A stretch of DNA of 64,000 bases from Sphaerolaimus hirsutus. Lineage: Eukaryota > Nematoda > Chromadorea > Monhysterida > Sphaerolaimidae. Positions 1-64,000 of this stretch are shown in pieces. The notes beneath the pieces were generated by a model, which saw only the letters and a program-made list of their open reading frames with translations, was not told where the DNA came from and made no database searches. A program made the translations under genes and the position numbers. Where the stretch lies: the NCBI GenBank assembly GCA_964036195.1, contig OZ038453.1, positions 14,979,206 through 15,043,205 of the forward strand, read 5' to 3'. The stretch's first letter is position 1. Every line of letters starts with the position of its first letter.

Positions 1-1905
1 GCCTGGCTAGTAACGATTCCAAAAAAAGATTCGAAAATTTGAAAAAGTTTTCGAATTTTGGAATTTTTGAGCACACGGTGAAAAAAATACATAAAAATCG
101 ATTTTAGTGAATTCAAGGTATTGATATGTATTCTGAAGTTCAACGTTCTAAATCAATTGACAACTGACTTGTGATTTGTCTGAGCTATAATAAAAATGTA
201 AAAACTATGAGTTTTGAGTTCTCTAGAAAAGAGGTTATGAGTCAAGAGAACTCATCTGTGTGCACTCACTACAGATAATTTGTGTGTATCGGTATTGATT
301 TTGAGAATGTTTTGTTTCATTGCCTTTCCCCATTTCCTTTCCCATTGCCTTTCCCCAGTTAGCATTCGAAAAAATCACTTATTTTTTGGAAAATATATAT
401 AAATATATTACTCCAAGTTTGAAAAAAATATAAATATATATAAATCACTCTAGGTTATCAGAAAATATAATTAAATTACTGGAAAAATAACTCTAAGCTA
501 AAAAAAATCTCAAAAAATCACTCATGCTTTATTTCAATTCCAGTTGATATTATGGGCTTTATTTACTATTTGCAAGCACAAAAAATGTACTCTAATATCC
601 CACAATCCATTAATTTTGTATCATTTCACAAGCACTATTCATTCAATACAATAGGTACGCTGAGCAAGTTTAGGCAAAATCACCCCCTTAGTTTTTGTCT
701 CACCCCCTGAGAACAGGAAACTAAAGTAAAATTTTTTACTTTCACTCATGAGTAAACATCAGAAAAATACTTTTACCCCAGAAAATGTAAAAGTGAGTAT
801 TTATTTAGCAATTTTGCCCTAATTTTCTCTCAAAATAACTAATTCTCATACCTTTCATACCATTTTAACCTTCAAAAACACTAGTTCATGGGTTATGAGC
901 CTATTTTCAGCTGTTTTCAGCAATTTTTTTCCTATTTCTCACTTTTTTCTCCCTTTTCCCATCTTTGCCTTGAAAAAGCCAATAACACAGCCTATCTTAA
1001 ATACATTTTCTGTAGTCGATCACTTTCAAAAAGTATATGTAAAGGCAAGTACAGGTACTTTTTTAAAGTATAGATAAATGTATTTAGTGAGTACTTGAGT
1101 ATATGTACTTTTTTAGTAAACGTATTTACATTTTAACAACTATGTATGATGTCAAGACCAGGCACATTTACAACAACTACCAAGGGGTCTCGAATGGAGG
1201 GATTGGTAGGGGTTAACCCCTATCTGGAGTGATTTTTGCAAAATTTTACCAGAATTTTTGCCCAAAATCACTAATTTTCATAACCCTTTATACATTTTCA
1301 CTTTCAAAATCACTAGTTCATGTGTTTTTGCCTATTTTCAGTTATTTTTGTACTATGTGTGCTTACATACCTATTTTTTGTGTAGTCATAAAGCACAATA
1401 TATCTAGTATGAGTGATTTTCTCAGTGTTTTTATTTTCAAATTTCAAAAATATATCTAAATATATCACTCAGAATTTGAAAAAAATATAAATATATATAA
1501 ATCACAGGTTATTTATATTTATTGTGATTTTCGAAAATATAAATCACGGGTTATTTTTTGAATGCTATCCCCAGTTCATTGATGGATGTAAATTCTAAAC
1601 AACTGTGAAAATAAGGTTTAAAGAGTTATACAAGCATTATGAGCACCCAAACACTGCATTTAAAGCTTTTTATCCAATTTTTCCCAAAAAAAATTCAAAA
1701 ACTATTTTTTTTAATTCGAAAAGTACCCAAAAAAATTCGAAAACTACCAAAAATCTTCGAAAACTACCCAAAAAATACGAAAATTCTAAAACTTAATTCG
1801 AAATTTGAAAAGTCTTTTGGATAAAAATTCAAAAATTCAAAAAGTCATTTTTGAAAAAATACTTAAAAATTTAAATACTTTTTCACAAGGGTTTGCCATC
1901 GTTAC
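1..1905. repeat. TTCGAAAA-word DNA and AGTAAAA-word elements, no genes
   Basis: 1-120 and 1670-1885 are built of ttcgaaaa/aattcgaa words; the first block starts tagtaacgatt and the second ends cgttactga, possibly the ends of one element. 665-1144 is agtaaa-word DNA ending tttaacaactatg. 1195-1560 is a 'cactaattttcata' interspersed copy. Short ORFs here are repeat shadows. Confidence 0.6.
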
Positions 1906-1909
1906 TGAC

Positions 1910-2202
1910 TAGTGATGTAAAAGTGCCATGGCGCTGGCGCCTGGCGCTAGCGTCAAAGCAAAAAGCGCCAAGGCGCTTTTGGCGCTTGGCGCTATTTTTC
2001 TGTGGCGCCATTGGCGCTTGCCGCTATACTCATGAAAAGCGCCATGGCGCTTTTGGCGCTCTGCGCTATCTTTGGCCGGCGCCAGGAACAAAATGCCTGG
2101 CGCTGACGCTTGGCGCCATTTTGCTCTGGCGCCATTGGCGCTTGGCGCTATTGGTCGGAAAAGCGCCATGGCGCCAAAGTTCTGGCGCTTTTATCATCAC
2201 TA
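1910..2202. mobile_element. GGCGCC foldback element without spacer
   Basis: Starts TAGTGATGTAAAAGTGCCATGG and ends CATCACTA. About 290 bp of GGCGCC/TGGCGC words. Flanks TTACTGAC and CCCCTGAC agree at only five of eight bases, so the duplication is decayed or absent. Confidence 0.75.
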
Positions 2203-2279
2203 CCCCTGACATGTCGGAAAATCTCTCAAACATTTTATGTTAATAGAATGTGAATATTGCTTAAAGGCCTTTAAATCTG

Positions 2280-2807
2280 AGTAAACTCGGCGGACATGAA
2301 ACGAATCAGGTATTCGGCCCTTGGTTCCCAATGACGTATCTTTTTTAATTCGAATCTGAATGGACGGATTCCATTCGGTTCACGATACATTTAATTCAAT
2401 CCGACCTTTTCTAAGAGAACGATATGAATTTGATAGACATATCGTTACAGAAAGTCGGATTGTAAGGCATTAGGCCCGATCTTATCGTCGCGGCCCAGAT
2501 AGATTCCTCCGAAAAAGTACGTATGAAATTTGGCACACGTCCAAATTCCTTGCGTTTCATACCAAAAAGATTAAAGACGCCCGATTCCTGTTCGCGTCAC
2601 GATAATGGCCGCTGAATGTGATTAAGTAAACACAAGCTTTGCTTAATTGCATTCCGCTGCCATTATTGGCGACGTGAACAAAAATCGTGCATCGTTAAAC
2701 TTGTTTGCATGACACGCGAAAACTTGGACATATGCCAAGTTTAATTAGTCACACTCGTACAAAAATCCCGTAGAACAATGACTTCCAAAAAGTCCGCCGA
2801 GTTTACT
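2280..2807. mobile_element. AGTAAACTCGGCGGAC inverted-repeat element
   Basis: Perfect 16-bp inverted ends at 2280-2295 and 2792-2807. Interior unknown, with gaacgatatgaa inverted pairs. Confidence 0.85.
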
Positions 2808-4275
2808 GTATTTCCTCAAATACCCCCCTTGAATTAACCCTTCCAAGGTATACATGGAAGAAGGTATATCATGTATACGATATACATGGTGTATAAATTG
2901 GAACCAATTAGCATCGCAGACTGGTTCGTGTAGCGATACACCTAGATACGTCCAAGTACAACCTCGTTCGCTGCATTTATTACCAGTTAGTGTATGAATT
3001 AGAGCATTCTTTACTACAACCCGCCCTCGAAATACCCCCTCATAATTTCCACTCTGAAAAAATAAACCCCCTGTGGGTATTCCGAGGAAATACGGTATTT
3101 ATTAAGTATAAAATATTGAGTATTAACAACAAAATAAATTGATCGCGGATTTTCAAGAAATATAATAATCCCCTTAAAATATGCCGATGCTACCGGTACG
3201 GCACACAGGAATTTAACGTCCAATGTATGTGACGTCCACTCCAAAACAATTTTTGGATACACCCGTTTGTATACCGCCATTAACGATGACGAACCAACAT
3301 GCTTGTGTGGACCGCCATTTCCGGTCGTTTGATCGCATTCCGCGGCAATTATCAGTGACTCGGACGGAAATCCTGTCTTTTACTCTTGTTCTACTACAAT
3401 ACCCCACCGTATCCAAATACAAACTTGGACATAAGCCAACTTCACATAAGGGCCCCGATCCAAATCAACAATAGACCACTTGAAATCCGCCCATTGAGAA
3501 TCGAATTTAAGACATAAGTAATCGTACATGAAGTGGAACAAAATAATTTAGTGAGCAAGTGTGTCGGCTTTCTGATTCTGAATATCCTTGTAAAATATTT
3601 ATTGAGTTGTTCATCGACACAGACACCACATTGCGGTATTTTAAACTGAAACGCGTTCAAAGCTGATTTATTAGTTTACCAAAATCTGACAGTACAGGTA
3701 GTAAACGAGTGTGCGAAGCGCCATTTTATATAACTTTGGGGACCGCACACTATGCATCGTTCTGAAGTAAACACACGATTATAAAATCAAATTAAAATTG
3801 TCCAAAAATTGAGATAGAATGTGCAGGAAAAAGCATTCATCGAGTGTACCGTATTACCTCGAAATACCCCCATGAGGGTTTATTATTTTGCCAGCAAAAT
3901 TTGAGGGGGGTTAATTCGAGGGGGGTTATTCGAAGGGTTTTTTTTCATTTCGTCAGAAATTTTCGTAAGGATCGTAGTAAATAGTAGGCATTTGCGTACC
4001 CAGAAAAGGTAATAAATGTGTCTAAACAGGATATATATTTCGACATAAAAACATAGATAGCTACACAAACTAGTTATTTGTAGCTGCAATGCAAATTAGC
4101 AGTAATAAACACATAATGTACATTGCATACATGACGTATTTATTAGGTACATGAAGTACATCATTCCGGAGGGGGGTATTTGGAGGGGGTGGGGCTTATT
4201 ATTTCCACATCCCATTTTTTTTTTGGGGGGGGGGTTAATTCGAGGGAATTTTATTCAAGGGGCGATGATTCGAAG
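2806..4275. repeat. Cluster of CCGTATTTCCTCGAA-type elements
   Basis: Related ends at 2806 (tgtatttcctcaaatacccc), 3075-3100 (ccgaggaaatacggta), 3850 (cgtattacctcgaaatacccc) and 4160-4275. DNA between 3100 and 3840 has no gene signal; short ORFs there lack family resemblance. Confidence 0.65.
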
Positions 4276-4302
4276 CAATATTGTATGGAGCACTTCTACC
4301 TA

Positions 4303-7300
4303 TCAAATAGTGGTATCATTATCTTGTGGATCGATCAAGTGCACCAGAAAAATTAGAATGTTGCACATCTCAGTGACAAACAACAAACACACATCTAATT
4401 TAAAACATATCAAACCCCATTTTGTAACATGTGTCCCATATCCGTGAGTGTGTGTGACATGATTTTCTGCATCTAAAATCTGATCCAAAATGTTTCTGAT
4501 GACAGTTGCCTGATACCCAATTTCCCTTTTCTGAAAATTATTGAACCAAAAATGTTTTTGAAGCAAAATTAACACCATATTTGGATACACACAGCAATAT
4601 CAATGTCATTGGGTTCATTTGTTTGATGCTGCATATTCTTGCCATCAGAATGTTCAGCTTTTTTCAAAACTAATCTCTTTGAAAATTTCATTTTATCTTC
4701 ACTTTCAACCTGAAAAAGGCTAAAAAATATGATAAGATTACACAAAAGTATCTAAACAGTTTTCAACTGACCCTGGCAACCTTGCAAAGCCATTTCGGTG
4801 GTTCAATGCCCATAGTGCTTAGAGATTGCAAGTAAACCAGAACTGTGGCCACAATAGTGGACAGACCACACAAAACAATTTGACACAGTAGGTAATGGCC
4901 AAAATATGGGATCCCCAGGCTTGTTTTTGGCATTGTTTCTGTGATTGACATGAGGACAACTGCATGTGTCAACACACCTTTCAAACCAATGTCTGTCTGT
5001 CAAGTTGGGAGGTTGAATTGTTTGAAGTAGGATCAAGGCAAGGGATGCAAAAAATTGTACATGAGGAAATATCTAATTATGTGATGCACTTGCAGTGGCC
5101 CCATGAAGACACTTCAACATTTCTGCCTTGCAAACAAATTCCACAAAGACCTCACGTGCTCTGACTATTATTATCACATCCAATTTAGTGAGACACTATT
5201 AAAAGTGCCATAGCTTGCATTCTTAGTTAAGTGGGTTTGGAGCTGCATGAAGCCATCATATCGGGAAGAAATGTGAAGCCACTTCATGAAGGTTCATGCA
5301 TATCATCAGATACCCCTTTCGTGTTGTGTAAAAGGTCATGAATGGCTTCAATTCTTACCTTCTGATATCTTGGCAAAGTTGCTTCATCAGGTGTAAACAG
5401 CCCAGCAAGTATGTAACCAGTGATCATAACCACGGGCAGCATGAACATCATCACATAAAAATATGCCCTCCGCTTGAGTTTGATGCTGAAAGTTGCAGTA
5501 TCATAGCTTTGATTCTCAGTTACATAGTGCAGTCGACCAAGATCGACAGTGAATCCAAGTAGGTTGAATTCTGAGTGTATTTATTGATGAAATTATTAGA
5601 CAGTTGTGACTTTAACAAGGAAATTTGGTATAGGTATTTGGAAATTATGATTGTTAACAACGTTCACAATGTGGGGGTTCACATGATGTATTCTGATAAC
5701 TCTGATAGGTGTTTAAGAGATACTCTACATCAAAGCATGTGTGTGAGCAAAAACGATAAAGTGCCTTTTGTGAGAGCCTTATGTGCAAATACTAGAAATC
5801 AAATTTGTGCTTTGGAATGATTATGCCTTATGACTAATAGACAGTGTTTTTACTCTCAAACAGATTACCTTGATTGACATCAGTTTCCCTCTGTTCTTTA
5901 ATCACACTTGCATTCTTGATCACCATGAATGTATCTGGATACATCCAGCTCAAATATGTCATTGTACATATGTGTGAGTCAAAAGGGAAATGGATCATCT
6001 GCAGATAAGTGAAATAAATGATTTTAAGATGGTGAAAGTTGAAAATAAAATTCTAAATTTTGATAGTCAATATTTAAGAAAAACTTGCCTCTAATCTGCA
6101 CAAGAATTCCACTTTCTCTCTGACATCAAATACAACCACTCCATCAAAATGTACAATTACTACTAGTTCATTTTCTGGGATCATTCTTTCAGTGTGAACT
6201 CTGTGAAAAAATACCATTTTTTAATTTAAAAAATAAAATAAAATAAATCCCAATCACATTTTTTGTTTTTTTAATAAATACATACAAAATAATCTGAATT
6301 AAGGATCTAAAATGAAGAAAAATAAAAATCCTATTTCTATGAATTGTCTGGGCTGGAAGGGATAGAAAATTGCCTTTGCGCTGAGATTTTATTTGGATAA
6401 CCTGCCACGGACATTGGTGGGAAAGAAGCTTGACAGACATTTCTGACTGACTTCAACTACAGTTGATAGAAAGAAATAAAAATCACTTTTTCTGTAAACT
6501 CAAATTCATTCAAAAGCTGATTATGAATTTTCAACAAAAAAACTCGTGTGTGTTGAAAACTAGTGTGTCTAGGCATATTGGATTACATAAAGACTCAGAT
6601 AAGGGTAATGAAACCCAAAAATATATTTCACAAAACTTTATACATACTGTTCTTCCATTCCAATATCTGGATTCCAAATAGATTTTGCCAACAAGAACAA
6701 TCTTTTTGTTCCATTGTAATCTGCAGGTTTCCATGTCAACTGTTTGTCCAGCCAACTCTGAATTTGAAAATTAATGTTTCAATATTTATTGCAGTGATGA
6801 GAGATAGGTAATGTGAGTGTAATGTACTTGAAAGAAAATTTACATAGACAAAAATAGGGGTCTAGATGTGTGCAGTAGTGTCTTGAAGTGACTTCACAAT
6901 GACACCTCCCAACACGGGGCAGGCCTATTACGCACAAATGCCCATCACGCACATCTTCCCGTTTTTTTCACTTGACACTTTTTCAAGTAATTTTCAGATA
7001 TGAGTGAAGTGAAAAAAGTTCACTAATGCCATTGCGCAACTTTTTTTCACTTCACTCATGTCTGAAAATCACTTGAAAGAGTGTCAAGTGAAAAAACGGG
7101 AAAATGTGCGTAATGGGCATTTGTGCGTACTAGTGCACCGCCCTCCCAATACTTCACCAAGCATGCTAGTTCTTCCAGGTTGTGATTTCACAAAAATTTG
7201 TGAGATGACACTTTTTGTCACACTTTTTAATCACTTGTTCACACTTTTTAATGTGGTGCTGGCAAAGAAATGTAACATGTTAGTGATGGATGTAGAAGTG

Positions 7301-8087
7301 CAGGCATTAGGAATTGTGTTCCACAGTTACGGATGCGTGTTAAGCAGATGTAAAGTGAATGAGAAAGATTATCACACTGTTTTACTCTTTTTTCTGATAA
7401 AAAATGTGTGGGATTTCAAAAGATTAAATATGTCAGTATAGTCGATCATTTCACTTACCGTGGAACGCCGTTGTTCACATTTTTGAATGGGAATTCTCAG
7501 CTTTAAAAAAACTGCTCAATGTAGCGAGATTTAGGTGCAATGGTCTCCTTACTCCAAATGCCCAAATTCAAATTTCATTCATTTTTAACCTTTCTCTCTG
7601 ATTTTTTGTTGAAAATGTTTATAAATACAACAAACATAAATATAATCAATTGCTATCTAAAAATGTGACAGAAGTGAGGTATTGACAGAAACCATTTCTG
7701 CAATAAGCATTTCAAGTATTCAAACATTATAATAATTTTTTAAATATTTGTCGATGTCAATCATGGGTGCCTACCCCCATGTCTTGTGATACATGTTCCA
7801 TATCAGCAGTTTGAGTGTTTCATCTGCTGTATTCTGCATAATTACAGCGTTTTATAGCAAAAGTAAATAAGTTGAGCAGTGATTACAATAAATATGTGCA
7901 CAAATACAGCAAAAGGTACCACAGCGACAACTCTTTCCAACTGTATGGATATTGTAGCAACTAATGGAGTCCCATCATACGGCATTATATCACTGCTGTA
8001 ATTAGTCATCAAATCCTTGTGTAGTTTGTTGAAAGATACAGTGTGTGCCATCGGCATAAAGTGCATCATTGCGGTTTGGACAAGTAT
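4303..8087 (-). CDS. Cys-loop (pentameric) ligand-gated ion channel subunit, 9 exons, 5' end missing
   Basis: A plasma-membrane receptor subunit that opens an ion pore on ligand binding. Exons on the minus strand: 8087-7920, 7500-7459, 6757-6648, 6200-6089, 5998-5869, 5570-5359, 4996-4772, 4709-4593, 4530-4303 (TGA). All phases agree, giving 447 residues. Seen: the SWLDKQLTW extracellular strand; IWNPDIG; the family Cys-loop, with 13 residues between cysteines and FPFDSHIC spanning the exon 4/5 junction; KRRAYFYV before a proline-containing TM1; TM2 and TM3 in exon 7 ending near STMGIEPPKW; a short loop and TM4 in the last exon. No vicinal cysteine pair occurs in loop C, so it is not a nicotinic alpha-type subunit. 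The TM1-TM2 linker lacks both the PAR anion signature and the GEK cation signature, so selectivity is not predictable. Exon 1 opens at an acceptor, so the signal-peptide exon lies upstream. The 14-codon second exon is the least certain. Confidence 0.86.
6001..6088 (-). other. GC-AG intron in the Cys-loop receptor gene
   Basis: The donor is GAG|GCAAGT and the acceptor CTGCAG|ATG. Using it gives exactly the 13-residue Cys-loop spacing of the receptor family and keeps frame. No GT lies at a position that would do the same. Confidence 0.85.
6913..7141. mobile_element. Near-perfect palindromic element in receptor intron 2
   Basis: Arms of cgcacaaatgccca...cacttgacactttttcaagt with centre ttcactaatgccattgcgcaac. 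8-bp duplication CCTCCCAA at 6905-6912 and 7142-7149. As RNA it would form one ~100-bp hairpin. Confidence 0.87.
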
Positions 8088-8280
8088 CTGAGAATTGAAC
8101 TTGTTTTTATGCACTTTTCATAACTTTCGGTGTATAACAAAGTATGAATAATGTAAGCCCCAGATTTAACTTTGGAAGCCTAGCACCTGAAAATCCATCT
8201 AGCCTCCAAAATCTAACTCTAAAATCCATCTCCACCACACAAAAGCCTAGTACCCGGAAGCCTAGCATCCGGTATTTTGT

Positions 8281-8446
8281 CCCCGGCGCCGGTCAAAAGT
8301 AGCGTCAAGCGCCAAAAGCGCCATGGCGCTCTTCATGGGCATGGCGCCAAGCACCAATGGCGCCACAGCGAAATTGCGCCAGCGCCAAAAACGCCATGGC
8401 GCTTTTCCATTTGGCGCCAGCGCCATGGCGCTTTTACATCACTAGG
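8281..8446. mobile_element. GGCGCC element, right part
   Basis: GGCGCC words ending ggcgcttttacatcacta at 8446; the left terminal TAGTGATG is missing, so it is truncated. Confidence 0.7.
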
Positions 8447-8902
8447 GAATCCGGAAGCGCGGATCCCTCTGTGACTAGGCTGCAAGAATATCGGAAACGC
8501 TGCTCAACTGAAAGAAACCAACCATTTTGTTTATCGCGAAATGCATTGTCAATTTGTCGACTGCATTTGGCTTACGTCCAAATTTCACGCTGATTGAAAA
8601 ATGTCACTTCCTTGCGCTGGAAACCGAGTTATTGCTAACAAACAGAGCTGAGACAAACTGAGAACTGTGCGGAGAGAAGAAATAGGAAATTGTGACGAAA
8701 CCTGATGCCTGAATACCGTATATCCTCGAATTAGACCACAGGGGAGTTATGTTTTCGTCAGAGTTTTTGAGGGGGGAGTTATTCAAGGGAGGGAGTTATT
8801 TTTTCCTAAGGAAACTTGCATTTGATTCATTGTATGAATGCATTATGTCAACTCATGTAATCCAGGTATTTAACAACAGCAACAAAATAGGTAGGTGTGT
8901 AT

Positions 8903-9970
8903 TAGTGATGGAAAAGCGCCAGAAAAAAGGGCACCAAGCGCCAATGGCGCCATGGCGCCATTCGGAAAGTGGGCGCCACAGAAAAAGGGCGCCAAGCGCC
9001 AATGGCGCCATGGCGCCAGTTGAAAGTTAGGGCGCCAGGGTAAATAAATGCGTACAATACCCTGTGTGTGCTAGAAGTGTTTTTCCAACACTGTATTGCA
9101 CAAATTCACTTCCGTATTCACGTTCTCCAGTATGTAATCAACAAAAAAGCAACAAATCAACAACTAGCAACAATTTTTGAATAAAATCGTACTCCCACTT
9201 GACATTCACTTGACATGATGAAAATTTCCATTAGACAAAACAATGCATTCACTTCACATGGATTCGACATGGAAGCTGGCGGAAATGGAATTACGACAAT
9301 TTGAATCCGTTTATTTATGAGTTTGCAAGTTTGATGGTTCATCATTCTTAGCTGATGAACCGTTGGACCATAGGCGGCGTAAGTGCTTGTACACTTGTGA
9401 ATGTCACAAGCGGAATTTTTGGTGTCACAAGCGGAAATTTCACTGTCACATTGTGACATTCACAAACAAAAATGAGAGTGAAAGCTCAAAATTAGTCAAA
9501 AATTGCTTAAATTGTCTCCATTTTGCCAATTTTCACCTTTATAATCACTATTTTCATCTATATACATGGTTATATATCTATTTTTAGCCAATATTTGTCG
9601 TATTTATAGCAAGTTTGATCTTTTTGGCTGGCTGCCAACTTCACATAAGGGCTCTGGTAAGAAAGTGTCACAAGATGAAATTTTGGCTAATGTGAATGTC
9701 ACAAGCGCAAATTGGGACCTTGCGCCGCCTATGCGTTGGACGAAAAATTTCAATCCAATGTCAGTACTTTGTCCATTTTTCTGGTGAATTTCCGTTATCC
9801 ACTGACGCGCTTTTGTATTTTTTCTCATTTACGAGGCACTCACGTTGAAAGCCTGCTGGCGCCATTTTGCCGCCCTTCTATGGCAGGGCGCCAGGCGCCA
9901 AGGTCGCCACGGAGAAAGGGCCTTTGGCGCCCTCAAATGGCGCCTGCGCCATGGCGCCATTCCATCACTA
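8903..9970. mobile_element. GGCGCC-arm foldback element, 1068 bp
   Basis: Ends TAGTGATG...CATCACTA, with 8-bp duplication GTGTGTAT at 8895-8902 and 9971-9978. The left arm (to about 9035) and right arm (9855-9962) are dense GGCGCC repeats. The spacer between contains gtgacattcacaa words and a stretch related to the spacer of the element at 12810. Confidence 0.9.
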
Positions 9971-10996
9971 GTGTGTATACACTGCGTACACGTTATGAAT
10001 CTGCTGTCGCTGCCATACGTTAACATTCTTGTGTCTTTTCATCGGTCATTTTTGTGAATACTGTATCATATTTCTCATACAGAGGGGGGAGTTATTCAAG
10101 AGGGGGGAGTTATTCGAGAATGAGTTATTTTTTCGTCCTAGTTTTTGGGTCTTATGCGAGGATATACGGTACGTTTGCTTACATTTTATCAACAAGTTTT
10201 GTCGATACTTCACAAGTCCATGCGTTGGCTACGCTGGCACACTTCCAACGTCAGACATAACTCAGTGCGCGTGTAAACCGTGCGGTCAGCAGGAGCAGAG
10301 TATACGTTCAATGTATGTTTTTCATTGTGCAAACATTGTCACAATAATCAAAGGTAACTTTATCTAACAAAGAATGCTGCCCTTGAATATTAGAAAGTGT
10401 GAAAATGTGCTAGCTTCAATAGGGGGTGGATCTTAAAATATGGCTGAGTGTTTCAACTTTTTGTTTGTAGTATTGTGAAAAATGAATACGCCCCCTCCAA
10501 TAGTGTGTGTGACCCCTAACAATGTGTGGAAAACAATAATGCGACAGTCCCATTAATTGACAATTTATGGTACCTATTAAACATAGCACCGTAAATAAAG
10601 CACCAGTCTGTCTACATATTTACGGGTAACCGATAAATGACGGGATGAATCTGCCCAGGTGGATAACTTTCAAACACTTTCGGTTCGGGGTTTGTGAACG
10701 TGTGATATATGTGAATATATCTGAAGATCCATAAAACCTTAAATCATGTTTGAAAAACCGCATACTTTCATAATGCTATGAGTCCCCGCATCCAATGTAC
10801 CTATTCTATGCACATTGAATAATTGTTTGTATAAGAAAATGAACGTTTGTGATATTGCATTACGGTATTGTTGATGGATTTTTCCATTGTAATTAAAATG
10901 CGTCGCCATTTATAAAACAGCAAAATAAAATGCGCAAAATAAACACAATAAAACTGTTGTCAGATTGGCGAATAATGAAATCAACGGAAAGGCTGT

Positions 10997-11854
10997 TACC
11001 GTATTTCTTCTAATGCTGTGATTACAGCTCCGGCGTAAAATTGACTGGGTGTAAAATTGATTTTGGGCATAAAATTAATTACAGATGAATGGATAGACAT
11101 ATGACATTTTTATTTCAGTCAAAGAAAGCTTAGATGCAGACGTTTCTTGTGTCCAAAGCTCATGGGTATATTTGAATCGTACTGGGAGTTATGAATTTTA
11201 GCACAATTTTTTCAATTATGCGCTGTAAGTTGCATAAAATTAGGGTGTAAAATTAAAAACATTTGCACCAAAATTCATAACTTCTAGTCCAATTAAAATA
11301 AACTGATGAGCTTTGGATACAAGCAACATCTGCATGTGCCCTCTTTGACTGAAATTACAACGCCATATCTTTATCCATTCACCTGTAATTAATTTTACGT
11401 CCAAAAATCAATTTTACGCCTGTCCATTTTACGCTCAAGCTGTAATCGCAGCATAATAGAAATGTGCACTTCTATTTTTTCGTCAACTTGTTTACCTGCC
11501 CTTCTTTTGGAGACTGCCCTTCTATTATTTTCGTCAACATTTCAGCCAAACTTTTTCAAGTTCTGCCGAGGTTTTTCAAAGTGTTTCATCAGAGACAGTT
11601 CATAGAATGATGAAAATTTAACATTTGATGTTAAAATAGCACAAAATCAATGGACCAAAGTCATTAAATCACAGAATCCGCTTATATTTTCTATTTTTAT
11701 GCAATTGGCATTATTCCAGCACTTCTGTACCTTCTATTGGAGACCGCTTTTCTATTTATTTCGTGGCCCAAATTAAGTCGAAAAAGTGTACCTTCTTTCT
11801 GTTGGAGACGCTCTTCTATTAGAGACCTGCCCTTCTGTTAGAAGAAATGTGGTA
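10997..11854. mobile_element. TACCGTATTTCTTCTAAT element with inner palindrome
   Basis: Ends taccgtatttcttctaat...gttagaagaaatgtggta. The inner 11012-11452 is a palindrome built of gtaaaattga words (ctgtgattacagc / gctgtaatcgcag). Related termini at 41185-41776 and 61461-61990. Confidence 0.78.
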
Positions 11855-12007
11855 TTTAGGTATCGCGTTTGCTTGAAAAATTCTTCATCTTAAATAATTC
11901 CCCCATCTTGAATAATTTCCCCCAGTCAGATGAGTGAGGAAAAATAAATCCTCCCTGTCGTAGTTGTTAAAGCGCATTTACGTTTACTCGATAAATACGT
12001 AAATAGG

Positions 12008-12273
12008 TACCGTATTTCCTCGAATTACCCCCCGGGGTTTTATTTTGTCAGAGTGAAAATTTTGAGAGAAAAGCATGAAAAATGCAACAATAACCACCAT
12101 TTACAAGTTTTTACAGCCTTAGCTAAGGATGTAGATGGTATAAACGATGTTCTAACGTAACACAGTAAGTGTTTTGAACGTCTGTTATGCATTTCCTGCA
12201 CCACAAATTCATAGTGCCCATTTTGAGGGGGGTATTTCGAGGGGGGGGGGGGGTATTTCGAGGAAATGCGGTA
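12008..12273. mobile_element. TA-flanked CCGTATTTCCTCGAATTA element
   Basis: Ends taccgtatttcctcgaatta...tttcgaggaaatgcggta; consistent with a TA target (Tc1/mariner-like). Interior nearly identical to the copy at 44289. Confidence 0.8.
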
Positions 12274-12809
12274 TACTAAAGTACTGCGTGTGAAGCTCGG
12301 GAATTGATTTGGTGTTGATTGGGTCTCAGATCACTATATTTATAGTTACATTCAGACCTGTCGTCAGTCGGATCCACAGTCGTTAAAAATGGTTAATGTG
12401 AAAATAATATGATTGGTTCGGCTAACTGTGCTGCAGACTAATGATTAATTCTGTCTGCCCGCTAATCCATGGCAGCACAGTTGTAAATGAGAGTTTAATT
12501 TTACTCAAAAAGTATGCATACTCAAGTACGAAGTAAATACGCATAGGTATGCATATTTTGAAAAAAGTATCTGTACTTGCCTGTATGCTTACTTTTCGAG
12601 AGTACTCGGGTAGAGCAGAGTAATTTTGCGAGTACAGAAAGAGTATGTTTTCCACTTGAGACCCCTGCTTTTCAAACATAATACTTGTTATTTTAATAGA
12701 ATAAAACACCTTTTTGTCCAGTGTAAACATTCATAATGCTTCCTCCTATTAGAAGAAATAATGTATACGTTAGGGTTTTGCAGAATAATTCTGTATTAGG
12801 TTTGTGATG

Positions 12810-13672
12810 TAGTGATGGAATGGCGCCATGGCGCTGGCGCCATTTGAGGGCGCCAAAGGGCCCCGCGCCATGGCGCCATTGGCGCTTGGCGCCCTTTTTC
12901 TGTGGCGCCTGGCGCCCACATTCTGAAAGGCGCCATGGCGCCCTTTTTCCGTGGCGCCCTTGGCGCCTGGCGCCCTGCTTTAGAAGGGCGCCAAAAAGGC
13001 GCCAGCAAGGTTTCATGGTGAGTGCTGTGTAAACGAAAAAAAAGAAAGCCACATCCGTGGATGATCTAAATTTGCCAGAAAAATGGACGGAGTGGTGTGA
13101 GTGGGTGGAAATCTTTCGTCCAATGGTTCATCAGATCTGTCTGACGGATCAGAAGACAAGAATGATGGACCGTCTAACTTGCAAAATCATAAATAAATGG
13201 ATTTAAATCGTTGCAATTAGGAAACATTGTTTGGAAAGGTCTATTTGTAATGAATGGATTGTTGTCAAATGAAAATTTCCATTACGTTTGAATTCGTCAT
13301 GTGGATTTTATTCAAAAAAATTTTGTTCCTAGCCTTGTTTTTTGTCATTACATCCTGGAGAACGCGAATTAAGATCTGAATGCGCGTATAATGGTGCTGG
13401 ATAAACATTTTTAGCACACGCATCGTGTTGTAGGCACTTTTTTATCCTGGCGCCCTATTTTCCAAATGGCGCCATGGCGCCCTTGGCGCTTGGCGCCCTC
13501 TTCCCGTGGTGCCCCTGGCGCCTGGCGCCCACTTTCTCAATGGCGCCATGGCGCCCTTGGCGCCTGGCGCCCTTTTTCTGTGGCGCCCCTGGCGCTTGGC
13601 GCCCACTTTCCGAATGGCGCCATGGCGCCCCTGGCGCCTGGCGCCATTTTTTCTGGCGCTTTTCCATCACTA
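12810..13672. mobile_element. GGCGCC-arm foldback element, 863 bp
   Basis: Ends TAGTGATGG...CCATCACTA, with 8-bp duplication TTGTGATG at 12802-12809 and 13673-13680. GGCGCC arms lie at 12825-13010 and 13448-13660. The 430-bp spacer contains an ATGGTTCATC...AATGATGG segment also found, inverted, in the spacer of the 8903 element. Confidence 0.9.
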
Positions 13673-13816
13673 TTGTGATGTACATTTTCTATTCATTCGT
13701 CCATTTCAAAAAAAAATTGAACGTTTTGTGGAAAATGAAAAATAAAATATCCTGAATACCTGAAATATCCTAATTCATACAAATCTTGCATTATTATTGA
13801 CACTAAAACGCTTTCC

Positions 13817-13880
13817 AAGTGTAGTAGTTGATTGACTTATTAATTTGTATCTTACTAAGTCAATCAACTACTACACAAGT
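13817..13880. repeat. Hairpin, ~22-bp arms
   Basis: gtgtagtagttgattgactta and its complement taagtcaatcaactactacac, with a short AT loop. Confidence 0.85.
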
Positions 13881-14514
13881 GTACTTTTCAAATAATCGCT
13901 GATTTAATGTGAACTGATTTTTCCCAATTTTTCTTGGACTTTTGAATCATTTCTCAACGCATAAACAATACTCAATAGTAAATGCTTTTCCAGAGAAGAC
14001 TGAATTTATTTTTTCTCACTCACTTAGTTTTATAAATATTCATAGGTACTAAATAATCATCCATGTCCTGCATATAAATCCGCAACATTCAAACACGATT
14101 CCACGTAAATATTTATTTAAAAAATATACCTAATCCCAAAATAGCAGTCATATTCAAGCATGTAATTACGGTTTACATTACGATCAGACAAGAAACAAAA
14201 AAAAATCACTCCAAAACGTGAATATTCATTCCGGTGATCTTAGTTTTGCTGGACGCGTCCACTTCTGACAAACGATGTTGCCGCCTCTATTCACTTTGAA
14301 TTCATTTTCATCGCATTCGATTGTTTTGCGCTTTCCAATCAACTCGAAGGGTTCCATTTTTTGATATTTTAACAATTTTTTTTAGATTGTGGTTAATGTG
14401 GTGTTTCGGGAATAATTACTTCTGAAATAAAGAGATAATACTTTTAGTTGAATGAACAATAAACATTTTTACAATAAACTGATGAAAAAGCCACGTGATA
14501 TTGTGGCCACAGAG

Positions 14515-14765
14515 ACTAGTTTTCATGGTTCCAAAATGAAAACTGGTTCCCATCCCAATTCAAAGCTTGCTGAAGAGCCGACGAACGACGTTCAAATCCA
14601 AAAGTGTTGAATCATGTCGCTAATAAAGTGACAGTGTTGAAAAAATAATGCGGTATGCGCAACGCAATGTACAAAGCTGGTATGAAATATACCTATGTGT
14701 ACAATTATTGAATTGGGATGGGAACCAGTTTTCATTTTGGAACCATGAAAACTAGTCTGTGTGGC
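14515..14765. mobile_element. 'GGTTCCCATCCCAATTC' inverted-repeat element
   Basis: Arms actggttcccatcccaattc and gaattgggatgggaaccagt, flanked by cacagagactagttttcatgg and its complement. Related to 24031 and 47110. Confidence 0.8.
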
Positions 14766-14769
14766 GCCA

Positions 14770-15960
14770 ATAAATTTTGTTCGAAATTCACACATGATGT
14801 TAACGTGTAACGTGGGAAAACGTGGCAATGTGGATGGATAGTGACTAAGTGAAGTTACACAGGGTGGAATGTCATTGAAGTCACTGCACTGCACCGCATT
14901 TCCTCGGAATAACCCCTCCATATAATCCCTCAAAATGACCACTATGAATTAATAGACCCCCTGAAATACCCCCCCCCCCAAATTGAGTGTAAACAGAACG
15001 TAAATCACAAAAGCTGGGCAATGCGGAACACACGTTAAAACAATGACTGTGTTACCGTATTTGCTAGAATAGTTCCCCCACTTGAATAATTCCCCCTGTA
15101 AGAAGAGTGAGGAATAAATAATCCCCCCTTGAATTATTCCCCATCTTAAGAGAGTTGATCAATTTGTTTTGCCCAATTTGAACAAAAATGGCACATTATT
15201 GTGTTGATAAAGCATAATTCGTGAAACTATTTTATACAAACATGCTTGAAAATTTTGACGAAAAAATAATTGCCCCCTTGAATAGTCCCCCCACAAAATA
15301 GTCTGACGGAATAATAATCCCCCAGGAGATTATTAAAGCAAATACGATACATTAGAACAGGGTTTATACCGTCTACGTACATTATATAGGTAGGTAAGTC
15401 TATTGACTCTTATATAATATGGTTATTTTGCATTTTTCTAGCCTGCAAATGTGACACACAACAAATTAGTACTGCGAGTTCAAAAAATTTCTGGCGAAAT
15501 AATAACCTTCCTCAAAATTTCAACTATGAAAAAACAAACCCCGGGGGGGGGGAGGTATTTCGAGGAAATACGGTATCTGAAATCCTTGAGGGCGTTTGAT
15601 GGGAAACTCAACACTCGCAACTTTAGTTTACAAGCATAAACAACTTTCTCCAAACTTAGTAATCCACCGATCGCGGAATATGATACCTTTATACCAAATG
15701 AAAGATACACAAAAACAGTTTTGTCAATTAAACTTGACTACTGCAGAACAAAATTAATAAAGTCCTTCCAAATAGTTATTGGATGGCATGAATTGAACTG
15801 TGTAATGATCATGCGTGGGTGAGGGTTCTAAGTATCAAACAAAAAATATTACACTGTCGCGTGATTAGCCAATTCACGAACTATAGCCCAATTGCAGGTG
15901 CCAATCCCAGGTACTGTAATATGTCAAGTGTCATGCAAAGTGTCAAAGGTCGTGTAAAAT
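14770..15960. repeat. Gene-poor stretch with CCGTATTTCCTCGAA remnants
   Basis: Element pieces at 14892-14980, 15055-15350 (ccgtatttgctagaatagtt...gattattaaagcaaatacg) and 15530-15578. Nothing coding recognised. Confidence 0.55.
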
Positions 15961-16008
15961 GCGCTGTACAATTTCAAACGTGTTTGTCATTTTGCAGGCT
16001 ATTTTACA

Positions 16009-16395
16009 TGGGCGTGCAGATACGCACACGTGCCCGATACGCACATATGCCCGTTTTTTTCACTTGACACTTTTTCAAGTGATTTTCAGATATGAGTAAA
16101 GTGAAAAAAAGTTGCGCAATGACATTAGTGAACTTTTTTCACGTCACTCATATCTGAAAATCACTTGAAAATGTGTCAAGTGAAAAAAAACAGTGAAAAA
16201 TAGCCATTTTTCACTGTTTTTCATTTGACACATTTTCAAGTGATTTTCAGATATGAGTGAAGTGAAGAAGTTCACTAATGTCATTGCGCAACTTTTTTTC
16301 ACTTTACTCATATCTGAAAATCACTTGAAAAAGTGTCAAGTGAAAAAAACGGGCATATGTGCGTATCGGGCACGTGTGCGTATCAGGCCTGCCCC
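16009..16395. mobile_element. Double-palindrome version of the same element
   Basis: The cacttgacactttttcaagt palindrome occurs twice, joined by a second palindrome (cagtgaaaaatagccatttttcactg at about 16190). Flanks ATTTTACA at 16001-16008 and 16396-16403. It lies inside a CAGTCCC-type element (about 15897-16475). Confidence 0.82.
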
Positions 16396-16659
16396 ATTTT
16401 ACATGACTGTTGACACTTTGCTTGCATTACATTTGACATTTTACACGACATTTTACAGGGTCTGGGACTGGCCCCAGACGTGATTGGCTTGAGTTGATCA
16501 ATCAATCACATTTTATATCAAGTACTTAAATCACTTTTTACCGCGTAGATGCACGCGCAGGGCGTAAATTTTACCGAAATTTGATCTCGCTCAAAATTAA
16601 ATACAATTACACTTTTTAGTTCGTATGGCATGTGATTTAAATTTTAGTCAGCTGAGAGC

Positions 16660-17595
16660 TAGTGATGTTAAAGGCACCGGGAAAAATGGCACCGCACCGC
16701 ACCGGCACCTTTGCCAACACATGAAAAGGGCACCTGGCACCCTGGGGCACCGGCCAGAAAATGGCACCGCACCGCACCGGCACCGGTGCCTTTTGGAAAA
16801 AATGGCACCGGCACCGAAGGGCACCGGCGGGTTGCCGGTGCTAGCACCGAAAGGCACCGCACCGGGCTGGTATTTCTGAAGTAAATATCGGGCAGTTTCT
16901 CAGTGGTCTCACCTTTGGAAGTGCATATTTCCATGAATTTTCAACCGATTTTGATGGTTGAGCACTTAAAATGAACACAATGATGTGGCAATCACTTTTA
17001 TGAAGCAATTACATTATTACAAATGAAAGATAAAACATTTAATTCACTGCAATGTCCATAGCCAGTATTGTCTACTGATCGGAGTCGTTGCTGTACAGAG
17101 AATGGAAATATCTCTGTCATAAACTGACAACAAATTTTGAACAAACAAGTAAGATAAATATAAAATATAAAAATAATTTAAAATTCAACAAAATTTTAGA
17201 TTCGCTCATCAGATCACAAATCAGGTATAATGGATTTCACAGTAGGTATATTTATATGATGGGAGGTTTACAAAATAGGCAAAAACGGTTGGGTAAATAT
17301 ATCGCTGTTTTTTGAAATATGATCAAGCACATACTATCGACAAAATTGCACAGCACATGAAGCCTTGGCCGGTGCCTTTCCCGGTGCCTTTTACTTTGGC
17401 CCTGGTGCTAGCACCTTTGGCACCGGCAAAAAAATGGCACCGCACCGCACCGGCACCGGTGCTATTCTGAAAAAAATGGCACCGGCACCGGCATGGCACC
17501 CCAGAAGATTGCAATGGCACCGCACCAGCACCGGTGCTGGTGCCCTTCGGTGCCCAGCACCGGGGCACCGGTGCCCCGGTGCCTTTACATCACTA
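16660..17595. mobile_element. GGCACC-arm foldback element, 936 bp
   Basis: Ends TAGTGATGTTAAAGGCACC and (complement) TAGTGATGTAAAGGCACC, with 8-bp duplication CTGAGAGC at 16652-16659 and 17596-17603. The arms are iterations of GGCACC/GGTGCC instead of GGCGCC (16672-16866 and 17370-17586); the unrelated AT-rich spacer is about 500 bp. Confidence 0.9.
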
Positions 17596-17759
17596 CTGAG
17601 AGCACGGTTCAGCGATATTTAATTACCTGTTTACCAAATACCATCTGAATAGAAAGCCAAAAATTAGAAATTCCCCATTAGATTTCAAGTTTACACTACT
17701 GGGTAAATTTGGCGCATATTTTATCACGTGGCATCAACAACAACAGCATTCACTGTAAA

Positions 17760-18030
17760 TAAAGCAAGGGTCCGATCATAGAAAAAACAGAGTGTGGAAT
17801 TTTAGGCGTGGGGGGTCTCCAGTGTTTGGTGTCGCCCTATTCTGTCGTACGTAGGCCGATTTTGATGCCCTCCGAGTATGTTGGGGTTTGGGGTCGGGGG
17901 ATTGACTCAAATGTTTGGTTCGTTCCAATAATCACCCAGTCCCGAGATAAAGGGGTCTATAAAAAAATGGTCATTGACACCAAACACTGGAGACCCCCAC
18001 CCAAAAATGCCACCCTCGATTTATTCTAAT
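17760..18030. repeat. Inverted-repeat element with GGGGGTCTCCAGTGTTTGG ends
   Basis: ggggtctccagtgtttggtg (17812-17831) is inverted as caccaaacactggagacccc (17978-17997), and weaker similarity extends outward on both sides. No target duplication found. 17600-17760 and 18030-18290 show no genes. Confidence 0.75.
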
Positions 18031-18289
18031 TAAAATTCCGATTGATAAATAGTTTATTTTATGGGACAATGCGGCTTAATCATAAGTAATATCATATAAT
18101 ATAAAAAAAGTATTGGACTGCCAAAATATCATCGGGTTAATTTTATTCGTCCTTTAAGGCAAAAGTTGTGAAAACGTTTTTACTGTTTTTTACTCGAAAA
18201 ATACCTAGGTATACCGAAAAATACAGGCATTATAATGAACGAGCAGGTAATGAACGAGATTAATGAAATTAATAAAATGGAAGATTATG

Positions 18290-18755
18290 TATTGACGCCA
18301 TAGCGCAGGGACCATAGGAGGCGCCAAAGCGAGCTGTAAATACCATGGCGCTATTAGCATCTGGCGGCTGGCGCTTTTTGTCGCTGCACCCAAAGTGCCG
18401 GTAGTATTTTCTTAAGGGCGCCATTACATGCAATGACGCCTAATTCTAATTTACCGTATATCCTCGAATAAGACCCCCTTGAAAATCTCCCTCCCTCCCT
18501 TGAGAAACGCCCCCCCCCCCTCCCTGTTGGCCGAGTGAAGAAAAGATAACTCCCCCTTGAATGACTCCCCCTCAAAAACTAAAAAATGACGAAAATTAAT
18601 AACTTCTGGGGTCTTTTTCGAGGAGATACGGTAATAAACGGCACCAATTATGTCTGGCGCCATTTGGTCCTTGGCGCTGTTTTACTGTAGCATACCTAAC
18701 GCCCAGCGCCAACACACTTAATGGCGCCAAAGCGCCATTTTCCCGGTGCTTTTCA
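18290..18755. mobile_element. Decayed GGCGCC element interrupted by a CGTATATCCTCGAA element
   Basis: GGCGCC-like words at 18295-18440 and 18650-18755 flank an element whose ends read ccgtatatcctcgaataag (18453) and cgaggagatacggta (18635). The outer TAGTGATG ends are no longer recognisable. Confidence 0.55.
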
Positions 18756-19356
18756 ACACTTATGAGAAACATCGGCAGTTTGATACGAAAATTTGGGCGA
18801 CAAATAAGTAAGTAAAACGTTGTGTTATTATCATCACAAGCGTAAATTTTGGAGAACAAAAAAGTAGAAGTGCATGTTCAAAATAATATTAACGAACGCG
18901 TGAGTATATATTTACTCAAATCATGCATCTGTAAAGTGCTACTATTTTTCTCGAAGGTTTTCCTAGGTCGCCAGCAAATTTTGAGGGTGGGGATCAGAGT
19001 TGTTAAAAGTACCGAACTTTTTTCAAAGTATACGTAAACGTAAAGTATTTATTTTTTACTCACACCTTGAGTACAGAAAACGTAAAGTAAATTTTTTTCA
19101 CTTTTACTCATGAGTAAACCTGAGTAAACGTACTTTTCCCTGCAGAAAACGTAAACGTGATTTCTTTTGAGAAATGTCGCCAAAATTTTCGAGAAATGTC
19201 ACTCAAAATCACTCATTTTCATAACGTTTTGCCTATTTTATGCGATTTTTGACTATGTTTGTTTCATCTACCCATTTTCAACTAGTTTCCCATATTTTTA
19301 GCACATTTTCTCCCTTTTTTCCATTCTATGCTTTAAAGACCGTTATAAAAGACGAT

Positions 19357-20994
19357 CTAAAATACGTTTTTCAAAAAATGTGATCTGCTGTCTACAAAGC
19401 AGTCAGATGGATCATGGGGCATTGGGCCTCCATGCAGATAATGTGTGCACCATGGCCCTTTGTGTGTTTTTGGGTCAAAAGTTGTCTGTATTTTGGCCTG
19501 TGCGCTGCATGCTGCATTGGTGCTTTGCAGTTTTTGTTCTGTTCGCACACTCTGATCAGCATTGTGGTAGTTTGCCCGCCCATTCCAGTTCCCACTGTAC
19601 CTTTGGTGGGGCGGCTGGATTTGTTCTTCTTTGCACTGTGCACGGTTTCTTTCCACTGATTGCCGCGCTGCTTCCATCATGGTTACTGCCATGTCCAATG
19701 TGCAGGCATCCTCAGCCCAGCATTGCTGCCACATATACCAGCAAGATGCTGGGACCAGTTTTGGTACTTCAATGAACAACTTGTCACCGATCATTTGTTC
19801 CCGGTCCCTGTCTGATAGCCGCTCGCTGATGTGGTAAAATTTGGTACACAGGCGTGTATATAGCTCTGTTACCGACTCTCCGGCCATGGCTTTTAGGTTG
19901 TACCAGTCCGCCACTGAGTATATTTTGTGGTCTAACCGGTAAATTCCAATTAACTTATCTACCACATACAAGATGTCGTGGCGTCTGGCAATCCTGATAC
20001 TCAGGTACCGGTTCTGGGCATCGTTGATTAAACATTGCTGGAATACACTGTTCCAAAAAAGCTGTTGCTGGCTTTCTGGCACCCCCATGGACTGCTGCAT
20101 GACCATGTGGAGCCAAAATTTGAAAGGGCCAGTCTTGCTCTTCTGGTCACCATCAAATTTTATCTGCTTGCTCGCAACTGACGCTACATGTCCCACACTC
20201 ATCCGGTTGTTGGGTATGACTTGCTCACTTAATCGTGGTAACCCATCCCCTGGTGATAGCACGTATTGTTCCATGTATGCAATCATTCGTTCTAGTATTG
20301 ACCCCTGTGGTAATGTTGCCAAACGGTCATCTGTTCCCAATCTCCATGGGTCGCCGGTTTGTGGGGTCTGGTTAGTTGCTGGCGGAACGTTCGCTGCGGG
20401 GCTTGGGGATGGTTTGGGCATCGCCACTGCTTGCCCCTGCTGCATGGTCAAATTAGCTAGGTGCGTGAGTATCTGCTGCTGCTGCTGCGCTTGTTGCTGC
20501 ATCACCGCCACTAACGCCGAAATATCTGACGATTTTGCGTTGGCTTTTAATTTGCGTCGCGGGGTGGGGACGTAAGCCGCGCGGTGTAGTGCCCCTGCGA
20601 CCGGACGGATCACAGGCGACGTGTCTTTGTCTGTGTCGTCATCTGAGTCCCCTTCAGGGTCTTCCATGGTGATGCTGGTGTCTTTTTTTGTGCTGAAATA
20701 TTTTTCTGCCAGCTTTAGCACTTTTTTAGCCAACACTTCGGTGCCATCTTTCCATGGTGAATTGAATTTTGGCCACTTGTCTTGGCGGTGCTGATTTAGC
20801 TCATTTCCGGCATTCAATAGGGACCATCTGTCTGCTGCTAGGGTCCACTCATTGATTTTTTGCGTGAGTTCGAGCTCCGTGTATGTGACTTGGCGGGCTT
20901 TTTTCCGCGAGTCCATTTTCCCTGAGGTTCCAGGTGCATTCTCATTGGTGTCAGGCATCTTGTGCCTACCGGGTGCTCGTGTGGCGCGCCGCAC
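19357..20994 (-). CDS. Retroelement Gag-like protein, copy 1 (545 residues)
   Basis: One uninterrupted reading frame with a Lys/Arg-rich N-terminus, an acidic stretch rich in Asp, a Gln-rich tract (encoded by CAG/CAA runs), and a central helical region with the W/L/Y pattern of retrotransposon Gag capsid domains. Near the C-terminus a Cys/His cluster (C-x-H...H...C) could be a degenerate nucleic-acid-binding knuckle. GC content is clearly higher than the surroundings. No protease, reverse transcriptase, integrase or LTR is visible in the window, so this is a lone gag or the front of a decayed element. It lies inside the 18995-23323 element and in the first of two tandem units. Family (Ty3-like or other) not determined. 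A domesticated gag is possible but nothing here proves it. Confidence 0.72.
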   Translation of the reverse strand: MRRATRAPGRHKMPDTNENAPGTSGKMDSRKKARQVTYTELELTQKINEWTLAADRWSLLNAGNELNQHRQDKWPKFNSPWKDGTEVLAKKVLKLAEKYFSTKKDTSITMEDPEGDSDDDTDKDTSPVIRPVAGALHRAAYVPTPRRKLKANAKSSDISALVAVMQQQAQQQQQILTHLANLTMQQGQAVAMPKPSPSPAANVPPATNQTPQTGDPWRLGTDDRLATLPQGSILERMIAYMEQYVLSPGDGLPRLSEQVIPNNRMSVGHVASVASKQIKFDGDQKSKTGPFKFWLHMVMQQSMGVPESQQQLFWNSVFQQCLINDAQNRYLSIRIARRHDILYVVDKLIGIYRLDHKIYSVADWYNLKAMAGESVTELYTRLCTKFYHISERLSDRDREQMIGDKLFIEVPKLVPASCWYMWQQCWAEDACTLDMAVTMMEAARQSVERNRAQCKEEQIQPPHQRYSGNWNGRANYHNADQSVRTEQKLQSTNAACSAQAKIQTTFDPKTHKGPWCTHYLHGGPMPHDPSDCFVDSRSHFLKNVF

Positions 20995-21218
20995 GTGTAT
21001 TGGGTTTACGCTGCGGTGGTTGTTTGCGCTGCCGGCGCTGCTGCCAGCTGCACAGGTTCAGTATACTTTGTATGTGTTGTACGATCACCATGTAACACAC
21101 TGGGCAGCGCTAAGAGGCAGGCTCACCCAATGTGTTATCCAGCTGCGAGCCTCCAAAGAGCTCGCCAACACTGGCAAGATGAGAAGTGAGAAAAATAGAA
21201 CGTTTGGGGTGCGATGTG

Positions 21219-21277
21219 ACATTTATTTATATTAATTCACCGTCGCCTTGCGACGGTGAATTAATATAAATAAATGT
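21219..21277. repeat. 27-bp perfect hairpin at the gag tandem junction
   Basis: Arms 21219-21245 and 21251-21277 are perfect reverse complements around a 5-nt loop (ccttg). The right arm is an inverted copy of the end of unit 1. The second unit ends with the left arm and loop only (to 22957), so the hairpin exists only at the junction. Confidence 0.92.
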
Positions 21278-22697
21278 ACCTATAAATCCAGTTCCCACTG
21301 TACCTTTGGTGGGGCGGCTGGATTTGTTCTTCTTTGCACTGTGCACGGTTTCTTTCCACTGATTGCCGCGCTGCTTCCATCATGGTTACTGCCATGTCCA
21401 ATGTGCAGGCATCCTCAGCCCAGCATTGCTGCCACATATACCAGCAAGATGCTGGGACCAGTTTTGGTACTTCAATGAACAACTTGTCACCGATCATTTG
21501 TTCCCGGTCCCTGTCTGATAGCCGCTCGCTGATGTGGTAAAATTTGGTACACAGGCGTGTATATAGCTCTGTTACCGACTCTCCGGCCATGGCTTTTAGG
21601 TTGTACCAGTCCGCCACTGAGTATATTTTGTGGTCTAACCGGTAAATTCCGATTAACTTATCTACCACATACAAGATGTCGTGGCGTCTGGCAATCCTGA
21701 TACTCAGGTACCGGTTCTGGGCATCGTTGATTAAACATTGCTGGAATACACTGTTCCAAAAAAGCTGTTGCTGGCTTTCTGGCACCCCCATGGACTGCTG
21801 CATGACCATGTGGAGCCAAAATTTGAAAGGGCCAGTCTTGCTCTTCTGGTCACCATCAAATTTTATCTGCTTGCTCGCAACTGACGCTACATGTCCCACA
21901 CTCATCCGGTTGTTGGGTATGACTTGCTCACTTAATCGTGGTAACCCATCCCCTGGTGATAGCACGTATTGTTCCATGTATGCAATCATTCGTTCTAGTA
22001 TTGACCCCTGTGGTAATGTTGCCAAACGGTCATCTGTTCCCAATCTCCATGGGTCGCCGGTTTGTGGGGTCTGGTTAGTTGCTGGCGGAACGTTCGCTGC
22101 GGGGCTTGGGGATGGTTTGGGCATCGCCACTGCTTGCCCCTGCTGCATGGTCAAATTAGCTAGGTGCGTGAGTATCTGCTGCTGCTGCTGCGCTTGTTGC
22201 TGCATCACCGCCACTAACGCCGAAATATCTGACGATTCTGCGTTGGCTTTTAATTTGCGTCGCGGGGTGGGGACGTAAGCCGCGCGGTGTAGTGCCCCTG
22301 CGACCGGACGGATCACAGGCGACGTGTCTTTGTCTGTGTCGTCATCTGAGTCCCCTTCAGGGTCTTCCATGGTGATGCTGGTGTCTTTTTTTGTGCTGAA
22401 ATATTTTTCTGCCAGCTTTAGCACTTTTTTAGCCAACACTTCGGTGCCATCTTTCCATGGTGAATTGAATTTTGGCCACTTGTCTTGGCGGTGCTGATTT
22501 AGCTCATTTCCGGCATTCAATAGGGACCATCTGTCTGCTGCTAGGGTCCACTCATTGATTTTTTGTGTGAGTTCGAGCTCCGTGTATGTGACTTGGCGGG
22601 CTTTTTTCCGCGAGTCCATTTTCCCTGAGGTTCCAGGTGCATTCTCATTGGTGTCAGGCATCTTGTGCCTACCGGGTGCTCGTGTGGCGCGCCGCAC
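21261..22697 (-). pseudogene. Retroelement Gag-like protein, copy 2, C-terminally truncated
   Basis: Offset from copy 1 by exactly 1703 bp with no indels and only a few base changes, one of them changing an amino acid (Lys to Glu near residue 154). The frame leaves the shared sequence after about residue 470 at the tandem junction and then reads 8 or so foreign residues from the hairpin DNA before a stop. It has therefore lost the last ~75 residues, including the Cys/His cluster. The near identity points to a very recent duplication or an assembly duplication. Confidence 0.75.
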
Positions 22698-23772
22698 GTG
22701 TATTGGGTTTACGCTGCGGTGGTTGTTTGCGCTGCCGGCGCTGCTGCCAGCCGCACAGGTTCAGTATACTTTGTATGTGTTGTACGATCACCATGTAACA
22801 CACTGGGCAGCGCTAAGAGGCAGGCTCACCCAATGTGTTATCCAGCTGCGAGCCTCCAAAGAGCTCGCCAACACTGGCAAGATGAGAAGTGAGAAAAATA
22901 GAACGTTTGGGGTGCGATGTGACATTTATTTATATTAATTCACCGTCGCCTTGCGACACGTCCACTTATTTTCATATCACTTCATTTTCTTGGTTTAACA
23001 TGGCCCGAGGCCAACAAATAAACAGGCCCGAAATCTGGGCAAAAGAACTGAACTGATAAACACACACAAGTAGCCACTTATAAAGGATTGGCTGAAACGT
23101 GAAGTTTAGGGGTTCAGAAGTGAACCCAAAATCCTACTTAGAATGGAAATAAAGAAAAATTAGAATAGAATAGGGTGTGGAATAATAGATAATGTAGTAA
23201 TGCTACAACAGTATACGTAACAGCGAGTACCAGAACTTTTTTCAGAGGAAACGTAAACGTATTTACTCTGTACTGGAGTATACGTATTTATCGAGTAAAA
23301 GTAAATACGTTTTAACAACTATGGTGGGGATACAACGGGGGGAGGCTATCACTTCGCCAGAAATTTAAGCAAATTCCACACACTCAGACGTAGTAAAATC
23401 GAACAGTTACAGTATGTATTTATGAGTGTCTACGGTGGTCCTTCAAGGGTGTCTGTTTATTTCCAAAGCCCGCTCAAACCTGGGTGTATTTCGAGGGGGG
23501 CTTTAAGGGTGGGATAAAACTATGCGATTTTTTACGTTTTTACGTTTCGGAATTGACCCCTGGCATAATCTGAATTGATACCGAATGACGCTAATTAACC
23601 TTGTCTCAAACTTTTTACGTGACTAAGGTAGGTACCTATGTTAAAAACTGATAAGCAAGTGCAAAGCTCACAAGACAGTGCCAGACACCGAATTCAGTAT
23701 ACAAAACTCAAAGCGCTCAATGTTGTTTTAAGTCTTTCAGTTTTTCTTTAAAAAAAATTCGAGTCGAAAAAA

Positions 23773-25512
23773 ATGTGTCGCTGTTCACCTAAATTCAATT
23801 TTTGGTATTCGATAATCGGCGTATTAATCGGCGTCACCGCGGCAATACCATTCGCCGTTCAATTTCATTTTATCAATGCGACACTATTTTCGCTAATAAG
23901 TTCAGTTTTTGCCGCTTTGGCAGCATGTCTACATTGGCGGGCGATGAAAGGCCAATTGAATAATGTCGAGTATATCGGAAAACTGAAAGTGTGGATGTTG
24001 ATTGGTCAGTTTATTTTCCTGAACGTCCCTTCACACACTAGTTGACAACGACACCAAATGTCAACTGGTTCCGATCCCAATTCAAAGTTTGCTGACGTGT
24101 AACACTATGTATAGGTACACGCATACTTCATGGCGGTCTTGTATAGGGTTGGAAAAAAACGTTTCGTACATCGTGTTTTTTAAAAACAACGTTTAAAAAA
24201 AAAATCATTTGGAAAAAAAACATCGGCGAACCCTAGTGTTGTACATTACACATACCGCCGTATTTTTTCAACACTAGGGCTTCATTTGCAACATGATTCA
24301 ACAATTTTGCAATTGAACGCCGTTCGTCGGCTCGTCAGCAAGCTTTGAATTGGGATCAAAACCACTTAACATTTGGTCTCGTTGTCAACTAGTGAGTGTG
24401 TAGAAAATTTTGACGACAATCACTTTTCTTTTCACGAAGATCGCATACGTTAATTACCGTTGGCACGTTTCCAACGTGAAATGAAAACACCAAAAGCATT
24501 TAAAAAACACAACTTTTTCCCAGGCTGCATTGGTCAACTAATCGGCGCCTGCGCGCTGGTGGCGTACATGTCAGTCGCGGCTGCACTGGGCCAGGGCATC
24601 ACAGGTAAATTGTAATCACGTATAGCGGCGTAAAAACGCCATACTTTGGCGCCAAGCGCCATGGCGCTCTCATACAGTGTTGGTAAAAATGGCGTCAAAA
24701 GCGCCACGATACTTTTTGCCTTGGTGCTAATTACATCTGCTGACTGCACACTTCGCACTGGTATCTTTTTACCATGTCCCATTCGGTGCCAATTTTGCGC
24801 AAGTGGAGAAGGCAACAAGAGTATCTTAAAAAGACAACAATAAATTATAGGTAATTTCAGTGAGTGAAAAGTCAAGTGACAAGTAAAAAGTCAAGATATA
24901 AGTTTATTTTGCACAAATTCATTTTTTGCGGGTTTTTTACTGATTATACTTATAGGTAAAATAATTGTCTTTTTGTTGCATTTTCTTGTCATTTACCACT
25001 TGTCTCCACTTGCCACATTTAAATTGATTTGTCACTCGACTTTTTACTTGTTTCTTCGCTTTCCACTTGTGAAACTACCTATCACAACTTGATTTTACAA
25101 CTCGATATGCCTAATTAACCCCTGAATAATCAACTAGATAGGTATGTATTAAAAACTTATTAATTACAATTTTCCCGCTTAAGTACAAATTAAATACATT
25201 GTATCACTATTTAAAAACAATCCAAGAAGTATGACACATGAAAAATACCTACCCATTTCCACACCGTAGCACTACCTAATATATAGACACAAATACCCAC
25301 CCAAATACCCAGGGCATTGGCTATACTCAACTGACAATTACTGGATTGCCTCAGTATGGGGCTGGATGACTCTAAAATGGGCATTTTCTCTGTTTATCCA
25401 TGCGAGGCGTTATAGGAGGAAACTGCTGTATTCACTTCCTGTGGTCGATATGCAGCAATCTAGGTGGGTATTTTGTAAAAAGAGTATTTTTTCGGACGGT
25501 TTTAGTGTGTAA
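23773..25512 (+). CDS. hrg-1-like: HRG-1/SLC48A1-family haem transporter, 3 exons
   Basis: Four-TM endolysosomal or plasma-membrane haem permease family. Exons 23773-24004, 24524-24604 and 25313 onward join in phase. Exon 3 either ends at a donor (AG|GTGGGT at 25463/25464) or reads on to TAA at 25510-25512, giving 170 residues; the human protein has 146. TM1 starts at about residue 10 (WYSIIGVLIG), TM2 follows (LISSVFAALAACLHW), TM3 spans the exon 1/2 junction, and TM4 (SVWGWMTLKWAFSLF) matches the human SVWSFISFKWAFLL segment. It is followed by HARRY, the position of the C-terminal FARKY-type haem-transfer motif. A histidine sits at the end of TM2. The start is the first ATG of the frame, in an A-rich context. 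Intron 1 holds a nested inverted-repeat element; intron 2 holds a degraded GGCGCC element and CAAGTG-word DNA. Confidence 0.88.
24031..24401. mobile_element. 'CTAGTTGACA' inverted-repeat element in haem-transporter intron 1
   Basis: Outer arms cacacactagttgacaac...gttgtcaactagtgagtgtg with an inner inverted pair ggttccgatcccaattcaaa / tttgaattgggat. It is interrupted by the TAGGGTTGG element at 24144. Confidence 0.8.
24144..24235. mobile_element. TAGGGTTGG poly-A/T element nested in intron 1
   Basis: Ends tagggttgg...cgaacccta around an A/T-run core with aacgttt words; flanks GTCTTGTA and GTGTTGTA match at 7 of 8. Confidence 0.8.
24640..24735. mobile_element. Decayed GGCGCC element in haem-transporter intron 2
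   Basis: Short run of ggcgccaagcgccatggcgc words with an attacatc remnant of the right end. Confidence 0.5.
24855..25092. repeat. CAAGTGACAAGTA-word element in haem-transporter intron 2
   Basis: gtgaaaagtcaagtgacaag at left and inverted cttgtctccacttgcc, gtcactcgactttttacttg at right. Shorter related arrays at 28203-28290 and 30010-30062. Confidence 0.7.
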
Positions 25513-26054
25513 ATTAGGGGTTGGGCTTGGGAGAAACAACCTTTCAATGTCGTTTTTAATCACGATTTGAAAGGCAAAAGCTCTGGCACTGGCTGATCAG
25601 TTTTCAATATTATAAATCAAAATTTTTCGATATCGATTCAATTTTTTTTTGAAAAAGCCGCTCAGTCGATACTCTTAAACATATATTTAATATGAATCAT
25701 TACCCGAATAATTTATAAAGTAATAAAAATGTACAAGAAACTTTCTTTCGATTTGCCTGAATGGCACCCTATCACAGGGATAAAGAAGAATATGAGCCAT
25801 TGATGTCCAAATGAAAAAATGGGTCAAAACATTTGTTTCAGAGATGCACAAATGAGCAAAAATGGACATTATGCAGTGCGCAGTGAAGACAAATATTAGA
25901 AAGAGTAAATACGAGGTACTTATTAGTGATTCAGTGAAAACTTTTTTTGGTTGTGTTCATTTTAGAGTACTGAGAAATGAAGCGCATAGACATCCGATGT
26001 AATTATAACAAAATTACAAAATAAATACTGCAAAATCTTTAATGGCATCCACTA

Positions 26055-26319
26055 GGCCAGGACGTTGGCGCCAAGCGCCAAAAGTGCCATGGCGCTATTT
26101 CCACCTCCAGCGCAAAGCGCCACTGGCGCCAGAGCAAATAACCACCAAGCGCCAAGAGCGCCAGACTCAAATAGCACCAAGAGCGCCATGGCTCTTTCTG
26201 TTCTCTGGTTTCTGGTTTTTACGCTGGCGCCAAGCGCGAGCGCCAGGCGTTTTGTTCTGGCGCCATGCAAAAATAGCTCCAGGGCCGGCTAAAAGCACCA
26301 TGACAATTTTACATCACTA
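26055..26319. mobile_element. GGCGCC element with right end only
   Basis: Dense GGCGCC/GCGCCA words ending in tttacatcacta; the left end is diverged. It lies between the haem transporter and the methyltransferase. Confidence 0.65.
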
Positions 26320-26819
26320 CAGCTGAGTCATATTCCGAACACTTTGATGTCAAGAATTCACAAATTGTCTCAATTTTGACACAAACTAACAACCAAATCA
26401 ATCTTGTTCCCACTTTCCCTCTTTTCACTGTCCCCGTTTTTCTGGGACACCCTTTCGTTGCACAATTGGTCGCCTTATGCGCATCACCAACTGGATTTGC
26501 TGTTCCGATAGAACGCGGTCCTGAATAAAGGGGACACTGATTTACTACTGATACACTGATACCACCCTACACAAATTTCGGACAACCCGATATTTATGTC
26601 GGGTATCATCTAATACCCCCATTTAATATGATTTTGATATCATGGAAGTGTCGTGTAATGTGTCAAATGTCAAAATTGTCAAACAAAGTGAAAAAATTTG
26701 ATTATTGAACTTTTAACATTTCGCATGACATTTGACAAATTTTGTATGACATTTGACATTTCACTTTACACTTTTGACGTTACTGTTAAGTCTAACAGAG
26801 GGTGTAAAAAATAGGTATT

Positions 26820-29800
26820 TTACAAACAAAACAACAAAGCAAATTTGGTACAAACAACCTTTAATCTTTGCATATCCTCATCTATCTCTTGACTACTTTT
26901 GTCAACTATTTCATCGGGTTTTCTGGCGAAAATCGCCTGAAAATCAACTCCTTCTTGGTCTTTCAAATATTCAATGTTCACAGATTCAAAACCGGCTTTC
27001 TCCAAATTGATCATGTAATCGAGTGGGTCTGTTTTTGAGCTGTTTAAAACGCCCACTGATGAAGCCCTCTGAAATGATAGTTATTAATCAATTTGATCAA
27101 ACATAAAGATAAAATGTGGAGTGGTGATAAAATGTGAAACTTTAAATTTAACTGGCGATTGACTTTGATTTTAGGTCCTGACGCAGCACATTAAAAACTT
27201 GCCAGAACAAATTGCTATTTGTAAAAATTACTCATTCCGGTGAACTCAAATGCGCTCAAAGCTGGTGTATGAGTTTTCCATTTTTGGAAATTTCGGTAGT
27301 AAACTAGTGTATTGAAACTAGTGTCACTCAAACCAATTAAAGACAGTATTCACCTTTACCAATCGAAACCAAACCAGATTTAACGGAGTAATTGATTTAG
27401 AGTTTCAACGATATTGCTTTTCAATAAGGATCAATATTGTTATATATTTAACAAAACTCAACATTTCGTCTTTTTCGAAATATCTTAATCGGAAAAATGA
27501 TCGAAAAACGAAATCATCGAAAACCGGATAAATACCGATACCCGTATGCCTCATGGGACTGCCCGAAAAATGCCACTATACCCACCAGAATCATATCAAA
27601 TTAACACACCGTCTAAATTTTTTCAAAGGGGATTTGTTGAAAGTTACGGGCATGGCGGGCGTGATGTCAAAAAAGTTTCCAATGAGAAAAGTGCAGATAG
27701 AGTGAGAAAGAAACATACATATCTCTTCCCACCCAAAGGTTCAAGTTAAAAAATTCACATTTTTTTCGCATTTCTTGACAAAAAACTCACTTTGATCGAT
27801 TGCAAATCGATAGTAGTTACCATCAAAGCGCCGGGTTTCATGACGCGCAGAATTTCACAAGACGAACGGTAAATATTGGGCCAAAAATAATAGCAGTTGC
27901 AGTGGAATACCTGAAAAGTTGGGTGACCTTTGAATATTTTTAGGAACAACTGATAAAATTAGGAAAATTTCATTCACAAAATGGTAAAAATTCACAAATT
28001 ACATTTACAAGCAGCTAGGATAGGAATGAAACAAAATGGATTTTCAATAATCTAAATGGAACACATAACTGATATCGACAATTGCGGATGCGGACATGTG
28101 GAAATTCACAAAATTTGGTGCAGATATTAGATACTTAATAATGCTCCCTTCTAGATAATCGTTTTAATATTGTTATCAACCAAATAACCAGGAACCAATC
28201 CTGGTAAGTCAAGTGATATGCAAACTCACGTATAAGTGACAAGTATTTTGATTCACTAATCTACGTGTCACTTATATTTATGCCACTTTTACCTCCAATT
28301 TACCTTACCCGCTTTACACTGAGCACTTTTCCTGCCACCTGTCTTTTTGCATACGTACATATGGCACCAAGTACATTTACCTTTCCCACTCCCTCAAAAA
28401 GTACCCATAAAAAACAAAAAAAAAATAAGACAAACCTTATCAAAACTCTCATCCATAAACGGCATCAGATCAACGGAAGTTCTGAGCAAATTCAATCTAC
28501 CCTTAGCAATATCATAGGAAAGTCGTTTCCTAACTTTTTCCACCATAATTTTTGACACATCTATGCCAGTGACTGTTCCAGAAGTAGTGGGACACTGGGA
28601 ATGTTGTGCGGTAAGAATGTCGCACGCTCGTTGCAAACCTGGAATGGATTATTAAAATATGATTTTTTGATAGTTGTTAAAATCTGATAGACACATGGTG
28701 GACACGCACACTAGTACACGTGAATACTTAGTACACGGAATTTGGGAAACACATAAACCTGTTTCGAGCACCTTTGAGTTTACCAGAATGGCCCCACACA
28801 CACTAGTTTTCACCGTGACTGATGTGAAAACTGAAATGGCGACATGGCGACATCCAGCCTACTCTTATTGAATGCTATACGTGTTTTAGTTTTCAAATTT
28901 TCAAAGTTTACCTTTCATTAATTTAAATTCAAACTTAAATTTAATTCAATAATTCAACCGTGTTGATTAATTTGCACTTTGAAAAATTTCAGTTTTCACA
29001 CGAAGTCACGGTGAAAACTAGTGTGTGTAGGCACAATGGGTGATTTTTTAGCCATTAACAGCAGTTGACAGACCACTCCTTTTGGTCAACTCAAATGTGT
29101 TCAAAGCAGATTTATAATTTCCCAAGATCTATCAATTTGAAGAAGAAAAAGGGTTAAAAATAAGAACATAACAGCACCAAACCAACCAATCCCGGGGCCA
29201 AACCCAATTTCTAGAATATGCTCATTCGGTTGAATGTCTAACAGATTAACAGCCAACTTTTCCAAGCGCGCATTTCGCCGTTCGAATATCAACTTGTTCA
29301 CTAGCCATCCGGTGATCGAGTTCTGTAAAAATGTGTTTGATAACATTTGGTAACAATACCTTAGGCAGTCCCAGGCCCTGTAAAATGCTGTGTAAAAAGA
29401 AGTTTGCAATTTTACAGGGCCTTTTACATGACTTTTGACACTTTGCATAAAATTTTGCATTTTACAGGGTTTGGGAGTGGCACCTGAACGGACTGACGCC
29501 AACTATTATCGGAATGATACCGATTTTGTAGAATAAAGCGATGTGAGATATTGTGTAACAAATTCCAAAGTTAAAGCCATGTGGGTAATGTTGTGAGAAG
29601 AGTACAAAATATTTGGCTTATTATTCAGATGGGATACGGTAGGATTTATTGTACAGTTTGCGCTCGGACTAAAACATAACGATCATCAAAATTCTATTAT
29701 AAAAACCAAAATTCAACCACTCCCCCCCCCCAAAAAGTGCAAAAAGAAATGTGGCACGTGTGGGGTTCGAACCCACGAGGAGTTAGCCTCCATTGGAACT

Positions 29801-31283
29801 TAAGTCCAACGCCTTAACCACTCGGCCAACGTGCCTTGATTGAATGGCGTGTTTAACATGGACTATACGCAAGGACTAATTTTTTTGCACTTTCCGTTTT
29901 GCACACGCAACATGTGCATGCAAAACGGGTGGGGAAACATGTGTTGAAATGCTTGAATGTGTGTAATCGAAGTAAATATTCTAACACACTTTCACATCCA
30001 ACAAGATTAATTTGATTCCCAGTGTCAAGTGACAGATCAAGTGTCACTTGACAAGTTAAGTTTCGAATTGGTTATCAAGTGTCAAACAATTCTCCACTCA
30101 GGCGTCGGGTTTACACAGAGTTCACAAAAGGGTGCATTTAAAAAATACCTAGGTATTTACATACTTACATTGATTACATTGATTGATGATTTTGGGAAAA
30201 TTTACTCCCGATGAAAAATTGGCGGTAAACGGTACGTAACCAATATTTTCACATTTACTGGTGAAAATTACTGAATTGTGCGTACCGCACACGAAGTATT
30301 TTTATGTTGGGAACACTTTCATGACGTCATCATAAACCAAATGAAAATTGTTCATAAAAACCATTTTATGAAGAAAAAAAAACAGAAATTTCTTGGTAAA
30401 AGTAAAAGGAGTGCAAGTAGAAGAAGTGCAAGTAAAAGGAGCAAATACCAGATCCTGAGCCTATGCTATGTATCATTTTCTTAAGCGTATCCAAATCTTA
30501 TGTATTTGAATTTTACGTTTGCAGATATTTTGGGTAATAAAACATAAGATTTGGATACAATAGAATGGGCTTTTCTGCACCCAAGCGCCAAGGTCTAATG
30601 GCGCCATAGAAAACAGCGTCAAGCGCCATGGCGCCTTTCGGCACCCAAGCGCCATGGGGCCGAGCACAAAAAGTGCCATGGAGCTTTATGATTTGGCGCT
30701 AGTGCCAGCGCCATGGCGCATTTACATCACTAATATGAACAAAATTCACTGAAAGACCGTCCGATATTTCACTTGAAGGGACACAACAGTCGAATTGAAA
30801 ATGTCGCTCAACCAAAATACGAGGATGACATCTTTTTCGAAAATAATTTCATGAAATGACGTAAATCGCACCATCGTAGATTGTACGATTTCCCATCTTT
30901 TTCAAAAATTTATCCTAAAAATCACTAAAAGGGAACCAAACAAAATGGATCGGGTCACGTATGGGAACTTGTCCTTTAGTCGAAACTAGCCAAGCGATTT
31001 AACACATGTCAAAGTCCAAGCGATGCTTCCCAATTTTTTTGCGCGAAATCGCTTAAATGTGCTCCATTTTGCCGATTTTTACGTTCATAATCGCTTTTTT
31101 GTAGGTATACATGGTTATATACCTATTTTAACCCTTTTTTATTTATATTTATAGTGACGTCAAAAAGTTGGCAAGGTGCACGGAGACTCTTCCAACAAAA
31201 TCACCACAAACCTGAGGTACTCTCAAATTTTGAGCAATAGATGCAGCGAAAGGTTTGACCATCCAACCCGGAACAAATCGCAT
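26820..31283 (-). CDS. Class I SAM-dependent methyltransferase (Methyltransf_11 type), 5 exons
   Basis: Soluble Rossmann-fold methyltransferase; substrate unknown. Exons: 31283-31212, 29322-29187, 28638-28436, 27910-27791, 27068-26859. The last continues in frame to TAA at 26820-26822, or is spliced at AAG|GTTGTT. The first four junctions are in phase; coding length is 247 codons to the last donor, 259 residues if read through. Motif I is ILEIGFGPGIG (exon 2), the acidic motif is VTGIDVSKIM (exon 3), motif II is LPFMDESFDKV across exons 3/4, then a conserved YYFWPN and EILRVMKPGALM. The arrangement resembles the bacterial and invertebrate 'GWLVNKL...RRNARLEK' group rather than COQ5. A TAA stands in frame just upstream of the first ATG. 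The first intron (about 1.9 kb) carries the tRNA-Leu gene on the same strand plus repeats. An alternative start at 29346, reading into exon 2 without splicing, is possible but leaves exon 1 unexplained. Confidence 0.88.
28791..29030. mobile_element. ACACACTAGTTTTCACCG element, copy 1
   Basis: Inverted ends cacacactagttttcaccgtg / cacggtgaaaactagtgtgtg with an AT-rich core (aatttaaattcaaac). Lies between methyltransferase exons 2 and 3. Confidence 0.85.
29753..29835 (-). tRNA. tRNA-Leu(UAA): tRNA-Leu (anticodon UAA)
   Basis: 83 nt fold as a type II tRNA: 7-bp acceptor stem (GGCACGT/ACGTGCC), D arm with GCCGAGTGGTTAAGGC, anticodon stem TTGGA/TCCAA with loop CTTAAGT, a long variable arm, and T arm GTGGG-TTCGAAC-CCCAC. 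No intron and no encoded CCA, as expected for a nuclear tRNA gene. It lies inside intron 1 of the methyltransferase gene in the same orientation, and a C run on its plus-strand left side (T-poor) is not a clear Pol III terminator. Confidence 0.96.
30487..30558. repeat. GTATCCAAATCTTATG mini inverted repeat
   Basis: 16-bp ends gtatccaaatcttatg / cataagatttggatac, 72 bp in total; same ends as 62162-62246. Confidence 0.8.
30580..30732. mobile_element. GGCGCC element in methyltransferase intron 1
   Basis: Short array of ggcgcc/gcgccatgg words ending atttacatcacta; left end lost. Confidence 0.65.
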
Positions 31284-31547
31284 TTCGAACCCAGATTAAA
31301 AATCCGAGAAATCTGCGAATACTTAGAAACCTCAATCATGAAAATGGATTTTTTTTGTAAAATTCAGAAATAGATATTGACTGCCAGTGTAGCAGCATTA
31401 TTGCGCAGTTCTTGAAAAATTTATAAAATCGCGTAGAAATATTTAAGCTCCAATCCATTTGCACAATATTCATTGATTTTCTAGTTACTTTAAACTAAAA
31501 CTTTCATTTTGAAATCACAAACAAAAATTTGTACCTTGAAAACAGAT

Positions 31548-31975
31548 ACCGTAAATCATCGAATAAGTCCCCGGGGGAGTTATTTTTTCCTCAGAATTTT
31601 TTGAGGGGGGACTTATTCGAGGGGGGGGAGTTATTCGAGGGGGGGAGTTATTTCTTCGTCGGAATATTGAGTAAAATACTTGATCAGTATATCATCTGAA
31701 TGGAGTTAAGTAGGCTGCATAAACATGTGAGCCAGAATAGAAATCCCATAATTCATGCAATAAAATCAATGCTAGTGTGCATAAACTGCAAAATAACGAA
31801 TGCTTTTAATGATCATATACATACGTTTTTTATACGTGGACTTTGTTCCCACCCATAAAAGAGGGGGGAGTTATTCGAGGGGGGGGGAGTTATTTTTTCC
31901 TCAGTCAGTTTACACGGGGGAGTTATTCGAGGGGGGGAGTTATTCGAGTGGGGGACTTATTCAAGGATTTACGGT
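31548..31975. repeat. Paired TCGAGGGGGGAGTTATT elements upstream of the methyltransferase
   Basis: taccgtaaatcatcgaataag at 31548, and tcaaggatttacggta at 31960-31975 are inverted ends; between them repeats of gaggggggagttattcgag. Confidence 0.72.
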
Positions 31976-31991
31976 ACATCAGATAATAATG

Positions 31992-32225
31992 TGCCTACAC
32001 ACACTAGTTTTCACCGTGACTTCGTGGGAAAACTGACATTTTTTTAAAATGCAAATTAACGAACACGGTTGAATGATTTAATTTAAATAAAATTTGAATT
32101 TGAATTAATAAAAGTTTAAATTTCAAAATTTGATAACTAAAACACATATGGAATACAATAAAAGTAGGCTGAATGTCGCCATTTCAGTTTTCACACAAGT
32201 CACGGTGAAAACTAGTGTGTGTAGG
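31992..32225. mobile_element. ACACACTAGTTTTCACCG element, copy 2
   Basis: Same ends and same core in opposite orientation to copy 1, including the aaaagtaggctgaatgtcgc segment; downstream of the GFER gene. Confidence 0.85.
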
Positions 32226-32584
32226 GCCATTATAGCATTATAACACAACCACCGAAAAATTCATCAGATGCCTCTGAGATGATAAAAATCGCATATAATG
32301 CATTACATATGGTGCATGTGTAAACTAGCCTATGAAAAAGCATAAAAGTTGAGTTAAGTATTGTCTACCCAATTTATTCTCATGATCCGTGCCTCTGCGA
32401 GAAATTTTATCCATTTCTACGATTTTGCATTTATTCGAATTTCACACAACTTTTTTTTCAAATATATTTAATGCCTAAAATAACCATTTCTTGATGATAT
32501 TCAAATATCAATATGACAATCAACCAAGTAACCACTACGAAACGAAAAATGAAACCCACAAATCTAAAAATTTTTTTAAAAAAA

Positions 32585-34760
32585 TCACCCACAGCTGCCA
32601 TCCTTCCAACCATCTCTCCATCTTTGATTGACCAAATCGCAATCAAATACTGGCTTACCAGTTTTTCGATTCACATCATTGTGCAAATCGCATAAATAGC
32701 GTGAAAATTTGTACTGGTTCTCAGTTTGAGGGGGGTGCGTCGATAGATATACCTGCGCGATTTTTTTAATTTTATTTGACAAGATTGGCACTGAAATTAG
32801 AAAAATTCGTGACTTGAAAAACGTGGTTTTTGAAGAGAACAATTTGAATGTTCAGGTGGCCAGTCCAGCACATGTAAATGTAAAGTGCCCGCTACATTTT
32901 TTTCTTTTTTCACCCAGGAATTTTATATGATATTTGACAATGTGAGACATTTCACATTTTACAGGGGGACTGGCATCAATTAAAGCTTGTAAAGAACAAC
33001 AAACCAATTGTGTTCGCAAAAACAAATATTAAAAAAATTAGCTTCAAGGCTCAGAACAATACAGACAGCCGTAAGATGACAATTTTATCAAAAAGTCTCA
33101 AAATTAAAAACCAACCCAAAAACACCCACCTTTAAATCTTCAGCACAATAATCACAAGGGTAAAACTTTGCGAAGAGTGTCAAAAATCGCCCAATATCTT
33201 CCTTGGTGCCGGAATCAGGATTTTCAGGAAAATTAGCCCCAATTGTATGCAGCAAACCCCACGAAGCCGATCCTAATTTATCCTTATCCAAAGGACAATC
33301 ATTTCTCGCAGGAATTTCGGGGATTTCGGATTTTGCGCCATGTGAAGGGACATCATTTTCTTGGCCTTGGGACACTGCAAAGGGGTTACGCTATGATTCT
33401 CGAGAAATTTATGGAATGTAGCAGAACGTACATGAATTAACATTGACACATGTAACGCCAGAAAAGCGCCACGGGCGAGGGACGAAAAAAACGCTTTTGA
33501 ACGACCGTTTTTGAAAAACAACATTTTACAAATTAAGTTTTTAAAATTCGGTTACGCCTACACGGCCCAGTCAGAAAAATGGCGCACTAAAGATAATTGT
33601 CGTGAATGATTACCCTGCAATAAAGCTAGAACATTTGGCGCACTGCGACACAAAAAGACCTAAGGTCCAAAAGATATGGGCAGTGCGCCATTTAATGCGT
33701 AAAGTGCCCATCGTATCACGCCATGGCGCAGCACCATAAAAATGGCGTCAGCGCCATAAAACTATCACAATAGTGAAAAACTGATGGAAAACAAACGGAA
33801 ACACAACCTTGTCTGCTTGTTGATGCAGTATCCCCGGATTTTTGTGTGGCAGAATTCGATTCGGCACTTTGTGTTCCAGAATCCTGCGCGAATTTTTACC
33901 CATATCACAATAGATAAAAAAATTCATATAAGTGATGTAAAAAGCGCCATGGCGCTTTTCCAACCACCAGCATCAATGGTGGCAGAGCAAAATGGCGCCA
34001 AGCGCCATGGCGGTTTTTGCTTTGGCGCTAGCGCCAAGCACCAGCATCAATGGTGGCAGAGCAAAATGGCGCCAAGCGCCATGGCGGTTTTTGCTTTGGC
34101 GCTAGCGCCAAGCACCAGCATCAATGGTGGCAGAGCAAAATGGCGCCAAGCGCCATGGCGGTTTTTGCTTTGGCGCTAGCGCCAAGCACCAGCATCAATG
34201 GTGGCAGAGCAAAATGGCGCCAAGCGCCATGGCGGTTTTTGCTTTGGCGCTAGCGCCAAGCACCAGGAATTTTACTCGTGGCGTTGGATAAAAATAGCGC
34301 CATGGCGCCAAGCGATAGTGCCACAGTAAGATACCGCCAAGCGCCAAGGTGCTTTTCATTTTGACGCTAGTGAAAGTCACCATCGGTATGACGGCTTTAC
34401 ATCACTATTCCATTATTCACCAAAATAAAGAGTAAAAGAAACATAGAAAATATTTATCTATTCAAACAGTCTGAAAAATTCTTCAAAATACCTTCAGTGG
34501 TTAAAAACTGTGTGAAAATTGGCCAGTGAATAACAAAGGTCTGAAGAGGGAGAGAGAGCGAACGCTGGAAATCAAACAAAACTATTTACAAGAACCCCAA
34601 TTTTCAATCACAACAAACCGCACAAACCACAAACAACCAAACCAACCAATTTACTCCTCTTGGCTCTCATCCAAGTTTGAAAATCATGACACGCCCGACA
34701 CACCCGACCAGTGACACCTTCTGCACTTTTACCACTTTCACTAGATTGCGAATTAGACAT
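32585..34760 (-). CDS. GFER: FAD-linked sulfhydryl oxidase ALR/Erv1, 3 exons, complete
   Basis: Intermembrane-space oxidase that reoxidises Mia40/CHCHD4 and passes electrons to cytochrome c. Exons: 34760-34655, 33374-33130, 32752-32585 (TGA); phases 1 and 0; 172 residues. Seen: the N-terminal shuttle motif CRAC (residues 21-24) with [12 protein letters not shown] (C62), SWGLLHT with the FAD-stacking Trp and His, the redox centre CDYC (109-112), C138 and C155 of the structural disulfide, and the C-terminal [12 protein letters not shown] with C171, partner of C62 in the dimer. This is the long mitochondrial form. Splicing A|TG at the first junction makes Met36, which could also start a short form. 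The last acceptor (CGCGCAG|G) lacks a T tract, but only this site gives the family spacing. Intron 1 contains a GGCGCC element with a four-copy 74-bp array. Confidence 0.96.
33935..34408. mobile_element. GGCGCC element carrying a 74-bp tandem array, in GFER intron 1
   Basis: Left end taagtgatgtaaaaagcgcc, right end ggctttacatcacta. Much of it is a four-copy tandem repeat. No matching 8-bp flanks were found. Confidence 0.7.
33965..34262. repeat. 74-bp tandem repeat, 4 copies
   Basis: Starts at 33965, 34039, 34113 and 34187, nearly identical. Each unit begins caccagcatcaatggtgg and contains GGCGCC, gccatggcgg and ggcgctagcgcc. It lies within a GGCGCC element. Confidence 0.93.
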
Positions 34761-35214
34761 TTGCACGTCTGTGTCTTTGAATTAATATTGCCCGACAATT
34801 TTTGTCGGGTAGCCCGATACCTTTTATCAGGCAATTCTCTGAAAAATGATTTTTAAACGTTTTCACGTTTTAGGCGTTAGTTTGTATAGTCTTATATCAC
34901 AATATTTGCATTTTGAATTTGGTGTTGTTAAAAGTATGTTTATAAAACTTATTTTATGTATTTAATTGGATGCAGCGTAACAAAAATATATCGAGGAATA
35001 TATTTTAAAGAATTTTTGAGTGTTTATTTCCTGTACACTTCTAAAATACAGAAACTAGAAATGTAGAAAAACCCAGCTATGGAAAACAAACAAATATGCA
35101 CACAATAACAGTTACACATTTACTATAAGTTTTTTCATGTTATAACAAAAAAAAACAATGACAAGCAACAAAGAACATAATTAAATGGATAAATGGAACA
35201 CCCTCGAGTGCAGT

Positions 35215-35306
35215 TATTACATTACAAAGTTATTACATTGCATTACAAAGTTATTACATTGCATTACAAAGTTATTACATTGCATTACAAAGTTATTACA
35301 TTACAT
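35215..35306. repeat. 21-bp tandem repeat, about 4 copies
   Basis: Unit attgcattacaaagttattac, nearly perfect, just upstream of the 35630 element. The ORF over it is a heptapeptide repeat of no coding significance. Confidence 0.92.
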
Positions 35307-35629
35307 TTACTATTTTGCACACACAAATGCACGATATTGTGTAAGCAAGCACATGTGCGAATGTTACCCATATTATGGTGTCGTATGAAATGTGTTGACC
35401 GGTTTTGTAGGGGAAAACGTAAAAAATACCAACAATAACAGCAACGAAAATTTTTCGAACAAATCATTGTCAAAACGGAAAAAAGTAAATACGTCAAAAC
35501 TTCCCAGAAGGAAGAAAATACAAAAAAACGCATCAAAATCACACGCAAGAAACATTTACAAATGTGACGTAATTTCCTCAAAAATTGCACAATCATAACA
35601 AATGCACGTGAAAAATACACAGTCCTTAC

Positions 35630-36458
35630 TAGTGATGTGAAAAGCGCCAGAGTTTTGGCGCCAAACGCCAAAAGCGCCATGGCGCTTTTCCATGTGTGGC
35701 GCCAGGCCCAATGGCGCGAGACGAATTTAGCGCCAGGCGCCAAAAGCGCCTTGGCGCTTTTCCGGACTGTAGCGCCAGGCGCCAATGGCGCCAGAGAACA
35801 ATGTCGCTAAACGCGCCAGCGCCAAAAATTTCTTAATATTTATCTGCGCGGTTAGTCCATCTACATAAGTAGGTATCTTCTACATAAGTAGGTATCTTCT
35901 ATATACCTAGGTAGGTATCTAAAGAACTAGATGGTCAATACACCTTTTTAAAGGGTATTCCTTTTTTGGGGTGCCAATGAAAAACGTGAAACATTCTGCA
36001 CCAAATTCACATTTTTATTGGGGATGGCGAAAGTTTCAGTTGGTGACTGATTTCAAGCAAATGAGCATGCCATTTATGGATATGCTATTTATGCAAACAT
36101 CAGGGTAGATATTTATCAATGACACTTTGATTTTGAGAGAACCTGAATGTATTGTTATAACTTAGTTGAATAACTATAATACGTATGCAACGTAAAAACT
36201 ATTATTTTTTTGTCATAGTTGATGCATCGCTCAAAAAGTACATAGATCATATGGCGCTTTTTTGGCGCTTTTTAAATCGCTAGCGCCAAGCGCCAATGGC
36301 GCCACGGCATTAAAGCGCCAAGCGCCAAAAGCGCCATGGCGCTTTTGACGTTCACGGCGCCAAGCGCCAATGGCGCCACGGCAGAAAGGCGCCAAGCGCC
36401 AAAAGCGCCATGGCGCTTTTTGCTTTGGCGCTAGCGCCATGGCGCTTTTACATCACTA
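35630..36458. mobile_element. GGCGCC-arm foldback element, 829 bp
   Basis: Ends TAGTGATGTGAAAAGCGCC and (complement) TAGTGATGTAAAAGCGCC, with 8-bp duplication GTCCTTAC at 35622-35629 and 36459-36466. Arms 35643-35825 and 36250-36450. The AT-rich spacer includes a short tandem of ctacataagtaggtatctt near 35868. Confidence 0.92.
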
Positions 36459-36710
36459 GTCCTTACAATAACCCAACTACCATAATACACCAATTAGCCC
36501 CCCGCCAAAAATCAGTGCGGAGTGGTGGGAACGTGTGTGGAACCGGACTCATTCCATCCCCTTTCATAAGTTAACCCATCACTCGTTCCTGACGGATGGT
36601 GCCTATTCTGGTGCGCGGGTGAACCTGCGAAATTGCAAAAAAAAGTTGGTTGTGTTTCTTTTTTTCTTTAAAGTAGCTATTTTTAGTTGACCTATCTTTC
36701 TTTGAAACCA

Positions 36711-36785
36711 CATTTGAGGGGAATATAAATGAGAATAAACAAATTCACATTTGAGGGGAATATAAATGAGAATAAACAAATTCAC
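36711..36785. repeat. 37-bp direct duplication
   Basis: catttgaggggaatataaat... repeated exactly at 36711 and 36748. Confidence 0.93.
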
Positions 36786-37024
36786 AAATGATAGCCAGTG
36801 TACTGACATTCTTTTTGTGGTTTTATTATCAACATCGAGCCAGAAAATAGCATGATTTCAAATTGGGCACATGCACATGTTAAACAAAATTATGCAAACG
36901 AATGGTATGGTAAATTTTCCATTTTGCGCTAAACGGTGAGGTAAATCTTGAATTGCTCACTGATCAGTACTTTACGGTCTTTCGCTCTTTTGCGGTACGG
37001 TACGGTAAATCCGGCCACACTAAC

Positions 37025-37450
37025 TCACCAGATTTTGACCCACCGGGAAATTGGATAGATAGCAAATCGCTACTCCGGAGGGATAGATAGCAGAATTTTT
37101 TTGTCGGGAGGGGGGGCGAATCGCTAAAAGTAGTTGAAAAAAGCTCAAAATAGGTATTTATTTAAGAAGAAAAAATAGCTGAAAACAGACAATAAAGCAC
37201 ATGAACTAGATATTTTGGAGGTGAAAATACCAACTACCATAATGGTATGAAAAAGGTATGAAAAGTTACGATTTTGATACAGCTTTGCATTGATTTTTGA
37301 TACGGGTAAAATCTCTCAAAAATCGCTCCAGACAGCTAGATTTGCCGGTTAGGGGGTGGGGTCAAGGGATAGTAGTAGCAGAAAATTTGCCGCCAGGATA
37401 GATGGATAGACGGGCGGGGCTTTTTTGGGTGGGGGGGGGGGGGGGGTTAC
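37025..37450. repeat. AGCTATCTATC-type element downstream of UCK
   Basis: ggatagatagc words, the tagtagcagaaaattt segment and a long G/C run (37430-37460). The UCK reading frame could run into it. Confidence 0.6.
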
Positions 37451-37483
37451 CCCCCCCCCCAATTGGAGGCCCCCGTAACTCAC

Positions 37484-40400
37484 CATGCGGCGGGCTGGGC
37501 CGGGGGCTCCTCAAAAGCTCCTGAATATGTTGCACGATCAAATTTATAGCCACCACATTCTCCTCGCCCCTGGGGGCACTCCCAGACCCTGTAAAAAGCC
37601 CTGTAAAATATCAAAATGTCATGCAAAGTGTCAAAATTCATGAAAAATTCCCTGCAAAATGGCAACTTGGTTGCCATTTTGCAGGGCATTTTCCATGACT
37701 TTTGACACTTTGCATGGCATTTGACATTTTACAGGGCTTTTTACAGGATCTGGGAGTGACACCTGGGCACGATCACGTCGGCGTACTTTTTGGTCGGCAG
37801 ACAAAATTCCTCGTAAGCGGGTTTGACGAATTGCAGATATTGCTTCAGAATGGATTCTAGGGTGCGACCGCGGTTCGCCATGTCGCGTCTGACTGCGAAA
37901 AAATGGGGGGGGGGGTTTGAGAGGGGGTTTTAAATGATGGATTACGGTAGTGTAGCTGGTGCCACTCCCAGGCCCTGTAAAATGCGCACCTTGTGAAATA
38001 TCAAATGTCAAAAGTGACTTAAATACTGTAATGTCAAACGACCGGTCGAAAAAAGTGAAGAAAATTTGACATTTTGCATGACCTTTGACATTTCGCATAG
38101 CATTTGACAATGCCCAGGAAACAATAAAAATGATACATTTCAAAATTTAAAATGTTCAAACACTAAATATTTAAACACTTTAGACATTTAAAATATTCAT
38201 ATACATCAACAAAATCTAAATTCTTGTAATCACATAAAAACCGCGATAAAAATCTGACCTCTCCTAGCGAGCCTTATATCGGGATCTGCGTCAACAAACA
38301 GCTTCAAATTGAACAAATCCCTGTAATGATCGTCATAGAACACCAGAATCCCCTCGAATAGAATAACATCGGCTGGGTCAATTGTTTTCGACTCGCCAGG
38401 TACCCTGTAATATTTTTTGTGACTTTTATCAGAGGGGTATGGTGGGGGTTGATAAGGCTGCCCCCCCCGCCTTAATCGGCCAGCTGCACGCCTATATATT
38501 CATCTAACCAGAGGCAAAATTCCGATGGTCCTATGGTCCAAAAAATTGATCACAAAACAAACCTAGAATTTGTGTGGAAATCGTAAACAGGCAATGAAGC
38601 TGACTGGCCGCTTCTAAGTCGCAGCAAAGTGTCTTTTAGTAGTTTGTGATCGATCGCGTCTGCGATTATATAGGGGGATAAAACGGATGTGAGTGATAAG
38701 TGGAGAAGTTACCGCACTTGACAATAGGGTTGGCAAGCGATTTTTTTTAAGCGATTTTTTTTTAAATTTCGATTTTTTTTTTAAATCGCAGCACCCGTAC
38801 CGATTTTTTTTAAAAAAAATCGCTGGCAAAAAATTTTGGTACTCAAGCACTAGGTAAAATGCAAAAATTTTGCGCGCGAGCGCGCACTTTCATGCAAACA
38901 ATCCACAAGTTGCTTTTTTCATGGCTTTGACAACCAATTTGGGGGGTGTAGTACCCATTTATGTGTGCTTTTAAGCGTGTAAGGTAGGCTGTGAATTATT
39001 TTAGGAAGTATTCATAGTTATGCTTTGTGTTGTCACATCTAACATTTATGCAAAATGCATCCATGTTCACTTCCAATATCATTTATATTTTGTTCTGAGC
39101 AAGAACATGCTATTTCTGCAAATAAAATTGCAAATTGTCGATGAAGTGTGATTCACGTCACAAATATAACAATTTAATTACATTTACACTTAAAAATAAC
39201 TGACTTTCAAGCTTTTCCAAAGCTCTACTGTACTTATATTAGCACAGAAAGTATAAGTGTGCACTCCCTACCAATTTATATGGCTTTTATTACCCCCAGA
39301 GGCGATTTTAGGCAGAAATGGGGCTAAGTTTGACCCCAGCGATAAAATAAATCGATTTTTTTCCAACCCTACTTGACAATCTGACAAAAAAAAGTGTGAA
39401 GTGTAATACACAACACACGGGGGGGGGGTTAAAAACGTATACCCTTCATTGGATCCAGCAAGGACGTACCCAGGGACAGTCCCAGTCCCTGAAAAAAGTC
39501 CTGGCAAATGTCATGCAAAGTGTCAAAAGCAGGGGTCTCCTAGGGGGGGGGGGGGCTGGGGCCCCCCAAATCGGCCAGCTATCTATCTATCCCGGAGGCC
39601 GCTCAGCTATCTATCTATCCTGAGGCAAAATTTTTGGCTACTACCTAGGGTTGGAAAAAAAACGTTTTTTTTTAACTCGATGTTTTTTAAAAAAAAACGT
39701 TTTTTTTTAAAGCTCCCAGATATGACCTAGTGTCAACATATATAGGTATATCAGACACTGGCAATACTCTGTGATGTTAAATATGACCATATAATGGCTG
39801 TGGAGCCATGGGATAGCATTATAAGTGGTGATTTGGGTCAAAAATATCCATTTTTCGTGGACATATCGTTCGTATATTGCCTTATAGTCGAATGTTCGAG
39901 ACTTCAGGTAAAGTTTGGCACGAAATGGTGATCAAACAAGGTTATAAAAGGAGGTTGTTACTTTGGGAGTGAAGTTACACACTGTGGAGGTACATGGAAG
40001 CACATTACCTCAATATTATATATTACAGCAACATATGTCGGCTTATTCACCCATGGTAGCACATAGAAATGGATGTTTTGATACTAAAAATGCAACAAAA
40101 CCAATGAAAACAACCACCAATGTCAATTTGTGTGTGAAATTGCGCGCTTGCGCGCAAAAATTTTGCAAAATACCCAGTGCTTAGTACTAAAAATTTCGGC
40201 CGATGTTTTTTTTAAAAAAAAAACATTTCGGACGTCATGTTTTTTTTTTTTAAAAACGTTTAAAAAAAACATCGGCCAACCCTTACTACTACCCCAAAAG
40301 ACCCCCCCCCAATCGCTCAGCTATCTATCTATCTGGAGCGGTTTTTGAGAAATTTTGTTCCAATTTTCGCTCAAAATCACTAATGTTCGCACCTTTTTAT

Positions 40401-42235
40401 AGTTTTTCACCTTCAAAATCGTGCTTTCCGGCTATATACATGGTTATTTACCTATTTTTACGTTTGCCATTTGCAGGGCATTTTACTTGACTTTTGACCA
40501 GGGGTCTCCAATGGGGGGGGGGGCGGTTGGGGGGGTCCCCCCCCCCAAACCGCCCAGATAACTAGCTTTTCAAGCTCACTATCTATCCCGAAGGCCGCTC
40601 AGCTATCTATCCACCCCACCCGGAGGGTCAAAATCTAGGAGACCCCTGCTTTTGACACTTTCCATGACATTTGACATTTTACAGGGTCCGGGACTGGCGC
40701 CAGGGGGGCTCCAATCCAACAAAAATAAGTCCCCATCCTAAACCCACCGGGATGGTCAAAATTAAAATCGAACGTTCTAGCCTTCTCAGCTTCCCCCTCG
40801 GTCAAATCCCTGTAAAAACAATCCTGCGCGATTATAGCCACTTGTCGCCTTTGTTCGTGAGTCAATTGCTCCATGATTTTGCGACACACGGATGACTGGA
40901 AATTTTGAGGGATTTTTTTGAGTGGGCGAAATCGTAAATTAGGGGAAAAAGTGGAAAAAAGAGTGTTACATTCAACATACAGGTCCATTACACTGTTTGT
41001 CTCTCTACACATACCGGAGTGGCAATTACAGATGCCAGTGTGTGCAGTGCACATGCACGCATGCGGTGTTATGGCATTGCATGTGGATGCGTAACATGCA
41101 TGTATTTATGTGAATCAAATTGTCTATTTTCAGCGGCTGTGTGATCAACATCCATGGTACGTGGATGCTAAATAAAAAGTGTACAGAATTTTTCTAATAG
41201 AACGGCATACCTCCAATAGGCGTTTTATACTTATTGTCAGTACTTTTATATTGCATACGGCGTGGCTTGGGTCAACGGGTGTGCAACAGACGTCATTATG
41301 CGGCTTAGGCGGATTAACGTGACGTTTGTAGATAAATTATGAAATACAGACAAAGAAATAATTGAGTGCATGATTACACGCCACACAATGTGTCTTGATA
41401 AAACAACGCAAAGTTTTCACCTGCATATGAATGACAGTCAGTTGCAAAAAAGTGCCGAAATTGTGCAAATCATTGATCATAAGTTCATTTGTAAATCACT
41501 GCACTGTATTATTTTTTACTTTACATATGAATTGCGCTATTTGTGCTAATGGCGTCTGTCGCACACTCATTGACCCAAGCCACGCGCGTATGCAATCGAA
41601 AAGTACTGACAATAAGTATAGTGAACCCTCCAATAGAACAGCACCTTCAATAGAACAGGGCAGGTTTTGGCACTTTTTACTACCCACGAAAAAAATAGAA
41701 CGGCAGCCTCCAATAGAACGGCAGATAAAAAATTGACGAAAAATAGAACGGCGCTCTTCTATTAGAAGAAATACGGAATTTATTTATCAGGCATGAGTAC
41801 TAATCGCTATTTTGTGTCAATCATGTTAAAATAAACTATCAGTACCGCACTGAAAACACGGAACTGAAGACGTTTGGACGGAAATTTCCTACTACACACC
41901 CAGGGTGTCAACTAGGTTTCCATGTCAATTCAAATTTTAGTCGACAGGTCGCAGGACAATTATCAAGTGCACACGTCCAAAGGAAATCAAAGTGTAATTT
42001 AACGTAGTTCTGCAACCGTGAACTAAAAATCGCATCGAAATCCAGCCGGCCCAGTTGACACTGTCAACTAATGCATAGGGCCTTCAAAACAACTCACCTT
42101 TCCACTGGCGGTGCCCCCGGCCACGCCAATGATAAATGGCGTCTTTCCAACCCTATTTTCGCCATTTTCCGAACCATTACAAACGACCTCTTCTTGGCAA
42201 CTGGCGCCGGACGCCATGGAATTGGCGCCAGGCAT
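37484..42235 (-). CDS. UCK: Uridine-cytidine kinase, 6 exons recovered
   Basis: Cytosolic pyrimidine-salvage kinase that phosphorylates uridine and cytidine with ATP. Exons: 42235-42098, 40895-40748, 38659-38563, 38404-38259, 37892-37763, 37569-37484, all in phase (248 codons plus one base). Seen: P-loop GGTASGKS (residues 40-47), AQDCFYR with the catalytic Asp, [67 protein letters not shown] and [16 protein letters not shown]. The order and length match animal UCK1/2 (about 260-277 residues). A strong donor (CATG|GTGAGT) after the last helix suggests one more short exon; otherwise the frame reads through repeat DNA to a stop at 37362. Two in-frame ATGs (42235 and 42217) could start translation. 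Intron 2 (38660-40747) is packed with nested elements and intron 5 is itself an element. Confidence 0.96.
37575..37759. mobile_element. CAGTCCC/CACTCCC element forming UCK intron 5
   Basis: Ends ggcactcccagaccctgt and (complement) tcactcccagatcctgt, then aaaaagccctgtaaaa on both sides; centre made of TGTCAAA/ATGTCA words. The UCK intron is 37570-37762, so only a few bases of intron are not element. Flanks CCCCTGGG (37567) and CACCTGGG (37760) agree at 7 of 8. Confidence 0.85.
38725..39371. mobile_element. TAGGGTTGG element, 647 bp, in UCK intron 2
   Basis: Ends tagggttggcaagcgattt and aaatcgatttttttccaaccct(a), with 8-bp duplication CTTGACAA at 38717-38724 and 39372-39379. A/T-run arms (gattttttt) surround a unique spacer. 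Confidence 0.9.
39646..40285. mobile_element. TAGGGTTGG element, 640 bp, nested in UCK intron 2
   Basis: Ends tagggttggaaaaaaaacg and cggccaaccctta, with 8-bp duplication CTACTACC at 39638-39645 and 40286-40293. The arms are aacgttttttttt words. The spacer includes a segment (gctatcccatggctcc and neighbours) also seen, inverted, near 56860-56960. Confidence 0.9.
40499..40648. mobile_element. CAGGGGTCTCC element, 150 bp, with AGCTATCTATC words
   Basis: Ends CAGGGGTCTCC...GGAGACCCCTG, with 8-bp duplication CTTTTGAC at 40491-40498 and 40649-40656. The core has G and C runs plus agctatctatc. It is inserted in the middle of a CAGTCCC-type element. Confidence 0.88.
41183..41777. mobile_element. 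TTCTAATAGAACGG element
   Basis: Left tttttctaatagaacggca, right ctattagaagaaatacgg. Core words ccaatagaacggca. Lies between UCK exons 1 and 2. Confidence 0.7.
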
Positions 42236-43274
42236 AAAGAGTTTTGGCGCGCGGCCGCCGACCCGTCGAAGGGCGTGGTTTAGGAGTTTCGAGGCAATTT
42301 TGGGTGGATAAATCGACTTTGATCCGCTCGGGAGGCCCTTCTGGAGTGCCTAAAATCGATTTTGAAATGAAAATGTTTTTTTGTGGGTTTTTGTTAATCG
42401 CCGCGTTTGAACGCCATTATCTGACAAATCTGACATTCGCCAAGCGCAGAACAAACAGTTTTTCAGTAGAAAATGTCATAATTAGGCACTGCATACATGT
42501 TTTACGTTGAAGTATGGCAAATTTTATATGTAAAGTGACGCACTTTGGTGTCAATAAATACACTTTTTGTCGCGTAAATCATTGAACATCAGTCACGAAA
42601 AAGTTCCCTTAGAAAAATACTTCATTTTAATCAATTGTAACAACCCTGTAGTACACGAAATGTAAGTCTCGTTTTTCTCTATCAATAAATAAATTAATAA
42701 ACATACTATGCTGCCGTTACGTTGTCAATAAGTCACCGGGTATTTTAGTTTCACGTTTTACCGCGTTTCCTCGAATAACACCCACTGGGTTTTTTTTAGT
42801 AGTTATGGCCCTTAGAAACCAAAATTTCCAAAACTCATAAATCAGCTTTGAACGTATTTGAGTTTACGTTTGGAATGACGTTTCCTCAAACTGCAGTTGA
42901 CGGAGGTTGAATATAATTCATTTCGGTAAACTCAGACGCGTTCAAGGCTGATCTACGAGTTTTAGACTTTTTGCTTGTAAACGTTATATCCACCCTCCAA
43001 GGGTGCATAAATGGGTTATCCGGTTGGTGCATCATATCCAGACAGTATACACTTTTCCAAAGAGGGGCTTATTCAAGAACACGTGGTCAAATTAATGTTG
43101 TATTGGGTCAGTATGTAGACATATAATTTACCAACAAAATAGACGAACCTCAGTGTAACAAAAAATCATCTTTGAAAAAGTGGCAACTACAGTAAAAATA
43201 AATACACGATAAATTTTGGAAAGATGGCAGAAATCAGAAATAGCCGATCAGGGGTCGATTGCGACAGTGGAGAA

Positions 43275-43460
43275 GTAAAAAACTGAGTGAGACTTAAAAT
43301 ATTTAAGTGAAGAAACGTAAAAAGTAAGCGAATTCTACTACTCATTACACTTCACACTTCTCATTTTCCTCCGCATTTTACTTTTTACTTCTCATTTCAC
43401 TTCTCACTTCTAATTTTACTTATCACCTCTAACATTGGTTTTTTACTTCCCCACTTTCAG
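43275..43460. repeat. CACTTCT-word element
   Basis: ggagaagtaaaa at left, ttttttacttccccac at right; between them about ten iterations of ctcacttctcatttta. Same word class as 53270-53425. Confidence 0.72.
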
Positions 43461-44288
43461 AACTGGCACCAGAAGTTAGATTTATAAATTATTTGTGAAA
43501 AAGAAAAGTGACAGTGTAGTACCGATCTGTCTCTTCTGTAAGGTGAAGTTTTTAACAAAATGTTTCCTGTACAAATGATATTTAAAATAGAACTTTAAAT
43601 ACCGTTAACATTTGAAACTTTAATGGCTCTACACACGCTAGTATTCAGCCGAAACGTTAAAACATACCTAAATCAGCCTTGAACACATTTTGAGTTTACC
43701 GCAATGTAATTTCCGTCAACTAAAATTGATAAGGTTAAAAACAAAACAATCTGGTAAACTGAAATGGGTTAAAAGTTGATTTATTAATGCGTTTTCAAAG
43801 TTTCGGTGGAAACTAGTTTGTGTAGGTACAAAATACGCATATAACAACGATCTCTATAATTATTATGCAAACCCATGAGTAAACTGAGCAAGAACACTTC
43901 ACCAACATCAAATAGTCCCGGGATTAATTTTTTAAATCAGTGTGAGCAGACTAGAAAAAAACTACAAAATTCGCAAATAAAAGCTTTTTTTTCTAAAATC
44001 TTAGCAAAACTCAACAAATAGGTTCACAATATTGAAAAACAACAACTGAAAACCACGAGTAAAAATTTCAACAAGGTTTATCTCGAAACCAAAAATTACT
44101 AAAGCAGTGGTCCATCAAAATATGTCAAAACACATCAAAATATGTCCACAAGTACCTAAATCTTTTAAGTTTACCGACGAAAATCTATATTTCTGAAAAG
44201 AACATAGATATGGGTAAATACTCAATGCTACTTACTCACGTGTCAGAAAATAGCTTAAATACATTTTAGAACATACATTTTTATTACC

Positions 44289-44547
44289 TACCGTATTTCC
44301 TCGAATTACCCCTCGGCGGTTTATTTTTTCAGAGTGAAAATTTTGGGAGAAAAACGTGAAAAATGCAACAATAACCACCATTTATAAGTTTTTACAGCCT
44401 TATATAAGGATGTAGATGGTATAAACGATGGTCTAACGTAACACAGTAAGTGTTTTGAACGTCTGTTATGCATTTCCCGGACCACAAGTTCATAGTGCCC
44501 ATTTTGAGGGGAGTATTTCGAGGGGGGTATTTCGAGGAAATACGGTA
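44289..44547. mobile_element. TA-flanked CCGTATTTCCTCGAATTA element, second copy
   Basis: Same ends and same interior (aatgcaacaataaccaccat, gatgtagatggtataaacga) as 12008-12273, differing by a shorter G run. Confidence 0.82.
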
Positions 44548-44643
44548 TTTGGAGAAACAGCGTTTACAATAGTAGATGAAACAAAATATTGAAGCCCCAT
44601 TGAAATAAAAAAAATAAAAAATGCATCTACTGATGCATGTATA

Positions 44644-44823
44644 CTCGGCGGACCGCAAAGTATGCGCAGAATACTACCATAATTTAATGAATAATATCTT
44701 TTGATTAATTTGGAAATAAATCATTCGATAGTAAAAACGAAATATTATGATGCAAAAACTGTATAATCTTTGGTACATTATTCAGATGGGTTATGGTAGG
44801 TTTCCAGTGTGATGTCCGCCGAG
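44644..44823. mobile_element. CTCGGCGGAC element, TA-flanked
   Basis: 10-bp inverted ends ctcggcggac...gtccgccgag flanked by TA on both sides. Shares its terminal word with the element at 2280 and an internal tattcagatggg segment with 29615-29640. Confidence 0.75.
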
Positions 44824-45463
44824 TATAACCACATGAGATAATAGATTTGCGTGTGCAAAATCGATTGTAGCTTCAAAATAGCTTGACATTGACATTTTAA
44901 CTTTTACGTCTTGCTTGACATTGACACGTTACAGGGTCTGGAAGGGACACAAAAGCTAGTTATCCTTTGCAGTTTTTTTGCACATGCAATAGTGAATAAA
45001 TACTTGCACATTCAGTAATCAAATGGGAAACGAGTAAAAGTTTTAGAGAGGTCACCAGGGCAGCTCCATAATGACAAAATGTCGAAAATATACAACGACA
45101 CGCCCAAAAAGTAACAAAAATTCCGCGAAATTGAATTGGCCCAGCACGTTTTTCGGGCGTAGCTAAACTACGAATAAGTGGCGATGTCGGATAAAGTTAT
45201 TGGTGATAAAGTGTGCGCGATAAAAAAGTGATTCGAGCTATGAATTTTTCACTGAAAGGTCCATTTATCACTTGACACCACAACTTTTCCGACCACTTGA
45301 CACTTAAATTGACATTTTCTAAATTCGTCGACACTGGGAAATTGGCCCCATAACCGCATCGCAAAGGGCACCGTAAAAACTTCGTCAAAATACAAATTAA
45401 TTATGCCCGAAAAACGTGTCGGGCAAAAAATAGCCCGACAATCACAATCAACCAATTAAAATC

Positions 45464-48400
45464 TCAGTGCCCATTCATAACCACCTGCCCATTAAACCTC
45501 TCCACGCTGCAAGTGTCCCTTTCCGCGGTGGGCAATTGTTTCAAACTCATTTTGAACATCGAATAATCACTGTCCCCGGTAATTTCTCGCTCGACTTTCA
45601 GAAAATTGGGCAAATCCACCCTGCCAGTTTTAGTGGTGTAAGTTTCCAGGATCATTAAATCGCCATTTTTCGACATGATTTTAGGGGCGGAGGGCGGCAG
45701 GGGGGCCGTGTAAATGTCCAATTGATAGTACATGTCGGCGTAGTTGAAACAGAATCTGGGGGGGGGGTGGTGGGATTTAAGAGCCTGGCGTCAAGAAATT
45801 ATGGGGGGAACTTTGAGTTTTTAGGGTGAATTTTCCGCATTGGGGCTGAAGTAGAATGCATGGATTTTGAAAAACAGTTTTCGACAACTTTGTTTTTATA
45901 AAAAAACAACGGTTTTTAATTACCAAAGTATCCAGTATCAAATATCGATATCTAAAAAATATTAGATCGACAACAATTTCTGCAGTATCGGTTATCTAGC
46001 ACCTAATATATCACTTATAAAAAGTATTGATATCAAAAAAACATGTGTAAATAATTGGGATAGTAACCAGTCCGATTAACCGGTAAACATTAGGATAAAT
46101 ACGAAAATTCCAACGGTAAAATTACCGGACACGGTAAACCCCCCAACCCCTTCAAATCTCACCTCCTTTTATACAAACTAGCCCTCCGACTATCGGCAGT
46201 TTTCCTCAAAATATCATACTCCCGCTTGCTAAGCGCCATTTTCGTTTCGACCAAACCCCCGTTCACGGCGCGCCGCACTGTTTGCGTATACGAATAGGAA
46301 TCGTCCCTGCCGCGTTTTCTGATGCGTAACTGCGTGGGGATTTGAAGATTGATGGGGGGGGGGTAAAATTGAAGTGAGACCAGGGGTATGTTCCAGCTAC
46401 AGGTTTGTTGCAAACGCAAGTTTGTAGGTGCAAACCCCCCGAACCCCCCCCCCCCCACAAAAAAGCTATCTATCCCGCCGGAGGAGCGAGTTGCTATCTA
46501 TCCAACCCCACGGAGGGTCAAAATTCAATATACCCATGCTTAGGTATCAGGTGGCAAATTTTTTACGTGAACCTTGAAAATTGCTAGGAAAAGTTACATT
46601 TGCTCTGGTCTCACACGGAAGGGGGGGGGCACTGGGTGGTCAGACACACGCTAGTTGACAGCCAAAATTTCGGAAACTGATAAAGCTGTTTTTAACACAT
46701 TTGAGTTTACCAGAACATGAAAACCCGACGAAAACCTCAAAAGGGCACAATGCAAATTTACCAGTTCCCTAAACCGACTAGTTTCCGAAAATTTCCAGAA
46801 AAAAATATTTTCACATTTTTACCCAAAATTCACTTTCATTTCACATTTTCACCCGCTTTACCAACAAATATATACAAACCTGCTCCTCTTTACTAGGACT
46901 CAGCAAATAATCGTGAACCACATCAAATTCTTCAACATCCCTGTCCAACGCGCTTCTTTGCAAAATTTCCACCACAAGCCATTTACGTTTGAATGAGTTG
47001 GGCGCGAGACGGTCCCCGTATGAGACGCCCCCTGGAATGCGGTCGCATACTACCTGCGAGGTTTTGAAGGATTTGGGGGAAGTGGTTTTTTTGTTTTGAT
47101 TTAGTGTTTTGGCAATGGACCCACACACGCTAGTTGACATCGACACCAAATGTCAACTGGTGCCAATTCCAATTCAAAGCTTGCTGACGAGACGACGAAT
47201 GACGTTCAAATGCAAGCTTTGAATTGGGAACGGAACCGGTTGACATTTGGTATCGATGTCAACTAGCAGGGCGTGTAGGGCGTGTGTAGGGCCAATATGC
47301 ACATTACTTTGCTAGCGAAATTTCAGCTATTTAAAAATTGAATGCATTTTAGTGTAACGGAATGAGGTGTCTGTCGACAAAAGTTGACAGAAATTTAAAA
47401 TGACTCATTTCGGAAAACGCGAATGCGTTCAACGCTGATTTATGAGTAGTTTTGTTTGTAAACTTATGTGTAAACTTTTTAGAATACTTTTAGATTGTTC
47501 GGTTAGAGTATGCTGGAAATTGGGTAACCCCGGGCGTTTTTCGGGCAGACCCAGTTAGGGTTCGAAAATGTTTTTCTGTTAAAGTACGATCTTTTAAATA
47601 GTTGTTACAAAAATATGCCCACCCAATTATTTACAAGCCCACCTGTATGAGTTTGTTGATTTTGTCATTAAATGTCTGCGTGTTCGAATTGTCCACCAAA
47701 TCGTAGGAGGGGTGACCCATCCACGCCTGAAAAGTAAAAGCGGAATTTTTTTGCTGATTGAATTCAATTTATCACCTCAAGTGGCTAAAGTTGCGCGCAA
47801 AATACACTTTCCTCAACGAAAATTGCAAAAAGTTGACAAAATTTTCCAAAAATAAAACAATGATAAATATTTAAATAAAGTCGCGGTACCACAAAAAGGT
47901 TTTTAAAGGTTTTAGTATGTTTCAAACACAACAATGGAATTAAGCAATGTCGATCCAGATCCGGCAAAAAGTCGAGATACCCAGTTCAATCCCGATCCCA
48001 TCTAGGGATGACATGAGTTTTTTTCTAAAAAAACGGAGGTCGTTTTTTAGAAACGTTTCTTCTTTGAAACTATTAGAAACGTTCACATAATCCCGATCAA
48101 AATACCAAACTCTATGGCCATCCCAATCCAGAAAACTCAGAACCCCCCACCCTTAACGAAGTATTTCACATTTCCCAATGTAACAAAAAAAACCGACCCT
48201 CCTAGTAGCGGCATCCTTTTCCGTGGCCTCGTCCAAAGTTTCGCTCCTGGCTCGATTATTCGACAAAGTGTAATATTTGCTGGCACCATCGGCAGCGGTC
48301 ACCATGTGAACTACTTGGTTGTAGCTGCGGGAATTTTGGCGAAAAATTTGGTTTTGAGAAGTTGCATGCAAATACCGTATTTGCTCGAATAATGTCCAAA

Positions 48401-50442
48401 TCCGATATGATAAATTTGAAAAGTTTAAAAAAAGATGTACAAAAATGTATTTTTGCAAATGAAGCCTATATAGCCTATATAAGCGTGGATACCTAAATGG
48501 CGCACCGCACATTCAAAATTGGCAAGGGTGGTTCCAACGTTTTTCTATTTACGCCCGGGCGGAATTCTAAAGTCGGTTCAGACGATTTTTTTTAATGATA
48601 AGACTGAAAAACTACTGAAGTTTGGGTCGGTTCGAACCAGGGGTAGGAAAGGGGGGTTATGGGGGTTACGCCCCAAACCGCCCAGCTATCTATTTATCCC
48701 GGAGGCCGTTCAGCTATCTATCTATCCCGGAGGCAAAATTTTGGGCTACTAAAAAACTACTAAAAAATGCAAATACCCCCCCCCCCAAACCGATTATCTC
48801 TCAAATCGATTTTATTGAACTCATTTCTTTCCAAAATCTGCTCCCAAACTTCTGAATCGATATAGGCAGACGGGTCCATGGAACCGCGGTCGTGAATCAA
48901 CAAAACATTGCATCTGGCTTTTTCGGACAGGTGAAAGTAGGTTTCTTCGATTTTGAGCATCGATAAAAGCAAATCTTCTTGGAAACGCGCAGCCATCTGA
49001 AATTGGAATTTTTTTATTTTGTGGTAATTTTGCGGGGAAAATTGGCATCAAAATCGACACGGGCCGAACATGGGGTCACCTCCAGTCCCGTAAAATGTAA
49101 AATGTTATGGAAAGCAGAAATGTCTAAGCTCATGCAAAATGTCATGAAAAATGTCAATCGACCAGAGGAATGATAACATAAAAATTTGAGAGCTGATACT
49201 CTACATGCATTTTGAACACTGCTCATGACTTTTAACGCTTTGCAGGGTATATCAGGTCTCAAATTTTTATGCTATTCTTCTTCTTGCAGATTGACATTTT
49301 TCATGACATTTTGCATGAGCTTAGACACTTTCCATGACATTTTACATTTTACAGGACTGGAAGTGACCCCATATTTCAGTCATGCAGCCTGTAAAATGTG
49401 AATCACCAAATGTCGTGCAGTGTCAATCACAAAAGAAAATATATTAATACTGAACTTTGTACATTTTGTTTAATACTGAACTTTGTACTGAATGAGATAT
49501 TGCATGAGATATTTTACGACACTTTGCATGCGACTTGACGCTTTACAAGCTGCGGGAACAGCCCCACATCGTCCCACAAAACCCCACCCCCAAACAAACA
49601 TCAGGCGACAACTCGGCGAAATTGACTCCTCCCCCGATTAAAAGACTCGCAGTTTCGGGTACCCGGTACACTTTCCAGCCCAAATTCTCGAAAAATGTAG
49701 AAAGTCGATTTTGGCCGGTCGTCTTGCCGCCGCACGGGCCGCCTGAAAAAATGCATTGAGGGGATATGTTTTTGGATGTGCAAATGTGAGAACATTTTTG
49801 AAAATGATGAAAGCGAAAATATGGTGCCAGAAACTTTGATATTTGATCGACTTTTTTTATTTGAACAAGAGCAGTGATGTAGAAAGCGCCAACACTCTGG
49901 TGCCAAGGGCAATGGCGCTTTTTTACCCTTAGCGCCAAGCGCCAAGCGCCAATGGCGCCGCAGCGAAATGGCGCTTAACTCGATAATCGAAATTTAAATT
50001 TTAAAATCGAATGTCATCGACTTTTATAACCGGACATCTCATTTCTGGTTCCGCAGGCAAAAAAATTTCCAACCCGGAAAACAAAATTTCAGTGAAAATA
50101 CAAAACACAATTTTCCAAAATCCAAATTCCCCCCCCCCCCAACAAACCAGTCAACACAACCTTGTAAATAATATGCCCGGTGCCCTGAGTTCTACTCATA
50201 CTGGCCGTGTCAGTTGAGTCACTATATGAATCCGATTCAAAAGTCTGCTTTTCTATAGATCCCAGACTTTCTCGTTGACTTTCAAAACCCGAAATTTCCG
50301 ATTCGGAACCGATTTCCGCCTTTTTTCCGCACTTTTCCGCCTGTGCTACGATAGGGGCGGGTGCAGTTTCAGATTGGGCGCTTTTAGATGTATTTGATTG
50401 CGATTGAATTGATCCTGGCGCATTTTGACTGCATTGGGTGGC
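45464..50442 (-). CDS. Ttd14: Ttd14-like protein: AAA_28 P-loop domain plus CYTH-like domain, 8 exons recovered
   Basis: In Drosophila, Ttd14 (TRPL translocation defect 14) is a GTP- and phosphoinositide-binding protein needed for light-dependent channel internalisation. Exons: 50442-50148, 49742-49600, 48996-48791, 48324-48198, 47726-47643, 47053-46880, 46329-46163, 45755-45464 (TGA). Every junction is in phase: 495 residues. Order: a Ser/Glu-rich N-terminus, [19 protein letters not shown] (Walker A, about residues 99-108), [29 protein letters not shown] (Walker B-like), [41 protein letters not shown], then the CYTH-like part with [44 protein letters not shown] and ILETYTT. Exon 1 here opens at a CCCGCAG acceptor, so an N-terminal exon is missing. 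Function is inferred from the fly protein; the domains are clear. Confidence 0.94.
46386..46545. repeat. AGCTATCTATC-type element in Ttd14 intron
   Basis: Begins ccaggggtatgttcc and contains cccccgaaccccccccc, agctatctatcc and ccaccccacggagggtcaaa-like sequence, ending near cccatgc. Between exons 46880 and 46329. Confidence 0.6.
47108..47292. mobile_element. 'CTAGTTGACATCGACACC' inverted-repeat element in a Ttd14 intron
   Basis: Arms cacacacgctagttgacatc...gatgtcaactagc with inner ccaattcaaagcttgc / gcaagctttgaattgg. Between the exons ending 47643 and starting 47053. Confidence 0.82.
48610..48790. repeat. AGCTATCTATC-type element in Ttd14 intron
   Basis: Contains gggggttatgggggttacgcc, cagctatctatttatcccgg twice and a C run. 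Fills the intron between exons 48791 and 48324 together with a 48360-48540 remnant. Confidence 0.6.
49065..49565. mobile_element. Two TGTCAAA/CCAGTCC-word elements in Ttd14 intron
   Basis: Element 1: 49070-49360, ends atggggtcacctccagtcc / ggactggaagtgaccccat. Element 2: about 49380-49565, ending gctgcgggaacagcccc. Words gtcatgcaaaatgtc throughout. Confidence 0.72.
49872..49975. mobile_element. Short GGCGCC element in Ttd14 intron
   Basis: Begins cagtgatgtagaaagcgcc, continues with GGCGCC/GCGCCA words, and has no clear right end. It sits between the first two recovered Ttd14 exons. Confidence 0.55.
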
Positions 50443-50809
50443 CTGCGGGATTTGTGGGAGGAGTTTAGAGTTTTTTTAGAATTTTTTTAAGAATGATTCG
50501 CTAATTTTTTGGAATTTTGTTTATTTGTGGGTTCGGAAATGAAACGAGATTTTAGTGTCGGGGATTTTTCGATAGCGAGAAATGACAACTTTTTTTGTTA
50601 ACTCTCGGATATTGATATTGTACCAGAAATTGAAATCGAATAATGAAAGGAACCAGCCACAATAGCCCTCACAAATTAGGATTTAACGTCAGATGAAAAT
50701 AAATGTGGAAGGAAAAAATTTCAACGCAACTCATATCAACAGCGATAAAACAAAGGCATCCAGTTTTCACAAAAACACGTTCGCTGTTCAGATAAAACAA
50801 GTGTCAATA

Positions 50810-51054
50810 TTGGCGCTCCACACACAGCGATTTTAAAAATAAGTTCGAACGTTTTTTTTGGCAAAGTATGAATACCATATTTCTTCTAAAAGAAGAGCGA
50901 CGTTCTTTTTTTTCGTCAACTTGTTTACCTGCCATTCTATTGGAGGTTGACGGAAAAAATAGAACGGCGCTCTTCTTTTAGAAGAAATACGGTATTCATA
51001 CTTTGGCAAAAAACTTCGAACTTATTTTAAAAATCGCTGTGTGTGGAGCGCCAA
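50810..51054. repeat. 245-bp palindrome with TGGCGCTCCACACACAGCGA arms
   Basis: Outer arms ttggcgctccacacacagcg / cgctgtgtgtggagcgccaa, then aaataagttcgaa on both sides, with a TTCTAATAGAACGG-type element as the centre. It lies upstream of Ttd14. Confidence 0.85.
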
Positions 51055-51059
51055 TGTGT

Positions 51060-52140
51060 AACGTTTTTCTTGGTGTCAAAAACAGTACCGGTTAAACTAT
51101 GTAGGAAAACTGTTCTTCAAAATGATAAACATATATTTGAAATCCCCATTACTACACAGTTTCAATCTTTCTAATGCCACACATTAAAAATCTATCAGAA
51201 AAATGTAGATGAAGTTTTCAAAATTACAGTATTTTTAAATAACCACGGCCAGCTAATGAAGCACAAAACACATGACAATAAATTCCTCAGCAATTCGAAT
51301 CAACAAAACAAAAAACACTCAATTCAACAAAATTTAAAATATAATATAAAAAATAGCATAGCAAATAAGCTATTTCACTTCACACCCCGAGGTATCAAAT
51401 TACTGTCGCTATTACTGATATCATAAATTTCATATTCTAAAATATCATGAAATAGATGGTAGGGTTTTATATTCGTAATCACAAACACGCGTCTTAACGT
51501 GCCAGGTACCAATTATTTTCACATTTTCATACATTTTAGCTAACATTCTAGCATGAGAGGAAATTAAGTTTAGTTTAAGTTTAAATTAATGTTTATTTAA
51601 TTTTTCCAGTGAAAGTTTACCAGATGTTGAATTTAGATAGAAGGCCCTATAGTGATCAATTTCCTGCAGATATGCTCAAGATTGTATATAGGTTTGCATG
51701 TGCAAAACCAAATTTGCATAATCACAACCGCGCGTGTTGATTTTGAAAGCAACAGATAAGTTTAGGTAAATGTAATTAATGTCGATGCACACAAAGAAGT
51801 AACTTTTTAGCGCAAATGCTTTTTTGCACAGTTATGCATCTGCATAGCCAGTATTGCACATCGACATCCATTTATTTTTTAAAGTGGAAAACTAGTATCC
51901 TAAATACACAATAAATAAAAATATAGGCTTCGTATCAACACACAAATCTACATGGGTGGTCTGACATTCAAATTCCCAAGACTGGTAATCAAAATGTTCG
52001 CGTTTGTATTTTATTTAGCCCACACTGGATATAAATTTGAATATGGTATTTACTTAATGTGAATGCCGTTTCCTTAATTTGCAAATGGAAAAAAGTTGTC
52101 TGGAACGAGACCTGCGTTATGGGTCTGAAAACACTAGTTG
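51060..52140. other. AT-rich intergenic DNA
   Basis: No gene, tRNA or clear repeat ends recognised. Confidence 0.5.
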
Positions 52141-52149
52141 CAGTTTAGT

Positions 52150-52860
52150 GGGGGGGGGGGGGTTGTGGGGTGAATCCACTTTAACATGTTGTGTACTTTA
52201 ACATGTTGTGGAATGTAACATGCCGCCATGTGAATCTGACATGTTGTGGAAACTGACATGCCAAAAGGTGAATGTAACATGTCTAGCGTGAATGTAACAT
52301 GCCAAGCTCAAAGGTGAATCTAACATGCGAAGCGTGAAACTGACAAGCCCTGCACATGTGGTCGCAATGCATTCAATTTTTCCAAACAATAGTTTTCAAA
52401 TTTTTGAATACTTTTTAGTACTTTTTGAATTTTTTAATCTTTTTGATCACTACAATTGTTTTCCACTAAATTTTTGCATTTTCAAATTTTTAGAAAAAAA
52501 TTGGGGGTTTTCTAGGGGTGAAATAAAAATTTAAAAAGTCAAAAAATTTTGATATTTAAATTTTTGAATTTAAACTAAAAAAATTTAGAATTCAACATTT
52601 GAGAAATTGACAAACATGGTGATAATGATTGATCACTGATCATGATTTCATGCACATGAGACATGCCTCATACCAAATATGTAGGGCATGTCAGTTTTAC
52701 CCTTCTCATGTTAGATTCACCTTTTTGCTGGGCATGTTAAATTCACTTTGGACATGTTACATTCACCTTTTGGCATGTCAGTTTTCACAACATGTCAGAT
52801 TCCCATGACGGCATGTTACGTTCCACAACATGTTAAAGTACACAACATGTCAGAAAGGCC
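52150..52860. repeat. ACATGTT-word element
   Basis: Left arm 52165-52350 and right arm 52640-52855 are iterations of (gtgaat)(ct)gacatg / taacatgttgtg, in inverted orientation, around an A/T spacer. No target duplication found. Confidence 0.8.
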
Positions 52861-53269
52861 CCCCCACAAATCGGCCAGCTATCTATCTTTCTGGAGCGAT
52901 TTTAAAGAAATTTTGCTCCAATTTTCGCTCAAAATCGCTAATTTTCATACCTTTTTATAGTTTTTCACCTTCAAAATCCTAATTCATGTTCCGTATTGCC
53001 TATTTTCGGCTAATTTTGTACTATATGTACTTATATACCTATTTTTGGCTGTTTTTCTCCTTCCTTTAACGATTTTTCCCTTTTTCTTCCTTTTATACCT
53101 CGGAAAAGCCTATATATTGAACCCCCGCGAAACCCCCCCAGAAAATTTTTCAGCTATCTATCCCTTCAGAGCGATTTACTATCTATATGAACCCCCGCGG
53201 GGGTCCAAATCTACAAAACCCCTGACTAGTTGACAATGACATCTGATGTTAACTGGTTCGAAAGGTTGG

Positions 53270-53425
53270 TGACAATTCCGCAAGTGGAGAAGTGATAAGT
53301 AAAATGGCAAAAGCGAAGTGAAACGGCAAGTAAGATCGCAAAAGCGAAGTAAAATACGGAAAATAATAAGTAATTCACATCGCTTTTGCCAATTTACTTG
53401 TCACTTCTCCACTTACGAAAATGGC
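53270..53425. repeat. GAAGTGA/CACTTCT-word element
   Basis: Left arm gtggagaagtgataagtaaa with gcaaaagcgaagt repeats; right arm cgcttttgccaatttacttg...cacttctccactta. Confidence 0.72.
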
Positions 53426-53594
53426 CCCAGGTTTCCACTCAGATTTGAGTTGATGGGTGATCAAATGCACATACCAATGTGAGTGCCTTTCATGTGCACT
53501 TGATAATTGTTCGTTAACCCGTAAACTGAAATCTGAATTGACGTGGAAACCAGTTGACGCCCAGTGAGTGTAGCAACAAAAAAATAGTTACATG

Positions 53595-54012
53595 CAGGGA
53601 CGTAGCCAGGATTTTTGAGCGGGGGGGGGCGGATTGAATACGGAGCTCGGCGAACGGGGGGGGGGGCGCCCCCCCCTCAAATTTTACCATTGTAGTAGGG
53701 GAATGGCGCTGGCGCCATTCGTAGGTGCCATGCCATGGCGCCACTGGTGTTGGTAATGGCGCAAAACAGCAGTATACGCTGTATTTTACAGGCATTTAGA
53801 GCGACACGGACAGGAATTGAGTCCATTTTCACTGACTTTGAGGCCCGAGCAGTCGAAAATATACGTTGTGGAGGGAAAATACGCGCTTGCGGGCAAATTT
53901 TTTTCAAATTTTCGACAAAATCGTCTTCTGAAAGTGCCATTTCTGGCACATTTTTTCGGTCCCGCCCGGGAAGGGGGGGGGGCGGCCGCCCCCCCCCCTG
54001 GCTACGTCCTTG
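53595..54012. mobile_element. CAGGGACGTAGCCAGG element, 418 bp
   Basis: Ends cagggacgtagccagg...cctggctacgtccttg, flanks GTTACATG and GTTACATT (7 of 8). Contains long G/C runs and a short GGCGCC segment. Second member of the family at 58177. Confidence 0.85.
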
Positions 54013-54019
54013 GTTACAT

Positions 54020-55700
54020 TTGAAAATAAAACTCATTTTCACCGCATAAAAGTGGTGACAAAAGTCAAGTATCACACGAACAAGAACATCGGTACACATT
54101 TGCATGGTTCATATTTTGCAAATCTATAAAATAACTCTACACACGCGAAATTATTTTCAACCAAAAAAAACATCACAAAAAATCTCAAAAGACATCACAA
54201 GACTGAAAAAATCGCACCCATTTAGCTGATTGAAAAACGCATGTAAAATAACATGTAAAATGCATACCACTGCAGCTAAATACATGCGCCAATCAACATG
54301 TTGCATCGCAGCGCAGCGAAAATGTTCATGTGCTTTTGCACATTAGTTAGAAGCGAGGCGAGCTTCAGTTGATAATCATTGGCGGGAAATTTTGATCATT
54401 AATTTTTACAATTTTCCATATTTATACTGGTTTAATAAAACAATTTCGAACGTTAATTGGAAATTATCAGACACAAAAATCAGAAAGCACGAATTCTGCC
54501 AATGGCAAAAAATCTAAAAATTGGCTTCCTGCCAATTCACAGAGACAGTGCATAGCAATGCAGTCACAACAAGACATTCCTTTCTGTCTGACTACTGTGT
54601 AGCTGAATGTAAATGCCAACTTCAAAGATATGCAATAGACTATGAAAATGGGTGTTATATATTTCCTGGCCTATTTGTTTATACAATAGCACCTGACACT
54701 TTAATGTGATGAATTTTTGGCGAAGTTTTTAAATTGTCTGATCTTGAAAAATCCAGTGAAATAAAATGCGCCGGCTGGAGTGGGGAGAATGTAAAAAAAG
54801 TTCAAGATCTGAATAAACTTCGACGAAAATTGCGGGGCGAGAGTAGCAACGCAAATGCACACAAGGTTTCAATTTTTTTCTACCTTTTGTCTGCAAAAAA
54901 ATAATAAAAAAATAAAAGTCAAAACCCAAACTCAAAACCTTCAAACAACCCAATCCAACTGAAAACTATCTACAACAAGCACAAAATCGGTCTCTAAATT
55001 CCCTATCTTACTGTAATGACTCAGAAAGGGCCAATTTCCAGTGCCATATGAGCCTTAATGTGCACTTGAACGGCAGCTCAGAGAAAAGGCGCCAACACAC
55101 ACTCAACGCAAAATAGCACTGCACCTTACATAGGTAAATACACGATTTGAATACATAAGAATGTATATGGGATGGCTTATAAAACAGTTCTCGTTGGCAG
55201 CTGTTGACACACAAGGCACGCACTTTGGTTGTTCCAAAAATACTGGGACGGTTTATGGGTTAAAGGGGGTGGGTCGAAATTGAAGTAGGGCTCAAATGGG
55301 ATACAGATAGGCAGTGAAAACAATCATGGGAGATTTATATCAGTAATAAAGTTACAAATATACTTAAATAATTATATATTTTTTATGTTTTTCAAGAAAG
55401 ATAAAATTATATTCTCCTTTGATGTTTTTGACATTTTATTTTATTTTATTTTCACAAAATCACATGTTGTTTGGTAATTAAAGCACTTTGGTTCTAGAGA
55501 GCTTTCAGAGTTTGTCAGAACCTAATTTGGTTCTAGAGGCCTCAAAAAATCCAGAATAGTCCAGTATGGATGGCCGCATATTTTCAAAGGTTTAGAAAAC
55601 ACAAACATCAAAACCATTTTTTACCCTCAGCAAAAGTTTCAGTACTTATGCACTAGGTATTTTGCATTTTTTCACACGTGTGCACTTTCACTTTCAGGTA
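54020..55700. other. Intergenic DNA, no supported gene
   Basis: Short ORFs at 54521-54709 and 54729-54953 have no recognisable motif; the second has a TTTTTTGCAG acceptor-like site at its 5' side on the minus strand and could be an exon, but nothing confirms it. Confidence 0.4.
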
Positions 55701-55724
55701 CACATTACATTCATTGGTTTTGAG

Positions 55725-56312
55725 TAGGGTGTCAAAAAAAATTTTTTACGGAAAACGGAAACGGAAAAATTTTTCAGTGGCCAGAAAACGGAACGGAAAA
55801 CGGAAAAAAAATTGGACTTGGCGGGAAACGGAAACGGAAAAAAATTTTAGCGAGCGGAAAACGGAAAAAGAGGCCGGAAAAACGGAAACGGAAAAATCAA
55901 ATTTGCACGGAAATGGAAAAACTTGCTGAAATTTTGCCAGAAAAAGGATAAAATTTGCAGTAATTTTGCTGGAAACACAAACAAAATTTTACATCATTGA
56001 CAATCTGCAAGAATTTTTACCAGTTTTGCTGATCAGAAAACAGAAAGTTGAGCCAGAAAAAGGTAAATTGAGACGGAAAAATGGAAAATTGAGGCTGAAA
56101 ATGAAAAAAAAGTGGAAAAACTGGAAATTGAGGCGGAAAAAGCGGAAAAAAAGGCGGAAAAACTGAAAATTTAGCCGGAAAACAGAAAATGAGCCGGAAA
56201 AACAGAAATGGAAAAAAAGTTGCCGGAAAACGGAAAAAAAATTTCAGCAACCGGTTAACGGAACGGAAAACGGAAAAAATTTGCCTGCGGAAAACGGAAA
56301 TTTGACACCCTA
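55725..56312. mobile_element. CGGAAA-word element, 588 bp
   Basis: Ends TAGGGTGTCAAA...TTTGACACCCTA, with 8-bp duplication GTTTTGAG at 55717-55724 and 56313-56320. The interior is almost wholly iterated cggaaa/cggaaaa words on one strand, giving a strong purine bias. Lys/Arg-rich ORFs here are repeat translation. Confidence 0.92.
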
Positions 56313-56457
56313 GTTTTGAGGCATTTTTAGTGTAAATGCTTTAAGAAATTGTGCATGTGCTATTGTGTAATAATAATCCATGATAATTATGTTTAGTCTT
56401 CTCTTATAACCTTTTTAAGCACTATTCTATGCTGAACTTTACTTGAAGCCATGAACA

Positions 56458-56783
56458 CAGGTGGAGCGATTTTTGAAAATTTTTGGCCAATTTTCGCTCA
56501 AAATCGCTAATTTTTGTACTTTTTCGCCTCCAAAATTGCTAGTCCATGTTCATTATCGCCTATTTTGGGTATATATTTTTGGCTACTTATTTTTAGCCAT
56601 TTTTCACCTACTTTTAGTGATTTTTTCCCCCTTTCTCCCTTCTATACCGCGGAACACCCTATATATTGAGCCCCACAAACCCCACCCCCCCAAAAAAAAA
56701 TTTTTTCAGCTATCTATCAGTCAGGAGGAGCGATTTGCTATCTATATGAACCCCCGCGGGGGTCCAAATGTACACAACCCCTG
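56458..56783. mobile_element. CAGG..CCTG element with AGCTATCTATC segment
   Basis: Starts caggtggagcgattttt, ends caacccctg; flanks CATGAACA and CATGAATA (7 of 8). Same interior as the copies at 52865-53225 and 63030-63420 (actaatttt...catac, tatatacctattttt). Confidence 0.7.
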
Positions 56784-56799
56784 CATGAATATACAGCAA

Positions 56800-58020
56800 A
56801 ATGCAAAATGTGCATAATGAGTCGACATAAAAGTGATATTTTTGACAGAAATCACCATTTATAATGCTATCCCACAGCTCCACAGCCATTATATGGCTAA
56901 ATAAAACATCAGATAGTACTGGTACTTGTATGGCCTACCTGAATATGTTGACTTGTAACTATATCTGGGAAATTTTGAAAAAATATGGTTTTATTTAAAA
57001 AAAAATATCTTCAAATGTGTGGGAATGTCTTCAGATCAGAATACAAAAACTGGTCCCGTATCCCCAGTTGCATCATTTTTCATCAGAAAACTCAGCCAAG
57101 AGAGTTAATCAAAGACACACCTATTTTTCATCAGTTTTTTTTGTACAGGTAAACTAAAATCATCGGTACTTTTGGAACAGTGTAGGCGCCATAGACATAT
57201 ACTGGTCGCACAGGGTGCTTAAAATATGGAAAATGTTTGGAAATAAAAAAAACACTTTGATTTGCATTTGCATTTATGAGAAAAAGAATTGTTATGAATG
57301 ATGAATTTAATGAATTTGAATACCATACAAATTGGTAAAGTGTCACTACAGAACACTACTATGCCAAAGCATCTCACAAAATATAAACCACTGGCACTCT
57401 GCCAGCTACATATCTTCCATTGGTCAGTAATACGTATAAAAATGCATTGCTAGCAGCGATCACATGCACAAGAGATGCATGCATAAAAATCAGATATAAT
57501 CAAATGTGGTCATGAATTTTTCTGCATGGGATCTTATGAAGTGCTTGCATGGATATGCAAGCTGAAATAACATGAAACAATATACATGGAAAAATAAAAT
57601 GAGTGTTCACATGGTTCACAAGTTTAATAATTGGAATACAATGGACCTAAGAATCGGCACCAACATGACAAAAATTGCAAGAAGAAAGATCAAGTCAACA
57701 TAGGAAAACTTAGCAAAAACTTAAGAAAATAGATTTCACATTAACACATGGCAAAACTTAAGATTATGAAAAAAACTTCCATTAAATAAAGAAATACACC
57801 CCCGTTCACCATGGTTGGCACCATTGAGATATTTTCAGAAAACAATTCATAACTTTGCTATACAGAATTGTATTTGGCCAAGTGGGGTATCCCCTTGTAG
57901 GGCAATTCAAGCCCTACAAGTGCATATAGAGCACAACTGATTATCTCTTCTCTAGGGCATTTCATGGGCCAGATAAATTTTTTTATTCATTTAAAGCTGA
58001 TCACCATGGTTGGCACCCTA
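56800..58020. other. AT-rich DNA, no supported gene
   Basis: Contains a segment near 56860-56960 shared, inverted, with the spacer of the 39646 element. No gene seen. Confidence 0.45.
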
Positions 58021-59461
58021 GTGTTTTTTGGTCTTAAATCCTGATTTTCAAGGCTGCATTCTGCAACAAATGGCAGATTTGAAGAAGTATGGCACCCAGC
58101 CAGCTCTGAGTGTCAAGGCCCAGTTTTAAACGCATTTTGATGATTGTTTTCCTTCTATTTTCTGGAACATGGCAGCCAGTGGCGTAGCCAGGGGGGGGAG
58201 CGGGGGGGGCGGCCGCCCCCCCCCCCTTCCCGGGTGAGACGTGAGAAATGTCATGAAATGTGTTCTGGTGCAACGATTTTGAGGCCATTTTTCAAAAATT
58301 TTGCGCGCAAGCGCGCAATAAAGCGTAACACCAAAGGCATTTTCTCCTTGCAGGTCGCAACAGCCTCAAGCTCGTTGAAAGTGCACTCAAATGTTCATTT
58401 TCGCTGTATACATATGTAAAATACATACATATACAGCGGTCTGTGGCGCCTATACCAACGCCAATGGCGCCATGGTGCGGCGCCTACGAATGGTGCCAGC
58501 GCCATGGCGCCATTCCCCTACTACATAGGTCAAATTTTAGGGGGGGGGGCGCCGCCCCCCCCCCGTTTGCGGGGCTCCGTAAACAATCCCCCCCCCCCCC
58601 GCTCAAAAATCCTGGCTACGCCACTGATGGCAGCAGATGATAAAAATAGCTATTTTAGCCATTTCCATTGCTTTTCAGTTGCTGAAAATGCCTTGGCTGA
58701 TGAATATGTCATCCACATCATGTGTTATGACTTTGTCATGGCTGCATATGTTTTGTCAATGTACTGGAGATGTCCAAGTACTGATGTTGATTTCATTAAT
58801 GGCTGTTTCTCTAGACATAAGTCCCTCATGTTCAAGCAGTTTGTAAAGGCCCAATCGCTGAATGTAAGAGGAATATTCAAGCTTTAAAATGAGTGCTTAC
58901 ATGCATTAGTCTGTTCACACAAATATGAGATTGGCCCTCTCAAAAATCATGTTATCACAAAAATTGTAAATTCAGTAGTAAATAGGCAAGAAAATGGCAG
59001 TAACAATTTCGCTGTAGCATATCTCACATTTGTGTGAACAGATTTATGCATGAAAGCACTCATTTTAAAGCTTGAACATTGCTCTTACAGTCAGATATGT
59101 TGCCTTTACCAACTGCTTGAACATGAGGGCCATATGTCTGGAGAAACAGCCATTGATGAAATCAACATCAGTATTTGGGCATCTCCAGTACATTTACAAA
59201 ACATATGCAGCCATGACAAAGTCATACCACAGCATGTGGATGACATATTCATCAGCCAAGGCATTTTCAGCGACTGAAAAGCAATGGAAATGGCTAAAAT
59301 AGCTATTTTTATCATCTGCCGCCATGTTCCAGAAAATAGAATGAAAACAGTCATCAAAATGCATTTCAAGCTGGGCCTTGACACTCAGAGCTGGCTTGGT
59401 GCCAAACTTCTTCAAATCTGGCATTTGTTGCAGAATGCAGCCTTGGAAATCAGGATTTAAG
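58020..59461. repeat. Large inverted duplication abutting the assembly gap
   Basis: Left arm 58030-58920, without the 450-bp insertion, matches the reverse complement of about 59040-59461 at roughly 90% by eye; the arms meet around 58920-59040. Each arm encodes related open stretches (AADDKNSYFSHFHCFSVAE in both), which may be a decayed gene or transposon; not identified. The right arm stops at the N run. Confidence 0.88.
58177..58626. mobile_element. CAGTGGCGTAGCCAGG element, 450 bp
   Basis: Ends cagtggcgtagccagg...cctggctacgccactg, with exact 8-bp duplication ATGGCAGC at 58169-58176 and 58627-58634. Inserted in one arm of the inverted duplication; the other arm keeps the empty site. Confidence 0.94.
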
Positions 59462-59661
59462 NNNNNNNNNNNNNNNNNNNNNNNNNNNNNNNNNNNNNNN
59501 NNNNNNNNNNNNNNNNNNNNNNNNNNNNNNNNNNNNNNNNNNNNNNNNNNNNNNNNNNNNNNNNNNNNNNNNNNNNNNNNNNNNNNNNNNNNNNNNNNNN
59601 NNNNNNNNNNNNNNNNNNNNNNNNNNNNNNNNNNNNNNNNNNNNNNNNNNNNNNNNNNNNN
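59462..59661. other. Assembly gap (200 N)
   Basis: Exactly 200 unknown bases, a placeholder length. The left edge coincides with the far end of the inverted duplication. Confidence 0.99.
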
Positions 59662-61450
59662 ATCATCAGATAAATGCAAAAAACTAGTGGCACATTTATT
59701 TTGTCCTGGAGTTTTAGTACATGTCTAATGGAATTCATTAGAATCTAATAACTCTTAAAAAAATCCATTACTAAAATGGAAAGGGAACATATTTACCTCA
59801 GTGTGCATCAGTGACATTTCAGAAACAAGTTCATCTACTATTTACTTGCTTAGTTGTTCTAAAAATAAAGTGTGCAAAGCTAGCTTGCTATTAGCTATTA
59901 GAATGCAAAAGTAAACCACACTTTTATAGTCCACATGACACAGTTTATTTAAACAGTGAGTGTCACAAAAATACACTACAAATAATGAACAGAAATGTGT
60001 TGCAATTTACATTTTTAGTTACCTTCAAAATTCCAATAAAAAACGTTGCTTGATAGATAACAACTACAAATGTTAAATTTTCAATTGTGTACTACATTTA
60101 TATCAATCACAGCACACACGTAAATAAATGGCTTTTGGAGAAAGCAGAACAAATGCTTAACTTCTAATTTTAATTTGTCACATGATGTAATCACATGTAA
60201 TCATGTATGATGTAATGATGATGCAAAAAATGGCAGTCTAACAACCAGCTTTGAACAAACAATCTGCATCCTTCCTAAGAAAATATAATTGTTCCTAAAG
60301 TGCATAAAAATATTTCCTAACAAACCAAAAATTGGACAAAATATGCTAAATATGAATAGAAGATGTGACGGCCAACTTCCCAAGGACATAAGTACACTGT
60401 GCGGTTTGATTAATGACCTGAAATAAGCGAAGGCACATTGCTCTGAAATAGAAACAAAAAGAATAAAACAGTAAAATATGTGGGTGTAGTACAAATAACA
60501 TAAATGGGTTTATAACATTCAGAAAAGATTTTTCATTTAGGGATGGGAAAAATGTTTTTGACCCAACATCGGTATACATGTATATCAGACAAATGGCAGT
60601 ATTTTGTGATGTTATATATAGCAATAGAATGGTAGTGATTTCTGCTTAAAAATCTACCAGTTTAGAAATGTGCGCAAAAAATGTGAAATAACTGATCAAG
60701 ACGTACCAAAAATTTAAACTGCTGGATTTAAAATCTGAAAAACGACTTTGAGGCCTGCTGGATTTAAAATCTGAAAAACGACTTTGAGGCCTGTGTTTGA
60801 AAACGATTTTTAAATGGTTAAAAAAACACCGGCAATCCCGACTTATGCATAGCGTCATCGACATTTAATAACGCCCGGTATGTTTTAAAGCTGTGTATGT
60901 AAAAAGCCTGAATATGTAATTATGCCATCAAGGTATCACTTACATACTGCAATTGAAAAGTGGAACATCGATGTATTTACACAAAATGAAAAGTTCCGCG
61001 TCTAGTCACAACAATTAGCAAATGGCCTTAATAACTTTGAACGCAGTTTGCAGATAGATTTTTATCTTGAAAATTGACATTTGTCTCGAACAGATCAAGT
61101 TCATATTTCAGAATATTTCAATGACACCTTGAATTACTTTCACATATTGATAAATTAGGGGTTAGCGAGAGCTTTGCACAAGTTTATACAAACAAGTTTT
61201 TTTAACATTAGATTCAAAGCATGATTTTGAAGAAAAACTACCCAAAATGGTGTTGCAGAATGATGTATTTTGCAAAGATTTTGTACAAAAGTAAAAATGT
61301 CACCAGATTTTTCACATGTTGAAATACATTTTTTTTCTTCCGAGAAATTACGCGAAAATTATGCACGCAAGCGTTCTTCCACGCAAAATAACAAACATTG
61401 TTTTTTTCATCGCATGGTAAACACAAATGAGTAACTAATATGGCTTAAGT
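59662..61450. other. AT-rich DNA right of the gap, no supported gene
   Basis: Only the 36-bp duplication and AT-rich sequence; ORFs are short and unlike any family I know. Confidence 0.45.
60719..60793. repeat. 36-bp direct duplication
   Basis: ctgctggatttaaaatctg... at 60719 and 60755, near perfect. Confidence 0.92.
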
Positions 61451-61458
61451 GCTGCCAT

Positions 61459-61990
61459 ACCGTATTTTTCTAATAGAACGGCATACCTCAAATTGAAAGG
61501 CAGCCCCAACAGAACGGCAGGTTTTGGCACGTTTTTCTGCTCACGAAAAATATAAATAGAATGGCACCCACCAAGTGAACGGCGGTTTAGGGTTGGGAAG
61601 ATATATAGTTCGTATCGAATATCGGATATCGACTATTTTTTCATATCGAATATCGATATAGAAAAGTCATATCGTCCCAACCCTAGGGCAGTCCCCAATC
61701 GAACGGTGGGTGTAAATTATATTGGAAGAGTGCCAAAATGGAAAATCATTAAAAACGGAGAGCGAGAACGTTCAAAGCATTCGAATAGATACTAAATACA
61801 TTTAAAATCCATGCTCTGATAATAAAATATTGCTAAAATTTCATAAAAGTAAATATAACAATTAAATAAAATGTCCAAATGAAAAATGTGTGAGAAAAAA
61901 ATAAAACAGCAGGCTCCATAAAATAGCACCTCTAATAGAACGGCAGGTAAAAAAGTGACGAAAAAATAGAATGGCAAGAAATAGAATCTT
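61459..61990. mobile_element. TTCTAATAGAACGG element interrupted by a TAGGGTTGG element
   Basis: Begins taccgtatttttctaatagaacgg and continues with gaacggcag words to about 61990. At 61588-61685 it is split by an element with ends tagggttggg...cccaaccct and an atatcgaatatcgatat core. Confidence 0.68.
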
Positions 61991-62044
61991 CTGTAAGAAC
62001 TAGGAGAGATAATACTGCAAATGCATTCACCTTCAACCACTATT

Positions 62045-62482
62045 CCATGGGGCAGTCTCAGACAACGCAAAGTGTAAAAGACACTGTAAAATGTCATCTG
62101 TCATGTAAAAGACCCTGTAAAGTGTCAAAGGTCATGTAAAAGACCCTGTAAAGTGTCCTGTGTATCCAAATCTTATGCTTGGATGCAAAAACAGATTTGG
62201 ATGCAAAAACCTAAGACTTAGATACAATACAATATGATTTGGATACGCATGACACTTTTAAGTGTCTTTTACACGACACCCGACATTTTACAGGGTCTTT
62301 TACATGACACATGACATTTAACAGGGTCTTTTACATGACACCCGACATTTTACAGGGTCTTGTACATGACACATGACATTCAACAGGGTTTTTTTCATGA
62401 CACCCGACATTTTACAGGGTCTTTTACATGACACATGACATTTTACATGGGCTCTTGCACTTTACAAGGTCTGGGAGTATCC
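62045..62482. mobile_element. Long TGTCATGTAAAAGACCCTG word array
   Basis: About ten iterations of (atgtcatgtaaaagaccctg)-like words, inverted about a central 62162-62246 mini-element with gtatccaaatcttatg ends. Terminal ggcagtctcagac / gtctgggagt match the CAGTCCC family. Confidence 0.8.
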
Positions 62483-62799
62483 AGGATTTTTGAGCGGGGC
62501 CGTTTGTTTACAGAGCCCGTTGAACGGGGGGCAGGGGTAGGAAAGCGGGGGGTGGGGGGGGGGGGTTACCCCCCCAAACCGCCCAGCTATCTATCTATCC
62601 ATCCATCCCGGAGGCAAAAAGTACATATACAATATACATACATATGTAGCGACATGCAAACAATAGAGTGCAATGTTTCTGCGCTGACCAATCTGCTGAT
62701 GCCCGGAAAATTATATACGAAAAGTTGCATTTCCCGGGATCTTATAGCTCTCAACCCGGAACGGAGCCGCCCCCTGGATACGTGCTTGTCTGGAACTGG

Positions 62800-63025
62800 C
62801 GCCAGGGGTATTCTAGATTTTGCCCCTCCGGGGGGGGGGGGGCGGGGGGTTGGATCAGGGGTATTCTAGATTTTGCCCCTCCGGGGGGGGGTTGGATCAG
62901 GGGTATTCTAGATTTTGACCCTCCGGGGGGGCGGGGGGTTGGATCAGGGGTATTCTAGATTTTGCCCCTCCGGGGGGGGGGGGGGGGGTTGGATCAGGGG
63001 TATTCTAGATTTTGACCCTCCGGGG
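62800..63025. repeat. Tandem array of CAGGGGTATTCTAGATTTTG ends
   Basis: Five head-to-tail copies of about 45-55 bp (near 62805, 62855, 62898, 62943, 62994), each caggggtattctagattttg + ccctccgggg + a variable G run + ttggat. The sequence is that of one terminus of the AGCTATCTATC elements. Runs of up to 14 G occur. Confidence 0.9.
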
Positions 63026-63420
63026 GTTGGACGGATAGCTGAGCGGCCTCCGGGAAAGATAGATAGCTGGGAAAAAATTGGGGGGGGGTGGGGTTGCGGG
63101 GGTTTGATAAATAGGCTTTTTCACCGTGTATAAGAAAGAAAATGGAGAAAAATCGCTAAAAGTACGTGAAAAAAGGGTAAAAATGGCTATATAAGCACAT
63201 GTAGTACTAAAAATAGCTAAAAATAAATAGTTAGACACATGTACTAGTGATTTTGGAGGTGAAACTCTAAAAAACGGTATGAAAACTAGTGATTATGTGC
63301 GAAAATTGAGGTATAGTTACTCAAAAAATCACTCCGGGTCCGGATAGATAGATAGCCGGCCGGTTTGGGGGGTCATTTAGGGGAATTAAGGCGGTTTACG
63401 GTGGTTCGATATATAGGCTT
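63026..63420. repeat. AGCTATCTATC-type elements, two in succession
   Basis: Shared words gatagatagctggg, aaaaatagctat, gtgaaaatgc and aaggtatgaaaattt; same family, inverted, as 52865-53225 and 40305-40460. 63420-63700 continues with related sequence and a caagctttgaactggg / gtcaactagc arm. Confidence 0.6.
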
Positions 63421-64000
63421 TTTCAAGGTAAACAAGGAAGGGAAAAAGTAGAAAAGTCGATAAGAGTAGGTAAAAAAGCTAAAAATAGGTATATAAAGGC
63501 ATAGTATCAAACATAGCTGAAAATATGGAATAAAACACGATTTTGATAGCGATTTTGAAAGTGAAAATGCATAAAAAGGTATGAAAATTTACGATTTTGG
63601 TGAATACATGATTCAATAAATTGCATTTATTTGAACGTCGCTCGTCGACTCCTCAGCAAGCTTTGAACTGGGATGGAACCAGTTGACATTTCGGGTCGAT
63701 GTCAACTAGCCCAAATGGGCAAAATAAACCAGCCCGCTATCGAGGATCGGCACACAAAAATAAGAAATAACGAATCTACGGACAACGATGGCAAAAACAC
63801 ACATATTAAATACGGAAACTCATTGAGTTTCCGTGTTTTTGTTTAACACAGAAACACGGAAACTCTACAATTTTGAAAAACACGGAAACTCAAATGAGTT
63901 CTTTTTTGGAGAACACGGAAACACAGAAAATACGGTAAATACGGTAATGTTTTTTGAGTTTTTATTCAAGCAATTGAAGGCACAAGATTTGAACTGAACA

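Follow-up and report, generated by a model that had tools for sequence, protein, structure and literature searches.

We consider it quite probable that the repeated elements described here are nonautonomous hAT transposons in which, in the array-bearing families, the arms consist of arrays of a putative subterminal site for the N-terminal DNA-binding domain of the transposase, with different words in different lineages. The elements were predicted from a 64,000-nucleotide stretch of the genome of the nematode Sphaerolaimus hirsutus (hereafter, the window). The word-armed elements seen there are real and extend well beyond it: 33 pairs of element ends were found in a 264-kb sample comprising the window and the next 200 kb downstream, and the junction of end and word (TAGTGATG..GCGCC) is found at 4,689 places genome-wide, versus none for the reversed-pattern control. 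Searches of prokaryote and virus collections with two element-end patterns produced no matches. The window elements are as follows (only 55725..56312 is assigned a strand).

360..1567: hAT-type element with TAGCATTC ends; duplication TCCCCAGT; 11 AATCAC words.
1910..2202: TAGTGATG element with 24 GCGCCA words throughout; degraded duplication (5/8).
8903..9970: TAGTGATG element with GCGCCA arms (23 words); duplication GTGTGTAT; empty site in locus L020.
9369..9733: element with CATAGGCGG ends, nested inside 8903-9970; duplication CGTTGGAC; six TGTCAC words; its sister element, 12810-13672, has the empty site.
12810..13672: TAGTGATG element with GCGCCA arms (43 words); duplication TTGTGATG; a 74-bp multi-word unit repeated 2.9 times in the right arm.
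16660..17595: TAGTGATG element with GCACCG/CGGTGC arms (35 words); duplication CTGAGAGC.
18995..23323: CAGAGTTGTTAAAA element, listed also as CAGAGTTGTTAA, with AACGTAA-containing arms; duplication GTGGGGAT; two long similar ORFs inside.
24144..24235: 92-bp element, left end TAGGGTTGG, right end GAACCCTA; flanks GTCTTGTA and GTGTTGTA match at 7/8 positions; identified partly by eye.
35630..36458: TAGTGATG element with GCGCCA arms (38 words); duplication GTCCTTAC.
38725..39371: TAGGGTTGG element with nine AAATCG words; duplication CTTGACAA.
39646..40285: TAGGGTTGG element; duplication CTACTACC; A/T runs with AACGTTT; right end CCAACCCTTA off by one base; empty site in locus L018.
40499..40648: CAGGGGTCTCC element that lacks a word array; flanked by the duplication CTTTTGAC; the window also has empty sites for it.
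55725..56312, + strand: TAGGGTGTC element with 25 CGGAAA words; duplication GTTTTGAG; same family as the transposase-bearing elements of loci L031 and L041.
58177..58626: CAGTGGCGTAGCC element that lacks an arm array; duplication ATGGCAGC; window 59461-59168 holds an empty site.
61588..61685: element of 98 bp with ATATCG words between TAGGGTTGG ends; its flanking 8-mers are 5/8 alike; identified partly by eye.

The hAT assignment made in the original prediction is strongly supported by 8-bp duplications biased to T as their second base and A as their seventh, by empty sites, and by hAT dimerisation exons lying within elements that have the same ends and words. Each of the eight duplications it listed proved exact within the window (GTGTGTAT, TTGTGATG, CTGAGAGC, GTCCTTAC, CTTGACAA, CTACTACC, GTTTTGAG and GTGGGGAT), and short terminal inverted repeats of the TAG..CTA or CAG..CTG type are present both there and across the 264 kb. 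The duplications are specific in length: the 33 TAG/CAG-ended pairs of the 264-kb sample are flanked by exact 8-bp target duplications, whereas lengths of 4, 5, 6, 7, 9, 10 and 11 bp yielded 6, 2, 0, 0, 0, 0 and 0 pairs, respectively (the 33 include two elements, at 185902 and 197147 in window-plus-downstream coordinates, that have the duplication GTCAAGAG in common and may represent one insertion later duplicated). Within the window, where pairs were defined by an exact duplication and 10/12 matching end bases, TA/CA starts gave 12 pairs at length 8, one of which (9229-13271) is probably a chance match, versus 2, 1, 0, 0 and 0 at 5, 6, 7, 9 and 10; lengths were compared on TA/CA starts, and the counts for all starts are 17, 23, 6, 23, 4 and 6 pairs at 5-10 bp. 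In 30 runs on block-wise Markov sequences, 0-2 pairs arose per run, all starts counted, versus the 23 observed at length 8. The fetched loci contributed 30 pairs at 8 bp versus 1, 1, 0 and 1 at 6, 7, 9 and 10, a count that includes repeated pairs of the tandem loci L006, L008 and L017. The tests of individual copies spanned ~300 kb in total.

The T2/A7 bias, which is also on record for the 8-bp duplications of Hermes (PMC8721813), amounts to 0.60 at each position (n=59 elements, both bases in 22/59) in a sample enriched for the TAGTGATG family; for this count and those of word orientation and 6-mer copies (58 elements), loci L001, L006 and L008 were left out and the shortest pair per start was kept, and the GCGCCA numbers are inflated by loci fetched via a GCGCCA query. 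Readable empty sites were recovered for 9 of the 28 insertions examined, several of them deviating from the duplication by 1-3 bases; the matches for 55725 and L017 were too poor and were not used, and the spanning matches for 18995 and L015 are not displayed. Some window elements that are hAT in form lack a word array (40499-40648, for instance). The TGTCAAA, ACATGTT, CACTTCT and CAAGTGA arrays, which had been regarded as look-alikes, showed no TAG/CAG ends with 8-bp duplications upon inspection by eye, so that their hAT status is unsupported.

That one word takes over the arms, and a different one by family, is borne out by enrichment over shuffled sequence and by confinement to the arms. 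Compared to 200 dinucleotide shuffles, GCGCCA occurs 43 times in 12810-13672 (expected 1.4, maximum 5), CGGTGC 35 times in 16660-17595 (expected 0.5, maximum 3) and CGGAAA 25 times in 55725-56312 (expected 2.0, maximum 6). Across the 264 kb, 31 of the 33 elements were scored for arm words (one was longer than 3 kb and one lacked a word of 4 or more), and in 11 of these a single word is present 26-45 times, always within the outer 35% of either side; in 11 of 58 elements scored, no 6-mer reaches nine copies. In array-bearing elements, short repeats sit inside both ends, adjoining the terminal repeats. The arrays in the original prediction are real, but its words need adjustment, the commonest 6-mers being GCGCCA/TGGCGC in the class described as GGCGCC and GCACCG/CGGTGC in that described as GGCACC.

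Could such arrays have grown passively, short hAT repeats having expanded through slippage and unequal exchange so that the words hitchhike and bind nothing? Tandem multi-word units of 74-75 bp occur in and beside elements, as such expansion would have it, and 10 of 96 control segments outside elements reach z >=15, five with element-family words and five with other words. However, the spacing from word to word is irregular (2, 5, 6, 7, 9 or 16 bases), unlike that of a microsatellite, the words are confined to the arms, the arm arrays of several families use different words, and the words sort by transposase lineage and match known hAT sites in kind. We therefore regard passive growth as an unlikely explanation of the arrays as a whole.

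The original prediction also described foldback elements with the word in both orientations. This design fits at most the GCGCCA/GCACCG class, in which the arms of both kinds are of mixed orientation and those with GCGCCA contain many short palindromes (e.g., TGGCGCCA and GCGCCATGGCGC), and, loosely, ATATCG. By contrast, CGGAAA and CGGTTC run one way through both arms: all 25 CGGAAA words of 55725-56312 are on the + strand and none on the - strand, and in the CGGAAA (n=8) and CGGTTC (n=3) elements that have at least 12 words, the words in the outer 40% of each side all point in one direction (11/11), so that the arrays of the two arms are unable to pair. These two families exclude foldback as the common design. 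The notion that the arms matter as pairing inverted repeats that form hairpins or cruciforms, for which the palindrome-rich GCGCCA arms could be cited, is accordingly barely credible.

Neither are the families plainly unrelated, as had been supposed, because some have common ends yet different words: TAGTGATG ends accompany GCGCCA or GCACCG, TAGGGTTGG ends CGGTTC, ATATCG, ACCCGA or AAATCG, and TAGGGTTCAAACG ends ATATCG or CGGGAC. A derivation of GGCACC from GGCGCC by wholesale CpG decay was rejected, given that the GGCACC arms retain CpG observed/expected ratios of 0.80 and 0.68 (window 0.89).

The arm words are probably landing pads of the enzyme that moves the elements, because some word-armed elements retain a piece of that enzyme. 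Two TAGGGTGTC-ended elements (L031 and L041) with 34-35 CGGAAA words enclose an ORF for the hAT dimerisation domain, both ends being present and the duplications differing; the L043 element (duplication GCACCATG, word ACGTAA) encloses a diverged hAT dimerisation exon, the ACGTAA association being weak at the hAT exon of L042; and diverged hAT exons at L049, L050 and L052 accompany the ATATCG word, with one element end in view. Three transposase lineages, then, each have their own word: CGGAAA, ACGTAA and ATATCG. The hAT exon of L053 has no word array within 1.1 kb. CGGGAC was rejected as a transposase-linked word at L051 because the CGGGAC element begins within a degraded lineage-A exon or next to it. 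Across the 264 kb, elements of the commonest family, GCGCCA, as well as GCACCG and CGGTTC elements, contained no matches to the four hAT exons searched. In the sequence examined, the search for autonomous copies with the same ends recovered dimerisation ORFs in the L031, L041 and L043 elements but no intact transposase. No hAT family was detected among the 133 scanned of 168 window ORFs of at least 75 aa; of 164 element-interior ORFs computed, 106 were scanned, the nine hAT exon ORFs among them, and PF05699 was matched by nine, which we take to be those exon ORFs themselves. Protein searches with a 566-aa ORF and a 120-aa hAT ORF returned nothing at E 1e-3.

Of the eight zf-BED matches in the genome, none lies close to a hAT exon, although Pfam misses such DNA-binding domains in CGGBP1, according to the accessible text of PMC8097297. 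Seven of the eight cluster at C1:7466186-7680097, and this cluster, together with the CGG or GCGC sites that hAT-derived host proteins bind (PMC8097297, accessible text), could point to capture of a host DNA-binding protein, such as a domesticated BED protein or a transcription factor, with a helping or silencing effect on the elements. One host factor leaves the word differences from family to family unexplained, and the precedents of Ac and Hermes, as far as the sources consulted describe them, favour the transposase; we deem host-factor capture very unlikely.

Hyper-expanded, lineage-specific putative subterminal transposase sites on nonautonomous hAT elements are the best reading of the class. 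A dense word array would capture and load multimeric transposase beside the terminal inverted repeats, and word-richer copies should therefore outcompete others for the shared enzyme; such an advantage of word density, like the selection for maximal density originally envisaged, is an inference. The arrays would grow in part through local tandem duplication of units of several words, and different transposase lineages would pair with different words. The words may have changed together with the enzyme, or their agreement with lineage may be plain co-inheritance. We give an even chance to the broader proposition that many hAT lineages repeatedly made their arms into lineage-specific putative-site arrays, a natural enzyme-word code, that families with the same ends switched words, and that the one-way arrays of two families tell the left end from the right. 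In families with such one-way arrays, word polarity would itself distinguish the two ends and might provide the kind of end asymmetry that Hermes seems to require.

If this is correct, hAT end recognition gains a natural library in which several transposase lineages each present a putative site many times over, and the coevolution of transposase specificity with putative binding-site arrays becomes testable, as do the success of nonautonomous copies through site density and the way hAT ends acquire left-right asymmetry. The 33 elements, with or without arrays, make up 12.3% of the 264-kb DNA and are therefore relevant for annotation too, where word arms could be mistaken for low-complexity sequence. 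In a full-text literature search covering mostly papers outside subscription, we recognised no description of this class.

Related designs are nevertheless known. Maize Ac/Ds elements, also hAT transposons, have ends of the TAGGG type and resemble the elements described here in these ends, in their 8-bp duplications and in the hexamer AAACGG, which is present in the CGGAAA arrays as a permutation. As described in the accessible part of PMC3260210, the Ac transposase binds AAACGG hexamers cooperatively, three hexamers in the ends suffice, some Ds-like elements with hexamers are immobile, and the nonautonomous derivatives have just the ends and hexamers in common. The sufficiency of three hexamers and the immobile Ds-like copies weigh against the reading favoured here, as do the families without a linked transposase, the elements in which no 6-mer reaches nine copies, and the weak or absent arrays at L042 and L053. 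Compared to these three hexamers, the CGGAAA elements counted here have 12-35 words that form the arms and run in one direction, and other families have other words. Hermes shares the 8-bp duplications with their bias and the subterminal repeats, onto which BED domains load its octamer (PMC10368747, accessible part); its repeats are degenerate 4-base AAG(T/C) motifs, 17 and 14 per end, arranged asymmetrically amid ordinary sequence, whereas here the word is most of the arm. The hAT/CGGBP DNA-binding domains, including hAT-19, prefer CGG, GCGC or AT-rich sites that match the subterminal regions of their hATs (PMC8097297). These are the same kinds of sites as the words found here, and together with Ac they are consistent with the word being a putative transposase binding site; the accessible text of that study covers proteins and motifs rather than arrays, whereas we find arrays, without the N-terminal domain. 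The foldback elements Galileo, assigned to the P superfamily, Tm1, assigned to Mutator, and Tetris are described, in the material consulted, as having long, internally repetitive ends, as here. Sea-urchin TU elements have 8-bp duplications and arms of ~15-bp repeats. Unlike the foldback elements, those of S. hirsutus are hAT transposons with irregularly spaced 6-bp words, and in two families their arms are not inverted.

The eight target duplications listed in the original prediction are all exact, and each flanks inverted ends. With an exact duplication and a match at 10 of 12 end bases required, TA/CA starts in the window gave 12 pairs at 8 bp, against 2, 1, 0, 0 and 0 at 5, 6, 7, 9 and 10 bp; in the 264 kb comprising the window and the next 200 kb, TAG/CAG pairs numbered 33 at 8 bp, against 6, 2, 0, 0, 0, 0 and 0 at 4, 5, 6, 7, 9, 10 and 11 bp. 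In the pooled duplications of 59 elements, position 2 is T with a frequency of 0.60 and position 7 is A equally often (22 of the 59 have both). When the flanks of 28 insertions were joined and compared with the DNA analysed here, paralogous empty sites with a single target copy were recovered for nine, including the GCGCCA-armed element at 8903-9970 (empty site in the fetched locus L020, 76% over 331 columns with an exact target) and the element at 58177-58626, which has no arm array (empty site at window 59461-59168; 94% over 294, target 7/8). The predicted 8-bp specificity is thus seen, and the observation is real, genome-wide and of hAT type.

The assembly containing the window spans 348 Mb in 762 contigs; Pfam matches among the window ORFs are to Erv1/Alr, the uridine-kinase family, a neurotransmitter-gated channel and methyltransferases, a set that points to an animal. 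A genome search with the GCGCCA element at 1910-2202 returned 3,934 first-look candidates, 40 of which were scored and 20 loci fetched, the window copy included. Exact 8-bp duplications flank the TAGTGATG ends at 15 of the 20 (one, L006, being a span across a tandem array); duplications are imperfect at L005 (7/8), L008 and the window copy (both 5/8), and no usable one was found at L010 and L020. The junction TAGTGATGNNAAAAGCGCC occurs 2,371 + 2,318 times in the genome, and its reversed pattern 0 times. Copies of 354 bp at separate sites, filled by the word over nearly their whole length, look very much alike, which suggests recent spread. At L006, L008 and L017 (C7:1320547-1325647), TAGTGATG elements recur every ~870 bp, apparently through tandem duplication of an element-containing unit.

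As predicted, a single word dominates the arms and differs by family: against dinucleotide shuffles, each array has one dominant 6-mer restricted to the arms, GCGCCA, GCACCG, CGGAAA, CGGTTC, ATATCG and AAATCG among others. For the best word, z has a median of 18.9 across 31 scored elements and of 6.4 across 96 control segments, and it is at least 15 in 19/31 and 10/96, respectively; five of these ten controls carry element-family words and five do not. Word arrays are not universal: in 11 of 58 hAT-type elements, including each of the eight with CAGGGACGT, CAGGGGTCT or CAGTGGCGT ends, no 6-mer reaches 9 copies. Nor do ends map one to one onto words: TAGTGATG ends accompany GCGCCA in 22 elements and GCACCG in 3, TAGGGTTGG ends CGGTTC in 3 and AAATCG, ATATCG and ACCCGA in 1 each, and TAGGGTGTC ends CGGAAA in 7. 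Since short ends may be alike by convergence, word switching is only one interpretation of this pattern. At 33960-34266, a 74-bp GCGCCA-rich unit repeated 4.1 times (99% alike) adjoins a TAGTGATG right end at 34407 and is a recent local array expansion.

Words in both orientations had been proposed for the class as a whole. Orientation is indeed mixed in GCGCCA, GCACCG and ATATCG, the palindromes TGGCGCCA and GCGCCATGGCGC being frequent in GCGCCA arrays, whereas in CGGAAA (8 elements; a ninth entry, 71811, is merely the nested element 72375) and CGGTTC (3) arrays with at least 12 words every word in the outer 40% on both sides runs in one direction. A foldback structure is thus not what these families have in common. 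We conjecture that one-way arrays distinguish the left end from the right. In Hermes, symmetrised left ends are reported to abolish activity, with no rescue when asymmetry is restored in the first 50 bp (PMC10368747).

The hAT dimerisation domain (PF05699) gave 28 matches, all above cut-off. The best lies within a TAGGGTGTC element ~103 kb past the window (C4:15146117-15147327; duplication TTCACAAC, CGGAAA x34) and the second best in a sister copy on contig C15 (duplication CCTAAGAC, CGGAAA x35); both hAT ORFs were confirmed by Pfam. The 120-aa hAT ORF used as query found 81 places, and 12 more loci (L042-L053) from the two sets were read. Lineage A exons (L031, L041, L044, L045, L046, L048) accompany CGGAAA, which also occurs 7 and 5 times in the counted stretches of L047 and L051, whose exons lie outside the alignment. 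Lineage B exons (two in L049, one each in L050 and L052) occur with ATATCG and TAGGGTTCAAACG ends, and lineage D exons (L043, L042) with CAGAGTTG ends and ACGTAA (15 copies in the L043 element, duplication GCACCATG; only 2 in the part of L042 examined). No word array stands beside the L053 exon. Exon identity is 51-97%, 63-91% and 56% within lineages and 20-48% between them. Four hAT exons compared with the 264 kb matched no TAGTGATG or TAGGGTTGG element, so only their ends and duplications mark these families as hAT. Dimerisation exons do lie inside word-bearing elements, but no zf-BED match was found near the hAT exons; the elements read are accordingly either nonautonomous or decayed, and no active transposase was found among them. 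The whole genome holds eight zf-BED matches, seven of them on one stretch (C1:7466186-7680097), possibly a hAT-derived host gene cluster. In L052 (positions 1-1101, C9:13718620-13719720), a CAGGGACGTAGCC element is nested inside an ATATCG transposon remnant; the corresponding stretch of L049 is undisturbed.

The window holds further repeats:
19360-21057 and 21264-22760, minus strand: tandem, nearly identical ORFs of 566 and 499 aa inside the element at 18995-23323, with no Pfam match and no relatives at E 1e-3.
37560-37765, 62056-62476 and 29400-29490: ends resembling CTCCCAGACCCTGTAAAA and TGTCA/CATGACA words, another repetitive design; TAG/CAG ends and an 8-bp duplication were not seen at these three sites.
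16019-16384: 120-bp inverted arms, 99% complementary, containing CAAGTGA words, with ACGCACA/GCACATGTGC motifs outermost.
52184-52850: 179-bp inverted arms, 90% complementary, of ACATGTT words; clear hAT ends were not seen.

Subterminal repeats are a known feature of hAT elements. In the literature searched we recognised no description of arms given over to one word, of different words behind the same ends or of one-way word arrays, and it is there that the novelty lies. hAT enzymes are reported to require sequence beyond the terminal repeats (PMC3260210, PMC10368747): binding of Ac transposase to AAACGG hexamers is cooperative, and three of them suffice (PMC3260210), and the Hermes octamer is loaded through its BED domains onto subterminal repeats (PMC10368747). 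Each word would be a putative site of the family's own transposase; arrays would owe part of their growth to tandem duplication of 74-75-bp units with several words each, and elements bearing them would compete for a shared enzyme, putatively gaining from more sites. The target duplications share with those reported for Hermes a bias towards T2 and A7 (PMC8721813). The sites preferred by DNA-binding domains of the hAT/CGGBP kind are described as CGG, GCGC or AT-rich ones and as matching subterminal sequence in the hATs concerned (PMC8097297), and because the words found here are of the same three kinds, the arms can be read as extreme arrays of each family's putative transposase site.
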